Source: Ricordea florida (taxonomy: Eukaryota > Cnidaria > Anthozoa > Corallimorpharia > Ricordeidae). From it: a stretch of 64,000 nt of DNA. Under the pieces are notes generated by a model. It did no database searches and was not told the DNA's origin. It was given only the letters and a program-made list of their open reading frames with translations. Both the position numbers and the translations under genes were made by a program. The DNA lies in the NCBI GenBank assembly GCA_949710005.1, contig OX453274.1, positions 28,123,240-28,187,239 of the forward strand, in the 5' to 3' direction. Below are positions 1 through 64,000 of the stretch, one piece after another. Positions within the stretch are counted from its first letter, which is position 1; every line of letters starts with the position of its first letter.

Positions 1-1120
1 TTGTGCTAAACTACCAAATCTGCGCCATTGTGATGTACGCTTACATTTTGGCGGTACGACCGATAGACTAATTGTCCAACTAAAAACGCTTTGGAACTTA
101 AGGTAGCATCAACAGTCCGCCTCATTAGTTGCAAATACACATTTTCGGTTGTTTTTGCCGTTGTTAACAACAGATGCAAATGTCCGTAAGAATGCTATGA
201 AACCAACGACCGATATCCGATCCGCATCACAAATATGCAAATTGACTGAAAACCCGACGTCTGTTTGTTCCTCATGGAAAAACCTTTCTTTAGGGTTCAT
301 TTCCAGGAAATTGGATTAATTTTTACCCGAAAAAATTGCTTTAAGACTCTACGTGAACGTTCTTTGAAAAATTTCCCCTTTTCGCCCAATGCACTGCATT
401 TTGTTTTTCTGCTCAATCCTGTCAATTTCATTTTGCATTCCAATTCAATTACAACCGCAACTCGGTCTTCAAATAAATCATACTTCTGAACTTGAATATG
501 TGAAAAATTCAACTTGTTTTGTGAAAAAGTTATAATTTGCTAGCTCCCTGAATATAGGACTAAACCTGAGAGTGTCGGCAGGCAAATCGGGCAACACTGA
601 GGTTGTCTCAGAAACCGCCTCGCAAAAAATGAAATAAATCGAATTGATCCAAACAAATGTGATATTTGTACATCATATGGGACATAATGGCTGACTTTCA
701 CTGAAAAAAATCAGCCAAATCGGAAAAGGTCCGAAAATTGCCTTCTCTGTTCTTACGCGGACAGCCTCTTAAAAACCTCAAACTACGCCCGGCTTAAGAA
801 CAGAGGATATCCAGAGAACACGGTGGAAAGACATCTCTGTTAGGTGAATTTCACCACGCGAGCAAGGTCATAAAAAAACTAAAACAGAGAAGCACGTAGT
901 ACTCTCTTCTGTCACACAATACCACCCAGCACTCTTAAATCTGAAGAATGTACTTATGGGGGAAGGGCATTTAATTCAAAACCAACCACATCCTAGAGAA
1001 ATCTTTAAGGAGCCTCCCCTATCATCTTATCGCAAAGGAAAATCCCCAAAAAATATCCTGGTCAGAGCGAAACTCTGAAGACGCACATCACTGGCGAACA
1101 GCGGGATTCGCGAAGGCCCG
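1..1120. other. left flank, no gene recognised
   Basis: No convincing coding region. Two short overlapping open stretches on the minus strand (about 109-512) could be relics of one coding segment but match nothing I know. No terminal repeat of the outer Maverick is visible here, so the left end of that element is probably lost or lies outside the window. Confidence 0.4.
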
Positions 1121-1400
1121 TCAACATTTTATTAACGCTTGGTTGTCGTGGCGGCATTTTCCTTTGCAAATTTTGTTCTTTTGAAGGGCAACATTCTCTG
1201 CTTCAAATTCGCTATCATAGGATATGCTGTATTCGCTAGAAGAGACATCAACCGTGACAGAACTCTCGCCCGAAATATCATGTAAGCGTTCTGCCTTCTC
1301 CACCATTTCGAATGAAATGTCCATTGCTTGACGTAATCGATACATCCGTCGAAGCTCTCTTTTGATTAGGTCTTTTCCCCTGAGAGCCGTTCTAAAAATA
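1121..1400 (-). CDS. hypothetical open segment, possible exon
   Basis: An open frame on the minus strand runs from about 1400 to a stop at 1121. It is acidic and serine-rich in the middle and ends in a basic, cysteine-containing tail. It has no recognisable domain. The length and composition could fit a host exon or a relic of a transposon gene, and chance is not excluded. From 1400 to 1610 I see nothing else. Confidence 0.15.
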
Positions 1401-1610
1401 AATCCACTCGGGAAAGGGTTGACTCAAAGGCTGAGTATGGGAGATAGAGGCTCCTATTGATGGGCTCCTGATATAACTTAATATATCAAATAGACAATCC
1501 TGTTTCCCATCGAATGCATGAATATTACAGAGAGACTGACCTTGCCATACGTAATCTTGTTGATCGTTACGAAGGTCAATGGTTAAAAGGTTCAAATCTA
1601 CTATCAACAC

Positions 1611-1997
1611 ATGTACGATGATGGTGGTCATTTCGATCAAATAGAGACTACTCCTCATATCCCAGAGTTTATAGACCAAGAACCATTTCAAACCATGAAT
1701 ACGAGTCTTTTATTTGATGATATTCCTAAGGATTATTACATATCTTTTATCGAGATTCATTTGAGAGATGAAAAAGATAAATTGCACGATAGTATTTTTG
1801 CAAAAACGTTTGAAAGTTCAAATGATAATCCAATATTTACGGATAATTTGGAATTTGACATTAACCTTTATCGAGATCAGAATGATAAATTACATGTAAA
1901 ATGTTTAGGACTTCGTATGATTTACGAATATCGAGGAGTAGAAGTTAAAAGAATAATGTTTCGTTTACCTTATGAACCCAAATTTGAATATATTTAA
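1611..1997 (+). CDS. hypothetical protein at left end of Maverick 0
   Basis: A 128-codon ORF starts with ATG, is AT-rich and is acidic, with many Asp, Glu, Lys and Phe residues. A second in-frame Met follows 28 codons in. It occupies the place where Mavericks 1 and 2 carry small rightward genes, left of the leftward capsid block. It shows no clear similarity to those genes, no zinc-binding repeats and no membrane segment. The codon use resembles Maverick genes more than the flank. I do not recognise a family. It could be an early gene of Maverick 0. Confidence 0.45.
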   Translation: MYDDGGHFDQIETTPHIPEFIDQEPFQTMNTSLLFDDIPKDYYISFIEIHLRDEKDKLHDSIFAKTFESSNDNPIFTDNLEFDINLYRDQNDKLHVKCLGLRMIYEYRGVEVKRIMFRLPYEPKFEYI

Positions 1998-2100
1998 GAG
2001 AGGAAAAACAGCGTATATTTGTGGTGTAATGGATATAACGAAACATGCGAGTCGGATATTCAGAGACGTGGTATATTATTTGCTTTAAACAACGTTATTA

Positions 2101-2642
2101 TTAATAATAACCTAGATCAATAAATAATTTTTTCCTAGTTTCAGGGCTGACATCGGCATAAAAATATTTAATATTGAAGTCGTCGTGACTTAGAATAGCT
2201 CGTCGATTGTAGGTCCAATAGATACTATTTCCATATTCTGAATCTTTAACTAATTTAAATTTGGATCTATCTGCATTAGGATGAATTGAAAAAAAATTAT
2301 TTCGTAAATTTTCACTTTCATTAACTATGTCTACTATAGTTTCTACTTTTACCCATTTAACTGAAGTCAAATCATGGTTTAATTTTGGAACTAAACTGGA
2401 TGATAATTGATTAATAATTCCAAAAGGTAAAGAATAGTCATCATTTGCTATATAATGCCAATTTCTACCATAATGCCATTGAAGCCAATTTTTTGTTCCT
2501 AATTTCAATATTCTAAACTTAGATAGATCGGCCTCTGGATAATTTTGCTAAAAATCTTCTTATAAACCCATATTTTAATTAATAAATCCACATATTTTTA
2601 ATATCCTAAGTCGCTATACAATTTTGACCTAGTATATTTGTT
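2101..2642 (-). pseudogene. C-terminal part of tandem YPNA-domain protein (Maverick 0)
   Basis: The 3' part of a decayed gene that begins near 9412 and is split by the LTR element at 2648-8282. It holds the end of a fifth copy, then two more copies of a domain of about 60-75 residues. The last copy shows the pattern HPNADRSKF, then YGNSIYW, then DVSPETRKKLFIDLG. The same pattern opens the 515-aa protein of Maverick 2 (KYPKADQSQF, then YGGYISW, then LWKDLG) and recurs in the coiled-coil proteins of both young elements. The terminal 135 codons are open; the segment before them has stops. The function is unknown; a structural, virion-associated role is an inference from the domain's other homes. 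Confidence 0.6.
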
Positions 2643-2647
2643 TATAT

Positions 2648-2796
2648 TGTAATGTTACGCTATTACGAAGCGTAACCAGGGAAATAAATACAACAAAAAA
2701 AACGACAGTTCTCTATAAGAGCAACGACACGTCTAACATATCTTTAATGCAGCAAGCACATGGTTCGAGAGACATGTGACTAGGCATGACGTCACA
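2648..2796 (-). repeat. 3' LTR of the gypsy-like element
   Basis: A 149-bp repeat bounded by TG and CA. It matches the split copy at 7281-8282 with only a few differences, so the insertion is fairly recent. Confidence 0.9.
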
Positions 2797-2998
2797 CCTT
2801 TCCTTTTTTCAAAAGACAAAAGTTAGAAACGAACGAGGTTATGACATACTAATGCTTATGAACTGAACAAGTAGAGTCAATGTCTCTGAACTTTCTAATA
2901 AAGAACTTCTTAAAACGGAATGTCTGTCTGTTAACTTGACTTAAGCTTTGCCTGACAATAATGGAACAACTTGGGCAAACGGTTATTTTCTGAAGTCC

Positions 2999-3241
2999 TT
3001 ATTGAACTGTAACAAAGTCCTGTAAATATTGTGGGGCCCGAGAGACTCGTCCACTCCTGGTCACAACTGATGGTTTAACTGATTCTGATGGTGGCTCCGG
3101 GCTTGGGGGAACTGTCACAGGCTCTGTTTGCTTGGATTGACCAACAGAGTTGTCTTGGACTGGTTGATCTGTAGGCTGGGGTCTTATTGGTTCAGCTGCG
3201 ACTGGTGTTGTGTTAGGGCCGCTGTCCTGCGGTGGTCGCAT
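2999..3241 (-). pseudogene. pol C-terminal tail, Pro/Ser/Thr-rich
   Basis: An 80-codon open segment downstream of the integrase core, rich in Pro, Gln, Ser and Val. It ends in a short basic motif (VTRSGRVSRAP) followed by YLQDF, a tail often seen at the C-terminus of gypsy-type integrases. It is in a different frame from the integrase ORF, so a frameshift lies at about 3240-3400. Confidence 0.6.
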
Positions 3242-3337
3242 TGAACTGGTTTCAGAAGTCTGAATAAATGGTTCTCTAGACTGGCGGAGGTGTCTACGGT
3301 TTCTTCTGTACAGTCTACCATCTTCTGTTCTGACTTC

Positions 3338-4320
3338 TTAAGAACGGATATCAACCTGGTCTTCCACTCTTGCCTTGAACCTTTTCCGTTCTCTGTCACC
3401 TGGTTTAGGGGCTACTCGGACAACTTCTCCTGTCTGTAAAGGTGGGAGCTCCTTGGTGTTTTGATTGTAAGACTTGGCTTGTTTGGACTTCTGCTTGAGA
3501 AGTTTCTCCTTCACATCTTCTTGGACCTTTGGTTTTAACAGGTAACTGGTGGTGGGAAGCAGTGTTCTTGTTCTGCGTCCAAACATCCTTTGGGCGGGGT
3601 AGCTAGACATTCCTTCAGAAGGAGTGTTCCTCCAGTCAAGTAGGGATAAGGAGGGGTCTGTGCCTGTTTCCTTAGCTTTCTTCATGATGGACTTTGCTGT
3701 CTTGATGGCATTTTCAGCCTTGCCATTACTCTGGGGATAGCCAGGTGAACTTGTGATGACTTCAAACTCATAGTCAACCGCAAACTCTCTGAATTCCTGA
3801 GAACTGAACGGCATGTTGTCGCTGATAAGCTGATTTGGGATTCCATGGACTGAAAACTGCTTGCGAAGTATCTTAGCTATCCCCTTTGCGGTCTTAGTTT
3901 CGAGACGGTCTACTTCAAAGTAACTTGAGTAGTAGTCGACCACACAGAGGTAGTCTGTACCATCAAGCGTGAATACATCTGCACCAATCTTTTGCCAAGG
4001 TCGATCAGCAACCTCATGAGAGATGAGAGGCTCCCTTGCTTGGTTTGGCTGATAGGACGAACAGATGTCGCACTTTGAAATGTGGTCAATTAAATCGGAA
4101 TTCATTCCTGGCCAATACACGGTTTCTCTTGCTCGTCGGAGGCAACTTTGAATTTCGCTATTGGCTCCATGTAACTTCTCTTTAATTTTTGTGCGCAGAC
4201 TCAAGGGAATGACACAGCGCTGACCTTTGAAGATTAGACCATCCTGCGCTGATAGCTCATCTCTAATCAGAAAATACGGATGGAGACATGTGGGGACTTC
4301 CTTCTTCGTGTCAGGCTACC
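3338..4320 (-). pseudogene. pol: pol: integrase (Ty3/gypsy)
   Basis: Integrase part of the retrotransposon polyprotein. An N-terminal zinc-binding module is visible (H of KLHG, then CDICSSY), followed by a DDE core with D in KIGADVF, D in LISDNMPF and E in GKAEN. It catalyses 3' processing and strand transfer of the element's cDNA in the nucleus. The frame stays open upstream of 4204 to about 4320, so the boundary is a frameshift and not a start. The central motif reads SDNMPF instead of the usual SDNGPQF, suggesting some decay. Integrase follows RNase H, the gypsy order. Confidence 0.85.
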
Positions 4321-4345
4321 CACTGATGATGGTTTCCTTCAGCCG

Positions 4346-4935
4346 TTAAAGAGTATCATCTTGAGCTGTTTCTACTTGAATTTCCCTTAGCTGGGGCTCT
4401 GAGATTGGGAGAAAATCAATTGCATGGATAGTTTCAGCTTCCTCTTCAGCCTTGGACTGGATGGTGTTCTTGAGGAAGGCTCTAGATAGAGTGTCAGCTA
4501 GGTACATTTCAGAGCCAGGCTTGTACCTTAGGTCAACATCGTACTGCTGGAGACGCTTTGGAGCTGAAGTGAGAGGCTTCTTGTAAATTGATACCAGAGG
4601 TTTGTGGTCAGTCCACAAAATTACTCGTCTACCGAATGTGTAGTGGTGGTTGTGTTCCAGCCCAAAGACCTGAGCTAGAAGTTCCTTCTCAATCTTAGAA
4701 TATCTCTGTTCTGCTGAGGTGAGTGCACGGCTTGCATATGTAACTGGTTGGCCCTCTTGCATCAAAACAAATCCGAGGCCGTTTTGCGATGCATCACCTT
4801 GTCCTTCAGTTTGGGCTTGTGGGCTGAAATACTTGAGGACTGGGGCTTGTGTAAGAGCCACTTTAAGAGACTTAAAAGCATCTTCCTGTTCCTGGGTCCA
4901 CTGCCACTCAGCGTCCTTGTGTAAGCTTGCGGAGA
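4346..4935 (-). pseudogene. pol: pol: RNase H domain (Ty3/gypsy)
   Basis: The RNase H domain that removes template RNA during reverse transcription. Visible features are DASQNGLGFVLMQ, the RALTSAEQRYSKIEKELLA block, WTDHKPL and the tail LADTLSRA, all typical of Ty3/gypsy RNase H. It lies downstream of the RT palm but in another frame, so one frameshift occurs at about 4910-4935. The tether motif AFKSLKVALTQAPVL is present at its start. Confidence 0.88.
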
Positions 4936-6494
4936 GGCTGACACAACTCAGACAGGTTACTGAGGAACTTCGAAAGATATTTGACCATACCAATGAGCCG
5001 CTGCACACCCTGGACATCAACAGGGGTTTCCATGTTCATTATGGCATCAATCTTCCTGGGATCAGGCTTGACTCCTTCACTGCTTAGCAGATGCCCAATG
5101 AATATCACTTCTTCGCATTTGAAGTCGAACTTTGCTTTGTTTAATTTAATGTTCCTCTCTCTGCATCTTTTAAATAAACCTACAAGGTTTGCATATTGAT
5201 CCTTATCTGCGTCTTCCTTAGTATCACCCTGACCAGTAATCAGTAAATCATCTGCTATTCTATAGATACCAGGCAATCCTTGCAGGTTTTGATCAAGCTT
5301 CTGTTGAAAGTATTCAGGCGCAGGGCTGATTCCATAAGGCATTCGTAACCAACGATGTCGGCCCCATGGTGTCTGAAAGATAATGAGACGGCTCGATTCG
5401 TCATCTAACTCTATCTGGAGAAAGCCATCTTTCAAATCTGCTTTGGAGAAAACTCGTGCTTTCCCAAGTTCTGGCAGAATGTCATCAATCACAGGGAGAG
5501 GGTAGTGACTTCGATGGAGTGCCTTCTTCAGGGGTCTTGGGTTGATGCAGACTCTGACTTTCCCGTTCGATTTTGTCGTGATAACTGCACTGGACACCCA
5601 CTTAGTCGGCTCTTCTACTTTTGTTAAAACACCAACAGCTATGAGACGGTCAACTTCTTCTTTAAGCTTTCCTTTCAGAGCTACTGGTACTCTGCGGGGA
5701 GGCATGACCATTGGGCAAACTGAGTCATCTACTTCAAGGTGTAACTTTCCCTCCATTCTTCCGAGTCCTTTGAAGATGTCCTCAAAGTCAGTTAACACTT
5801 GCTCTTTAGTGAGAGAGCTACTCTGAGAGGTGGTGAGAGCTTCATTGTTGTTCACCAGCTGAATATTGTGGTGTTGGACCACGAGAAGATCCATTTGTTG
5901 TGCTGCACGAGCTCCTATTAACGGCGTGTAGTTACCATCCACTACAACAAACTCGGCATTATACTTCTTTCTTTTCCTAGGATTACGCATGCTCACTCTT
6001 GCCGTTCCAAGTGCTGAGATTTGCTGCTTGTTGTAAGCTGTCAGTAGCTTCTTTGATTTCTGGATCTCTGCAACTCTTGGAAGGTATTTCTTTGGAAGGA
6101 CATTGCACGATGCACCAGAGTCAATCTGTATTTTTACGGGTTTTCCTTGTATCTCCATAACAGCATAGATCTTGTTCGGAAAAACAGTCACAGAATTGAT
6201 AACTTTAGAAGTAATCACATTATCATCTTCGGTGGAGAGCTCTACAGATAAAATTTCCTCTTCCGATGAGAGATCGGCTTCGACAACTGACACTTTCTTT
6301 CGAGAGGTTTCCTTCGAACTTGACTTCGGAGCCTTTGGTTTCTTGTTTTTAGAGCTGGTTTTCTTCTCATGAAGATGGCACTTGCTAGCGAAGTGATTTT
6401 CATTCTTGCACTTCTTGCAGACTTTACCGTAAGCGGGACACTTTTCTCGATTTCTTTCGTGAGACTTGCCACAGAATTTGCAGTCTTCAACCAT
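4908..6494 (-). pseudogene. pol: gag-pol: zinc knuckles, protease and reverse transcriptase
   Basis: An open frame of 528 codons. It begins with two nucleocapsid-type zinc knuckles (CKFCGKSHERNREKC and CKKCKNENHFASKC), then a Lys/Ser-rich linker, an aspartic protease with DSGAS, and a reverse transcriptase whose active site reads IADDLLI in the YxDD position. The frame is the same as gag and is separated from it by a single stop at 6555-6557. It ends at a frameshift before RNase H. The IADD variant departs slightly from the usual YxDD or FxDD. Protease and RT order is that of the Ty3/gypsy family. Confidence 0.88.
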
Positions 6495-6554
6495 ACGAAC
6501 GCTTGACTTGTCAGAAGACGATTTGAGTGCATTGACGGCGCTTGATTCGATGTT

Positions 6555-7160
6555 TTAGTTTGTCATGGCTCTCATTTGCAATTTAATCGCTTTGGCGGCT
6601 CGGCAGCTATCAAGACATTTATCCAAGGTTAATTTCGGTTCCTGGAGAAGCTTCTTCCTCAGATTATTATCCCTAATACCACAAACTAAACGATCGCGAA
6701 TAAGGTCTTCCTTTAACGAGCCAAACGCGCAGGTTTCGGCAAGCGTGCGAAGTGCTGTTGTGTAGGCGTCAATCGACTCGTCAGATTCTTGTAGACGATT
6801 GTTGAACCTGTACCTTTCGTAAATCACGTTCGTCTTGCCTATCCAGTAATTCTGCCACAATTTGAGCACTTTGTCGATGTTTTTCCTGTCATTATCCGAC
6901 GGAAAAGGCAATCCAGTGTGTATTTCCAAAGCATCTGGACCGATACACGTGATAAACGTGGCGACGCGAAGCGTTGAAGGTTGTTTGTCCAACCTAGTGA
7001 CAATTTCGTACGCTTTCCAAATCTGTATCCACTTTTTCCAGTTGGCTGCTAGGTTTCCTTTAGTGTCGAATTTCTGTGGAAGCGATACATTAGCAATAAA
7101 CCTGATAAACGGCGGAGTATCAGTGCCGGGAGCAAAAGGAGCTTCTGCTTCATCTGGCAT
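6555..7160 (-). CDS. gag: gag capsid protein of the gypsy-like element
   Basis: A 201-codon ORF 3' of the primer-binding site. It has the helical retrotransposon gag fold signature: KKWIQIWKAYE, then a middle region with IDAYTTALRTLA, then DLIRDRLVCGI, common in gag of cnidarian and other invertebrate gypsy elements. It forms the particle in which reverse transcription happens. The zinc knuckles expected at its C-terminus lie beyond an in-frame TAA, in the pol ORF, so either the stop is read through or it is a mutation. Confidence 0.87.
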   Translation of the reverse strand: MPDEAEAPFAPGTDTPPFIRFIANVSLPQKFDTKGNLAANWKKWIQIWKAYEIVTRLDKQPSTLRVATFITCIGPDALEIHTGLPFPSDNDRKNIDKVLKLWQNYWIGKTNVIYERYRFNNRLQESDESIDAYTTALRTLAETCAFGSLKEDLIRDRLVCGIRDNNLRKKLLQEPKLTLDKCLDSCRAAKAIKLQMRAMTN

Positions 7161-7348
7161 GATCGCGGGTTAAAACAATGGCGGCGCGTTGACACACAAT
7201 CCTCACTCAATTGGCTTTGAAAGCTGGAAATATTTCCACAGAGGCTTTCAACAACACAACATCGTCCGCTCCTGACACCATGTAATGTTACGCTATTACG
7301 AAGCGTAACCAGAGAAATAAATACAACAAAAACACGACAGTTCTCTAT

Positions 7349-8200
7349 CAATCAATCAATCAATAAACTTTATTAATGTGTCAAGGCCACATAGCCTGGG
7401 AAAATCCCATACTAATTTGGGGACACAATTAACAAATATAATAATATGTAAAAAGAGAGTTTAAGATACTTAAACCTATATAAAATATATTTATGATAAT
7501 CAGATATTGAAAATATGTAAAAGAGAGTTAAAAATACTTAAAACTGTATAAAATAATTATGAGGAGCACAGGGAAACAACCCTTGCAGCCATCATCTATG
7601 AGCAGACTAATATCATATTTACGTATCTGTTTCCTAAAAATATTTAACGTTTTGGCTGATCTTACGTCTGGGGATAATTTTCCCCACAATTTAGGCCCAA
7701 GATATCGTAAAGAATGTTTACCATATGTAACGGTATTAAAACTTGGGGTGGAAAAATCTGACTGTCTTAAAAAGTAAGAAGAGTTATGATTATTAAAAAT
7801 ATTACAAATATAAGTAGGACATAACCTGTGCTTCACTCTGTACATTAGGATGCAAATATCCTGCAAGCGCCTGTTCATGAGTGTTGGTAACTCAGCTCTT
7901 TTGAGTAATTGTGAATAGCTTGAAAGCTTGTCTCTATAAACCGCCCTCAATCCTCTTTCTTGCAGCCTTTCTAGCTTTCGCGCGTCACTAGATCTACAAA
8001 AGTGCCAAACTAAATGACAGTATGTAAGGTACGGTAAGACTGCTGATTTAAATAGAACTAGCTTAGCCTTTGTTGGAATTAAGTTTCTGAGTCTCATAAT
8101 AACGCCGATCCTTTGACTTGCCTTCTTACAAATTGAGCTTATATGATCAGTGAAACTGAGTTTGGAGTCAATTGTGACACCCAGGAGATTGATAAGATAG
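7349..8200 (-). mobile_element. 5'-truncated LINE (Jockey/CR1-like) tail
   Basis: A minus-strand fragment ending in a (TTGATTGA)n-like tail at 7349-7368, as in LINE 3' ends, and cut at its 5' end near 8200. It lies inside the LTR of the gypsy element, where the LTR sequence resumes directly on both sides. Only a few bases could be target duplication. Confidence 0.82.
7528..8200 (-). pseudogene. LINE reverse transcriptase, C-terminal fragment
   Basis: The C-terminal region of an ORF2-type reverse transcriptase, open from the truncation point. It includes the thumb region with SAVLPYLTYC and WHFC, then KLERLQERGLRAVYRD and LPTLMNRRLQDI, and the end block YGKHSLRYLGPKLWGKL, all widespread in Jockey/CR1-type LINEs of invertebrates. 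The palm with the catalytic residues is missing. It cannot be active alone. Confidence 0.85.
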
Positions 8201-8282
8201 ATAAGAGCAACGACACGTCTAACATATCTTTAATGCAGCAAGCACATGGTTCGAGGATCATGTGACTAGGCATGACGTCACA

Positions 8283-9412
8283 TATATCATCTGAATATTC
8301 TTAAATCTTCATTCCTTATAACTGCTCTCCGATTATAAGTTCAATATATACTAAGTCCATACTCGGGGTTATCCACTGGCTTAAATTTTGTCCTTTCGGC
8401 ATTAGGATATGTTGCATAAAATTTTGTTATTAAATCTTCACTAGAATTAACAATATCTAGTATTTTTTCAGTCTTCTACAATTAAACCTAAATCTATTTT
8501 AAGTTGTTCCAAATTTACACTTGGAAATGAATTTAAATTAATTAGAGGGTTTCTTATTGTCTTTCCAGAAAATAATGTGATCCAATTACCACCTTTTTTC
8601 CAATAGATAACTTCGTTACCTGTATAAACTACACCTACCGAATTAAAAACGTGAAAAATCAGCGTTTGGATATATATTGTCTATGGAACTCTTGACGCAT
8701 CTGGTTCACTGCAGTTGTTAAACCTAAATCAATATCTAATTGAGCTTTTTGCGTATTCATAAATGGTGCAGTAAATCTATCAATATTTGGATTATTTTTA
8801 CCTAATAAAAAAATAAAATAATTCTGTTTAATCCAATCTTGATTTTGGTATGATACCAATTTAATTTTTTTTAAAATTTGCTCCACGGTACTTTCTTTGT
8901 AAAATGTCCTAAATCCCTATATAATCTTAACCTAGTTTCAGGGTTTCAATCATCTGAATATGATTTAATACTGAAGTCTTCATGACTTATAATAGCTTGT
9001 CGATTGTATGTCCAATACATACTATTACCATATTCTGAATCATCCACTAATTTAAATTTGGTTCGATCTGCATTGGTTTACATTGATAAAAATTTATTAG
9101 GTAAATCTTCACTGAAGTTTCTACTTTGACGACCCCTGTCCCCAGATCTTTTTTGAATTTTTCCTTCACTGGATCGCTAAATCCTTTGATTAAGTAATTC
9201 AGAGAGAAGTCGTTTTGTCTAGTACTAATATAAATCCACGATACTTGATAAATCCATTCCATATGATTACCGTATGGATGAAATATAAACTTCGAGCTAC
9301 CATAATTTGGATAAAGAGTTTTGAAATTATCCCTGACTCCCATAGTTACTCATCTACTAACAAAGTTTGATTATTGACAAAGACTTCTAGCTCAGACATT
9401 TTGTTTTTCATG
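8283..9412 (-). pseudogene. N-terminal part of tandem YPNA-domain protein (Maverick 0)
   Basis: The gene probably begins at the ATG near 9410-9412. It runs through degenerate copies of the same domain: YPNYGSSKF ending in KKDLG (about 9340-9150), TNADRTKF ending in YRDLG (9110-8900), a divergent copy ending in LDIDLG (8886-8740), one with IYWKKGGNWI ending in LKIDLG (8640-8480), and YPNAERTKF (8430-8283), which is cut by the LTR element and continues at 2642. Stops and frameshifts interrupt it. Single copies of the domain sit in virion-protein candidates of Mavericks 1 and 2. Tandem expansion is peculiar to this old element. Confidence 0.6.
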
Positions 9413-9867
9413 TATCTATTAAAAAATACTAGAATTAAATACGAATTATTGCAGGTGCTATACAAATTTTTTGAATACTTAGATCAATTTTAAATTGTTC
9501 AATGGCTTTTCTCCAAACCCTTTTGATAATACCTCAAACGATAATTCACAATGTCTAGTAGGTACATTTTTTCTCCTTCATAAATCCAATCAAAAAACTT
9601 TCTTAAGGATGAAATCTAATCTTCGATAAAGCCGCCTTTATTTTGGATATTCACAATGAAACTCATCCCATAATCCCGTTTTTATATCCTATAAAACCAA
9701 TAAGATTTAAAATATTACTTATAGCAGTAATATTTACAACCACATGAATTGCGTTTAGTTTTACCATAACACTGTTGAACTGTATTTAAACTTTCGCATT
9801 TTATACACAAGACATCTAATATAAGTTATTTCTATTTCCATTTCCATTTCATCTGAATGCGTCATTA
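9413..9867 (-). other. unassigned remnant between two capsid-module pseudogenes
   Basis: Short open pieces on the minus strand only. One at about 9500-9655 is broken by a stop. Another at about 9723-9840 is cysteine-rich (a CIKC pair followed by CGCKYYC) and could be the end of a small zinc-binding or knotted protein. I recognise neither; both may be debris of Maverick 0 genes. Confidence 0.3.
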
Positions 9868-11050
9868 CTACTTATTCAATATCGATTTATTTAATAAGAA
9901 CCAAGCTAAACCCCCAGCGGCTATTCTTACGACAACTAGATTCATCTCATGTTGAGTCGTCGTACGCGTTGTTGTACTAATAGTTGTTGGTATTTGTGCA
10001 ACATTTGCTTTAACTTCTGGCGGTTTTAAATCTGTAACTGTCTCTTTAAGCGTATGAGGTAACAAGACTTTACTACTTCCTAGATTATGTTTAATACCAC
10101 AGCTAAATCTAACCTCAACTTGGCTTCTTGAACAGCGATTTGATAGTGTTGAACTGACTTGGCTATATCATTTTCAATGACACTTGATTCAAATAAGTTT
10201 AAAAATTCTTGTTGAGTTTCTGCGGCTCCGCCACCATTTCCTACGATCGACGACCTGGTATTCACCTGTGCTCCTAAAACACAATACACAAAGGTTTCTA
10301 TGGACCGATTAAGTCTTCCCAACCCTGCACGAGTTAAACCATGACCACTACTGCGGAAAAACCAAGCATATCGAAATCCGGGATAAACGTCATTTCTTAT
10401 AAATGAGATGTCTTCTCCCTCATCTGGGAATTTACAATCACCCGGGTAAGTGTCTCGTACCCAATCTATAACCGCGACGCCCCTTCCCCATTTATACATG
10501 TCCCCTGAACCATGATTTCTTCCGCCTTTCCAACGAAAATCTGGATTCGTTATACCAAACTCGCTCAATAATTTAGCAAAAGCATTTTTGTTATACTAGT
10601 TATCTCTTTGGTTACATACCGAATCACCTGGTGAGGCACATTCTAATTCAATTAATATTCTTCTTATAGTAAAGTAAATATGGAATTTAATAATTCCATA
10701 TATGACTGTAGGATAAGACTTGCTATCCTCCAAACAAATTCCACAACCGGATATTGCTGCACCATGCTGCAAAATTAAATTGTTGAGGCCAATATTTTAT
10801 TTGTGGTCCATTCAACAAAGCTCTGCTTTCTCTCCCGGAATAGAAATCCACCCTTGTTCCGCTAAAAACATTTCTCATTTTTGCTGTAAATTTTTGATTC
10901 TCGGATACAAAGATGACTAACGAGGTTAACAATTCCGTGTTATCCGTGATTTTTTTTTATCAAAACCTACTCCAGGTATCGCGTACAGCTGATTGGTTAA
11001 TTTTAAACTAACGGGGAATTCACCATTTTGGGGTAATCTGGTTTACTTTT
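9868..11050 (-). pseudogene. homologue of the 515/536-aa anchored protein (Maverick 0)
   Basis: A broken copy of the long C-terminally anchored protein of Mavericks 1 and 2. The tail at 9868-10065 ends in a hydrophobic helix with AAGGLAWF, like VAGGLAWY in Maverick 2. The piece at 10080-10568 shows the signature GHGLTRAGLGRLNRS, AQVNTRSSI and FESSVIENDI. The piece at 10570-11000 matches the block FTAKMRN to WPQQLN. Frameshifts and a small deletion separate the pieces. The middle signature is extremely conserved among the three copies, so it probably carries the main function. Role unknown, most likely structural. Confidence 0.75.
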
Positions 11051-11735
11051 CTCCTTTGGATAAAATGCAATTTTATTGGCTTTCTTTGTGTTATCTTCCC
11101 AACTATTATCGTCTGCATGATCTCCAAATTCTAACATATTAACTATCTAAGGCCAGATCTTTTTATTATCCTTCGGAATTTCTCTGAGCATCTCGTTCCA
11201 TACAAAGGTTTGAATCTCACCATGATCTATTGCATTATTATCATGAATACCTACATGTAGTTTCATCTTATTGTACTGACCTTCTTCCTAACTAATGTCC
11301 TAGTAAATTCTTCATCCGTAATCTTATCATCGTTTAAAGATCTGGAAATTAAATCTTCGATTCGACTTCTCTTAGATCTGGCTATATGATATCTTCTTAG
11401 AAAAACTTCTTTGTTTCTTGTTGCTGGGTTTCAAAGCGCTTCGTAAACTTTCTAAAGCGTTTTTTAAGTATGCATTCTCTTCATTTAAGTTTTCAAAGTC
11501 TTCTAGACGACTATCGTTTTCAGAAATTATATCCAAAGCGGTCTTACCTAGAGCTTTTGCTATCGTTTGGGGTAATCTATATATTCATTATTGAAGTCTA
11601 TGTGGTCTGATCATCGCCTTATTATATGTAATAACATATATAAATGACGTTTCTTCAACGCCACCGTCATCATCAGCTGCATTATCGTCATCTCTACCTA
11701 GATCTCTTAATTGCGTGTCTTCTTCTGCCATTTTA
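11050..11735 (-). pseudogene. homologue of the coiled-coil membrane protein (Maverick 0)
   Basis: The start MAEEDTQLRDLG near 11735 and the acidic stretch ending in VEETSF match the N-terminus of the 411-aa protein of Maverick 2. The piece around 11590-11450 holds the end of the YPNA domain (LPQTIAKALGK) and the beginning of a coiled coil. The rest, including the C-terminal hydrophobic region, is missing or scrambled. Its 5' end overlaps the 3' end of the next pseudogene. Confidence 0.55.
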
Positions 11736-12140
11736 TATGAATATCTCGGAGTCTCTAATGCTAGCATTCCTACCCCAACGTAAACTAATTCTCGAGCATT
11801 TTGATTGCTACTTGGTCTATAATAATTAGAGAAATCGGGTTCACGTAAACTATAATCCGGATGCATTTGACCATGTAACTGCAATGCCTTATCCGTATCC
11901 GATAGATTTTGTTGAGCTTGATACTCATTGTCTGTTTGCTGCTCGTACCAATACATTAATGTCTGTCGTTTTTATGGGTAGGCTATATGATCCTTTTGAT
12001 ATTTTTCAACAGCCTTATCATGTTTAACCTTTTCTTCATCCGCTTTGGAGAAACCCGATAAAGATTTTGCCAGATAACTACCTCCAATAAAAGCTGTCGC
12101 ATTTAAAATAGCGCCGCCAATCATTAATGCAACACTCGCC
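11736..12140 (-). pseudogene. homologue of the 130-aa membrane protein (Maverick 0)
   Basis: Starts with ATG near 12140. The N-terminal hydrophobic segment GGAILNATAF is shared with Mavericks 1 and 2, followed by a charged helix with KYQKD. An in-frame stop near 11970 interrupts it. The following open segment holds the conserved FSNYYRPSSNQ and YVGVGML, then loses the normal hydrophobic C-terminus. Confidence 0.75.
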
Positions 12141-12149
12141 ATTATATTA

Positions 12150-12358
12150 TCAACTGATTAGATGCTTTTAGGTAAAATTTTTTTAGTTTCTAGATAGTCT
12201 TTTAAAGCCATACTAGCCATTTCGAGTAATTTGTAATGTTGCTACTCGGATCACTGAGGAAACTGTCTTTTACCCAAATAACCAACTCCTGCAGACAATC
12301 CCACCAGTACGGAGGCATCCGTAACGGTTTTGACTAACTTATTTTGTTCACTCGACAT
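12150..12358 (-). pseudogene. homologue of the 72-aa membrane protein (Maverick 0)
   Basis: The opening residues and NKLVKTVTDASVLVGL match the 72-aa proteins of the young Mavericks almost exactly, and the C-terminal KDYLETKKILPK is also recognisable. A frameshift in the middle separates the two halves. Confidence 0.75.
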
Positions 12359-12399
12359 AATATTATGTAAAATCACGGAGTCTCTAAATAGCTACTCCA

Positions 12400-12795
12400 T
12401 TTCTATTTTAGGTTTAGAAGGTTCAGGTTTAGGTTTAGGTGTTTCACGTCTAGGTGTTTCTGGTTTAGGTTTTTCTGTTTAAGATTTTTCTGCTTCCTGT
12501 TTAGGTTTATAGAAATATCGCTTAAATAAATCTAATACTGTTAAACCTACAGCGATTAAAGAAATAGCTGTTGTTAAACTTATATCTACAGGTCTACTAT
12601 TTGATTGAGTTTCACTCGCTTCCAGTTCAGCTTCACGTTTTGTTTCTCTATCCAAAGCTTACTCTAGTGCGTTTATTGTATTCCTTTAGGCGTTGTCCTG
12701 CCTTAACTTTATTAGGATCTTTTTTCTTTTACTCCTTCACAGTTTTAGGTTCTTCAGTAATTTGTTCAGTTTGTTCAGTATCGTCTGACATTGAT
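12400..12795 (-). pseudogene. homologue of the 136-aa membrane protein (Maverick 0)
   Basis: The start MSDDTEQTEQITEEP and the basic block DPNKVKAGQRLKEYNK match the 136-aa proteins of the young elements. Several stops follow, and the hydrophobic segment survives only in fragments. Confidence 0.7.
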
Positions 12796-12821
12796 AAACT
12801 AGATTAGCTAGCAATCTTTAA

Positions 12822-13299
12822 TTAACCTGCTCAACATTGCTAGCAGGTTCCTCTGTTATTTTTACATGCTTAGCGACTTTAACTAAACCGCTAGCAAGAG
12901 CTACAAATCTTCCGCCCTTTAAAACTAAGAATCCAGCAATATTGTTTAATTCTCGTTTCACCAAATCATCCTTTTGGAGATCACATAATCTTTCACAATT
13001 ATGAATGGGTAGTAGCTTACTAATCAAAATAGAGGCAGTATATTAGGCAGAATCCACTAAACCAGTGGTGACTTGCTTTCCTAAAACAACTTAATAACGA
13101 TGATAATATTTTTCTATTTGTTTACTGTTTAGTCTTTTAACGTCACCTAGAGTTAATTATTTACCTAAATACTCTTTCGTTGCTCCAAGACTAGCAAGAA
13201 TTGCCAGACTTTCTCCTTGGTTTACTAGAACCTCTTCGACTTTGTCGTTCTTTACCTCAGGTTTTTACTGGTTTTTTAAATAATTTTCAACAACTGACA
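12822..13299 (-). pseudogene. homologue of the 171/185-aa protein (Maverick 0)
   Basis: The conserved blocks SLAILASLGATKEYLG, the TLGDVKRL segment, VKRELNNIAGFL and ALASGLVKVAKHVKI are present in order. At least three in-frame stops break the frame. Its 5' end overlaps the truncated 3' end of the ATPase fragment, the result of a deletion. Confidence 0.78.
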
Positions 13300-13634
13300 T
13301 TGCTTCTCTGCTTTACGTCATGACTCAATGCGCAATCGTCCAAAATGATTAATGTTTCCGTTCCAGCAAATAATGTTTCACAATCCGTTAGTAATTGATT
13401 GATTTCATCGCTATTGCTTGCATCTGCTGAAGCTACAATAAATCTCTTATCGCTTCGAGCAAATCCACGATAAGTCTTATTGTTAATATACGTCGGACAA
13501 ATTAAAACGATATACTCAAAAGCGCGTGGAAAGGGACCTCTTAATTGATCCACTAAGTATTTTGTTTTACCACAGTTTGTTGGTCCAGTAATAATGACAT
13601 GACATGGTAATTTATGTCTTAAACCCGCCTCCAT
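13287..13634 (-). pseudogene. packaging ATPase, N-terminal half only (Maverick 0)
   Basis: A 115-codon piece of the A32/FtsK-HerA-type genome packaging ATPase. It keeps the Walker A motif GPTNCGKTKY and the Walker B motif LIILDDCA but lacks the second half, which in Mavericks 1 and 2 carries TQQLTS and the arginine-rich end. It starts with ATG at 13632-13634. The C-terminal half seems deleted, because the next gene follows at once. ATP-driven DNA packaging is known for the family; this copy cannot work. Confidence 0.85.
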
Positions 13635-14015
13635 CTATGGTTAAATCTCGAAATAAACGTCTTATTGTTGATTCAGTTACTCTACAGGTTTTAGATATTT
13701 GGTTTATATTCAATGGATAACTAGTATGTTTCATCGCTGTGACAAAAATGCTGGTAGCTGCCATAGTTTGAGGCCTGTGACTATCAGTCATATTACAGGA
13801 TTCTATTTGATTCGTGACTTCATCAACATGATCTAAGTTTAGATTGAAATTCTAAAGTTTTTTTCGAGTAGCATTAGTTTTCGTCTAAACTCTGAGAGTG
13901 CTTAATGAGCTTTCAGTTAATAATCCATTGTCGGGTATATTACATTGTTCAGGATCTGTTCCATATTCGATGTCACATCCGAAATTTGCACCGCAATTAC
14001 CATGTTTTTAGACAA
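13612..14015 (-). pseudogene. TFIIB-like transcription factor remnant
   Basis: A minus-strand frame with two in-frame TAG codons encodes a small cysteine-containing head (CDIEYG then PEQC, consistent with a zinc ribbon). It is followed by a cyclin-type repeat: HRPQTMAATSIFV, then YPLNINQIS, then VTESTIRRLFRDL. The last block is the classic end of a TFIIB repeat (compare the VTEVTIRNRYKEL type of archaeal and eukaryotic TFIIB). TFIIB recruits RNA polymerase to promoters. The frame overlaps the integrase start on the other strand and ends inside the ATPase start. In Mavericks 1 and 2 this spot holds the capsid protein, so gene content differs. Whether it was captured from the host or inherited is unknown. 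Confidence 0.68.
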
Positions 14016-14347
14016 TTCAGTGAGGAATATTTTTTGGAAGGGTTATTCCGCCATTGAAAAACTAGCAAGTAAAGCCAATGTCAGTGAATCGAAATTGGTC
14101 AGAACAGCAGGCAATCTGGCAAATCTATCTTCCATCTCCAAAATACATACCAAGGCCGAGATGGGTTGTAGATAAGCCAAATTCGGTTCACCAAGCCGAT
14201 TTGTTATTTTTGCCACACGATAGATTTCGAGTTAAAATTTATAAGTATGCATTCGTTGTTGTTGATGTCGCTAGTAGATACAAGGACTCCGAAGCCTTAA
14301 CCTCAAAAAATTCTGAAAAAGTAGCTAAAGCGTTTCAAAAAATTTAT
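14002..14347 (+). pseudogene. integrase of Maverick 0, piece 1 (N-terminus)
   Basis: The N-terminal part of the retrovirus-like integrase, homologous to the intact genes at 29743 and 45200. It includes FWKGYSAIEKLA, then after a frameshift near 14090 the blocks AIWQIYLPSPKYIPRP and HQADLLFLPHD, which carries the first catalytic Asp, and ASRYKDSEALTSK. It stops at KIYS, where Helitron-like element A1 is inserted. The next piece resumes at 35621. Confidence 0.88.
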
Positions 14348-14457
14348 TCCTCGCGAAGCGAGGCCGAAGGCCGAGCGTAGCGAGGTTACTAATCGTGTCG
14401 GTTCCGGTCAGACCACGTGGCTCGCAAGCCCGAGTAAATCGAGCCGAGAGTTTTTAT
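14348..14457 (+). mobile_element. Helitron-like element A1, 5' head
   Basis: Begins with TCCTCGCGAAGCGAGG, a hairpin (6-bp stem, GAA loop). About 105 bp later the sequence is interrupted by element A2, which starts with the same head. The element resumes at 17439. Confidence 0.72.
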
Positions 14458-15488
14458 TTCCTCGCGAAGCGAGGCCGAAGGCCGAGCGTAGCGAGGTTAC
14501 TAATCGTGTCGCTTCCGGTCAGACCACGTGGCTCGCAAGCCCGAGTAAATCGAGCCGAGAGTTTTTATATATGTATATTTATATATATATATATATATAT
14601 ATCTATATTTTAAAGGTGTCCGTTCGCAGGCCAGGTTACCTGGCAATAGTAGCGCACTTGAGAACTGCTGAACCGCCATTTCGAATTCGGTGATGCCTTT
14701 TTGAAAGAAATGTAAATTTTGTGGAAACCGATTTCACTCGTCCTGGAAGTACATCCCAGCAAGATGATCTCCGAGATATTCAAGAAAGATTAGCTCGAGA
14801 TCGTCGCCGAGTAAGTTCAAATACCGTGAAAATCAACACAAGGAAAGCACGACTCAAAGCAGGGATAGAGAAACAACAGCGGGGAGAATAACGACAGACA
14901 TCCGTCATCGCAGCAAAGACAAAAACTGCTCGCCCTAGAAAAAGCCAAACGAAACAGCAGGGAAAAGGACCAGGAATTCAACCAAGTTAGTTTGGAATTT
15001 GAATGTGTTATTGATAGAAATACAGAACATGAGTGAACGGTTACATAACGAAATATATTAGCGTACTAAATTTAGCAAAACGGCTTAGAAGGGAAACCGA
15101 GTAGAAACAACTTCAACGATTGGAGATGTCTCTGGAAAATAATTCTATTAGTCTAAAAACGGAATCGGAAGATGACCAACAGATTACAAGAGAATGTAAG
15201 TAGGTATTTTTCATATTAAAACGATAGCGTTTCCATTTTGAAGAAATTCCCAACACAGAGAGTTACAGTTGTTATAACAATCATTTACAACGATGTGATC
15301 TGATATCATTGCAACAGTGAAAATATTGTCAATTTTCTTGATCTAGCAGTTATGTTTAGCATTTTCAACAGAATATATACCCAGTGTCACTATAAAGTAC
15401 TGGTTCTGCAATATCATCAGTGAACAATGCGATCATTTGAAAATAAAGCAAATGTTATAACTTACTTCTGAGTAGTATTTCTCTTTGC

Positions 15489-15523
<35 letters not shown>

Positions 15524-17438
15524 TCTCTGATTGGAAGGTTTCAATAATATTACGCATAGACAGCAAATTTCATAGCCTTTTCACAATGGGTCAGTTTTAC
15601 CTTAGAGTTCAAGGACCCCCCCCCCCCCCTCCTCTGATAATATTGCAATCTAAAAAACCTGGCCCATTTCCCACAAATGAAATGTTAATTCAAGCCGTAA
15701 TTAAGATATTAACCTTGTCACTTTCTGCTGTTTACTTCATTTTTATGATGTCAAATATCAATATTTAATAACAACTACAACATACAGTTAACATTTTACG
15801 TTGGAAAAACTTTATAAAGAATAAAATAAATTTTGTAATGCCAAAATGTTTGTGATCTTTCTCACATATTCATTGCAAGTGTGCTGTATGTAGTAACAAG
15901 TGTTTCAAGTTTTTTAAATGCCCTATGCTTTCAATAATGATTTTCCACACAAACTTTATAGACAAATAACCGCACTAGATTCTAAGCCTTTAAGAAGAAA
16001 TGGTATTGTTTGGAGCTGTTTTGATTACTACCACCTCTGATGGAAAGCCTATTAAGAAGATTTTCGTATTGCTTGTAGTAGTAGAGTTTCAATACCTTTA
16101 CAAAGGTTAGGACATGCATCCCACCCCATAAAAATATATTATGTTTAACGTAAAAAATATAACAATAGTAATAATAATAATATAAATACCAGTAATAATA
16201 ATAGTAATGATAATAATAATGATAATAATATAATGATAGTGCTTCTCATTACTATATATCATTGGTAACAGTTCAATTCCTCTGGCTGCCATGACTTTTT
16301 CGATGAAATGCCATCCTTATATTAAATCTTTCTTCTGCAGTTTTTATAATAGAAATTTGCATATATTCAAAATAATATAATCTTCTCTTGTTGGGTATGG
16401 ATATTTTGCCTGTCTCTGTAACAGCACAATTAAACTTTCATGTGGTATATACTTTTGACTGATTGATGTTGATTTCACATTATTTTTTTACAGGAGTACA
16501 TAGTGCAGCAATCTTTTTCAACATATTTAGATTTCAATAACTCTTTCTTACATGTATTGTTTTTATGATATGACCTAAAAGTAGCGCAACCACATACTAT
16601 ACAGTCGGCACTCACTATTACCAAACCTTTATTCAAAGCTTTTGTAGAATCCAATTGTTTTACCCCCAATTTTTATTTTTTGGATGTAATGAGATTGTAT
16701 CTCACACTTCTGTTGATATGGCATCTCTTTTGAGGGAAGAGGAATTTTTCTATCTACCACTGGGGGTACCATTGCAACTGAAGAGAGTACACAAATTGAA
16801 ACATGCACTATTCATAATGCTCTCAATTGTGGATACCTAGCAATGAAATAATGACTGCAGTAGACAATAAAATATCTAATCAGAAGATTCTTCTTACAAT
16901 GAATCTCATGCAATTATAACCAAAAAACATCAACCAAAAATAATTGGAGCATTCAACTCATCCTCAGTGTAAGAACATATTGTGTTTAAAAGGGATGTAC
17001 AACAAAGAAGACAAAGCAGTAGAGATTAAAAATAAAAAAAAACAGGTTTTTACACCATGGTAAACACAAGCATTCATATCAACTCTTCAAGACTTCACCT
17101 GCAAAAGATTTACAATCATTTTCAATTTGTGTTAAGTGAATATTGTGGTACTTCATTGACTCTGTATTCCCTGTCAAGACAATAAATAATTTTACTTCTA
17201 TTCTCTCTGGTGCAATCTCATTGGCAGTGAAAGAGCTAAATTAAGGTCAATTTTTAAGCACTGTGTTGACCGGTATACTGATCATGTAATTTGCACCAGG
17301 TGTCACTAATTATGTACCAAACACAGCATAACAAATAAAATAATGGGGACTACGCTGATATAAAAAATAAAATATAAAAGCATTGTGACTTCTTCAAAAA
17401 CTAGCTTCGCGAGGTTTTTGCGGGAGTCGTATTTCTAG
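14458..17438 (+). mobile_element. Helitron-like element A2, non-autonomous, nested in A1
   Basis: About 2.98 kb, starting with the CCTCGCGAAGCGAGG hairpin and ending in GTATTTCTAG. Near the 3' end the sequence CTTCGCGAGG is the inverse of the 5' CCTCGCGAAG. There is no target duplication. A CTAG end, a hairpin, short inverted subterminal repeats and an A/T- or T/T-centred target are features of Helitron/Helentron-type elements. It holds (TA)n and (AAT)n microsatellites, a C-run at about 15617-15630 and no Rep or helicase gene, so it would need helper proteins. It includes the empty target site of Maverick 1 (TAATGG, 17341-17346). Confidence 0.68.
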
Positions 17439-19683
17439 TATATGTATATATATATATGTTTATATATATATATCTATATTTTAAAGGTGTCCGTTCGCAG
17501 GCCAGGTTACCTGGCAATAGTAACGCACTTGAGAACGCTGAATTTCCGCCATTATTCGGTGATGCCTTTTTGAAAGTAATGTAAATTTTGTGGAAATCGA
17601 TTTCACTCGTCCTGGAAGTACATCCCAGCAAGGTTATCTCCGAGATATTCAAGAAAGATTAGCCCGAGATCGTCGCCGAGTAAGTTCGAATACCGTGAAA
17701 ATCAACACGAGGAAAGCACGACTCAAAGCAGGGATAGAGAAACGACAGCAGGGAGAATAACAACAGAACTCGCAGCCAAGACAACAACTGCTCGTTCCAG
17801 AAAAAGGCAAACGAAACAGCAGGGAAAAGGACCAGGAATTCAATCAAGTTAGTTTTGAATTTGAATGTGTTATTGATAGAAATACAGGACATGAGTGAAC
17901 GATTACATAACGAAATATATTGGTGTACTACATTTAGCAAAACGACTTAGAAGGGACACCGAGTAAGAACGACTTCAACGATTGGAGATGTCTCTGGAAA
18001 ATCATTCTATTAGTCTAAAAACGGAATCGGAAGACGACCAACAGATTACAAGAGAATGTAAATAGGTATTTTTCATAATAAAACGATCGCGTTTCCAGTT
18101 TGAAGTAATTCCCAACACAGAGATTTGCAGTTGTTATAGCAATCATTTATAACGATGTGATCTGATATCATTGCAACAGTGAAAATATTGTAAATTTTCT
18201 TGATCTAGCAGTTATGTTAAACATTTTCAACAGAATATATACCCAGTGTCACTATAAAGTACTGGTTCTGCAATATTATCAGTGATCAATAGACAAATGA
18301 CAAATGACTGCACTAGATTGTAAGCCTTTAAGAAGAAATGGTATTGTTTGGAGCTGTTTTGATTACTACCACCTCTGATGGAAAGCCTATTATGAAGATT
18401 TTTGTATTGTTTTTAGTTGTAGAGTAACAATAACTTTACCAAGATTAGGACATGAATCCCACCCCATAAAAATATTTTATGTTTAACATAAAAAATATAG
18501 AACAATAATAATATCAATACCAGTAATAATAATAGAAATGATAATAATAATGATAATAATATAATGATAGTTTGTCTCGTTACTATAAGTCATTGGTTAC
18601 AAGTTCAATACCTCTGGCTGCCATGACTTTTTCGATGAAATACCATCCTTATATTAAATCTTTCTTCTGCAGTTTTTATAATAGAAATTTTCATATATTC
18701 AAAATAATGTACTATTCTATGGTTGGGTATGGATATTTTGCCTGTCTCTGTAACAGCACAATTAAACTTTCATGTGGTATATACTTTTGACTGATTGATG
18801 TTGATTTCACATTATTTTTTTACAGGAGTACGTAGTGCAGCAATCTTTTTGAACATATTAAGATTTCAATAACTCTTTCTTACATGTATTGTTTTTATGA
18901 TATGACCTAAAAATAGCACAACCACATACTATACAGTCGGCACTCACTATTACCAAACCTTTATTCAAAGCTTTTGTAGAATCCAATTGTTTTACCCCCA
19001 ATTTTTTGTTATGTAATGACATTGTATCTCACACTTCTGTTGATATGGCATCTCTTTTGAGTGAAAAGGAATTTTTCTATCTACTACTGGGGGTACCATT
19101 GCAACTGAAAAGAGTACACACATTAAAACATGCACTATTCATAATGCTCTCAATTGTGGTTACCCGGGAATGAAATAATGACTGCAGTAGACAATAAAAT
19201 ATCTAATCAGAAGATTCTTCTTACAATGAATCTCATGCAATTATAACCAAAAAACATAAACAAAAAATAATTGGAGCATTCAACTCATCCTCTGTGTAAG
19301 AACATATTGTGTTCAAAAGTGATGTACAACAAAGAAGACAAAGCAGTAGAGACTAAGAAAATAAAACTAAAGAAAAAAAACACAGGTTTTTACACCGTGG
19401 TAAACACAAGCATTCATATCAAGTCTTCAAGATTTCACCTGCAAAAGATTTACAATCATTTTCAATTTGTGTTAAGTGAATATTATTGTGATACTTCATC
19501 GACTCTGTATTCCCTGTCAAGATAATAAATAATTTTACTTCTATTCCCTCTGGTGCAATCTCAGTGGCAGTGAAAGAGGTAAATGAAGGTCAATTTTTAA
19601 GCACTGTGTTGAGCGGTATACTGATCATGTAATTTGCACCAGGTGTCACTAATTGTGTACCAAACACAGCATAAGAAATAAAA

Positions 19684-19689
19684 TAATGG
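19684..19689 (+). repeat. target site duplication of Maverick 1, left copy
   Basis: TAATGG precedes the left terminus and is repeated at 35493-35498. Six-base duplications are the rule for Mavericks. Confidence 0.9.
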
Positions 19690-20126
19690 ACTACTATGTA
19701 AGCGTGTTTATAAGTTGATTTTTAGGTTATTTTCAAATTTGACAGGAAAATCCCTGACCTTTTTTAGCTTACGGGTTATTTTCAAATTTGACAGGAAAAT
19801 CTCTGTCCTTTTTTAGCTTAAATTTATAAGTTGATTTTTAGGTTATTTTCAAATTTGACAGGAAAATCTCTGTCCTTTTCTAGCTTACGGGTTATTTTCA
19901 AATTTGACAGGAAAATCCCTGACCTTTTTTAGCTTACGGGTTATTTTCAAATTTGACAGGAAAATCTCTGTCCTTTTTTAGCTTAAATTTATAAGTTGAT
20001 TTTTAGGTTATTTTCAAATTTGACAGGAAAATCCCTGACCTTTTTTAGCTTAAATTTATAAGTTGATTTTTTTCAGATTACGAAAAAATTGATTTAAAAG
20101 GATAGGTAATATATATAAGATTATTT
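19690..20126 (+). repeat. left terminal inverted repeat of Maverick 1
   Basis: About 0.44 kb. It contains six copies of a unit of about 49 bp with the core TTTTCAAATTTGACAGG, in which CAAATTTG is palindromic, partly separated by ATAAGTTGATTTTTAG spacers. The inner end holds GATTTAAAAGGATA about 30 nt before the ATG of the first gene. Confidence 0.9.
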
Positions 20127-20516
20127 ATGGATCGGTTAAGAGATTTATATACTTATGAACTAAAAATAATAGCGAAAGATCTTGAAATTAAAGGAAGAGC
20201 AAAAATGAGTAAGCAAGAACTAATTGATGAAATTACAAATTTTAAAGATGAGGAAATTACTGATTTAATTGAAAAAGTTTTTCCCATTAGCAGAATTATT
20301 TGTGATCATGGGAAAATAAAAAAATTTTGTAGCGAATGTAATGGGTATAATTGTGTGCATAATAAATATAAATATCGATGTAAGGAATGTGGAGGATCAC
20401 ATATATGCGTACACAATAAACAAAAACAACAATGTAAAGAATGTGGAGGAAAACAAATATGCGAACATGGCAAACAAAAAGCTTCTTGTAAAGAATGTAG
20501 AAAAAATAAAAATTGA
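20127..20516 (+). CDS. SAP-like plus Cys/His-repeat protein (Maverick 1)
   Basis: A 129-aa protein starting at the inner edge of the terminal repeat. Residues 1-40 resemble a SAP/Rho-N-like DNA-binding helix pair (LYTYELKIIAKDLEIKGR). From about residue 58 follow four repeats of about 18 residues of the form CxH, six residues, CxxC (for example ICVHNKQKQQCKECGG), probably zinc-binding. Such repeats occur in giant-virus and algal proteins. A homologue with five repeats opens Maverick 2, and a related relic lies at 55139. Position and terminal-repeat promoter suggest an early regulatory or DNA-binding role; this is an inference. Confidence 0.75.
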   Translation: MDRLRDLYTYELKIIAKDLEIKGRAKMSKQELIDEITNFKDEEITDLIEKVFPISRIICDHGKIKKFCSECNGYNCVHNKYKYRCKECGGSHICVHNKQKQQCKECGGKQICEHGKQKASCKECRKNKN

Positions 20517-20545
20517 TTTAAAAAAAAAATATAAAATAAAATAAA

Positions 20546-21076
20546 ATGGATAGAAAAGATGCAGAAGAAGAAAATATTACTATTGAATATATTAATGAAG
20601 AAAGATTAGATATATATACTTTTATTACTGTATTAAAGGAATATTTAATGGAAGATATCCCAAAATATAGGTTTTTTATGAGTGAAAAAAGAACAATATT
20701 TGTAAGAAATCTAGGTTTTGAAGAAAATGAAGATTTTGGGTGTACTATTTGTTATGGATTACAGAATATTTTTTTTGTTTTTAGTTTTTGTAAAAATTTT
20801 ACTGATGAAGAGCTTGTTTCAGAATTAATAAAAGCAATGGATAACACTTTTACATATTGGCATGGGAGTGAGCTAAAAAAGAAAATTATTCATGATTCTT
20901 TTTCTTTAAAAATAGAAGTTGACCCATATAAGATATTTTATAAAGAGAATATTTATGAATCTTTATATGATGAACTAATGGTTGTTGCTTGGCATCCAAC
21001 TAGATATTTAGATTGGTGTATTGATTTTGAAGAGTTAAAGTTTTTGAAAGAAGAGGTATGGGGTGAAGAAGATTAA
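20546..21076 (+). CDS. WHPxR-motif protein (Maverick 1)
   Basis: A 176-aa acidic protein in the same direction as the preceding gene, 29 bp downstream. Near the C-terminus it has VVAWHPTRYLDWCIDFEE, a WHPxR..DW motif also found in proteins of large DNA viruses. There are no membrane segments. Maverick 2 has a different gene here. I cannot assign a function; the place suggests an early accessory gene. Confidence 0.7.
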   Translation: MDRKDAEEENITIEYINEERLDIYTFITVLKEYLMEDIPKYRFFMSEKRTIFVRNLGFEENEDFGCTICYGLQNIFFVFSFCKNFTDEELVSELIKAMDNTFTYWHGSELKKKIIHDSFSLKIEVDPYKIFYKENIYESLYDELMVVAWHPTRYLDWCIDFEELKFLKEEVWGEED

Positions 21077-21127
21077 TATTATCTAATTATGTTATATAAC
21101 CTAATTACTGGTTACATAACAAAAAAT

Positions 21128-21760
21128 TTATCTAAATCTTAAACTAAAAGTTATTGGCAATCCCCTTAAATCAAGTTTTTTCCATTCATTGTCTAAGATA
21201 GTTAAATCGAAGTGGTTTATGGGGCTCTCATATTTTTGAACCGGAATTGTAGGATAATCCTTTGAGGGTATGTTTGCAAGTAGGTTTGATGGTGTGAGTT
21301 TCACAAGTTCTCCATATTTGGTGTTATTCATATATGACGACTTATTATCCACTATACTACACATAAGTCTCAACGGTTCCCTAATCTGTATATTTATGGG
21401 GTATAATTTACCAGGATTTAAAACTATAGGAACTCCTAAACCAATTGACAATCCTCTCGTAATTATAACTTTGGAGTTCTTATTTGAATAAAGATAGTCA
21501 ATAGTATCAGTCTCAATTATTGTTATTTTTTCCAGACCAGGATCATTAAGAAAGATTGATTGAATGCCTCTAAGAGAATATGTGCCCGGTTGAATTATGA
21601 AGCTCTGATTCTTGCCATATAATATTGTCTGTTCATCCTTGAAATTAATCAATCTTTTGGTTTGTATATTACAATCCAGGAGCTGTATCTCTCGAAGATT
21701 TTTCAGCGGCGGGTCTAAATAAATCCTGGTTTCTGAATCATACATTGTAATACTGAACAT
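21128..21760 (-). CDS. putative penton / minor capsid protein (Maverick 1)
   Basis: A 210-aa, strand-rich protein, first gene of the leftward block at this end. The C-terminal motif NHFDLTILDNEWKKLDLRG, with LPITFSLRF, resembles the end of single-jelly-roll penton-type proteins of Mavericks and related viruses (…DxDGxxLDLxGxPhTFxh). A close homologue lies at 36880 in Maverick 2. It would form the fivefold vertices of the particle. TTTAAAGA lies 26-33 nt upstream of the ATG. The penton call rests on the C-terminal motif, length and neighbours. Confidence 0.55.
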   Translation of the reverse strand: MFSITMYDSETRIYLDPPLKNLREIQLLDCNIQTKRLINFKDEQTILYGKNQSFIIQPGTYSLRGIQSIFLNDPGLEKITIIETDTIDYLYSNKNSKVIITRGLSIGLGVPIVLNPGKLYPINIQIREPLRLMCSIVDNKSSYMNNTKYGELVKLTPSNLLANIPSKDYPTIPVQKYESPINHFDLTILDNEWKKLDLRGLPITFSLRFR

Positions 21761-21785
21761 TTTTGTTTTGATTACATTAAACTCA

Positions 21786-21793
21786 TCTTTAAA
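21786..21793 (-). promoter_or_regulatory. late-type promoter motif, penton gene (Maverick 1)
   Basis: TTTAAAGA on the coding strand, 26-33 nt upstream of the ATG. Confidence 0.65.
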
Positions 21794-21823
21794 TTGAGCT
21801 ATCTTGGATAATCAAAAAAAACA

Positions 21824-23434
21824 TTAACGAAATAAAAACCAGGATAATAATCCTCCGACAAGAATTAAAACAATAAGATTATTTTGATGAGAAGATTTTT
21901 CTATATTACTAACTTCTTCCTCATTGTTTGATTCATCGCTATTGTTTAGTTTAGGTTTTCTTGGTTGGGGATTGGTATTTAATGAAACTTTTGATGTTCC
22001 TAAACTATTAGGTATTCCAACATTTTTTGTTTCGACATTTATTGAATTATTTACTCCAAAGTTCATATCTTCCGTTACCTTTTTCAAATCATTATTATAC
22101 CCAATAATGCTTTCTGTATTTATTATTAAATTGCTTGGCATTAACCAAACACCAGGAGCTACAGCCAAATCAAGGCGAGATTTTGATTCTTGAACCGCTG
22201 TTTGATATCTTTGAATTGATTTGGATATGTCATTTTCAATCACAGAACTTTCAAATAAAGATATAAAGTTTTGTTGGGTTTCAAAACCGCCACCCCCTTT
22301 ACTAACAATTGAAGTTCTAGTATTAACTTGTGAGCCTAAAACACAATAAACAAAAGCTTCAATTGATCTATTTATTCTTCCCAATCCCGCCTTTGTTAAT
22401 CCATGCCCAGATTCTGCTATAAACCAAGCATATTGAAAATCAACAAAATGATCATTTCGAAGCATTGATACTAAATCTCCTTTATTTTTTCTACCCCCAT
22501 CATCGTAAAATTTATTTTCGCTGCTCGGCCAAATATTAGCTTCTGTATCATAACCTCTTATAATCCTGACATTTTGGTATCCTCCACCCGTTGCTTGCGC
22601 AGATGCGCTCCCAGGAACGCTTCCGGGGTCCACGTATCCTTTTCCATAATCAATGAAAACATCCCCTAAACCATGATTTGCACCCCCCTTAAATCTAAAA
22701 TCAGCTAAAGTTTTATTCCATCCCTTATAATCTTGATTATTACTTAAATAAAATTCTGCGCATAAACGATTATAAGCATTTTTGTTGTATGGATTATTTT
22801 TTAAGGAAAAAGTTTTTTCGTCGGGTAATGGCACGTACAATTCATATAATATTCTTCTTATTGTAAAGTAAATGTGAAATACAAAAAAACTTCTAATAAC
22901 TTTCGGGTAACTAAAAATATCACTTAAACTTACACCGCATCCAGACGTTGCGCACCAAACCGCCATGTTTAATTGTTGCGGCCACTGATTAATATTTGGT
23001 TTACCCAACCAAGCTCTAGCTTCTTTTCCACTAGTAAACCCCACAGTTTGATTTTTAAAAACATTTTTCATTGATGCAGTGAAACTATCTTTTTCTGAAA
23101 CATATATATTTAGATTGATTAATAATTTTGTTACATTAAGAGCAAATTCATCGAATTTAATCCCAGGTATTGGATATTTTTGTTTTGTAAATGTTAAACT
23201 TTTTGGAAATGAACTTACCTTAACTTTATTTTCTAAACCTAAATCTTTCCATAATAATGTTTTTAAATTATCAGGAAGATCATCAGTCCATGTTTTTCCA
23301 GTAGGATCATCATCAGACATAATTGTTGTCCCATTAACTTTCCATTTAATATATCCGCCATATAAATCGTGTACATAATTGAATTTAGTAAGATTTGCTT
23401 TTGGGTAGCGGTTTCTGAAATCACCAAATAACAT
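21824..23434 (-). CDS. C-terminally anchored conserved protein, 536 aa (Maverick 1)
   Basis: I start it at the ATG at 23432-23434, because it matches the Maverick 2 start and lies 31-38 nt from the promoter motif; an open frame upstream begins only with TTG. Residues 1-60 form a YPNA-type domain (RYPKANLTKF to KDLG). The middle carries WPQQLN, then GCGVSL and the near-invariant GHGLTKAGLGRINRS, QVNTRTSI and FESSVIENDI. The C-terminus is a single hydrophobic helix (LIVLILVGGLLSWFL), a tail anchor. I know no function. Abundance of conservation and its place between penton and other membrane proteins suggest a structural protein. Confidence 0.72.
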   Translation of the reverse strand: MLFGDFRNRYPKANLTKFNYVHDLYGGYIKWKVNGTTIMSDDDPTGKTWTDDLPDNLKTLLWKDLGLENKVKVSSFPKSLTFTKQKYPIPGIKFDEFALNVTKLLINLNIYVSEKDSFTASMKNVFKNQTVGFTSGKEARAWLGKPNINQWPQQLNMAVWCATSGCGVSLSDIFSYPKVIRSFFVFHIYFTIRRILYELYVPLPDEKTFSLKNNPYNKNAYNRLCAEFYLSNNQDYKGWNKTLADFRFKGGANHGLGDVFIDYGKGYVDPGSVPGSASAQATGGGYQNVRIIRGYDTEANIWPSSENKFYDDGGRKNKGDLVSMLRNDHFVDFQYAWFIAESGHGLTKAGLGRINRSIEAFVYCVLGSQVNTRTSIVSKGGGGFETQQNFISLFESSVIENDISKSIQRYQTAVQESKSRLDLAVAPGVWLMPSNLIINTESIIGYNNDLKKVTEDMNFGVNNSINVETKNVGIPNSLGTSKVSLNTNPQPRKPKLNNSDESNNEEEVSNIEKSSHQNNLIVLILVGGLLSWFLFR

Positions 23435-23464
23435 CTTATTCTTTTTGTTTTCCAATTTATCTGA

Positions 23465-23472
23465 TCTTTAGA
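23465..23472 (-). promoter_or_regulatory. promoter motif, 536-aa gene (Maverick 1)
   Basis: TCTAAAGA, 31-38 nt upstream of the ATG at 23434. The spacing favours this ATG over the TTG codon at 23455. Confidence 0.65.
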
Positions 23473-23560
23473 TTAAGAATAAGATGTAAAATTCAATTAA
23501 CCTCTCTTCTAACCCCCGCAAAACAATTACACCCCACATCAGTTCTTTCAAAAGAAATTT

Positions 23561-24178
23561 TTAATGAGCGGGATTGGTTAATTCTTTTAATAGATCTTCT
23601 CGAACTTTCTTCCTTATTATACTCATGTCGAAGTTTTTTTCTGAATCTTTTCTGAATTTTTGCCGTATTTCTTGTTTCAGTTTTTGAAACTTTTCCAATT
23701 CTGCTAAAATTATGGAAAATTCTTGGTCGGATATAACATTATCTTTCAAAGCTTTTGAAACCAAATCGTTAATGGTGTTTAATTTTGATTTTGCAATTGC
23801 GACTGTTTGCTCGTGTTTACTAACTTTACCAGAAAGACTTTTAGAGGCAAAACCAAATCCAATCGACAAACCACCAAAAACACCCCCAACCACACCTAAA
23901 GGTACGCCAACAACAGCACCAAAACCCGTGAGAGAAGTTCCTAATCCGCTTGCTGATAGAAGAACTGAAATAAATCCGCCAGAAACACTAATTTTTGTAC
24001 ATATTCCTCTTGCTCTATTATATTTTTTCCTCACTTCTTCGTAATGTTTAATTTCCTTCTCGAGATTTTGTAATACCTCGCTTGATTTTTGTAGTCTGAA
24101 ATTAATCAAATTATCTCCGCTTTGTGTTTGGAAATTATTATTAGGTAATTGAGGATAAATTCCATTGTATTCGCCCAT
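23561..24178 (-). CDS. Gly-rich hydrophobic coiled-coil protein, 205 aa (Maverick 1)
   Basis: An N-terminal coiled coil (VLQNLEKEIKHYEEVRKKYN) is followed by a long glycine- and small-residue-rich hydrophobic stretch (ASGLGTSLTGFGAVVGVPLG and on), then a second helical region, KLNTINDLVSKALKDN and so on. This layout resembles membrane-inserting proteins. The homologue in Maverick 2 (213 aa) is very similar. It is a common companion in cnidarian Mavericks, as far as I recall. TCTTTAAA (reverse strand) is 27-34 nt upstream of the start. Possible role in particle membrane or penetration; this is only an inference. Confidence 0.7.
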   Translation of the reverse strand: MGEYNGIYPQLPNNNFQTQSGDNLINFRLQKSSEVLQNLEKEIKHYEEVRKKYNRARGICTKISVSGGFISVLLSASGLGTSLTGFGAVVGVPLGVVGGVFGGLSIGFGFASKSLSGKVSKHEQTVAIAKSKLNTINDLVSKALKDNVISDQEFSIILAELEKFQKLKQEIRQKFRKDSEKNFDMSIIRKKVREDLLKELTNPAH

Positions 24179-24204
24179 ATTGTATTTTACTGGACGTTAT
24201 GATG

Positions 24205-24212
24205 TCTTTAAA
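24205..24212 (-). promoter_or_regulatory. promoter motif, 205-aa gene (Maverick 1)
   Basis: TTTAAAGA, 27-34 nt upstream of the ATG. Confidence 0.65.
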
Positions 24213-24216
24213 TTTG

Positions 24217-25446
24217 TTACTTTCTCTTCTTTTTTATACTTTCCACAAAATATAGAACTACGGCCATTATCAAAAGCCAAGCATTTTTTCCTAAAAATCC
24301 AATAACCTCGCCTGCTGTTTTGAAAAGAAAGCTAACTATTGCTCCGACCATCCCTGGTAATATTTCACCTAGTTTTTTACCTATAGTTTTCAATCCATTA
24401 CCCAATCCGCTTCCTAATTTTGATAAACCTTTTGAAAGATTAGAAACTATAGCCCCAATGATTACGCCTACCGCACTTAGAACAGCAAAAACTGTAAAAC
24501 CATACTTTTTGAAGATATACTTTAGTTTCTCCCTAAGCGGCAAATTTTTAATTATTTCATCTTTTCGACCCTCAATATCTGATAATTGTTCTTCACTTGA
24601 AATTGTTTTATTACTAAGTCGTTCTTTTAATTTATCAACCTCAGATTTTAATTGATCATTACTTTGTTTTAATTTTGATTCATTTGATTTACCCTTCTTA
24701 TATTTATCTATTTCTTCTTTGTATAATTTTACTTCATCCAAAAGTTTTTCCGCTTGTATTTTTAATTCTACATTCTGTTTAACTGTTTGATCGAAAAGAC
24801 TTTTATTTTCTGCTTTTTGTACCTGTTGTCTCTCAATGAATTCCCTAAGTTCTTTTTCTATTTCCACGTATCTTTCAATCTCCAGCGGATATACTTCTGC
24901 TGTTGCTTTCAATCCTTGCAATGCATTATCTAATTCATTATTTGCTTCAATAGATTTCCTCAATTCTAACTGAGTATTATTATATTTTTCCAACATGCTT
25001 TCATAATCCGCGCCTAGAGCTTTTCTAAATGTTTTTGGTAAATTTTCTGTGTTACGAACGCCGTTTTCATCAACTAATGTATGCCAAACATTATTACCAG
25101 CAACACTTAATTTTCCTTCTATGCTACTATTTTCTCCAAACCGCACATTAAATGCGCCGTCATTGGGATCGTAATTTGGGTAATAACTTTTTAGTTTTTG
25201 CCTAGCTTTTCTCATTCTATCATAATCACCATCTCTTTCTCCTAGGTTCATTATTTCTGGCGGTTTTTCCCATTGAGCCCTGTCTCTTGATTGGTTATAA
25301 TCATCATAACCAGGATAATCTTGTTCAAGGGATGTAGATGTGTTTGCGGTTTGATAAAATGGGTTATCATCCCAATCCAAATCATTATTATCACCAGCAT
25401 CATCAGTTTCTTTTGGTAAATCTTCCATTGGTATATATTCTGCCAT
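24217..25446 (-). CDS. coiled-coil membrane protein with YPNA-type domain (Maverick 1)
   Basis: 409 aa from the ATG at 25444-25446. A second in-frame ATG lies 18 nt upstream, but only 11 nt from the promoter motif, so I prefer the inner one. An acidic N-terminus is followed by a domain of the YPNA type (SYYPNYDPNDG to LPKTFRKALG), a long coiled coil (residues about 165-300), and a C-terminal part with two or three glycine-rich hydrophobic segments (VLSAVGVIIGAIVSNLSKG, and LLIMAVVLYFVE). It ends in a basic tail. Homologue at 40061. Probably a membrane-associated structural protein. Confidence 0.7.
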   Translation of the reverse strand: MAEYIPMEDLPKETDDAGDNNDLDWDDNPFYQTANTSTSLEQDYPGYDDYNQSRDRAQWEKPPEIMNLGERDGDYDRMRKARQKLKSYYPNYDPNDGAFNVRFGENSSIEGKLSVAGNNVWHTLVDENGVRNTENLPKTFRKALGADYESMLEKYNNTQLELRKSIEANNELDNALQGLKATAEVYPLEIERYVEIEKELREFIERQQVQKAENKSLFDQTVKQNVELKIQAEKLLDEVKLYKEEIDKYKKGKSNESKLKQSNDQLKSEVDKLKERLSNKTISSEEQLSDIEGRKDEIIKNLPLREKLKYIFKKYGFTVFAVLSAVGVIIGAIVSNLSKGLSKLGSGLGNGLKTIGKKLGEILPGMVGAIVSFLFKTAGEVIGFLGKNAWLLIMAVVLYFVESIKKKRK

Positions 25447-25474
25447 GATTTTTTTTTTACTCATCAGTAATAAA

Positions 25475-25482
25475 TCTTTAGA
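25475..25482 (-). promoter_or_regulatory. promoter motif, 409-aa gene (Maverick 1)
   Basis: TCTAAAGA, 29-36 nt from the inner ATG (25446) but only 11 nt from the outer one. Confidence 0.65.
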
Positions 25483-25541
25483 TTACCTAGAGTCGGAAAT
25501 AAAAAATGATTTTTGATTTAAAGATATAGAATAAAAAAAAA

Positions 25542-25814
25542 ATGAGTAAGGAAGACCAAAAATATAAAACCGCCACAATTAGTGATATTGATTTTATAAA
25601 TTACGCTAAAAAAACGGGAATAAATATTTCTCGTCGAGATGCTAATAAGATTTTAAGTGAAATTAAAAAAGAACATGATCATGATAGAAACATTAAAGAA
25701 TATAAAAGAGAAATTAGGGCAAAATTAACTAAAAGATATGGAATAGAAAATGATAATAGTATTAGTGATGAAGAAATGACGAAAAAAATAGCTTCGAAAA
25801 TAAATAAAAAATAA
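25542..25814 (+). CDS. small basic/charged protein, 90 aa, only in Maverick 1
   Basis: A 90-aa ORF transcribed against its neighbours, between two leftward genes. It is rich in Lys, Arg, Glu and Asp, predicted helical, with no cysteines or membrane segment. The start lies directly after an A-run. Maverick 2 has no gene at this place, so it is an accessory insertion. I recognise no family; a DNA-binding role is possible. Confidence 0.6.
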   Translation: MSKEDQKYKTATISDIDFINYAKKTGINISRRDANKILSEIKKEHDHDRNIKEYKREIRAKLTKRYGIENDNSISDEEMTKKIASKINKK

Positions 25815-25869
25815 ATCATTTATGTTATATAACTTATTTTAATTTCTGTATTACAAGTTATATAATAAT

Positions 25870-26262
25870 TTATAATAATTTACTTACGGCGTAACCTAAA
25901 CCCACCATTCCTGCTCCAACATATACCATTTCGCCAGTCTTTTGATCATTACTTGGTTTGTAATAATCAGAGAATTTGGGTTCTTGCATTTGCCCGTACA
26001 ATTCAAAAGCCTGATTTGTAGCTGAAATATTTTTTGTTGCCTGATATTTTTCATCTTTTTTCTTCATTTTCCAATCAAGCATTTTTTGTCTTTTTTCCTG
26101 ATATGCTTCGTAATCTCTTTGATATTTTTCCATTGCTTTATCGTGTCGTATTTTTTCTGTATCCACATTGCGTCCAGATAAATATTTTGCAAGAATATTT
26201 CCTCCGGTAAATGCTGTTGCATTCAATATTGCTCCTATACCCATCATTAATATTGTTGCCAT
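25870..26262 (-). CDS. 130-aa membrane protein (Maverick 1)
   Basis: An N-terminal hydrophobic helix (MMGIGAILNATAFTGGNIL), a charged helical middle with KYQRDYEAYQEKRQK, a conserved motif FSDYYKPSNDQ, and a second short hydrophobic C-terminus (YVGAGMVGLGYAV). It lies 4 bp downstream of the 72-aa gene. Its promoter-like motif lies inside that gene. Homologues at 41345 and, broken, at 11736. A minor membrane protein of the particle is likely. Confidence 0.7.
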   Translation of the reverse strand: MATILMMGIGAILNATAFTGGNILAKYLSGRNVDTEKIRHDKAMEKYQRDYEAYQEKRQKMLDWKMKKKDEKYQATKNISATNQAFELYGQMQEPKFSDYYKPSNDQKTGEMVYVGAGMVGLGYAVSKLL

Positions 26263-26266
26263 AATT

Positions 26267-26485
26267 TTATTTTGGTAAAATCTTTTGTTCCTCTAAATAT
26301 GTTTTTAGATACATACTTCCAGATAATACGGCAACCCATTTTGCATAATTTGTAATACTCGAGGATGGATCGCTCAAAAATGATTCTTTCATTACCTTTT
26401 TAGCCACATAACCAACCCCAGCCCCTAATCCGATAAGTACCGCTGAATCAGTTACAGTTTTCACAAGTTTATTTTCGCTTGACAT
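26267..26485 (-). CDS. 72-aa membrane protein (Maverick 1)
   Basis: Small protein with two hydrophobic segments (SAVLIGLGAGVGYVAKK and YAKWVAVLSGSMYLK). It is almost identical in all three Mavericks, including KLVKTVTDSAVLIGL at the start and KILPK at the end. It is upstream of the 130-aa gene. Motif CTTTTAAA lies 26-33 nt upstream. It could be a membrane protein or a holin-like pore; the function is not known. Confidence 0.72.
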   Translation of the reverse strand: MSSENKLVKTVTDSAVLIGLGAGVGYVAKKVMKESFLSDPSSSITNYAKWVAVLSGSMYLKTYLEEQKILPK

Positions 26486-26510
26486 GATTTTTTACTACAT
26501 CAGTAAGAAA

Positions 26511-26518
26511 CTTTTAAA
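26511..26518 (-). promoter_or_regulatory. promoter motif, 72-aa gene (Maverick 1)
   Basis: TTTAAAAG, 26-33 nt upstream of the ATG. Confidence 0.6.
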
Positions 26519-26549
26519 TAACTTTATGTAGTAAAAAATAATTTTATAA

Positions 26550-26960
26550 TTATTCCATTCCTAAAGATTTTGAGTTTAAATGCAATGGAATTTTTGTAGG
26601 TTGGGGAACTTGCGATAAATCAGCTATCCTATTGGAATATTCAACCCTAGCTTTTTCCTTATATCTCATAAAAAGATCAAATGCCGTAAACCCCAATCCA
26701 ACAACAGATAAAACAGTAGTAAAAGATAACTCTGGAAGCCATGATTTATATTCATTATTTGTCTTTTCTTGATTATACTCTATTTCTGTATTTTCGTTTC
26801 GTTTCATCTCCCTAGCTAATGCTTCTTTTGCTTTTTTATTATATTCAGCTAATTTCTTACCAGCTGCGACTTTTTTAGGATCTTTCTCCCTCTTTTTAGT
26901 ATCTTTATTTTCAGGTGGAGGATCGGCTGTAATTTGCTCTACTTCAGATTGTTCAGACAT
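26550..26960 (-). CDS. 136-aa basic membrane protein (Maverick 1)
   Basis: The N-terminus is acidic, then a strongly basic block (DPKKVAAGKKLAEYNKKAKE), then one hydrophobic helix (FTTVLSVVGLGFTAFDLFM) and a short tail. The basic block could bind DNA or sit against the packaged genome. Homologues at 42004 and, broken, 12400. Confidence 0.7.
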   Translation of the reverse strand: MSEQSEVEQITADPPPENKDTKKREKDPKKVAAGKKLAEYNKKAKEALAREMKRNENTEIEYNQEKTNNEYKSWLPELSFTTVLSVVGLGFTAFDLFMRYKEKARVEYSNRIADLSQVPQPTKIPLHLNSKSLGME

Positions 26961-26984
26961 TGTTATTTAGATGCTACAAATAAG

Positions 26985-26992
26985 TTTTTAGA
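26985..26992 (-). promoter_or_regulatory. promoter motif, 136-aa gene (Maverick 1)
   Basis: TCTAAAAA, 25-32 nt upstream of the ATG. Confidence 0.55.
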
Positions 26993-26997
26993 TCTGT

Positions 26998-27555
26998 TTA
27001 ATATACTGTATCAACGCCTTCAGTAGATTGCTTAGTTTCCTGATCAGTTGTGTTATAATTTACTGGTTCTTGTTGATTTTTGTTGAATTTAACGTGTTTA
27101 GCTACTTGAAATAGACCGCTAGCAAGTGCTGCCAATCTTCCTGCTTTCAATGCTAATAACCCAACAATGTTTGATAATTCTCGATTTACCAAATCATCAT
27201 TCTTCAGATCATTGCAAAGAGATTCTATATCATCAACCGGAACTAAATATGAAATAAGTTTAGAAACTAATTGAAGTGATGAATCTACTAATCCCCCATT
27301 AATTTTCTTACCCATTACTGCTTGATAACGATTAAAATACTTTTCAACATCTTTTTCAGATAATTTCTTTATATCACCCAGACTCATTTCAATCCCCAAA
27401 TATTCCTTTGTTGTTCCTAAGGCGGCGAGAATGGAAAGTGATTCTTGTTTTATTTCAAGATCCTCACTTTTTCCCGGTACTACCTTTGGTTGGTCTTCTT
27501 CAATGTAATCTTCCGGCTTTGCCGGGGAGAGCTTCGCTCGATCAATATTAGCCAT
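26998..27555 (-). CDS. 185-aa conserved protein (Maverick 1)
   Basis: Mostly helical protein with conserved blocks SILAALGTTKEYLG, YFNRYQAVMGKKINGGLVDS, and a hydrophobic part NIVGLLALKAGRLAALASGL. It lies just downstream of the packaging ATPase (7 bp apart), so both are probably co-expressed or closely timed. No known domain. Homologues at 42664 and, broken, 12822. A scaffold or membrane-associated packaging partner is possible. Confidence 0.7.
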   Translation of the reverse strand: MANIDRAKLSPAKPEDYIEEDQPKVVPGKSEDLEIKQESLSILAALGTTKEYLGIEMSLGDIKKLSEKDVEKYFNRYQAVMGKKINGGLVDSSLQLVSKLISYLVPVDDIESLCNDLKNDDLVNRELSNIVGLLALKAGRLAALASGLFQVAKHVKFNKNQQEPVNYNTTDQETKQSTEGVDTVY

Positions 27556-27561
27556 CTTTTG

Positions 27562-28188
27562 TTAAATCACTTCGGGAATCTCTAAATAGCAATTAAATGG
27601 ATATCGCAAACTCAAACATAACCTAGAATATTTTTCTGTTTTTAGGAGATGCATAAACTTTTTACCTAATTCATAATCCAAATCTCCGCCATAATCCTCG
27701 AAAAACATTTTCATACCTTTCTGCGATGGATTATGAAAAGTAACAACGCAGGCTACATTTTCTCGGAATGGTTTTGCTATCGATGTCAATTGCTGAGTTA
27801 GAACCCAAACCGATAAACCATGATGCCTTCCGGAGAATGCTAAATCTATAAATTTATTAGATCTTTTCTTCAGATCAGTGGAAACGGCGCAATCATCTAA
27901 AATTATTAGTGTATTTGTTCCAGAGAATAAAGTTTGACAATCAGTTAATAACTCATTAATCTCATCAATGTTACTTGCGACAGGCGACAATTTATAAAAA
28001 TGTTTATCTCCTAGAGCAAAATTATGATATGTTTTATTTTTAGAATAGGTTGGACAAATTAACACAATATATTCAAAAACTTTTCGAAAAGGACCTCGGA
28101 GCTGTTCAATTAAGTACTTTGTTTTTCCACAATTTGTGGGCCCTGTTATAATACAATGGAATGGTATTTTATCTCGTAAATCTTCCAT
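27562..28188 (-). CDS. genome packaging ATPase, A32/FtsK-HerA type (Maverick 1)
   Basis: A 208-aa P-loop ATPase that would pump DNA into the capsid. Walker A is GPTNCGKTKYLIEQ near residue 17, Walker B is TLIILDDCA near residue 105, and TQQLTS near residue 145 is the sensor-like motif typical of A32-type ATPases. The length fits the Maverick family. The start ATG lies at 28186-28188, and TTTTTAGA is 24-31 nt upstream. Flanked by the 185-aa gene and by the capsid gene. Confidence 0.92.
   Translation of the reverse strand: MEDLRDKIPFHCIITGPTNCGKTKYLIEQLRGPFRKVFEYIVLICPTYSKNKTYHNFALGDKHFYKLSPVASNIDEINELLTDCQTLFSGTNTLIILDDCAVSTDLKKRSNKFIDLAFSGRHHGLSVWVLTQQLTSIAKPFRENVACVVTFHNPSQKGMKMFFEDYGGDLDYELGKKFMHLLKTEKYSRLCLSLRYPFNCYLEIPEVI
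27579..27586 (-). promoter_or_regulatory. promoter motif, 185-aa gene (Maverick 1)
   Basis: TTTAGAGA, 24-31 nt upstream of the ATG, inside the ATPase 3' end. Confidence 0.55.
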
Positions 28189-28211
28189 GATTTTTGTATC
28201 ATAACATTATG

Positions 28212-28219
28212 TTTTTAGA
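28212..28219 (-). promoter_or_regulatory. promoter motif, ATPase gene (Maverick 1)
   Basis: TCTAAAAA, 24-31 nt upstream of the ATG. Confidence 0.55.
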
Positions 28220-28241
28220 TTCTCGGTCCGCGAAGCGGGGA

Positions 28242-28255
28242 GGCGCTTACGCGCC
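28242..28255. repeat. GC-rich hairpin in capsid-ATPase gap
   Basis: GGCGCTTACGCGCC forms a 5-bp stem with a TTAC loop and directly precedes the capsid gene's stop codon side (3' end). A second short palindrome CCGCGAAGCGG lies just before it. Unusually GC-rich for this element; it might end transcription. Confidence 0.45.
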
Positions 28256-28257
28256 GA

Positions 28258-29490
28258 TCAGTACTTAATTGATCTCAAACTTGAATTCATTATTTCCATC
28301 ATTGCATCTGCTACAACAAACATATGACAAGTTACGGTTCCAGATCCGCTTTGTTTCCTTTTAATTTCTATTTTTACACCATCATGCGTATTATTTAGAG
28401 CAAGTCCACCACCATGAATACCATTATCTGGATGAGTTCTAGTATCAACCCAAAGAGCAAACTTATCCGCGTAAAATTCCTTTTCTTTCAATGAAATTTG
28501 TTCTCTATGAAAGCGTTTTTTCACAGATTCCCAAAGATCGGACGGAATCATTCCCCTAGAGTATATTCTATTTGGTACGCCATCGACATCAATTTCAACG
28601 GAAGATATACCTGGATTATAAAAATTTTCTGAATCCCTTGCTCCTGCAGCTTGAGGCAATAAAAACAAAAATAATACCCCAGTCATTGATCTTCTCGGTA
28701 AATTAATATGCTGATTAATAACACCATCACCACCAATGGAAAATGTAAAAGTCTTGTGCAAGGTAATATTTTCATAAAAGAATCCTTTACCTACCTGATA
28801 AGCCGCCTGCGCCTCTCGGGCTAAGTATTCACTAGAAATTGAAGAATATTCTAACTCTAAGTTTTTGATTGAATATGATGGTGCTTTTGTTGTATCAGAA
28901 TAAATAAGAATATTAGCGATCGGGGCAAGTGTAAGCTCAAATATAAGATGATTTTCCAACGCTTTCGGATAAAAAACACCATGATCGTTTAGAATAGGAT
29001 GATTTATTGGTATTCTGTACTTTGAACCATGAACATTAGCGAGAGCAACTTCTTTTGCATCTTGCGTTTTTGCATCTCCAGATTTTGTTCTAAGTTTTCT
29101 AATATTTAACGAAGAAATACCTTGTTTTAATCTATCTTCGCGCTCTTCTTCAGTTAAGAATAAATCATGATATGTTTGAAATAAATCATATCTTTGAGTA
29201 TCTTGCAATGTTTCTCCTCCAAAAAGAACTTTTAGTCTGGTTACAAGATTACGGCCCACATTATTCACAAGTGTATTATTAGCATGACCCTCAACATCTA
29301 AATCAAATAGAAGAGATACACTTCCGGGCACAATCACCAAATTCTCAGAAAGTTTTGGAATATTTATGTATAATGTTTCTCCTGGGCTGGCTGTGGATGG
29401 ATTTAGAGTAATTCGATTTAATGTTGAATCTGCTTTCAAACCAAATGGTTCTTTGGGAATTCTGTTTGGATTAATTTTTTCAGACGTCAT
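28258..29490 (-). CDS. putative double-jelly-roll major capsid protein (Maverick 1)
   Basis: A 410-aa, strand-rich protein between ATPase and integrase, the classic position of the Maverick major capsid gene. Length and composition fit a double jelly roll. Conserved blocks include LYINIPKLSENLVIVPGSVS, the VKVLFGGETLQDT-like block (LKVLFGGETLQDTQRYDL), NHPILNDHGVFYPKAL, YLAREAQAAYQVGKGFFY and the C-terminal DAMMEIMNSSLRS. No signal peptide or membrane segment. Homologue of 413 aa at 43925. Its start motif (CCTTTAAA) is 27-34 nt away. The capsid assignment is inferred from size, context and strand pattern. Confidence 0.65.
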   Translation of the reverse strand: MTSEKINPNRIPKEPFGLKADSTLNRITLNPSTASPGETLYINIPKLSENLVIVPGSVSLLFDLDVEGHANNTLVNNVGRNLVTRLKVLFGGETLQDTQRYDLFQTYHDLFLTEEEREDRLKQGISSLNIRKLRTKSGDAKTQDAKEVALANVHGSKYRIPINHPILNDHGVFYPKALENHLIFELTLAPIANILIYSDTTKAPSYSIKNLELEYSSISSEYLAREAQAAYQVGKGFFYENITLHKTFTFSIGGDGVINQHINLPRRSMTGVLFLFLLPQAAGARDSENFYNPGISSVEIDVDGVPNRIYSRGMIPSDLWESVKKRFHREQISLKEKEFYADKFALWVDTRTHPDNGIHGGGLALNNTHDGVKIEIKRKQSGSGTVTCHMFVVADAMMEIMNSSLRSIKY

Positions 29491-29516
29491 TGTAATTTAT
29501 AAGATACTTTGGTTAA

Positions 29517-29524
29517 CCTTTAAA
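29517..29524 (-). promoter_or_regulatory. promoter motif, capsid gene (Maverick 1)
   Basis: TTTAAAGG, 27-34 nt upstream of the ATG. Confidence 0.6.
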
Positions 29525-29711
29525 CCTGTGTTGTTCTATTTTCTAACTTGGTAATATGTTTTAATAAACCTTCTCTCGCCTCAGGAATTAAAATTAAAAC
29601 ATTAAAAATTTGATCGCCATCTTCCATATATAGAATTTTTTTTCTAATAATTTTTTTCATAATGTTGATTTGGTATTCGGTAAATTTTATTTTTTCTTCC
29701 TCCGACACCAT
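29520..29711 (-). CDS. 63-aa small protein (Maverick 1)
   Basis: A small charged, helical ORF between capsid and integrase, with ATG start and no counterpart in Maverick 2. The divergent 31-bp gap to the integrase start must hold both promoters; a TTTTTAAA motif lies there. Unknown function. Confidence 0.5.
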   Translation of the reverse strand: MVSEEEKIKFTEYQINIMKKIIRKKILYMEDGDQIFNVLILIPEAREGLLKHITKLENRTTQV

Positions 29712-29742
29712 TTGATTTATAAGATAATTTGTTTATTTTTAA

Positions 29743-30732
29743 ATGAACAACGAAAATATACTCTCAAAAATATATTATTCAACTGAGGGATATTGGAAAG
29801 GATATTCTGCAATTCCTAAATTAGCTGAGAAAGCGAAAGTAAGTGAAAATGAAGCAAAACGGTGGTTAGAGAAACAAGCAATATGGCAAATCTATCTACC
29901 TGCGCCTAAATATATACCTAGGCCACATTGGACTGTGGATAAACCTAATCAGATTCACCAAGCAGATTTATTATTTTTACCGCATGATAAAGTTGCAAGA
30001 AAAACATATAAATATGCGTTAGTTGTGGTTGATATCGCCTCGAGATATAAAGATGCTGAAGCATTAACCTCAAAAGAAAGTCGAGAGATATCAGAAGCTT
30101 TTACAAAAATATATTCTAGAAGATTGAAATACCCTAAAACATTAATGGTTGATCCTGGAAAAGAATTTATGGGTGAAGTTAGTAAACTCATGAATTACCA
30201 TAATGTGAGAATACAAAGAAGTGAAGCTGGTAATCATAGAGCCCAAGCATTTGTGGAAAATGCAAATAGAATATTGGGTGAAAAATTATTTAGTCATCAA
30301 TATGCGCAAGAAATGATTAGTGATGGACGATCAAGAGTATGGGTGAAAAGATTACCAGCTATTCTAAAAACTTTGAATAATACACTGATGAGAATAACCG
30401 GTAAAGAGCCTGATAAGGCTATAAAAATGAAAGAGATTGATATTGAAACTAAAAATTATAAACGTTCGGTGGGGCTTGATGAGGTTAGACTACCAACTGA
30501 AGTTAAGGTTAGATATTTATTATCTCCCGGTGAACTTGAAGGCGGAGAAAGAAGAAGAGCCACAGATCCTATTTGGAGTATAAAAGTTTATTATATTTCT
30601 GGAAGTAGAATTTCTCCTAATCAACCTGTTTTATACTTTTTACAAGATGGACCAAGGCGGGGTTTTGTGCGTGAAGAATTACAGGTTATTCAGTATGATA
30701 CAGAGTTACCTCCTAATTCTGTTTTGAAATGA
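29743..30732 (+). CDS. retrovirus-like integrase (Maverick 1)
   Basis: A 329-aa DDE integrase that would insert the element with a short target duplication. An N-terminal helical DNA-binding region (WKGYSAIPKLAEKAKVSE) is followed by the core: first Asp in IHQADLLFLPHD, second in LMVDPGKEFMG, Glu in AQAFVENANR, with 34 residues between the last two. The C-terminal region VRYLLSPGELEGG to VLYFLQDGPRRGF resembles an SH3-like or chromo-type DNA-binding module. It is the only large rightward gene and ends 1 bp before the end of the polymerase gene. Fully open, so possibly active. Confidence 0.93.
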   Translation: MNNENILSKIYYSTEGYWKGYSAIPKLAEKAKVSENEAKRWLEKQAIWQIYLPAPKYIPRPHWTVDKPNQIHQADLLFLPHDKVARKTYKYALVVVDIASRYKDAEALTSKESREISEAFTKIYSRRLKYPKTLMVDPGKEFMGEVSKLMNYHNVRIQRSEAGNHRAQAFVENANRILGEKLFSHQYAQEMISDGRSRVWVKRLPAILKTLNNTLMRITGKEPDKAIKMKEIDIETKNYKRSVGLDEVRLPTEVKVRYLLSPGELEGGERRRATDPIWSIKVYYISGSRISPNQPVLYFLQDGPRRGFVREELQVIQYDTELPPNSVLK

Positions 30733-30733
30733 T

Positions 30734-33700
30734 CTAATACAATGGTTTTGTGTGAATTCCATCCTCGTAAACCCATCTTTTATCATAATATCCATTCAAT
30801 CCCTTTTTATTTTGTGAATATGTCACAATTTGATTATCATTAACTCTAAATCCTGTATTTTGTGCCATATCATTTGCCCCTTTTAAAGCCGCCCAGTAAC
30901 CATTCCAATTTAGTTCGTTTTGGCGATGAATTATGCCTTTAGCACTATACTTTGCTTTTCCTTTCTCATCCTCCGCGTAATAACATTTTGAAGAAAGTGC
31001 AATCATTCGTATACCATCAAACTCATTTTTGAACAAACCCGGAGTCTTGTCATGATATTTAGAATTTGACAGGAATTTTTCTTTTCCACCATTAAAATAT
31101 TCTTTTCTCATTTCAGGTTTTATAATATCATCCAAGTTTTCAGACGAGATTGCCATGTACATAGAATCAGTATCCATTTGTATCAACTCAAAATCCTTTC
31201 TATCCACATATTTATCTAGAAAATCGTAATAGAATTCCAACATTCTTAATTTTGCTAGCTGATACACCGCTATTCCACATTGATAGGGTCTGTCTATTTT
31301 TATTAATCTTTTTCGTTTTACTATTTCATATGTGTCATTTATTTCATTAAGATCTTCAAAGAACGCTGATCTTAAGGCTTTTTCAACCTCTTCCTCATCC
31401 TGAGTATACCTTGTAATATTATGTTTTTCTTTATCTTCTATCATTTTACCATAAAAAGAATTTCCCCTAAGTTTATTCGTGTCGGCTAATTCTTTACAAC
31501 CTTTGTACTTTGGTTTTAGTTTTTCAAGCAATACTTTGATATCTTTATTTTCTTCAATAACTTTAAATATATCGGGAAATTGGTTTAATTCATTGGTAAT
31601 TTTCACTACATCATCAATTTTGTTTTCTTCAAAGGCTTTACTTAGTTTTTCCAATAAAACCTCAATATCTCCATCTCTTCTTGCATCTGCCACCTCTTTT
31701 GGAAAAAATCCAAAGGGGTTTCCCGATTCATACTTTAAAATATTATGTATGGCGGTAATCTCCAAACCATGATTAAGATACCATTTTATCATGGGTGTAT
31801 ATAAAAATATCTTTTTTGCCTTTGTAACACCAAGTAATTTTTTATTATCTTTTAGATGTTTTCTGCCTGTCGCTCTTTGATATTCTTTCATATGCTCTGG
31901 TACTAAATATTCAGGAACGGAGTCTACAATAAATAAGGGGGAGAACTCTTCAAACTTTTCTTTTAGGTGATCAGGGGTATGAATATCAACTTGACAAAAT
32001 CCGAAAAGATTACCATCAAGAATATCTTCACAAATCTTCTTAATAAATTTAGGATCTGATGGATTTTCAACCTCAAAGCATTCTTCTTTTTCGCATGGCA
32101 TTTCTTGTCCCGAACAATATAGATATAAACCATTTGCATCAACCCCCTTAATTGCCACACATTTTTTTGGCTTTTTATATTTATGGGAGCGAATCATTGT
32201 TTTTTCTTTCTCCGCATATCTCATAAAAACAATACTTGGGCCTCCAACCATACCCGTTTTCAATAATTTATAAATCTTGTTTTTGTCGCATATTTTACAA
32301 TCCTTCTTTATTTTGTAGCATTTTTTACAAAACTTGTTGTTACAACAACCATGAATACAGTATTCCCCTGGGGCGTACAATTCAGGATCACCTTTCTTCT
32401 TCATTTTTTGGTATTTATTTAGAACAGCCCTCATTGATACTCCCGGAATCGAAACAGCATCTTTTAATATATCAATTTCATCTGGATAATATAAACGCCT
32501 TGTTTTTTCAAGGGCTTCTAGAAAGGGAATAACATCATTCAAATTATACTCCTTCAACCAATCTAACATTGTAACACAACCCCTCTTTTCGAATTCGAGC
32601 AAATATTCTTCATATTCTTCTTTTGAAATGTTTTTCTTTTTCAAGGAAGAGTAAAAATCTTCATGTTTCACGGGTCCAACTAAGGAAAGCTTATCATAAC
32701 CATCCAATTTTTCATAAGGAAGTTTAAGTTTTTGAGCTTCACAATTGTTTGCTTTACACCAACCATCAAAAGAAACTCCAGGCGCAAGATAGGACATTAC
32801 ATCCAAGAATTTAAAATTCGGTGTTGTTAAAAACATATACCTATTCTGTTTCTTTGCAATAAAAATATCCCTTGTTCTATCGGTCATGTGTTTTATAAAA
32901 TGCCTTTTAATCAAATTGATATCATATTTTCCACTATTAAATCCCAAAACAGGTACTTGATTACACCATTCTTCATATTTTTGCAAGACATTTTTTTGCA
33001 AAGAATCTTGATCAGGAAGCGGATATTCTTCTTTAACCTTTTCGACTATAATTTTTCTTTTTTCCTCCAATTTTTCAACGAATTCTTTTATAAGAGCATC
33101 AGGGTTTGAATTAACAAGAAAAATGGGTTCTTTTGTTAAATTATCTATTAATGCAACACTAACTGGAATATGGGTATGGGTGAAAATTAAATCATCGGTA
33201 ATCTGTTTATCTTCTTTTTGTAATAGCCCCTCAAAATCGTAATCAATAAAATAGGGGTATGGATTAAATTTCTTTTTGAACCATATATTGGGTAATTCAG
33301 GATTTTCACACTCCCAAACCGATACTACATTATAACCTAGGCTTTTTATCATCTTTTCTCTTTCAATAGTTTCATTATATTTAATTTTGTCGGTTATTGA
33401 ACACGGGCACCCATGCCATTTACATCCATAAAACTCAAAAACTGTATTTGTGTCAGGCTCGTATCCATCAAACAAAATCTCATTCCCCTCCTCATCCCTA
33501 TAACACCTTTCACCACCATGACCACAAAGCGCATGATGAATATGTTTACCTATAATTTTAGATTGGTTTTCTATCCACCTACATGCTTTATAACTAAAAT
33601 TTATTTTACCCCCATAAAAAACTTTGTCAGATTCATTCATGATGTGTTTTATCTTTTCTCCCGTGCATAATATTTTTGTATTTCCTCCTGTGCATGTTTC

Positions 33701-35092
33701 ATTGGTAAAATGCCTTTTTAAATCTTCGTGTCTGGTAAATTTTTGTTTACATCCTTGGCATACCCAGTTTTGAGCAAGAAGGTCTAGATTCTTAATGAAA
33801 AAACCATGATTATTATAAAGACCTAAATTTAAACTTGGAAAATCATCTTTGAAATTATTTTTCCCAAACACCAATTTCCAAACTTTAAAATTTGTTATAT
33901 CTTTCTGCTCATAAACCCGGATATTTATGGAAAAAACTTTTGAAATTTTCTCAAAATCAACCAATTTTGTTGATCTAACATCTTCTTTTTTTAGTTTTTT
34001 GTTGCCATAAAAAGTTCTAGCTAGATTTAGTGATTTTTTCTCTATGTCCTTTTCAGGGTTTTGTTTACCATGAATAATATTCATTAGACTAGCCAAACAC
34101 CGCCATACACAGAGATTATCATCTTTATCATCTACAGAGTAAATACATCTTTTCTTTCGTAATTCATCGGGTAATCTTCCGCACCCAACTAAAGGCTGTC
34201 TAGTATTAATAACTTTTATTTGTACTTCTCTAAACTCAACTCCACCCTCATTAACACCTGGTTTATTAATCTTCTTTTCTGGGGGTAAATATGCTCTCAT
34301 CCAAGCATCTCCTTCTAAGCTCAATCTCTCACCCTCACACCTCTCTATATATTTTTTTATTTCTGAAAGGGAATTAAAAGTTCCTCCGCTTCTAAATGTA
34401 TGTACGTGATAAGCTATTTCTCCGTTTCCTCTTTGAATCAAAGCAGTAAAACTGAAAACAATTCTTACCCCCATTTCTATTTGAGGTTCCAACTCATTAT
34501 AAATTATTTCTGTCAAATCATTATTTAGATTCCTCCTAATTCTAATAATATTTTCATTTATTCTCCGGTTATTTCGAATTAGGGGATCATCTTCATTTAG
34601 GTTTATTGAAAATATTTTGAGGGTTGTTGTTCTTTTCTTTTTAGTTTTTTCCTTCAATTCATCTCTTACACTGTCAGATATATTTACCTTTCTTTTTGTT
34701 TTACTTTTAGTATTACTACCATTAAATTTTATGATGTTTTCATTTGCCAATTCTTCAAGCCTTTTGGAAAACTTTTCTTTATCCATTACCCTAAAAATAT
34801 TCTTTGGTTTGAGAATTGGAACATTAATTTTAGGTACCGGCTCATCAAGAATTGGTTTTTGTGGTTGATCATGAAATAAACCAATTTCTTGAATTGGAAT
34901 TTGTAATTGGCTTGGATTATTATCGAAAAACTTATCAATTTCTGGAATTTTACGCAAATCTTTAATAATTACATTTTTTGAAAATTTTTTACCTTTTTCT
35001 TTGATAATTTTTTCTAACTGTTTTATTATTAAGCTTCTTATTATTTTGCCATTTTCTTCTGGCTTTTCTACAAAACTTTCTTTTTGGTCCAC
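30734..35092 (-). CDS. family B (protein-primed type) DNA polymerase with Vsr-like domain (Maverick 1)
   Basis: 1452 codons. In order: basic N-terminus; a Cys-protease-like region (CVWRCLASL near 325, with a later HGFF); a C2H2 zinc finger (CQGCKQKF near 445); a Vsr-like nuclease domain (FEFYGCKWHGCP near 550); exonuclease motifs (DYDFEGLL near 614, FNSGKYDINLI); then palm motifs A (VDANGLYLY near 981), B (GNSFYGKM) and C (MDTDSMYM near 1306). It replicates the element. The frame has no ATG before residue 103. The position aligned with the left-end ATG inside the terminal repeat reads GTG, so the start codon looks mutated. Confidence 0.9.
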   Translation of the reverse strand: MDQKESFVEKPEENGKIIRSLIIKQLEKIIKEKGKKFSKNVIIKDLRKIPEIDKFFDNNPSQLQIPIQEIGLFHDQPQKPILDEPVPKINVPILKPKNIFRVMDKEKFSKRLEELANENIIKFNGSNTKSKTKRKVNISDSVRDELKEKTKKKRTTTLKIFSINLNEDDPLIRNNRRINENIIRIRRNLNNDLTEIIYNELEPQIEMGVRIVFSFTALIQRGNGEIAYHVHTFRSGGTFNSLSEIKKYIERCEGERLSLEGDAWMRAYLPPEKKINKPGVNEGGVEFREVQIKVINTRQPLVGCGRLPDELRKKRCIYSVDDKDDNLCVWRCLASLMNIIHGKQNPEKDIEKKSLNLARTFYGNKKLKKEDVRSTKLVDFEKISKVFSINIRVYEQKDITNFKVWKLVFGKNNFKDDFPSLNLGLYNNHGFFIKNLDLLAQNWVCQGCKQKFTRHEDLKRHFTNETCTGGNTKILCTGEKIKHIMNESDKVFYGGKINFSYKACRWIENQSKIIGKHIHHALCGHGGERCYRDEEGNEILFDGYEPDTNTVFEFYGCKWHGCPCSITDKIKYNETIEREKMIKSLGYNVVSVWECENPELPNIWFKKKFNPYPYFIDYDFEGLLQKEDKQITDDLIFTHTHIPVSVALIDNLTKEPIFLVNSNPDALIKEFVEKLEEKRKIIVEKVKEEYPLPDQDSLQKNVLQKYEEWCNQVPVLGFNSGKYDINLIKRHFIKHMTDRTRDIFIAKKQNRYMFLTTPNFKFLDVMSYLAPGVSFDGWCKANNCEAQKLKLPYEKLDGYDKLSLVGPVKHEDFYSSLKKKNISKEEYEEYLLEFEKRGCVTMLDWLKEYNLNDVIPFLEALEKTRRLYYPDEIDILKDAVSIPGVSMRAVLNKYQKMKKKGDPELYAPGEYCIHGCCNNKFCKKCYKIKKDCKICDKNKIYKLLKTGMVGGPSIVFMRYAEKEKTMIRSHKYKKPKKCVAIKGVDANGLYLYCSGQEMPCEKEECFEVENPSDPKFIKKICEDILDGNLFGFCQVDIHTPDHLKEKFEEFSPLFIVDSVPEYLVPEHMKEYQRATGRKHLKDNKKLLGVTKAKKIFLYTPMIKWYLNHGLEITAIHNILKYESGNPFGFFPKEVADARRDGDIEVLLEKLSKAFEENKIDDVVKITNELNQFPDIFKVIEENKDIKVLLEKLKPKYKGCKELADTNKLRGNSFYGKMIEDKEKHNITRYTQDEEEVEKALRSAFFEDLNEINDTYEIVKRKRLIKIDRPYQCGIAVYQLAKLRMLEFYYDFLDKYVDRKDFELIQMDTDSMYMAISSENLDDIIKPEMRKEYFNGGKEKFLSNSKYHDKTPGLFKNEFDGIRMIALSSKCYYAEDEKGKAKYSAKGIIHRQNELNWNGYWAALKGANDMAQNTGFRVNDNQIVTYSQNKKGLNGYYDKRWVYEDGIHTKPLY

Positions 35093-35492
35093 AACTAATC
35101 TTTATGTATATTACCCATCCTTTTAAATCAATTTTTTTGTAATCTGAAAAAATCAACTTATAAATTTAAGCTAGAAAAGGACAGAGATTTTCCTGTCAAA
35201 TTTGAAAATAACCCGTAAGCTAAAAAGGACAGAGATTTTCCTGTCAAATTTGAAAATAACCCGTAAGCTAGAAAAGGACAGAGATTTTCCTGTCAAATTT
35301 GAAAATAACCCGTAAGCTAGAAAAGGACAGAGATTTTCCTGTCAAATTTGAAAATAACCCGTAAGCTAGAAAAGGACAGAGATTTTCCTGTCAAATTTGA
35401 AAATAACCCGTAAGCTAAAAAAGGTCAGGGATTTTCCTGTCAAATTTGAAAATAACCTAAAAATCAACTTATAAACACGCTTACATAGTAGT
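35089..35492 (-). repeat. right terminal inverted repeat of Maverick 1
   Basis: An inverse copy of the left repeat, also with six 49-bp units but contiguous and not spaced as on the left. Inner sequences match the left repeat up to the polymerase start codon region. Confidence 0.9.
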
Positions 35493-35498
35493 TAATGG
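35493..35498 (+). repeat. target site duplication of Maverick 1, right copy
   Basis: TAATGG immediately after the right terminus, the same as at 19684-19689. Confidence 0.9.
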
Positions 35499-35620
35499 GG
35501 ATTACGCTGATATAAAAAATAAAATATATAATATAAAAAAAATAAAGAATAAAATATGAAAGCATTGTGACTTCTTCAAAAACTAGCTTCGCGAGGTTTT
35601 TGCGGGAGTCGTATTTCTAG

Positions 35621-35641
35621 TTCTAGGAAATTAAGATGGCT
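35621..35641 (+). pseudogene. integrase of Maverick 0, piece 2 (21 bp)
   Basis: The few codons between the end of Helitron-like element A1 and the start of Maverick 2 continue the integrase reading frame. They correspond to the YSRRLKYP region of the intact integrases. The last five bases (TGGCT) are the target duplication of Maverick 2. Confidence 0.75.
35637..35641 (+). repeat. target site duplication of Maverick 2, left copy
   Basis: TGGCT, repeated at 50660-50664. One more base matches if the terminal T/A of the repeats is read differently, so the duplication may be 6 bp. Confidence 0.8.
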
Positions 35642-35909
35642 TGATGTAGTAGTATGGGGGTCCTGGCACAATTATAAAATTATTATAGAATTATTATATA
35701 ATTAATTATTTCAAATTTAATAATAGCTTTGTGAAGAACTATTAAAAGAGCTAACTGCTAACAGACTTTTGTGCAGACTTTCTCTATCTTATAGCAAAAT
35801 ATAAAAAAAAAAAAAAAAATGATAAAAAAATATGATTTAAAAAGATAAATTACAAATTACAAAATTACAAATGGAACAATTAAAAAGATTAACTGTTGTA
35901 CAATTGAAA
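35642..35909 (+). repeat. left terminal inverted repeat of Maverick 2
   Basis: About 268 bp. It includes the ATG and first 13 codons of the left-end gene, and the same codons start the polymerase at the other end. GATTTAAAAAGATAAA lies about 30 nt before the ATG. Confidence 0.92.
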
Positions 35910-36308
35910 AAAATTGCTAAAGAATTGAAAATTAAAGGGCAATATAGAATGAATAAAGCAGAATTAATCAAAGAGATAGAAAAATATAAAGAGGGGGAAA
36001 TTATTAATTTAATTGAAAAAGTTAATATTAATAATAAATATATTTGTATTCATGGAAGGTGTAAATATTACTGTAAAGAATGTGGTGGATCTTATATATG
36101 TGAACATAATAAAATTAAGTATCAATGTAAAGAGTGTGGAGGATCTCAAATATGTGAACATAATAAAAGAAAGTATCAATGTAAAGAGTGTGGAGGATCT
36201 CAAATATGTGAACATGATAAACAAAAACAACAATGTAAGGAATGTGGAGGATCACAAATATGTGAGCATGGAAAACAAAAATTTTCTTGTAAGGAATGTA
36301 GAATATAA
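35871..36308 (+). CDS. SAP-like plus Cys/His-repeat protein (Maverick 2)
   Basis: 145 aa. Residues 1-42 form a SAP/Rho-N-like DNA-binding module (RLTVVQLKKIAKELKIKGQ). From about residue 60 follow five near-identical 18-residue repeats of the type ICEHNKRKYQCKECGG, probably each binding zinc through CxH and CxxC. At DNA level the repeats are almost perfect 54-bp units, so copy number may vary. The first 13 codons are within the terminal repeat and are shared with the polymerase at the other end. Homologous to the gene at 20127. Probably an early DNA-binding or regulatory protein. Confidence 0.78.
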   Translation: MEQLKRLTVVQLKKIAKELKIKGQYRMNKAELIKEIEKYKEGEIINLIEKVNINNKYICIHGRCKYYCKECGGSYICEHNKIKYQCKECGGSQICEHNKRKYQCKECGGSQICEHDKQKQQCKECGGSQICEHGKQKFSCKECRI

Positions 36309-36347
36309 AATTATTAACTATTAAATACGATAATAAAGAAAAAAAAA

Positions 36348-36666
36348 ATGTTCAAAAGATTTTTTTAATGGAGTAAATAAAGGTTTATCAATTTGTATAG
36401 AAGAGAATGATAATTTAATGATTATTGCAACAAATATTGATCCAAATAATTTTGCATCAGATAAGTGTGTATTTTTTGGTTTTAAAATTCGTTATATATT
36501 GGGATATAGACCACCGGTAATGAGAGCCGGGCAATTGTTTGCTAGAGAATTTACTAAAAACGGAGTAAAGGTGCATAAAATTGAGGAAGATATTAATTTT
36601 GAAAAAGCAATTAAGGTTAATAATGAAAGAGAAATTAATAGTAATTTAGAAATATTTATTAATTAA
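36348..36666 (+). pseudogene. accessory gene with a frameshift (Maverick 2)
   Basis: An ATG near 36348 is followed by a T-run at about 36360-36366, after which the frame changes. From there an open frame runs to the stop at 36666, with an internal ATG at 36418 giving at most 82 residues. The protein part has no domain I know; IEENDN and FFGFKIRYILGY stand out. It takes the place of the 176-aa gene of Maverick 1 but is not similar. The break may be a real mutation or a homopolymer sequencing error. Confidence 0.45.
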
Positions 36667-36879
36667 TTTGAGGTTAGTTTTAATATAGTAATTACGGATA
36701 AAAATAAGTTTTACGAAAAAATAAAAAAAAACATGTAAATGAAGGAATATCTTCTTGTTTTTATATATCTCTGAAAAATACAAAAATGTTTGAACCTTTA
36801 AATAATTAGTAATACAAATTTTAATTTATGTTATATAACTCAAATAATAATGGTTATATAACAAAAGACCTGAAGGAAT

Positions 36880-37515
36880 TTACCTAAATCTTAAACTAAA
36901 AGTTATGGGAGACCCCTTTAGATCAAGTTTTTCCCATTCATTGTCTAATATTCTTAAATCAAAGTGGTTTATTAGAGTATCATATTTTCGAACTGGAATT
37001 GTTGGATAATCCTTTGAGGGGATGTTTGCAAGTAGGTGTGATGGTGAGAGTTTTACAAGTTCTCCATTTTTGTTTCTATTCATATATGAAGATTTACTAT
37101 CAACTATACTACAGATAAGTCTCAGCGGTTCCTTAATCTGAATATTTATGGGGTATAATTTACCCGGATTTATGACATCAGGAACACCTAAACCAAAACC
37201 CAACCCTCTCGTAAGTTTAATTTTGAAGTTCTTATTTGAATATAGATAGTCAACAGTATCAGTCTCAATTATTGTTATCTTTTCCACATCAGGATCATTA
37301 AGAAAGATTGATTGAATATTACGAAGAGAATATGTACCAGGTTGAATTATTATGAAGCCCTGATTTTTATCATTTAATATTATCTGTTTATCCTTGAAAT
37401 TAATCAATCTTTTGGTTTGTATATTACAATCCAGGAGTTGTATCTCCCGAAGATTTTTCAGAGGCGGATCTAAATAAATCCTAGTTTCAGACTCATACAT
37501 TGTTATGCTTAACAT
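36880..37515 (-). CDS. putative penton / minor capsid protein (Maverick 2)
   Basis: 211 aa, very similar to the Maverick 1 protein at 21128 across its whole length, from SITMYESETRIYLDPPLKNL to the C-terminal FDLRILDNEWEKLDLKG. Strand-rich, without cysteines or membrane segments in a recognisable pattern. TCTTTAAA on the plus strand marks the promoter motif 21-28 nt upstream of the start. A single-jelly-roll penton role is inferred from the C-terminal motif and position. Confidence 0.55.
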   Translation of the reverse strand: MLSITMYESETRIYLDPPLKNLREIQLLDCNIQTKRLINFKDKQIILNDKNQGFIIIQPGTYSLRNIQSIFLNDPDVEKITIIETDTVDYLYSNKNFKIKLTRGLGFGLGVPDVINPGKLYPINIQIKEPLRLICSIVDSKSSYMNRNKNGELVKLSPSHLLANIPSKDYPTIPVRKYDTLINHFDLRILDNEWEKLDLKGSPITFSLRFR

Positions 37516-37535
37516 TTTGTTTTCAGCGAAGCTGG

Positions 37536-37543
37536 TCTTTAAA
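37536..37543 (-). promoter_or_regulatory. promoter motif, penton gene (Maverick 2)
   Basis: TTTAAAGA, 21-28 nt upstream of the ATG. Confidence 0.65.
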
Positions 37544-37566
37544 TTTCTATAATAACCACCTTTGAT

Positions 37567-37740
37567 AAAAAACGACTTACGCGTAAGCCGGAAAAAATTG
37601 TTATGTTATAAAAATCGACTTACGCGTAAGCCGGAAAAAATTGTTATGTTAATTACCCTGCGATAAAAATCGACTTACGCGTAAGCGGGGGAAAAATTGT
37701 TATGTTATAAAAAACGACTTACGCGTAAGCTGAAAAATCC
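37567..37740. repeat. four direct repeats with palindrome CTTACGCGTAAG
   Basis: The 12-bp perfect palindrome CTTACGCGTAAG occurs at 37576, 37619, 37674 and 37718 within direct repeats of about 43-55 bp that also share GAAAAATTGTTATGTTA. It fills the gap between the penton and 515-aa genes. The related spot in Maverick 1 lacks it. It may be a regulatory cluster, a terminator set or a replication signal. Confidence 0.85.
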
Positions 37741-37746
37741 AGCCAT

Positions 37747-39294
37747 CTACCGAAATAGATACCAAGCTAATCCACCCGCGACAACTGCCAATGCTAATAT
37801 ATTCTTTTCATGCTGCGTTGAGTCAATATTATTTTCAGCGGAGCTGGTACTGCGGATTTCTTGTTTCGTCGAGTCTGGTTTTGGTTTCGTTTCAGTTCTA
37901 TGAGGTAACTTTAACTTTGAAGATCCTAAGTTATGACTTATTCCAACCTGTTTTGCTTCAGTGTTTAGGGAATTATTCACACCAAAATTCATATCATTAC
38001 TCGCTTTCATGAGTTTGTTATTAAAACCTGTCACGCTTTCAGTGTTGATTATCATATTACTCGGCATCAACCACACGCCAGGAGCAATAGCTAAATCAAG
38101 CCGTAATTTCGCTTCCTGTACAGCTAATTGATATCTTTGAATCGAACTAGAAATGTCATTCTCGATCACACTACTTTCAAATAAAGCCAAGAATTCTTGT
38201 TGTGTTTCGATTGCGCCACCGCCATTACCGTAAATTGAATTTCTTGTGTTAACTTGTGCGCCCAATATGCAGTAAACAAAAGCTTCAGCGGATCGATTCA
38301 ATCTACCAAGTCCGGCTTTAGTGAGCCCATGTCCTCTTGTTGGGATAAACCAGGCATATTTGTAATCAGCAAAGTCATCATTACGGATAAATGAAATGAG
38401 ATTACCCTTTTCCTTCTTTCCACCTTCATCAGCGAATTTATTACCTTCACCGGGCCATTGATCCGCTTCAACATCATAATTCCTTACAATATGTACATTT
38501 TGATATCCCCCTCCTTTTCCACGATATCCTGCACCATAATCAAGGAATATATCTCCCAATCCGCCGTTTCTACCCCCTTTCCATCTAAAATCGGAATTAT
38601 TGGCAATTCCAAATTCTGCACACAATCGTTGATATGCAACTTTACTATAAGGATTATTATTTATTACAAAAGGTTGCTCATCGGGTAAGGGAAGACTCAA
38701 TTCATATAATATCCGCCTTATTGTGAAATATATATGAAACTTTATGAAGCTATTTACTACTCTGGGATAATTTAGACTTTCAAAAGGACTTATACCGCAA
38801 CCAGATGTTGCACACCAAACTGCAAAGTTAAGTTGTTGAGGCCAATAATTCATATCAGGGGAGTTCAACCATTTTCTACTTTGTTTTCCAGATTTGAATG
38901 TTACAACTTGAGATTTAAATATGTTTCTCATCTTTGCTGTGAATTTCTTAGTATTTGAAACATATATATCCAGATAGGTTAGCATTTTTGTTATATCAGT
39001 TGAAAAGTCATCAAATTTAATAGCAGGTATTGGATAAGATTGGTTGGTTATGGATAAACTTTTTGGAAAAGAAATCAACTCACTGTCATCCAATCCTAAA
39101 TCTTTCCATAAAAGTTTTTTCAAACTTGGTGATAGATTATCAGTCCATGTTTTTCCAGTAGGATCATCATTTGACATTATTGTTGTGCCATCAACTTTCC
39201 AACTTATGTATCCACCATACGGATCAGATATAACTTCAAATTGACTTTGATCAGCCTTTGGATATTTATTTCTGAAATCATTGAATAATGACAT
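37747..39294 (-). CDS. C-terminally anchored conserved protein, 515 aa (Maverick 2)
   Basis: Homologue of the 536-aa protein of Maverick 1. Residues 1-65 are a YPNA-type domain (KYPKADQSQF to LWKDLG). Conserved middle: FTAKMRNIFKSQ, WPQQLNFAVWCATSGCG, RGHGLTKAGLGRLNRS, AQVNTRNSI, FESSVIENDI and APGVWLMPSNMIINTES. A Pro/Ser/Lys-rich linker leads to one C-terminal hydrophobic helix (ILALAVVAGGLAWYL), so the bulk would face one side of a membrane. Start ATG at 39292-39294, motif CTTTTAAA 21-28 nt upstream. Unknown function, probably structural. Confidence 0.75.
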   Translation of the reverse strand: MSLFNDFRNKYPKADQSQFEVISDPYGGYISWKVDGTTIMSNDDPTGKTWTDNLSPSLKKLLWKDLGLDDSELISFPKSLSITNQSYPIPAIKFDDFSTDITKMLTYLDIYVSNTKKFTAKMRNIFKSQVVTFKSGKQSRKWLNSPDMNYWPQQLNFAVWCATSGCGISPFESLNYPRVVNSFIKFHIYFTIRRILYELSLPLPDEQPFVINNNPYSKVAYQRLCAEFGIANNSDFRWKGGRNGGLGDIFLDYGAGYRGKGGGYQNVHIVRNYDVEADQWPGEGNKFADEGGKKEKGNLISFIRNDDFADYKYAWFIPTRGHGLTKAGLGRLNRSAEAFVYCILGAQVNTRNSIYGNGGGAIETQQEFLALFESSVIENDISSSIQRYQLAVQEAKLRLDLAIAPGVWLMPSNMIINTESVTGFNNKLMKASNDMNFGVNNSLNTEAKQVGISHNLGSSKLKLPHRTETKPKPDSTKQEIRSTSSAENNIDSTQHEKNILALAVVAGGLAWYLFR

Positions 39295-39314
39295 TTTTTG
39301 TTCATAACATGTTG

Positions 39315-39322
39315 CTTTTAAA
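39315..39322 (-). promoter_or_regulatory. promoter motif, 515-aa gene (Maverick 2)
   Basis: TTTAAAAG, 21-28 nt upstream of the ATG. Confidence 0.6.
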
Positions 39323-39358
39323 TAACCTCTTTTCTAATACCAGCATAACAATTCCATC

Positions 39359-40000
39359 CTACTGGCGTTCTCTCAAATGAAAATTTCCAAGTTCGGGACT
39401 GGTTAACTCCTTTATAATTTCCGCTCGAACCTCTGTTCTTATCTGATTCATATTTAAGTTTTTTTCCCCATCTTTCCTGTTTTTCTGTCGGATTTCGAGT
39501 TTTAGTTTTTCAAACTTATCCACCTCTGATAAAATTAATGAAAATTCTTGATCGGATATAGCGTTATCTTTTAGAGCCTTTGAAACCAAGTCGTGAATAG
39601 TGTTTACTTTTGCTTTTGCCAAAGAAACTGTCTGTTCATGTTTACTAACTTTATGTGAAAGTTTTTTAGAAGCCGAACCGAATCCAACCGATATTACCCC
39701 ACAAATTCCTCCCACTGCACCTAATGGGATACCAACAGCAGCACCAAACCCAGTAAGGGAGGTTCCAAGCCCACTTGCAGATAGGATAACTGAAATCACT
39801 CCACTACTAACACTTATTTTTGTAAATATACCTCTCGCACGATTATACTTTTTTCTAACATCTTCGTAATGTTTAATTTCCTTCTCAAGATTTTGTAGTA
39901 CTTCGCATGCCTTTTGTAGTCTGAAATTAACAGTCTGAAATGAGGAACTCGGGTCTGAATTAACAGACGCATTAGGATAAATTCTATTGTAGTCATCCAT
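39359..40000 (-). CDS. Gly-rich hydrophobic coiled-coil protein, 213 aa (Maverick 2)
   Basis: Coiled coil (VLQNLEKEIKHYEDVRKKYN), then a Gly/Ala/Ser-rich hydrophobic region (SASGLGTSLTGFGAAVGIPL), then a helical C-terminus. Matches the 205-aa protein of Maverick 1 closely. Motif TCTTTAGA (plus strand) 27-34 nt from the start. The likely role is membrane association within the particle. Confidence 0.7.
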   Translation of the reverse strand: MDDYNRIYPNASVNSDPSSSFQTVNFRLQKACEVLQNLEKEIKHYEDVRKKYNRARGIFTKISVSSGVISVILSASGLGTSLTGFGAAVGIPLGAVGGICGVISVGFGSASKKLSHKVSKHEQTVSLAKAKVNTIHDLVSKALKDNAISDQEFSLILSEVDKFEKLKLEIRQKNRKDGEKNLNMNQIRTEVRAEIIKELTSPELGNFHLRERQ

Positions 40001-40026
40001 ATTGTATTTTACTGATCAACATGATA

Positions 40027-40034
40027 TCTTTAGA
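40027..40034 (-). promoter_or_regulatory. promoter motif, 213-aa gene (Maverick 2)
   Basis: TCTAAAGA, 27-34 nt upstream of the ATG. Confidence 0.65.
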
Positions 40035-40060
40035 CCTTTTAGGACCGTGGGATGGTTTTG

Positions 40061-41296
40061 TTATCTACTCTTCTTTACCCTTTCCACAAAATATAGAACC
40101 ACAGACATTATTAACAACCAAGCATTCTTACCTAAAAATCCAATTACTTCACCAGCTGTTTTGAATAAAAAGCTAACTATTGCTCCAATCATTCCTGGCA
40201 ATATTTCACCAAGTTTTTTACCTATATTTTTCAATCCATTACCAACACCTTTACCTAATGTGGATAGGCCTTTGGAAAGATTAGAAATTATTACACCAAT
40301 AACAACACCTACAGCACTCACAACTGCAAATACTGTAAAACCATACTTTTTGAAGATGTACTTCACACGCTCTCGTAATGGCAGATTTTTAATTATTTCT
40401 TCATTTTTACTATACAGATCATCTAATTGTTCTTGGTTGTAAATAATACTCTTTCTTGATAGTTCTAGAAATTTATCAACTTCAGCTTGTAATCTTTCAT
40501 TACCGCGTTCTAACATTGTTAAATTTGACTGCTGCTTCTTATACTTATTTATTTCATCTTTGTATCGATTCAATTCAACTCTAAGTTTATCAATCTGTTC
40601 TTTAGCAAATAGCTTATATTTATCAGACTCATGCAAATAGCTTTCAGTTTTCGCAATTCTGGTTTGTTGTTTTTCAATCATAGCTTTCAACTCTTCTATT
40701 TCCCTTGTATCATATTGTTCCATCTCATTTTTACCTTTTTCTAAAAGTGATTTTAACTCAGCTATTTCATTATTTAAATCCCTAATTTTTTTATTTTTTT
40801 CATTCAATTGTGATGAAAGATCATAATTTATTTCCACAACTTCTTCTGCTTTTTTTCCTAGAGCTTCTTTAATTGTTTTTGGTAATTTTTTGTTCACGTC
40901 ACCATTCCTATCGAATAAATCATACCATACAATTTTCCTAGGATCACTGCGCGGGATTGCAACTGTTATTTTACCCCACTCATTATATTTGAAAAGAAAA
41001 TTAGGTTCAGCATTTGGAAATTTATTTAAAATATCTCTCAACACTTCATCTTTTTCTTTTTCCATAGCATTCATCTCTATTTCTTCACTTGTTAATTGTG
41101 TATATCCTGATTTGGTTTTAGGTCTAGCCCCATCCTTCTCATAATCCCTACCACCAAATGAAGTTTCTACCTCCGCATCATCAGGGTTAATTACACTAGT
41201 GGTGGATGATATTGTTTCCATTTGAATTGTTTCTTTATCATCATCGCCTAGATCAGTTGTTTTAAATTTTGGTATTAATGGTTCTTCTTCTTCCAT
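40061..41296 (-). CDS. coiled-coil membrane protein with YPNA-type domain, 411 aa (Maverick 2)
   Basis: Acidic N-terminus, then a YPNA-type domain (NKFPNAEPNFLFKYNEWG to LPKTIKEALGK), then a coiled coil of about 140 residues, then a C-terminal hydrophobic half that is nearly identical to Maverick 1 (KYGFTVFAVVSAVGVVIG, LGEILPGMIGAIVSFLFK, LLIMSVVLYFVE). Conservation is much higher in the membrane half than in the coiled coil. Start ATG at 41294-41296 with TTTAAAGA 25-32 nt upstream. Confidence 0.72.
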   Translation of the reverse strand: MEEEEPLIPKFKTTDLGDDDKETIQMETISSTTSVINPDDAEVETSFGGRDYEKDGARPKTKSGYTQLTSEEIEMNAMEKEKDEVLRDILNKFPNAEPNFLFKYNEWGKITVAIPRSDPRKIVWYDLFDRNGDVNKKLPKTIKEALGKKAEEVVEINYDLSSQLNEKNKKIRDLNNEIAELKSLLEKGKNEMEQYDTREIEELKAMIEKQQTRIAKTESYLHESDKYKLFAKEQIDKLRVELNRYKDEINKYKKQQSNLTMLERGNERLQAEVDKFLELSRKSIIYNQEQLDDLYSKNEEIIKNLPLRERVKYIFKKYGFTVFAVVSAVGVVIGVIISNLSKGLSTLGKGVGNGLKNIGKKLGEILPGMIGAIVSFLFKTAGEVIGFLGKNAWLLIMSVVLYFVERVKKSR

Positions 41297-41320
41297 GATT
41301 TTTTACTCATCAGTAAGAAA

Positions 41321-41328
41321 TCTTTAAA
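41321..41328 (-). promoter_or_regulatory. promoter motif, 411-aa gene (Maverick 2)
   Basis: TTTAAAGA, 25-32 nt upstream of the ATG. Confidence 0.65.
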
Positions 41329-41344
41329 CTAGTCACGCAATTAA

Positions 41345-41737
41345 CTAAAAGAATTTACTTGCCATATAACCCAACACCAACATACCACCACCTACATATG
41401 CCATTTCACCCATCTTTTGATTTTCACTGGGTCTATAATAATCAGAGAATTTTGGTTCATGCATTTGACTATATAATTTCAAAGCTTCATCTGTATTCGA
41501 AATATTTTTTGACGCTTGATATTTTGCATCCTTTTGTTGTACTTTCCAATCAATTAGTTTCTGTCTATTTTCCTGATATGTAGCATAATCTTTTTGATAT
41601 TTTTCTAATGCTTTATCATGTCTTATTTTCTCTGTATCTGTTTTATCGCCTGAGAGATATTTTGCAAGATATGACCCCCCAACAAAGGCGGTTGCATTCA
41701 AAATAGCACCTCCAAACATCATTGCTATTGTTGCCAT
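41345..41737 (-). CDS. 130-aa membrane protein (Maverick 2)
   Basis: Two hydrophobic ends (GGAILNATAFVGGSYLAKYL and YVGGGMLVLGYMASKF) around a charged helix; motif FSDYYRPSENQ is shared with the other copies. It lies 2 bp from the stop of the 72-aa gene upstream. Confidence 0.7.
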   Translation of the reverse strand: MATIAMMFGGAILNATAFVGGSYLAKYLSGDKTDTEKIRHDKALEKYQKDYATYQENRQKLIDWKVQQKDAKYQASKNISNTDEALKLYSQMHEPKFSDYYRPSENQKMGEMAYVGGGMLVLGYMASKFF

Positions 41738-41739
41738 GT

Positions 41740-41958
41740 TTAATTTGGTAAAATCTTTTGATCCTCTAAATATGTTTTTAGGTACATACTACCCGACAAT
41801 ACAACCACCCATTTAGCATAGTTTGTAATACTTGAGGAGGGGTCGTTCATAAATGATTCTCTCATGGCCTTTTTAGCTACATATCCAACTAAAGCTGCCA
41901 ACCCAATAAGGACTGCTGAATCAGTAACAGTTTTCACAAGTTTGTTTTCAGTTGACAT
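41740..41958 (-). CDS. 72-aa membrane protein (Maverick 2)
   Basis: Almost the same sequence as the Maverick 1 protein: NKLVKTVTDSAVLIGL, then a glycine-containing hydrophobic segment, then YAKWVVVLSGSMYLK and the end KILPN. Small double-spanning membrane protein. Motif TTTAAAGA 26-33 nt upstream. Confidence 0.72.
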   Translation of the reverse strand: MSTENKLVKTVTDSAVLIGLAALVGYVAKKAMRESFMNDPSSSITNYAKWVVVLSGSMYLKTYLEDQKILPN

Positions 41959-41983
41959 AATTTTTTACTGTATCATTAAGAAA

Positions 41984-41991
41984 TCTTTAAA
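41984..41991 (-). promoter_or_regulatory. promoter motif, 72-aa gene (Maverick 2)
   Basis: TTTAAAGA, 26-33 nt upstream of the ATG. The stretch between motif and ATG (TTACTGATG-like) also resembles that of the 411-aa gene. Confidence 0.65.
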
Positions 41992-42003
41992 CTACTTATT
42001 TTC

Positions 42004-42411
42004 TTATAACATTCCTATTTTTGGAATCTGTGTTGGTGGTTGTGGTATGGGGATATTTTGGGGTGGTGATGTTCTGTTTTCCTTAGGGTCTTTTTTATAA
42101 TATCTCATAAACATATCAAATGCTGTAAACCCTATTCCAACAATAGATAAAACAGTGGTAAAAGATAGCTCTGGAAGCCATGCTTTAGGCTCACTCTCTT
42201 CATTTTTAATCTCCTCTTGTTCCTTTTCACGCTTCATTTCCCTAGCTAATGCTTCTCTAGCTTTTTTATTACGTTCTGCTAGTTTCTTACCAGCTGCAAC
42301 CTTTTTAGGATCTTTCTCTTTATTTTTAGGATCTTTCTTTTCAGGTGCTGGATCCATTGTAATTTGTTCAACTTCTGCTCCTCCTTCACTTCGTTCAGTT
42401 CTGTCAGACAT
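42004..42411 (-). CDS. 135-aa basic membrane protein (Maverick 2)
   Basis: Acidic start, basic block DPKKVAAGKKLAERNKKARE, a hydrophobic helix (FTTVLSIVGIGFTAFDMFM) and a Pro-rich tail. Homologous to 26550. Motif TCTAAAGA 28-35 nt upstream overlaps the stop of the small gene at 42442. Confidence 0.7.
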   Translation of the reverse strand: MSDRTERSEGGAEVEQITMDPAPEKKDPKNKEKDPKKVAAGKKLAERNKKAREALAREMKREKEQEEIKNEESEPKAWLPELSFTTVLSIVGIGFTAFDMFMRYYKKDPKENRTSPPQNIPIPQPPTQIPKIGML

Positions 42412-42438
42412 TATTATTTTATTTCACAAAGTAAAGAA

Positions 42439-42446
42439 TCTTTAGA
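42439..42446 (-). promoter_or_regulatory. promoter motif, 135-aa gene (Maverick 2)
   Basis: TCTAAAGA, 28-35 nt upstream of the ATG, overlapping the stop of the 43-aa gene. Confidence 0.65.
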
Positions 42447-42573
42447 TTCCTTTAGGATCGCGAATCAAATCAGTATCTGGATAAGTTTTTCTTGCATCCC
42501 TGCGTATTTGTTCTTTTAGCGTCTCAATATCTTTTATAATTTCTTTAAATTTTTGGTTTTTATGATCAATCAT
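42442..42573 (-). CDS. 43-aa small protein (Maverick 2)
   Basis: A short ORF with ATG at 42571-42573: a charged helix containing IIKDIETLKEQIRRDARK and the tail YPDTDLIRDPKG. It fills the gap between the 135-aa and 171-aa genes and has its own TTTAAAAA-type motif 22-29 nt upstream (42595-42602), the same spacing as neighbouring genes. Maverick 1 lacks it. Function unknown. Confidence 0.55.
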   Translation of the reverse strand: MIDHKNQKFKEIIKDIETLKEQIRRDARKTYPDTDLIRDPKGI

Positions 42574-42594
42574 CCTTTTAACATCTGCAATAAG

Positions 42595-42602
42595 TTTTTA
42601 AA
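42595..42602 (-). promoter_or_regulatory. promoter motif, 43-aa gene (Maverick 2)
   Basis: TTTAAAAA, 22-29 nt upstream of the ATG. It supports the reality of this short gene. Confidence 0.5.
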
Positions 42603-42663
42603 GCTTTTTGATTTTCAATTTCCATATCTCTTTTATATTATACCAACATTATTTATTTTGTAT

Positions 42664-43179
42664 TCAGTTGTGTTCAGTAGCCTCCTCTGTTGTGTTAGAA
42701 TTATCTATATTTTTACTTGTAACTTGTTGTATTTTACCTATTTTAATGTGCTTAGCAACCTGGAATAGCCCGCTAGCAAGTGCTGCCAATCTTCCTGCTT
42801 TTAATGCTAATAGGCCTACAATGTTTGTAAGTTCACGATTAACCAAATCATCATTCTTCAAATCTTTACAAAGAGCTTCTATATCATCCACGGGAACCAT
42901 GTAAGAAATGACTTGAGAAACTAATTGAAGAGATGAATCTACCAATCCACCACTAATTTTCTTACCCAATACTGCTTGATAACGATTATAATATTTTTCA
43001 ATGTCTTTTACTGATAATTGTTTTACATCACCCAGACTCATATCAACTCCCAAATATTCCTTTGTAGTTCCAAGAGCCGCGAGAATAGCCAATGATTCTT
43101 GTTTTATTTCAACTTCATTATTATAATTATCTTTTACCTCAGTCTTTTCTTCTTCAATATAATCTTCAACTTCTGCCAT
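42664..43179 (-). CDS. 171-aa conserved protein (Maverick 2)
   Basis: Homologue of the 185-aa protein at 26998: SLAILAALGTTKEYLG, YYNRYQAVLGKKISGGLVDS, then NIVGLLALKAGRLAALASGL and VAKHIKIGK. Helical, with a moderately hydrophobic part near the C-terminus. Located next to the packaging ATPase. No known domain. Confidence 0.7.
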   Translation of the reverse strand: MAEVEDYIEEEKTEVKDNYNNEVEIKQESLAILAALGTTKEYLGVDMSLGDVKQLSVKDIEKYYNRYQAVLGKKISGGLVDSSLQLVSQVISYMVPVDDIEALCKDLKNDDLVNRELTNIVGLLALKAGRLAALASGLFQVAKHIKIGKIQQVTSKNIDNSNTTEEATEHN

Positions 43180-43206
43180 TTTACAATTTTCTTACATACA
43201 GTCAGG

Positions 43207-43214
43207 TCTTTAAG
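43207..43214 (-). promoter_or_regulatory. promoter motif, 171-aa gene (Maverick 2)
   Basis: CTTAAAGA, 28-35 nt upstream of the ATG. Confidence 0.6.
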
Positions 43215-43285
43215 CCCGTTAGGGTCCTGCTAGGCGTAAAATTTATAACTTCAGGCTGCTCCCTTTGGTCGAGTTCCGCACTTCG

Positions 43286-43912
43286 CTACGCTACGTTTGG
43301 AACTTCCAAATAGCAATTAAATGGGTGTCGTAAAGATAAACAAAGTCTAGAATATTTTTCATTTTTTAATAATTGAACAAATTTTTTACTAGTTTCAGGT
43401 TCTAAATCACCACCATAATCTTCGAAAAACATCTTCATACCTTTTTGCGATGGGTTATGGAAAGTAACAACACAGGCTACATTTTCACGGAATGGTTTTG
43501 CTATTGAAGTTAATTGTTGAGTTAGAACCCAAACTGATAATCCATGATGTCTTCCAGAGAATGCTAAATCAATAAACTTGTTTGATCGTTTTTTCAAATC
43601 ATTAGAAACGGCACAATCATCTAAAATTATTAATGTATTTGTTCCAGAGAATAAAGTTTGGCAATCAGTTAACAATTCATTAATCTCATCAACGTTACTA
43701 GAATCGGGCGATAATACATAGAATCTCTTATCTCCGATAGCAAAATTATGATAGGTTTTATTTTTAGCATAAGTTGGGCATATTAAAACAATGTATTCAA
43801 AAACTTTTCGGAATGGACCTCGGAGTTGATCAATTATGTACTTTGTCTTTCCACAATTTGTCGGGCCAGTTATAATGCAATGAAAAGGAATTTTATCTCT
43901 TAATTCTTCCAT
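43286..43912 (-). CDS. genome packaging ATPase, A32/FtsK-HerA type (Maverick 2)
   Basis: 208 aa, differing only modestly from the Maverick 1 enzyme. Walker A GPTNCGKTKYIIDQ, Walker B TLIILDDCA, then RSNKFIDLAFSGRHHGLSVW and TQQLTS. Motor for loading DNA into the capsid. It lies 12 bp from the stop of the capsid gene. Its promoter motif would be within that gene's 3' end (ATCTTAAG at about 43936). Confidence 0.92.
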   Translation of the reverse strand: MEELRDKIPFHCIITGPTNCGKTKYIIDQLRGPFRKVFEYIVLICPTYAKNKTYHNFAIGDKRFYVLSPDSSNVDEINELLTDCQTLFSGTNTLIILDDCAVSNDLKKRSNKFIDLAFSGRHHGLSVWVLTQQLTSIAKPFRENVACVVTFHNPSQKGMKMFFEDYGGDLEPETSKKFVQLLKNEKYSRLCLSLRHPFNCYLEVPNVA

Positions 43913-43924
43913 CTTTTCTTTTAA

Positions 43925-45166
43925 CTAATACATGATTGATCTTAAGTTTGAATTCATAACCTCCATTAATGCATCAGCTACCACAAACATGTAACAAGTC
44001 ATAATACCAGACCCACTAACTTTTCTCTTCATTTCTATTTTTACACCATCCTGTGCGTTATTTAAGGCCAGACCTCCTCCGTGAATACCATTATCTGGGT
44101 GAGTTCTCAAATCTAACCACAGAGCAAACTTTTTACTATAAAAATCCTTTTCCTTTACCGACCAAAGGGAAGAACCACTGAAACGTTTCTTTATCGACTC
44201 CCATAGGTCTGAAGGTACCATTCCCTTAGAGTAGAAACGATTTGGTACACCATTAACATCGATATTGATTGAGGTGATACCTGGATTGAAAAAATTCTCA
44301 GAATCTCGAGCTCCTTCACCATATGGTAATGTAAACAAACATAATATCCCAGTAATTGACCTTCTAGGTAGATTAATATGCTGGTTTATAACGCTGTCTG
44401 TAGGTCTGGATATGGTGAAAGTTTTGTGTAGAGTTACATTCTCATAAAAGAACCCCTTTCCAACCTGATAAGCTGCTTGTGCCTCACGGGCTAAGTATTC
44501 GCTTGATATACAAGAATATTCCAACTCAAGGTTTGTTATTTTGTATTTTGGGGTCTTTGTCTTGTCAGAATAAACAACAATATCGTTAACTGGAGCTAGT
44601 GTAATCTCAAAGATTATTTGATGATCTAATGCCTTTGGGTAGAAAACTCCATGATCGTTGAGAATAGGATGATTTAGTGGGATATGGTACTTGGTGTTGT
44701 GTACTACTGCAAGTGCTACTTCCTTTGCATCTGTGTCTACCTTATCACCTGCATTTGTCCGTAGCTTCCTCATGTTTTCAGAAGAAATACCTTGTTTTAA
44801 TCTATCCTCCCGTTCTTCCTCTGTTAAGAATAAGTCATGGTAGGTTTGAAATAGATCGTATCTTTGAGTATCCTGTAGTGTTTCACCTCCAAAAAGAACC
44901 TTTAGTCTGGATACAAGGTTACTACCTACATTATTCACTAGGGTGTTATCTTCATGCCCTTCAACAGTCAAGTTAAATACTAGAGATACACTTCCTGGTA
45001 CAATCACTAAATTTTCAGAAAGTTTAGGAATATTTATATATAGTGTTTCTCCCGGATTAGCTGATGATGGGTTTAGCGTAATTCTATGCAATGTTGATTC
45101 CGATTTCAAACCGAGTGGCTCTCTTGGAATCCTGTTTGGGTTAATTTTTTCAGATACGTTTGTCAT
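43925..45166 (-). CDS. putative double-jelly-roll major capsid protein (Maverick 2)
   Basis: 413 aa, closely similar to the capsid candidate of Maverick 1, with LYINIPKLSENLVIVPGSVS, LKVLFGGETLQDTQRYDL, NHPILNDHGVFYPKAL, YLAREAQAAYQVGKGFFY and the C-terminal DALMEVMNSNLRS. Strand-rich, no membrane segment. TTTAAAGA 27-34 nt upstream overlaps the ATG of the divergent integrase gene. Capsid identity is inferred from position beside ATPase and integrase and from length. Confidence 0.65.
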   Translation of the reverse strand: MTNVSEKINPNRIPREPLGLKSESTLHRITLNPSSANPGETLYINIPKLSENLVIVPGSVSLVFNLTVEGHEDNTLVNNVGSNLVSRLKVLFGGETLQDTQRYDLFQTYHDLFLTEEEREDRLKQGISSENMRKLRTNAGDKVDTDAKEVALAVVHNTKYHIPLNHPILNDHGVFYPKALDHQIIFEITLAPVNDIVVYSDKTKTPKYKITNLELEYSCISSEYLAREAQAAYQVGKGFFYENVTLHKTFTISRPTDSVINQHINLPRRSITGILCLFTLPYGEGARDSENFFNPGITSINIDVNGVPNRFYSKGMVPSDLWESIKKRFSGSSLWSVKEKDFYSKKFALWLDLRTHPDNGIHGGGLALNNAQDGVKIEMKRKVSGSGIMTCYMFVVADALMEVMNSNLRSIMY

Positions 45167-45192
45167 ATTTATTTTAAGGAAGTGCGGGGTAA

Positions 45193-45200
45193 TCTTTAAA
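45193..45200 (-). promoter_or_regulatory. promoter motif, capsid gene (Maverick 2)
   Basis: TTTAAAGA, 27-34 nt upstream of the ATG, touching the integrase ATG on the other strand, so the two genes share this tiny control region. Confidence 0.65.
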
Positions 45201-46201
45201 TGAGTAACGAAAACATATCCCGAAGGTTGTCGAAAATATATTATTCAACTGATGGTTATTGGAAAGGATATTCTGCGATTAATAAATTAGCTGAAAAATC
45301 AAAAGTAAGTGAAGATTTAGCAAAACAATGGCTTGAAAAACAGGCGATATGGCAAATCTATCTTCCGGCTCCCAAGCATATACCTAGACCACACTGGACC
45401 GTGGATAAACCGAATCAGATTCACCAAGCGGATTTATTATTTTTACCGCATGATATAGTTGGAAGAAAAACATATCGATATGCATTGGTTGTGATTGATG
45501 TGGCCTCGAGATACAAAGATGCTGAACCATTAACCTCAAAAGAAAGCAGAGAAATTTCAAATGCTTTTGAAAAAATATATTCTAGAAAAATGAAATATCC
45601 CAAAACATTAATGGTTGATCCAGGAAAAGAATTTATGGGCGCGGTTACAAAACTTATTAATTACCATAATGTAAAAATCCAAAGAAGTGAAGCTGGAAAC
45701 CATAGAGCTCAAGCATTTGTTGAAAGAGCAAACAGAACATTAAGCGAACGATTATTTAGTCATCAATATGCACAAGAAATGATTAGTGATGAAAGGTCAA
45801 GAGTATGGGTAAAAAGATTACCAGATATTATAAAAACTTTGAATAATACGCCAACTAGAATAACCGGTAAAGAACCTGATGATGCTATAAAACTGAAAGA
45901 AGTTTATATTGAACCAAAAAATTACCTACGGGAGGTGGGTCTTGATGAGGTTAGACTACCATCTTATGTTAAAGTTAGATACTTACTTTCTCCTGGTGAA
46001 CTTGAGGGCGGTGAAAAAAGGCGGGCTACAGATCCTATTTGGAGTATTAAAGTTTTTGATATTTATAAAAGTGTGATTTCACCTAATCAACCGGTTTTAT
46101 ATTATTTAATAGATGGCCCAAGACGAGGTTTTGTAAGAGAAGAAATTCAAGTTGTACCATTTGATACTGAACTTCCACCTGATTCTGTTTTTAGACTATA
46201 A
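45200..46201 (+). CDS. retrovirus-like integrase (Maverick 2)
   Basis: 333 aa. N-terminal helical part (WKGYSAINKLAEKSKVSE), then DDE core: Asp in HQADLLFLPHD, Asp in LMVDPGKEFMG, Glu in AQAFVERANR. C-terminal DNA-binding-like module (VRYLLSPGELEGG to VLYYLIDGPRRGF). The start codon overlaps the capsid gene's promoter motif, and its last 55 bp overlap the end of the convergent polymerase gene. Intact, so probably functional. The Maverick 0 copy of the same gene is the target of this element. Confidence 0.93.
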   Translation: MSNENISRRLSKIYYSTDGYWKGYSAINKLAEKSKVSEDLAKQWLEKQAIWQIYLPAPKHIPRPHWTVDKPNQIHQADLLFLPHDIVGRKTYRYALVVIDVASRYKDAEPLTSKESREISNAFEKIYSRKMKYPKTLMVDPGKEFMGAVTKLINYHNVKIQRSEAGNHRAQAFVERANRTLSERLFSHQYAQEMISDERSRVWVKRLPDIIKTLNNTPTRITGKEPDDAIKLKEVYIEPKNYLREVGLDEVRLPSYVKVRYLLSPGELEGGEKRRATDPIWSIKVFDIYKSVISPNQPVLYYLIDGPRRGFVREEIQVVPFDTELPPDSVFRL

Positions 46202-49200
46202 TGTCCATATGGAATAGTATGTTTTCCATCTTTACAAATTATTCTCTTATCATCATCAGCAGATAGTGCAACTTTATTAACAGTTTCAGTATAAATAACG
46301 TGCTTATAACTTCTAATTACTTCCATTTCCCTCATTTGCTTTACTTTATTTTCTAAACATTCCTTGTAATCATAAAATGATATGTCATTTTCTACAACTG
46401 ATTTTTTCATTCCTTTATCCTTTTTTATCTCTTCACCATCATCCATCCTGAAAGAATATAGCTTTGCTCGTAGACCAACAAATTCAGCTATTATTCTACC
46501 ACCAGCTTCATCTTTGAACTTGCCAATTAATTTTTTGTTTACGCCCGTCTCAATACCAGATGGGTGATTTTTGGGATAATTACTAGTATCAAACATCTCT
46601 CTAACATCATAACTTATATCCTTATAGAAATCCTCTGTTTCTATATCATATACAAGACTATCTGTATCTGTCATAAGTAATTTAGCTTTTTCACAATATT
46701 TTGGTTTGATATAATTATAATGAAAGTCATACATTATTGCTTTACTTATATCTAAAATACACATTCCTAAGTAAATAGGTTTATTATATTTTATATGAGT
46801 TATATTCATATGAACCGCCATAAGATTTTCAGAAAAAATAGTGCGACGATTATAGTTAGATTTTGATATTAATTTTTTTGCATCTTTCTCATTCGTAACT
46901 AATCTTATATCCACCCTTTTTCTAAGATTTTCCATAGTTTTCCCAAATACAGAGTTATTCATGAGTTTGAAGAACTCTTTTTCAAAATCATTCTTTGCAT
47001 TAGCCCTAAATTCAGTATTCAAATCAATGTAAGATTTTAACCACACTGACTCTTCGAATTTAATACCTCTATGAATTTTTTTTACTTTTAATCCTAGGCT
47101 TTCATATTTTTTTAGAGTTTCTCGGTGAACTACATACTTTTCCTTATTGTTTAAGTTTGGAATCAATTTATAAACACCATTAACCTTAATTCTCTCAGGA
47201 GCTAGCGGATAGTCACTATGTAAATCATTAAGGTGACGGGGATATTTTATATCAGCCTCGACTATGCACGATATATTTCTCCAATTTTCAATCTCTTCTT
47301 CAATCATCCATTTTAAATCATGAGTAGGGAGTGGTTTACTCATTGCTCCACCATATAGATTATTTGCATCTAAATATTGTATATAATTTTTTGGTTTGTT
47401 AGGGTCATATTCTTTCATGTACGAGTTGTTAGCTTTAGCATATCTATTTGATATCTGAGATATACCCCCTCTAACACCTTTCTCAATCATATTTAGCATA
47501 TCAATGTCAATTATCATCTCCAATTTAACACCAGTTAACTTTAACATAGCATCCCAAGCTAGTCCGGGCGATGTATAATACCAAGCAGGATCCAAACCAT
47601 AATTACTTTGACAAACATCTCTAAAGTTTTCAAATACATCTGCTAATAATAGTACATCTGACTCGAGATATAGATTAAGGTAATCTTGCATTGTTTTCAT
47701 ATTAAAAGTTTTCCATACCTTTTTAGCATGTTTGTAATCATCTTCTGAAATATCTTTACCGTTAAGTTTTGAGTAAAACGCTTCCTTTGTTGGAAGTTGG
47801 GTTTCATTTAGTTTATCAAAATCATCAAGCCAATCATATGGAAATACTCCCTTTCTCAATAATAACTCTAATTTCTCACCAACATGGTATTTTTTACTAT
47901 TTTTAAAAGATTCTTTTGGTAGATAATTTACTAATTTATCAAGACTGGATGGCATAAATTTGAATGAATCTATGAATCTGATATCTCTTTTAACATCTTT
48001 CATCTCTCCACTTTTTTTATCTTTAAAAGTATCAACTACAATCTCTTTTGAGAAAGAAATATACTTTTCCTCGTTATTAGGTATAATTTTTATTTTACCT
48101 TCTGTTTTACTAAGGTTATTAATAAATAGATGAGAATCATAACCCGATAGATTGTGAATTATGACGGGAAAGAATTTTGGAATCTTATAATTTAAGTTAC
48201 ATTCATTATGAGCTGCACCTCTATAATTTCCTGTAAGATGACAGTGGTCTATTACCTTATCTTTAACCAATTCTTTTTCACAAATATGGCAATTAGTTGC
48301 ATTTTTATATTTTATTTCATCATTTTCTGACATCATTTTCTTATTAAATTTTTTAAATCTTTTTACATTATAACTTATACAATTTTTATAAATTTTCTTA
48401 AATTCTGCTTCTATATATTCTACAAATTTCTGTGCTACATCATCTTTTGGTGATTTAGCTGTATATCTATAAAATCTAGATTTACATATTTTTTCATTAA
48501 AACTCTTAATATAACAACCGAATGAAACTGGTTTGTGCCTCTGATATTTATTAGTAAAACTTTTATTTTTATCTAGGATATAATGTTTTTTTATTTTTTC
48601 CAAAATAGACTCAAAATCAACATATGCAATAAAAGGTATTCTCATTTTTTTCATAAAATTTCTAAAAGAAATAAAACATGGTTTACCATCTTTATCTTTT
48701 AACATATCAATCCTAGCTTCATTGTACAAATAACAATATCCTTCATGTTTTTCTAATGTTCTTTTTAAGTGAAAAGAATGTAAACAATTATCACAAAAGA
48801 ACATCTTACATTTACGTTTAGTAACTTGTCTAACTATAAGAGCACTAATATTATTTATTAAACAATAGTGTTTATTTGTTTTTTCTTCATCTTTTTCTTT
48901 ATCTGTTTCTTTATCTGTTTCTTCATCAGTTATTAGAAGTAATCTAATCAATTTAAATCCTCGTTTCCTACTTCTTTTTATAGGATATACTCCCACTTTC
49001 TCATCATATCCAAATATAGCAATATCATAATCATTTTGATCTTCAAAATTAGCAATATCTTGTAATGAAGCGGGAAAATTAATTCCACTCCAATTAAAAT
49101 TCATAGAGTTTTCTATCAATTCTTTATTTACTCTCTGCCTGTTTTTCTTCCTTGGATATACAGCTTCAGTTACACACCACTTTAAACATTCATGATCATT

Positions 49201-50424
49201 CTCATTCTTGGGGTTAATAAGTGCATTCCTGTTTTCTAATTCTGGTGGTAGTGGAATATAAGACCCTCCTAAAATAGGAACAAAACGATCTATGAAAATG
49301 TCAAAGAATAGTACATGATCTAATACCCAACCAGATTCTTTATTTAAAAATTCTTCAAATAATCTAAATTGTTCATTTATTAGTCTATCAAATAATTCTG
49401 ATAAATCTGTTTCTTCAAGAACAATTTCTGATTTTACAGAAGGAAAGTTCGCATCACAGTATTTATATATTTTGTCTATATTATCAAATAATTTTTTTTT
49501 GAATCTGCATGAAAATATAAATTTTGTCTTTAATGATCTTTGTGATTTCACTCTATCTTTAATTAAATTTATAACTTTTGGTTTGATTTTATGCAAGAAT
49601 ACCTTTTCATCATTCTTTTTATTTCCTTCAATCCTATAACTTATATAATTACCTTTTATAGCCGATTCATATTCTTTAGGGGTAAAATCTTCCTCAATTT
49701 CGTCTGTGTCAGATTTTTGTTTTTCATTTTCTTTTTGATTAATTGATTTCTCTTTTTTTACACTTTCATTTGTAATAATTTTTTGTTTTTCTTTAGTATT
49801 TTTATTTATAAGATTTTTAAGATCTTTACCAACAGCCTTAACTCTATCAACTACTTTTGTTGCCTGTTTCTTTATCCAATTAAAAGTTTTATTCTTTGTT
49901 TTTGATTCTTTAATATTTTTAACTAAACTTTTAGCACTATCAACAAAATTATATATAATATTTTTTCTTGGGGTAGGTATGATGTCTTGAGTTTGAGTTT
50001 TATTTTTTCTCATAGCGGTTATGGCGGCTTGTTTAGGCGGTGGAGGGCGAGGAGGTTTAATTTTTATTGTTGGGGATGGAGAAACTGGTGGTGTTTTTAC
50101 CCAAGATCGATCTGGTGAACCTGGAGGAGGGCTATCTGGATTAAATTGATCTGGTAAGCCTTGGGATGTGGGCCTTGGTGTATTATTTAGAATTGGAAGA
50201 GGTAAATTTGGTTGGTCTAGAGGTCTATTTTTTGTAATACGCAAAGCTGCAACAATTTCTCGTTTATTATCAATTATTTCTTGAACATTATTAATTATTT
50301 CAGGAATATTACTCAACTCTCTAATTAGGTCTGCTTTTAAAGTCAATTTTGACCTTCCTTCAATATTATACCATGCGACTAAAGATTTCAATTGTACAAC
50401 AGTTAATCTTTTTAATTGTTCCAT
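46147..50424 (-). CDS. family B (protein-primed type) DNA polymerase with endonuclease-VII-like domain (Maverick 2)
   Basis: 1425 aa from an ATG inside the terminal repeat. Order: SAP-like start (RLTVVQLKSLVAWYN), Pro-rich segment (about 67-120), Lys-rich linker, a Cys-protease-like region (NDHECLKWCV near 412, HYCLI near 520), a C2H2-like finger (CDNCLHSFH), exonuclease I (YVDFESIL near 600), an endonuclease-VII-like zinc/HNH domain (CHICEKEL, DHCHLTGNYRGAAHNECN, near 710), exonuclease II (HNLSGYDSHLF), then palm motifs A (YLDANNLYGGAM near 1015), B (NNSVFGKTMENL near 1157) and C (TDTDSLVYDI near 1250). Its last residues read through the antisense of the integrase gene. Confidence 0.92.
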   Translation of the reverse strand: MEQLKRLTVVQLKSLVAWYNIEGRSKLTLKADLIRELSNIPEIINNVQEIIDNKREIVAALRITKNRPLDQPNLPLPILNNTPRPTSQGLPDQFNPDSPPPGSPDRSWVKTPPVSPSPTIKIKPPRPPPPKQAAITAMRKNKTQTQDIIPTPRKNIIYNFVDSAKSLVKNIKESKTKNKTFNWIKKQATKVVDRVKAVGKDLKNLINKNTKEKQKIITNESVKKEKSINQKENEKQKSDTDEIEEDFTPKEYESAIKGNYISYRIEGNKKNDEKVFLHKIKPKVINLIKDRVKSQRSLKTKFIFSCRFKKKLFDNIDKIYKYCDANFPSVKSEIVLEETDLSELFDRLINEQFRLFEEFLNKESGWVLDHVLFFDIFIDRFVPILGGSYIPLPPELENRNALINPKNENDHECLKWCVTEAVYPRKKNRQRVNKELIENSMNFNWSGINFPASLQDIANFEDQNDYDIAIFGYDEKVGVYPIKRSRKRGFKLIRLLLITDEETDKETDKEKDEEKTNKHYCLINNISALIVRQVTKRKCKMFFCDNCLHSFHLKRTLEKHEGYCYLYNEARIDMLKDKDGKPCFISFRNFMKKMRIPFIAYVDFESILEKIKKHYILDKNKSFTNKYQRHKPVSFGCYIKSFNEKICKSRFYRYTAKSPKDDVAQKFVEYIEAEFKKIYKNCISYNVKRFKKFNKKMMSENDEIKYKNATNCHICEKELVKDKVIDHCHLTGNYRGAAHNECNLNYKIPKFFPVIIHNLSGYDSHLFINNLSKTEGKIKIIPNNEEKYISFSKEIVVDTFKDKKSGEMKDVKRDIRFIDSFKFMPSSLDKLVNYLPKESFKNSKKYHVGEKLELLLRKGVFPYDWLDDFDKLNETQLPTKEAFYSKLNGKDISEDDYKHAKKVWKTFNMKTMQDYLNLYLESDVLLLADVFENFRDVCQSNYGLDPAWYYTSPGLAWDAMLKLTGVKLEMIIDIDMLNMIEKGVRGGISQISNRYAKANNSYMKEYDPNKPKNYIQYLDANNLYGGAMSKPLPTHDLKWMIEEEIENWRNISCIVEADIKYPRHLNDLHSDYPLAPERIKVNGVYKLIPNLNNKEKYVVHRETLKKYESLGLKVKKIHRGIKFEESVWLKSYIDLNTEFRANAKNDFEKEFFKLMNNSVFGKTMENLRKRVDIRLVTNEKDAKKLISKSNYNRRTIFSENLMAVHMNITHIKYNKPIYLGMCILDISKAIMYDFHYNYIKPKYCEKAKLLMTDTDSLVYDIETEDFYKDISYDVREMFDTSNYPKNHPSGIETGVNKKLIGKFKDEAGGRIIAEFVGLRAKLYSFRMDDGEEIKKDKGMKKSVVENDISFYDYKECLENKVKQMREMEVIRSYKHVIYTETVNKVALSADDDKRIICKDGKHTIPYGHYSLKTESGGSSVSNGTT

Positions 50425-50659
50425 TTGTAATTTTGTAATTTGTAATTTATCTTTTTAAATCATATTTTTTTATCATTTTTTTTATCATTTTTTTTTTTAT
50501 ATTTTGCTATAAGATAGAGAAAGTCTGCACAAAAGTCTGTTAGCAGTTAGCTCTTTTAATAGTTCTTCACAAAGCTATTATTAAATTTGAAATAATTAAT
50601 TATATAATAATTCTATAATAATTATATAATTGTGCCAGGACCCCCATACTACTACATCA
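50386..50659 (-). repeat. right terminal inverted repeat of Maverick 2
   Basis: Inverse copy of the left repeat, differing mainly in the length of A/T runs. It contains the first codons of the polymerase. Confidence 0.92.
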
Positions 50660-50664
50660 TGGCT
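50660..50664 (+). repeat. target site duplication of Maverick 2, right copy
   Basis: TGGCT directly after the right terminus. Confidence 0.8.
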
Positions 50665-50819
50665 GAAGACATTAGTTGTTGATCCTGAACGGGAATTTAT
50701 GGGTTCCGCAGAAAAATTGATGAAGCAGCATAATGTTATTATACAGAGGAGTGAAGCAAATAACCATAGAGCTCAGGCTTTTGTGGAGAGAGCGAATCGA
50801 ACAATTTCAGAAAAATTAT
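50665..50819 (+). pseudogene. integrase of Maverick 0, piece 3
   Basis: Continues directly after Maverick 2: LVVDPEREFMGSAEKL with the second catalytic Asp, IIQRSEANNHRAQAFVERAN with the catalytic Glu, and ISEKL before Helitron-like element B. The frame is intact here, so this stretch was good coding sequence when hit. Confidence 0.88.
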
Positions 50820-50906
50820 TCCTCGCGAAGCGAGGTTACTAATCGTGTCGCCTTCGGTCAGACCACGTGGCTCGCAAGCCCGAGTAAATCGAGCCGAGAG
50901 TTTTTA

Positions 50907-50953
<47 letters not shown>

Positions 50954-53900
50954 ATTTGAAAGGTGTCCGTTCGCAGGCCAGGTTACCTAGCAACATTACT
51001 TCATATGAATTTCCGCCATTGGGAATACCGTGGATGATGTTTTGAAAATAATGTGAATTTTGTGGAAACCGATTTTTCTAATCCTGGAAGTACATCCTAG
51101 CAAGAAGATCTCCGAGATGCACAAGTAAGAGTGGCGAGAGATCGTCAACGAGTAAGTTTTAATGCCGCAAAAATCAGCACACGGGAAGCGGTGACTAAGA
51201 GGCATCGCAGCAAAGACAACAACTTCTCGCTCAAAAAAGGCAAAGGAAGCAGCAAGGAAAACGACCAGGAATACAATCAAGTTAGATTGGAAATTGAATT
51301 TGTTATCGATAGAAACAAAGACTCATTTTAGCTATACAGCATTCAGAATTTAAGGAAAGTTATGTCAACAGCATACAGACAGAATGAGAAGACAAACGAC
51401 AAAACAGATTGCCATATCGTCGTGAAAAAAGTGCCAAGAAAGGGGAAACAGAAACCAACCGCAAAGAAATGAAAGATTACAGTAGTTTCAATACAGCAAT
51501 GACAATGCAAGTAAGTATTTTTCGTACCAAAACGATAGCTATCCATTTTGAAGAAATTCCCAATACAGAGACTGCAGTTGTGATAGCAATTATTTATAAT
51601 TATGTGATCTGATATCGTTGCAACGGTGAAAATATATTGTAGATTTGTCTGTTGTAGCAGTTATGTTCAGCATTTGAAACAGAAAAGATACTTAACAATT
51701 AGTGACTGGTTCTGCAATATTATCAGTGATCAATGCAATTCTTTGAAAATAAAGCAGATGGTACCGTAATTTCCGGCAGATTACGCGCGGGTAATGTGTT
51801 AATTTTTCCGCAAACAGTTGTTGGTGCGAGGTATAGGAAGGTGCGGGTAATGCAATAATTTTTAGAGCTACCGGTAAAGTTTAAAACCGTAAGCTAACCA
51901 GGAAAACAGAGATGATAAGATACGTACTCTTCCCAAGACCCGTGTATTGCCTTATCTACTTCGCCTTCATTGCTTATTCTAATAACAGACTTTTCTGCTC
52001 TTGATGAAAGCCGAACAAATTGAACCAAAATCGATAGATAAACAAATCTTTTATCGTGTTTGTGCTATTTCTTTCTTTCCTTGTCCAGCTTGTTTCTTTG
52101 TTAGTTAAGAAAAAACATTCCTCACTTACACGGGTATTGAACTTGAAAATAAATTAATTTAAATGTGAAAAAGCAGGCTTCACAAGCACGCAAAAATGAT
52201 GCCGACATGTTCATTTCATGGCCACGCCTAATTAATGACGCGACAAGGAAAGTGATTGTCGGCACACGTGTAAACAAACATTCGCAGCTCAAAATTTTAC
52301 AATACCGGAATATTCGACGCATCAGTGAAATATTCTTAGCTATCACTGCTTTGAGTTAAGGAGTACATTCCCGTTTCGAGCGATTTCTTAGACTCAGTAG
52401 GTCCTGAGATATCTATTTTTTTGAGGACAGATTTTTACAAGCGCTATTATTTCCAATGAAACATCGAAAAAAATGGTTGTGAAAATGTACTAATTGCACG
52501 CAAAAGGATACCACGTCAACAAAAACAATGAATGAAGTTTTTACCTGATTCAAAACGTTATAAAAAGGTAACTGACAGCAATTTACAATCTCCGATCATT
52601 TACGATAATTGTAGCAACATGCCCGGTGTAAAACGTGCACACGTCAGAGTTTCAAGATGATTTTGGAAGTCGCTTTTCGCTGAGTAGTATTTCTCTTTGC
52701 TATATATCTTTGCTACATATACCGTATGTATTAAGTAATTAAAAGGTTTTGTTGGTACTGACAAGTTCCTTAGCCTTTTGTAAATGGATTTTTACCTTTG
52801 AGTTCCAGGTATCCCTGGGAAAAACTCTCTTAGTCCCCACACTTTTCCCACAAATGAAAAATTCCTTTAGGCCCTACTTTGCAAAATTAGGCATAACATC
52901 TTAACCTTTTTCCTTAATGCTGTTTAATTCATTTTTATGATGTCAAATATTTAACAACAACTGCAATATACAGTTGACCTTTTACATTGGGAAGACTAAA
53001 GTTTGTAATGCCTAAATTTTCGCGATCTTTCTTATATATTCATTGCAAGGGTGCTGTATGTAATAACAAGTCTCTAAAGTTTCCTAAAAGCTCTGTGCTT
53101 TCAATCATGATTTTCCACACTAACTGTATGGACTAATTCATTTTTATGATGTCAAATAGAAATATTTAATAACAACTACAATATACAGTTGACATTTTAC
53201 ATTAAAAAAACTCTACAAAGGAGAAACTAAAGTTTGTAATGCCAAAATTTTTATGATCTTTCTTATGTATTCATTCCGAGGTTGCTGTATGTAATAACAA
53301 GTCTTTGAAGTTTCCTAAATGCCCTATACTTTCAATCATGATTTTCCACACTAACTGTATGGACAAATGACTGCACTAGCATGATTGCTGCAGGTCAGGA
53401 AATTGTGAGGGAAAAAATTCTTCAAGCAAGAGAAAAGTCAGGGAATTTCATTTCCAGTAAGGGAAAGTTTAAGTCTTTGAGAAAAGTCAGGGAAAAGTGA
53501 AATTTAAGAGTTCTAATTTATTTATTGCCAATTCAGCTATGGTTTGGTGTAATTAAGAATGTGACATGAAATGTGTTGGAGTGGTAGAATTAAATGACAA
53601 GCTGATTTTGGATTGCCTAAAAAATCAATCCTTTTTCCATGACTTTGTTACCTTAAGAAACTATCAATCCATATGCACTGTATGTGACTTTCTGAAAGCA
53701 TATTAAATAAATGAGTGGAGAGGTTGGCTGTGAGGTGGGACTAATTTGTGAATTTTCTTATTTCGTTGGTAAGGGAAATTTTACATTTGTCAGGAAAAAG
53801 TAGGGGAATTTCAAGATCCTGTGGCTGTGGCAACCATAACTAGACTCTAAGCCGAAAAAAAGAAATGGTATTGTTCAGAGATGAGTAATTTTTACCACAA

Positions 53901-54254
53901 CTGATACAAACCCTTAATTCAGAAGAAAACTGTATTGCTTGTAGTAATAGAGAAACAATACCTTTACCCAGATTAGGACATACACCCCCACCCCATAACA
54001 GTATATTATGTTAAACATAAAAAAATAACAATAATAATAATATCAATACCAGCAATAACAATAATAATAATAATAATGGTAATAATACAATAATAGGCAT
54101 GATAATAATTACAAGAACTGAGAAAGTAAAAAAAGTGATAATGATATAAGTAAATACATAAATTGGGGTTCTATCCCTCATGGGAAAAACCACCATGAGC
54201 CATGAGTTCTTTAAAAGCTAGCTTCGCGAGGTTTTGCGGGAGTCGTATTTCTAG
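50820..54254 (+). mobile_element. Helitron-like element B, non-autonomous
   Basis: 3.4 kb, with the same ends as A1 and A2 (CCTCGCGAAGCGAGG hairpin at the start, CTTCGCGAGG and GTATTTCTAG at the end) but more diverged inside. It sits in the integrase gene of Maverick 0 without target duplication, between A/T-rich bases. It has (TA)n at about 50900-50950, (AAT)n near 54020-54100, and a segment at 51050-51530 that matches A1 and A2 and looks exon-like. No transposase gene. Confidence 0.7.
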
Positions 54255-54370
54255 TTTAGTCACCAATATTCCCAAGAAATGCTCATGGAAGATAGATCAA
54301 GGGTGTGGGTTAAAAGACTTCCAGATATTATTCAGACGTTAAATTCAACTCCAACACGTTTGACTGGTAA
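54255..54370 (+). pseudogene. integrase of Maverick 0, piece 4
   Basis: Resumes after element B with EMLMEDRSRVWVKRLPDIIQ and LNSTPTRLTGK, matching the intact integrases. It ends at the TAA target site of the MITE. Confidence 0.88.
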
Positions 54371-54669
54371 GGGCGGACCATTAGAAAAGTGATGGGGAGG
54401 GGGGGTGGGGAATTTTCAGCTTGCACGAATTCTTTTTTTCGCTCACTGCTTGTGCATGAATTTTTTTTCAGGTGAACCCCTCTGCACGAATTTTTTTTAC
54501 TACGTGTGAAAAATTCACAATTGGACCTTCCTTCTGTATGAATTTTTTTTTTCCTTCTTGTTTGCATGAATTTTTTTCTTGGCATTTTCCCTTGCATGAA
54601 TTTTTTTTTGTTTTTTTTTTTCCCAATACCCCCCCTCCCCTCCCCATCACTTTTCTAGTGGTCCGTCCC
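54371..54669. mobile_element. 299-bp MITE, PIF/Harbinger-like
   Basis: Terminal inverted repeats of about 30 bp (GGGCGGACCATTAGAAAAGT at the left, with the inverse at the right) and a 3-bp duplication TAA (54368-54370 and 54670-54672). TAA/TWA duplications are typical of PIF/Harbinger elements. The inside holds about six copies of TGCAYGAATTTTTTT-like motifs. No coding capacity. Confidence 0.82.
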
Positions 54670-54672
54670 TAA

Positions 54673-54960
54673 AGAGCCGGTGACGGTAGAGGTAAGGTAG
54701 AGATTAAGCTTGTAAATTATAAACGGCCCATAGGTACGTATGAGGCGAGGTTACCCATGGGTGTTTATGTCAGATATTTATTGGCGTCGAGTGAATTAGA
54801 AGAAGGTCAAATAAGGCCTACTGACCCTCATTGGTCGATTGAGGTTTAGGAATTAGATGGAATTGTTGTTTCCAAAGGTCAACGTGTATTATATTATTTG
54901 GTTAATGGGCCGAGGCGTTTTTTTACCAGGGAAGAGCATACGGTGTTGAATTTAGTGTGA
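54673..54960 (+). pseudogene. integrase of Maverick 0, piece 5 (C-terminus)
   Basis: C-terminal part: the KRPIGTYEARLPMGVYVRYL block, LEEGQIRPTDPHWSIEV, an in-frame TAG, then VLYYLVNGPRR and the final TGA at 54958-54960. One stop and one small frame change suggest decay after or around the insertions. Confidence 0.85.
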
Positions 54961-55138
54961 CCTATTTGATTATCTAATCGTCCAATTGTTGCTAAATCAC
55001 TAGCAAAATTAACATATTGAAGTCGGACTTAATAATCTTTGTAATAACAGTAAACATTGTTTTCAACTAGCCTTTTAAAAAGCTTTCATCTATGAAATGA
55101 TCAGGATCATAAAGGTTATTTCATCGTAAAATCTGCAC

Positions 55139-55330
55139 TTATGAATCCACTTTTTTAGTTGTGATTTTTATTGGGTTGCAACATTCCTTACATCGATTTT
55201 TTCGTAGGTTATGGCTGCATTTTTCAGATCCACCACACGTAACACACCGAGACTTTCGACTCCCATGAATACATTTCTTAGTAATTTTATATTTTGTAGC
55301 ATTTTTTCGACACTTAGAACAACATTTCAT
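55139..55330 (-). CDS. Cys/His-repeat small protein (Maverick 0)
   Basis: 63 codons from ATG at 55328-55330. It starts with CCSKCRKNATKY, then two repeats of the type CIHGSRKSRCVTCGG and CSHNLRKNRCKECC, the same zinc-binding repeat as in the left-end genes of Mavericks 1 and 2. Here the gene lies between integrase and polymerase and lacks the SAP-like part. The frame is open, unusual for this decayed element; it may be short enough to have escaped mutation. Confidence 0.6.
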   Translation of the reverse strand: MKCCSKCRKNATKYKITKKCIHGSRKSRCVTCGGSEKCSHNLRKNRCKECCNPIKITTKKVDS

Positions 55331-55354
55331 TTCTCGTCCTTCTTTTAAAAAGTA

Positions 55355-55690
55355 ACTAAGGTATCTATAGAATTTAAATCTTTGACATTTTGATTTCTTG
55401 GCTCACTCATATATTCACTCATTATTCAATTTTACTGCATTGAAATATTTAGTGCAAATTCCGATAATAAATGCATAGAATTCTTAGAACTACTTGTTGA
55501 TGGTTTACAGCTGATGTTATATTTATTTTACCAGACCTGAATGCAATACTTTTCAACCCTTTATCCGTCGTTTTATAAACGATAATGACTCCAGCATATT
55601 TATTTATATCAAAATGACAACTGACGACATCTGATTGAGGGTTCGTTAATTTGACGAAGTTACTTCTTCAAATGCAATATCCACAATTCA
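55355..55690 (-). pseudogene. unassigned coding remnant downstream of the polymerase (Maverick 0)
   Basis: Open pieces on the minus strand, among them one at about 55480-55680 with FDINKYAGVIIVYKTTDKG. They appear to continue, after breaks, the open frame that follows the polymerase end at about 55690-56000. I know no family. Nothing comparable follows the polymerases of Mavericks 1 and 2. Confidence 0.35.
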
Positions 55691-57085
55691 TGGAAGAATT
55701 AAGTAAGCCAATTGAGACACTCGCTGATGAATCATCCTTGAAATTAAAGCACGTTTAAGTATATTCGTACCTAGAATATCTTCTTCTAACGATTTACAAC
55801 CAACATGTAATAATGTTCCATTCCTAAGTACTTTACTACTGATATGTTTATCTCCTAAATCAATAAAAAGGGTGTTTTGACTTTTAAATCTAGCACTATT
55901 ATTAGTATTGATTCCAATTATTTGCTCATCTGGTTCAACATCCAAATCAACAGAACATTTAATTTTAGATTTAATCGTCATCGTAATAATCTCAATGGAC
56001 TTATCTTTAGATCTATAGTGCCCAACGGCGTACGTATCTGTGGAATCTCGTCTGATAATTCTTTTATCATCCAATGGTGATAAGGCGACTTTATTGATTG
56101 TCTCGGTATACATGTTATGGAGGTGACTATTAACAGTGTTCATCTTTCTCATTTGTTTTACCTGGTTCAATAAACACGCTTTATAATCAGCATGAGATGT
56201 GGAACGTTTAATAACGGATTTTTTTTATTCCCTTACATTTTTTCTTTTCCTTCTCATTATCCATTAGATACGAATATAATTTTGCTCGTAACCCGACGAA
56301 TTCGATGATTTGCTCCCCTCCATCTTCACTGCTCCCCCTCCATGCTTCATCATTAAACATTCCAATTATTTGTTTTTATTTAAAGCAGTTTTAATTCCAG
56401 TTGCATAATTTTCTGGAAAATTACTCGTATCGAACATAGATTTTACATCTGGACTGATATCCAGGTAACAATCTTTTGTTTTTTTTTTAAGGTACATTAA
56501 GCTGTCCGTAATGAACTAATAACTTCGCACTATTCCGTATTTCGGTTTAATATACTCATAATGCAATTTATACGTTAAAGTATTACTCAAGTCTAAAATA
56601 CACATGCCTTAATACACGGGTTTGTCAAATGTTCATTCTGGTTTTTCCACATGTATTGCTGCTAGATTTTCATCGAATACTGTGTCATGTTGGTAATTTG
56701 GTTGAATGATTAATTTTTTGGCGCTTTCTAGATCTTTGACTAATTTGATCTCTTTTCTGTTTCGAATATTTTCCATGGTTTTACCAAACACGGAATTATT
56801 CATAAGTTTAAAGAAATCCTTTTCGAAATCATTCGTTGCTTTTGTTCTTAGGTTAGTAATTAGATCAATGTACTTTTTCATCCACGTCGATTCCTCAAAC
56901 GTAAGACCACGGTGAATTTTGGTTATAATTAAACCATATTTTATATATTGTTTTAAATTTTCTCTGTGTAATACATAGTTGTTTTTGCTTTTAAGAGTAG
57001 GAATGAGTTTAGATACTTTATCTACTTTGATATGTTCCGGAGCTAGTCACGGGATAGTCGTTGTGTAGATCGTGTAATTCTCGTG
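55688..57085 (-). pseudogene. family B DNA polymerase, C-terminal part (Maverick 0)
   Basis: Homologous to the Maverick 2 polymerase, not to that of Maverick 1. Visible: FMKKYIDLITNLRTKA-like region, motif B LMNNSVFGKTMENIRNR, a damaged motif C region near 56500, and the end VKQMRKMNTVNSHLHN, with ETINKVALSPLDDKRII. After this the frame continues into an extra region of about 110 residues. Several stops and frameshifts. An insert of about 1.2 kb separates it from the rest. Confidence 0.85.
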
Positions 57086-57087
57086 GC

Positions 57088-58332
57088 TAATTAGTAAATA
57101 AACCCCTTCTGGTGGCTGGTATATCGGAGGATAATGCCCGCGGCTGAGAGATTGTCCGAAAAATGAACAGTTGGCCGAGAAGCGAAGCTTCGAGGGCATA
57201 TGTAAAATTTTGAGGACAATCTCTCAGCCAAGGGCATTATCCTCCCATATACCAGTAAGCCAGAAAGGGGTTTATTTATTTTATAACCCTCCGCGATCGC
57301 GAGTTGATTCTTACTTTGAACGTGTTGAAGAAAAAGAAAAACAATTCGTCTCACTATGATTACGACTGACGCAAACACAGCACGTACATTGATTGGTTAA
57401 AATTGTTTTACGTAAACTGTGATTGGACCAGAGCTTGACAAGCTGTCATGTCAAACATACTCTCGCAACACCCCTTACATGAAAATCTCGAAAACACGGC
57501 ACTTTGGTTTATTTTGTCAACTGTGTTGTTCGAGGACAAGTCAAAGCGAAACGTTTCCAGTGTATTAGAAAAGAAAATTCAACAATACCACTAACACTGC
57601 GAAAGAAATTCCCAAGAAATGACACCCATGAAAAAGAGAAATTGGAAAATCTCGTGTTGTTGGAGGATTTACGTTAAAAGTGGATTGTTCGCAAACTTGG
57701 CTTTGTTGTTGAATGGCGGGCGCTGAGTAGGTCGAAGAAAAAAAACAGGTAGAAGAACTATAGTTCCAAGAATAGATTGAACTGACTGAACTGAATTTTG
57801 TTGAGCTATTAATCGACCGATATTTGCCGATGACTCGAACAGTTTTTCTGTACTTGGCTTTGCATTGTTCGACTTGAGGGATTTATAATTATCTCTTGCG
57901 TAATTTATCGTTTTTGGCTTGGAAAGTTTTCTCAACTGGCAGCTTTAAAGACAGTGGGAAGTGTAGCTTTGTGCAAAACCAGCCTTTTTGCACATTTCAG
58001 TGGGGAGATTTTCAAGAATTTGATTGCCCAAGGGTTCGTAACTTTTGCTCACCTCGAGGCCACAAACACCAGCAGCTTATTTTGTTGATTTTCTTTTTTA
58101 TCCGCAGCTACAGCTGCGACTAACTACTTGACTGCGATCACTGGATTCTATAAAACGAGTTTGTTTAAAAAGAGACTGACTTTGTTGTGTTTTTTTGCGA
58201 CTGAAAAATCGCAGGGCAAATATCCACGCGGCCGAGGTATATCGCCTGATACCCGTCCAGCTATTTGACACCATGTGACCCAAAATAACCAATAAAATAG
58301 CGCGAAAATTATTTAGAGGGTCATAACTTAAA
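57088..58332. mobile_element. foldback-type insert in the Maverick 0 polymerase gene
   Basis: An insert absent from the Maverick 2 polymerase. At one end two arms of about 65 bp are inverted (57097-57160 and 57212-57280; AAATAAACCCCTTCTGG versus its inverse), enclosing a 50-bp loop. The remaining 1 kb has no recognisable gene. The far end contains GAGGGTCATAAC, a possible partner of ATAACCCTC at 57284. Exact ends and duplication are unclear, so it could be a composite of two elements. Confidence 0.55.
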
Positions 58333-60611
58333 TTAACCTCTAAAATACATGGAATATCCTGTTAATTATTTAATTCATCTTCAGTCATCCATCGGAGCCA
58401 TTAGTGGGTAATGGTTGACTCACGGACCATCCATATAAATTATTTGCGTCTAGGTATACTATAAATTGACTTGGTTTCGTAGGGTCGTAGTCTTTCATGT
58501 ATTTATTATTGGCCTTCCCATAACGGTTACTGATCATCGAGACTCCACCACGAGTTCCTGCTTCGATCATATGCAGCATATCTACGTCAGTTAGTAATTC
58601 CAGGTGAACACCAGTTAATTTCAAACATGCGTCCCATGTAAGACCATGCGCTGTAAACTACCAAAGTGGTTCAAAATTATACTTTTCCAGACATAAATCT
58701 CTAAAGTTCTCAAACACATCGGACAATAATACAATGCCCGATTTGCAATGTTAGTCGTGATAATATTGGAAGGATTTCATATTAACTTCGATTCAAACTT
58801 TTTGAGCATGTTCATAATCGTCCTCTGAAATGGATTCTTCGGTTAATTTGGAATAAGAGTCTTCTTTTGATGGCAAATACGTTGTTTTTAGCTTATGATT
58901 ATTATCAAACCAATCATAAGGAAAAACACCCTTTCTTTGTAATAATTATAATTGGTTACATTGATAATAATTCCACAGATTAATGAATTAGTGTTTGGGC
59001 AAATTTTCCACTAAATCATTTAAGCTAGTTGCCATGAAACGAAAACTATCAATGAATCTTAAATAAATATAAAGAGGAAACCTTTTTACCGTTTTTATCT
59101 ACTCTAGTATCAACTTTAATCTGTTTGGAAAATGAAATATATCGTTCGTTCGATACGACCACTGGCTTCTTCGATTAAGTCTAATTTAATGAGTAAATGA
59201 GAGTCATATCATGTTAGATTGTGTAATATTACAGGAATTAATTTTGGTATTTTATAATTAATATTTCATTCATTATGGGCCGCACCCCTATACTTGCCGG
59301 TCAAATGACAATGATCTAATACCTTATCGTCGTCTAATGGTTTTTCACAAACATGACATTTAGTCGCATTACTAAAATCGGTTTTATCAGAAGATGAAAG
59401 TATGACATCCCTTGGATATTTTATCTTGTTGTAAATATATTGTGTAGTATGTTCTAAACTGAGGACAAATTCTTTAGCTACATCATCTTTCTCAGATTTA
59501 GCTGTCTAATGTATTAATTTGGGTTTACAAATCGCCATATTACTTGGTTGTGAAAAATAACAAAATCCAGCGAGCGTATGTTTCTGATATTTCTGAGTAA
59601 AACTCTCATGATTTAATAAAGATTTGTGACAATTCAACGAATGTTAAACACCTGAAACAGAAGAATCTTTTGCCCTTGTGGTTATTTATTTTAGAGGAAA
59701 CGAGTTTACTAAAATCTTTAGTCCCCCAATAATGATTAGTACTCTCATTAGAAATAAGCAGTGACTTTCTAGGACATAATTACTATTACTTAGCGTTTGA
59801 AGTTTTTCGGTTTGATCATTGTATCCAATCACATTAATTTTATAGGGGTTACGTTTCTCAAACTCGTCTATGTCTTTATAGTCTACTGGGAATTTAATAT
59901 TTGTGCAGTCAAATTTTTGAAAGTTTTCTAACATTTGGGAAGTTAACCTTTGTGGGTTGTTATCTACGGGATACACAGCTGATGTGACTGCCCACTTGAA
60001 ACATTCATTATCATTTAGATTCTTAACATTAACAATAGCTTTTTTATCCGCGATAAACTTAGGGAGTGGTATATAACTACTACCGGAAATCGGATCAGCT
60101 TCAACTACTTGCATATAAAAATGGTCAACATTAATGAATTTCCATCCTGTAGCCTCAGCTTGGAAATTTGGTATTTTTTTAATATGGTTCTGGTTATTTT
60201 GTCTAGGATTTTCATGATATTATCTGATTCAGTAATCAATATGGGTTTTCCACCATTGAATCTAGAAAACATTTCTTTTGGTTCTCGTGTTGGCGAATCC
60301 AACTTAAACCTACAAGTTAATATAACTCGCAATTTGACTGGTTTCTCCATATTTCTAATTGTATTCAACAATGGAAGACTTATCTTATCCATGAATGATC
60401 GAGCATCACCTGTGTCTCCGTCAATTCTATAGTTTCTAAGGTACTTTTGAAGCGCTGTTTAATGTTCTCTTAAGGCATAATCTGACGGATTCTGATCATT
60501 TCTGTAGAGTTGTTGCATCCTCGATTTAGTTAGATCTTCTACTCGTTGGTTTACAGTTCTTCTTATTGGAGTAGGAACGTAAGACAGAAGCCAATCAGTA
60601 AATTCTCTCAT
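58333..60611 (-). pseudogene. family B DNA polymerase, N-terminal and middle part (Maverick 0)
   Basis: Starts with ATG near 60611. Recognisable: LRVILTCRFKLDSPT, the Cys-protease-like region NDNECFKWAVTSAVYP (about 60000), the endonuclease-VII-like domain with DHCHLTGKYRGAAH (about 59290), and palm motif A YLDANNLYGWSVSQPL (about 58440). All match Maverick 2. Many stops and small shifts. The SAP-like N-terminus of Maverick 2 is not present. Confidence 0.85.
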
Positions 60612-60837
60612 CGACACCTAGTTTCATCAGCTAGTCTTTCAGTAACTCGTCTTTGCTTGTCTTTCAGTAACTCGTGCTTTGGTTTGTTTTTGTTGCTGTT
60701 GTTGGTCTTAAAACTGGCACATTTTTTCTGGAATTCGTTGATCTAGGATATTTGGCGTTTGACTTGTGATTAATTAATTAGTACATTTCGATTTCTTTAA
60801 GTAGCTATTTAAAGGCATTGTATATGATTAATCAAAC

Positions 60838-60975
60838 ATGTTTAGTTATTGTGTCAAAGAAAGAAAAGAAACAGGATGTATCCAAGTCAGTGAAGAATAT
60901 ATTGTTACTAGTAATGATAGATTTATGGAGTTGATGCAAAATCTTGGATTGGGGCGGTTTCGTCCGAAGTCTTGA
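60838..60975 (+). CDS. 45-aa ORF near the right end of Maverick 0
   Basis: A small open frame from ATG to TGA with no recognisable domain. It is rightward, beyond the polymerase start, where no gene exists in Mavericks 1 and 2. It may be a relic or chance. Confidence 0.2.
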   Translation: MFSYCVKERKETGCIQVSEEYIVTSNDRFMELMQNLGLGRFRPKS

Positions 60976-61042
60976 GTTATTTTTAGTGGACTTCCGGAGA
61001 TAGCTCGTTAAACATTTATTAAAAATTTACTTGGTTTTAGAG

Positions 61043-61080
61043 GTGTGCCAGGATCCGCCTTTCTACACTACTATTATTAT
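61043..61080 (-). repeat. possible right terminus of Maverick 0
   Basis: GTGCCAGGATCCGCC followed by ACACTACTA resembles the Maverick 2 right terminus (GTGCCAGGACCCCC then ACTACTACATCA). It lies where the end is expected, outside the polymerase start. No matching left copy was found. Confidence 0.4.
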
Positions 61081-62188
61081 TAAGTGAGGACTGGAATAGT
61101 AAAACAATGAAATAATGAGAAATTATTGAGACCAATGACAACAAAACGAAATACTGCTGTGAGTTTGACAGTCGTCAGGCCTTAGAGGATGCATTACAAA
61201 GACGTAGGACCAGTCTCCACAGGGCTATAGAAATCTACATGGAAGAGGTAAAAAGTTGGAATTCCCCTCACGCACGGTGTCTTATAGAGAGAGACACCTC
61301 TTCTTTAACATTTGATCTACGCTAACTAACCTTAAAGTTTTACTTGACTTGGTTGCATTAAACTGTTGTTCTTACTCTCTGTAACACTTGTTCTAATAAG
61401 CATATTATTACTACTGCTGGATCTTGAATGTCTTAATTTAATAACATCACTATAACACACATTCTTGATGCAAACAGTTGTGTAGGCAGCGTAACGAAGA
61501 ATACATACTAATCGAAAATTGCAATTAAAGAGGTTTTCCTGTAAGCTGTTAAAAACGAAAAGCAAATACTGTACTTGTTGTTAGCGCCAAGACCGGTAAA
61601 ACGCGTTCAAGCGAGTTTCTATTGGTCTTAATTTTATTTCCGATTGAGTGACATTGTAAATTGGTCTAGCAGTTTTTTACCAGCTGGTGTCATCTAAAGT
61701 AGCAGTGCAAGCCCAAGGAATTGCGTGACATAATATTCTCTCGCTTTTAATGACAAAAATTGAAAGAGCTGGAATAATAAAACTCTCTAGAGATAATCGT
61801 TACGAACTCTGGTTTAAATATATTAATCGTAGTTTGTGATGCCATAACCAAGTCTATCTCAAATTTTCATTCCACGGTCCCATTTCAATTTCAAACCATG
61901 AGTTAGGCAAATGCTGAAGTCAAGGTGACAAAGAGTACAATCTCCCCATACATTACGGTCATCCATCTTGGAAAGAGATTTCCAAAGCTAACTTGGTCTT
62001 CAGGGTTACATTCGATATGCCTAGGCGACCAACAAAGCTCTATTCGCCACTCTCAAAACATTCAACGGAACGCCAGCCTATACGTCCGATTCTCTGACAA
62101 CTAGTGGCATACCAGTGACCAACATGGCAAATTTCATCTCTGCAATTCGTTTGGTAATGGAGGTAGCGGAGACATTTGTTATTGAAAA
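61081..62188. other. right flank, no gene recognised
   Basis: Mixed-composition sequence without a convincing ORF. Short minus-strand open stretch at 61332-61565 has no features. The composition changes from the AT-rich Maverick sequence to something closer to host DNA. Confidence 0.4.
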
Positions 62189-62582
62189 ATGTCAGTTCAG
62201 GGGTTGATGTTGACGTTCAACCATGCTGATGGATCTCTAGCTCTTATACTACAGAATTATCAAGCCTCCGAGAATTTCTTTCCTTCGCTTGGGGAAGAAA
62301 TGACAGGAATCAAGTTTGCAAGAATGCAAAGAGGACAAAGAGGACCTGGACCAACAAGCTGTCAGGAGAGAATCTGGAAATAACCCCAAAGCACCATGCC
62401 AGGTCGATTGGTCTAATGCTATTCGACTTGACCCCACTGACAATAGAGGAAAATGTCTGCACTTCGCCCCGTCGACAGCAGAAAGCATATTTGTAATGTT
62501 TGCTGCGCTACCTAAAGACGAATCAACGTGGTACTACGTAGAGATTTCTCCAACAAGAGTCGCTACTTATAAGGTTCGTTAA
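62189..62582 (+). CDS. possible host exon pair, unassigned
   Basis: Two overlapping open frames, the second (62316-62582) with a sensible composition (DWSNAIRLDPTDNRGKCL, FVMFAALPKDESTWYYVEIS) followed near its end by AAGGTTCGT, which could be a splice donor. I recognise no family. It could be a host gene exon or an old transposon fragment. Confidence 0.2.
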
Positions 62583-63118
62583 CTCGATACAGTTTTTACG
62601 CCAGCTTGAGGTTACTTTAGTACATGACAATTTCTAACAAGAACATCTTCTCGACAACAAGAAAGATCGACTACCGCACACAAATTTTTCTTTCAACTTC
62701 ATGATTATTAATTCTTAAATTAGAAGAATAACTAAAGCCTGTGAAAATGTGCTCTACATACTGGAAGGATACATGAAATTCTTAACAATCATGTTTAATA
62801 TAAATTTCTTGGGATTTAATGTTAAAATGACAATTACGAAATTACGAATTCACGAAATACGGCTACTGGTGAGCGACATGATCCAATATCCAGAAGGCAA
62901 TGACTTTAATGAAGATGGTTCTCAAAATCAGTCATTGGTAATTATGAGGATAAGTATGGGAGAATGAAACGCGGGTGAAATCAATGCTAAAGTTAAGAAT
63001 GCACAACTGAGTGCTCTTTGTACGAATGTTCTCAGGAAGTGAATCTTTGTTTCTCTGCCACAAAGGTAAACATTATATACACGTCGTTGAGCGTTGCCAT
63101 ATATTTAAGATATCTGTT

Positions 63119-63400
63119 GATAAATAGATAGATAGTTAGTTAGATAGTTTATTTCCAAATTCGCATCGCATCCCGTAGGCTGAATTAAACAGTTTTTTAC
63201 ATAAAATAAGTATTCATGTGAAAACTATTTACAATTGTACAAATATGAAATATATAATAAAACTATATCCTACAAAAACTTTAAAAACCTAATATGTAAA
63301 AAACATCATGTTCATCCTTGTTTTAAAATGGCCAAAATTATAAGACATATTTGCACAATTGCTCTACATTGATTTGCGGGCCATTATTTGCTCTATTGGT
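63119..63400 (-). repeat. possible LINE 3' tail with tetranucleotide repeat
   Basis: A (GATA/GTTA)n run at 63122-63150 is followed by TTTATTTCCAAATTCGCATC and AT-rich sequence, a layout like the 3' end of LINEs read on the minus strand. No coding part was seen. The remainder of 62583-64000 shows nothing else that I can support. Confidence 0.3.
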
Positions 63401-64000
63401 TTAGAGGCGGGGCAAAACGAAGGGGTGATGATTTTTGAGGTTGTCTGCTTTTAGGGAACAAATTTTAGACACCTAACGTCAACACCAGGGCCCTTGCCGA
63501 CGTCTGTTTTTACCAGTCTCTTTTGTGTGCATTACGGAGACTACAAAAAGCACATTGATTGAGTATGGAAAGAGTCTTGGGACCTCAGACAGCGATGATG
63601 TCTATACCTTAATATGATCGACAGCGAAGATCATCTTAACGAAACCTGACCAAAGCAGAGTGTAAGGGAAATACTGTGAAAGATGTGGAGCTCCAGATTT
63701 GTGTACAAAACTGCCACAACGATTGCGATCCTTTGGGGGGTAAGGGTTTTTTAGAATATTGGTGTCGTCCTAAGAACCCTATGAGTGCACGAGATGACAG
63801 AGCGGTTACACATTTGTTGTGAGCTGCATGTATGTAGTAAGCGCTAAGAGAGCGGAAATTTTGTATAAACACCCTTTAAGGAAGGGAGAGGAAATGGATG
63901 GGGGTGATACCCCGGAGTAAAATTATTGGGAGTAGCGTGTAGGGTTTTTAAAAGTGAAACATTTACCTTTCTTGAGACGTTTATAGCTGAGACGTTCGTG

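What the first reader, a model, noticed from the sequence alone, without database searches (positions are those of the whole stretch)
14002..54960. One integrase gene cut into five pieces by a nest of at least six transposons
The integrase reading frame of Maverick 0 can be followed through pieces at 14002-14347, 35621-35641, 50665-50819, 54255-54370 and 54673-54960. Between them lie Helitron-like A1 (with A2 and Maverick 1 inside), Maverick 2, Helitron-like B and a MITE. Each joint agrees with the intact integrases at 29743 and 45200. This gives a relative order: Maverick 0 first, then A1, B, the MITE and Maverick 2 separately into it, then A2 and Maverick 1 into A1. It also means a stretch of about 0.9 kb attracted four independent insertions.
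Basis: seen in the sequence. Interest (0 to 1): 0.88.

Follow-up and report, generated by a model that had tools for sequence, protein, structure and literature searches.

The report
Dead transposon gene split by insertions
An old, already broken virus-like transposon has had its integrase gene interrupted by four later mobile elements, two more sitting inside one of those; the layering is real and readable but is ordinary behaviour of mobile DNA.

Summary
The Maverick 0 integrase lies in five pieces, in order, on one strand. Four pieces sum to 548 nt; the same stretch of both intact integrases is 549 nt, the missing base lying across the next joint. The inserts have their own ends: terminal repeats with duplicated targets for Mavericks 1 and 2 and the MITE; hairpin/CTAG ends without duplication for the Helitron-like elements.

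The proposed order is partly wrong. The outer Helitron-like element is A2; A1 (14458-17438) sits inside A2, not the reverse. Maverick 1 is in A2.

A1, A2 and B resemble non-autonomous Helitron2/Helentron elements. The four direct hits fall within 291 nt: nominally unlikely (0.0005-0.02 for 5-10 insertions in 9-10 kb), but noticed after the fact, at one locus, without motif enrichment. Comparing the pieces apart with 122 intact integrases gave no support for common origin; the test is weak. The host genome could not be searched.

Verdict: a real, readable nest of known element types; interest low to moderate.

The parts
14002..14346 (+). Maverick 0 integrase, piece 1 (aligned from 14032; contains a frame change)
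   Evidence: tblastn; pieces translated apart
35621..35641 (+). Maverick 0 integrase, piece 2 (21 nt)
   Evidence: length and phase
50665..50818 (+). Maverick 0 integrase, piece 3
54255..54370 (+). Maverick 0 integrase, piece 4
54673..54960 (+). Maverick 0 integrase, piece 5 (aligned 54694-54948; one stop)
14347..14457 (+). Helitron-like A2, outer element, first 111 bases
   Evidence: 1 mismatch of 111 to the A1 5' end
14458..17438 (+). Helitron-like A1, both ends present, inserted in A2
17439..19689 (+). Helitron-like A2, second part (ends with target copy TAATGG); lacks about 0.5 kb that A1 has (15429-15960)
   Evidence: 6.1% mismatches to A1 over 2234 aligned bases; self-comparison
19690..35492 (.). 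Maverick 1 in A2, 15.8 kb, terminal inverted repeats, long open frames including capsid-like, ATPase, integrase and putative polymerase
35493..35620 (+). Helitron-like A2, last part (begins with target copy TAATGG), with 3' hairpin and CTAG end
35642..50659 (.). Maverick 2, 15.0 kb, terminal inverted repeats (1 mismatch in 268 aligned bases, 12 gap columns), target copy TGGCT or ATGGCT
50819..54254 (+). Helitron-like B, same family as A1/A2
   Evidence: self-comparison; ends
54371..54669 (.). MITE with terminal inverted repeats, target copy TAA
9895..13622 (-). Maverick 0 left arm, decayed capsid-side genes and ATPase remnant
   Evidence: tblastn
55997..60165 (-). Maverick 0 right arm, putative polymerase remnant, interrupted at 57047-58322
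   Evidence: tblastn

Best explanation
An old Maverick/Polinton copy (Maverick 0) decayed after insertion. Its integrase gene was hit by four independent insertions: A2 and B (two members of one non-autonomous Helitron2/Helentron-like family), a MITE and Maverick 2. Later A1, of the same family as A2, inserted into A2 beside its TA microsatellite, and Maverick 1 inserted into another part of A2. Each element used its ordinary mechanism: rolling-circle insertion without target duplication for A1, A2 and B (inferred from the termini), integrase-mediated insertion with a 5-6 bp target duplication for the Mavericks, and cut-and-paste with a 3-bp duplication for the MITE. Shown: the pieces, the ends, the target copies, A1 and Maverick 1 inside A2. 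Inferred: the mechanisms; that the insertions were neutral hits in an already dead element. Not resolvable by nesting: the order among A2, B, the MITE and Maverick 2, or between A1 and Maverick 1.
For: Piece order, strand and similarity; 548 nt against 549-1 nt and matching phases; target copies TAATGG (Maverick 1), TGGCT/ATGGCT (Maverick 2), TAA (MITE); A2, B and A1 share TTCCTCGCGAAG...TCGTATTTCTAG ends, with flanking bases A/TT, A/TT and T/TA; A2 across A1 reads like A1 and B, and A2 across Maverick 1 reads like A1; in Maverick 0 the capsid-like protein has no match and the ATPase only a partial one.
Against: Similarity rankings of the separately compared pieces do not correlate as they do in the 122 intact integrases used as controls: for pieces 4 and 5 the value is -0.32 and 0 of 122 controls are as low; for the other nine pairs 1 to 24 of 122 controls are as low as Maverick 0. 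Maverick 0 is an outlier to those controls, which were chosen by closeness to integrase 2, so the test is weak, but it gives no support. At A1's insertion one extra T remains unexplained. The two 111-base units are more alike than the rest of A1 and A2. No allele or read without an insertion was seen.
Confidence: 0.9

Rival explanations
1. A1 and A2 are a head-to-tail pair made by one rolling-circle event or a tandem duplication, with a separate 111-bp duplication at the 5' end and a 5' truncated second copy.
For: Tandem Helitron insertions are reported (passages of PMC5148889, and PMC7492417; the latter speaks of truncation at the 3' end, here it would be the 5' end); the two 111-base units differ at only 1 of 111 positions while A1 and A2 differ by 6.1% over 2234 aligned positions elsewhere.
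Against: It needs three coincidences that A1-in-A2 predicts: the duplication begins at the element's first base, the unit ends where A2 resumes, and A2's two parts read across as an intact element. The 5' end is also the better kept part against B (5 mismatches in 88 aligned positions, 25 gap columns; local matches further inside are 78-86% identical), which can account for the low divergence.
Confidence: 0.07
2. The integrase core is a true insertion hotspot for unrelated elements (chromatin, DNA structure, or tolerance at this site).
For: Four direct insertions within 291 nt; with 5 insertions in 9-10 kb simulated probability 0.0005-0.0006, with 10 insertions 0.016-0.022, with 12 insertions 0.035-0.047.
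Against: One locus, noticed because of the cluster; insertions in unalignable parts of Maverick 0 would be missed; for four within 930 bp the values are 0.013-0.018 (5 insertions) to 0.51-0.60 (12); integrase pieces are not richer in TTAT (19.5 per kb against 18.3 and 24.9 in the two arms) nor in TAA (52.0 against 65.5 and 75.8).
Confidence: 0.05
3. Assembly error joining pieces of different integrase copies.
For: Uncorrelated similarity rankings of the pieces; repeats are hard to assemble.
Against: Agreement in length and phase over three joints, and target copies at the Maverick 2 and MITE joints, are not expected from misjoining.
Confidence: 0.03

Closest known systems
Nested transposon insertions, e.g. 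plant LTR retrotransposons (PMC6911290, abstract and section list seen)
   Same: Younger elements inside older ones; [quoted passage not shown]
   Different: Here DNA elements (Maverick, Helitron-like, MITE); that abstract says coding regions are not commonly targeted, here a (dead) coding region is hit
Maverick/Polinton elements
   Same: rve integrase, A32-like ATPase, capsid-like protein (weak match), two large putative polymerase frames, terminal inverted repeats, 5-6 bp target copies in Mavericks 1 and 2
   Different: No difference of kind found
HINE/DINE-1, Helentron and Helitron2 elements (PMC4067079, PMC5148889, PMC7492417; passages seen)
   Same: Palindromic 5' end, inverted repeat placed asymmetrically, microsatellite, 3' hairpin, no target duplication; TT...CTAG ends between A and T as reported for proto-Helentron-Pi (PMC4067079)
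   Different: No coding partner was seen in the window; the TT-dinucleotide preference of Helentrons is not clear-cut here

Membership tests
Maverick/Polinton (Mavericks 1 and 2) | rve integrase | tested here: met
   PF00665, 38.8 and 35.7 bits over a cut-off of 32.6
Maverick/Polinton (Mavericks 1 and 2) | packaging ATPase of A32/FtsK type | tested here: met
   PF04665, 45.5 bits over a cut-off of 22.8, for Maverick 1; the Maverick 2 gene was not scanned but is 84% identical in DNA
Maverick/Polinton (Mavericks 1 and 2) | double jelly-roll major capsid protein | tested here: inconclusive
   Maverick 1 412-aa protein: PF16903 19.3 bits, under the cut-off of 24; no fold predicted
Maverick/Polinton (Mavericks 1 and 2) | protein-primed type B DNA polymerase | tested here: inconclusive
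   1455- and 1435-aa frames, no Pfam polymerase match; 168 of 722 columns identical between them; assignment as polymerase is recalled from motifs
Maverick/Polinton (Mavericks 1 and 2) | terminal inverted repeats and 5-6 bp target duplication | tested here: met
Helitron2/Helentron-like non-autonomous element (A1, A2, B) | asymmetric inverted repeat and hairpin at both ends | tested here: met
   CCTCGCGAAGC at the 5' end, its reverse complement about 25-30 nt inside the 3' end (for A1); folds of A1 and B 5' ends and of A1, A2, B 3' ends
Helitron2/Helentron-like non-autonomous element (A1, A2, B) | no target site duplication | tested here: met
   flanks; T run ambiguous by 1-2 bases
Helitron2/Helentron-like non-autonomous element (A1, A2, B) | autonomous Rep/helicase partner with the same ends | not testable with these tools
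   longest frame 108 aa in A1, A2 (second part) and B; own genome did not complete
MITE (54371-54669) | short, terminal inverted repeats, short target copy | tested here: met
   47-nt arms 87% complementary, target copies included; TAA on both sides

The most novel reading that the evidence does not exclude
The core of decayed Maverick integrase genes is a preferred landing place for unrelated transposons, including two members of one Helitron-like family.
Probability: 0.05. Interest if true: 0.5.

Novelty: new member of a known kind. Interest (0 to 1): 0.25.

Why it matters
It is a clean stratigraphic section of mobile DNA: the layers give relative ages for two Maverick copies with open frames and a Helitron-like family, and define the ends of that family. 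It changes no view of how these elements work.

Tried and rejected
Piece-by-piece relationship test: the first version read piece 1 partly in the wrong frame because of its frame change, and gave correlations from -0.60 (pieces 4 and 5) to 0.20; repeated with piece 1 in two parts. Neither supports common origin; the test is inconclusive. Relatives in viral contigs: 5 stretches matched a pattern, 0 confirmed. The 17-base Helitron-like start in viral contigs gave 4 contigs, not examined. Rfam: 0 matches at gathering score. Similarity between the left 14000 bases and the right 9100 bases, either strand, to find the ends of Maverick 0: none at E 0.01. Terminal repeat divergence as a clock: usable for Maverick 2 (1 mismatch in 268, 12 gap columns), not for Maverick 1 because of tandem repeats (21 mismatches in 405, 40 gap columns). 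A whole-length alignment of A1 with B was poor (44% mismatches) and was not used; local matches were. Papers: search listings (titles and starts of abstracts) (20 of 33 shown; 20 of 86; 12 of 44; 10 of 10; 10 of 32); passages of PMC5148889, PMC4067079, PMC7492417; abstract and section list of PMC6911290. No title or abstract start in those listings reports a Maverick integrase as an insertion hotspot; this is not a full search.

Full report
Check. The two intact integrases of the window (329 and 333 aa, both with Pfam rve above the cut-off; 82.5% identical) were compared with the window by tblastn. Besides each other they find four further stretches, 14032-14356, 50666-50821, 54255-54371 and 54694-54948, on the + strand and in gene order, E 9e-42 to 7e-13 for the first integrase; other rows have E of 1.2 or worse. 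The 21-base piece 35621-35641 rests on length and phase: 257+21+154+116 = 548 nt against 549 nt in both intact genes for the same residues, the last base lying beyond the MITE; each piece translated apart in the required phase gives the expected residues. A frame change in piece 1 and a stop in piece 5 show that the gene is also broken by small changes; the alignment resumes too soon after the MITE for an unchanged length, so a further change lies there (inference).

The inserts. Maverick 2 (35642-50659) has terminal inverted repeats with 1 mismatch in 268 aligned bases and 12 gap columns, a copy of TGGCT (or ATGGCT) on each side and long open frames. The MITE (54371-54669) has 47-nt arms 87% complementary, target copies included, and TAA on both sides. 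B (50819-54254), A1 and A2 begin TTCCTCGCGAAG and end in a hairpin followed by GTATTTCTAG, with no target duplication beyond an ambiguous T run. Maverick 1 (19690-35492) lies in A2 with TAATGG on each side.

Correction of the nest. Tandem Repeats Finder reports a 111-bp unit twice at 14343-14568. The first copy begins at the joint with the integrase; the second begins an element that runs to CTAG at 17438; the sequence after 17438 is what follows the 111-base unit in A1 (family D3). Read across A1, A2 is the same as A1 and B at that place apart from one T and microsatellite length. So A1 is inside A2. The two 111-base units differ at 1 of 111 positions, while the second part of A2 differs from A1 at 6.1% of 2234 aligned positions and lacks about 0.5 kb of it. 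The 5' end is also the better kept part against B (5 mismatches in 88 aligned positions with 25 gap columns; 78-86% identity in local matches further inside).

What A1, A2 and B are. A palindromic 5' end, an inverted repeat at the 5' end matched by one 25-30 nt inside the 3' end, a TA microsatellite, a 3' hairpin, CTAG and no target duplication fit descriptions of HINE/DINE-1 and Helitron2 elements (passages of PMC4067079; PMC5148889; PMC7492417). TT at the start, CTAG at the end and insertion between A and T are reported for proto-Helentron-Pi (PMC4067079). The longest stop-to-stop frame in A1, the second part of A2 and B is 108 aa, so they are taken as non-autonomous. The autonomous partner was not found; the genome could not be searched.

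Is the cluster special? The four direct joints lie within 291 nt. From 9895 to 60165, less the inserts, about 9 kb of Maverick 0 remain (923+4107+3929 bases), with one further interruption at 57047-58322. With 5 uniformly placed insertions in 9-10 kb, four fall within 292 bp in 0.0005-0.0006 of simulations; with 10 insertions in 0.016-0.022, with 12 in 0.035-0.047; four within 930 bp in 0.013-0.018, 0.30-0.36 and 0.51-0.60. The cluster was noticed before the test and unseen insertions raise the number, so this is at most suggestive. TTAT and TAA are not enriched in the integrase. Non-random nesting is described for plant LTR retrotransposons, where coding regions are not commonly hit (abstract of PMC6911290).

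Result against. Each piece was compared with 122 intact integrases (the 120 listed of 3187 relatives, plus the two of the window; the 21-base piece was left out). Rank correlations between pieces run from -0.32 to 0.42; the same slices of the 122 intact proteins give medians of 0.48 to 0.78, and for pieces 4 and 5 none of 122 controls is as low. Pieces 4 and 5 are separated only by the MITE with its TAA copies and agree in position, so I read this as Maverick 0 lying outside the sampled group, or recombination in its ancestry, rather than as different genes; this is inference.

Host. Not identified; a marine invertebrate such as a cnidarian is a guess recalled from the look of the retrotransposon proteins, tested by no call.

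Verdict. Real, precisely readable, ordinary in kind; one correction to the order of events.

Noticed in passing
30734-35101 and 46147-50454: Mavericks 1 and 2 share stretches of the integrase, ATPase and capsid-side genes at 72-87% DNA identity, but their large putative polymerase frames align at only 23% over 722 columns, which suggests exchange of the polymerase module. Maverick 0's remnant matches the Maverick 2 type only.
   Followed up: partly
57047-58322: A further interruption of the Maverick 0 polymerase remnant, with a 184-bp palindrome at 57095-57278; element type not determined.
   Followed up: partly
3338-7169: Gypsy-like retrotransposon on the - strand with reverse transcriptase, H2C2 and integrase core (rve 31.2 bits, under the cut-off of 32.6).
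   Followed up: no
2078-2316, 8268-8494, 8876-9113: Related DNA copies, two of which match the start of the 528/547-aa Maverick proteins, outside the recognised Maverick 0 arm.
   Followed up: no
35841-36308: Maverick 2 carries a frame with a Rho_N match and repeated Cys/His units beginning in its terminal repeat; its first 23 residues equal the start of the 1435-aa frame, through the inverted repeat.
   Followed up: no
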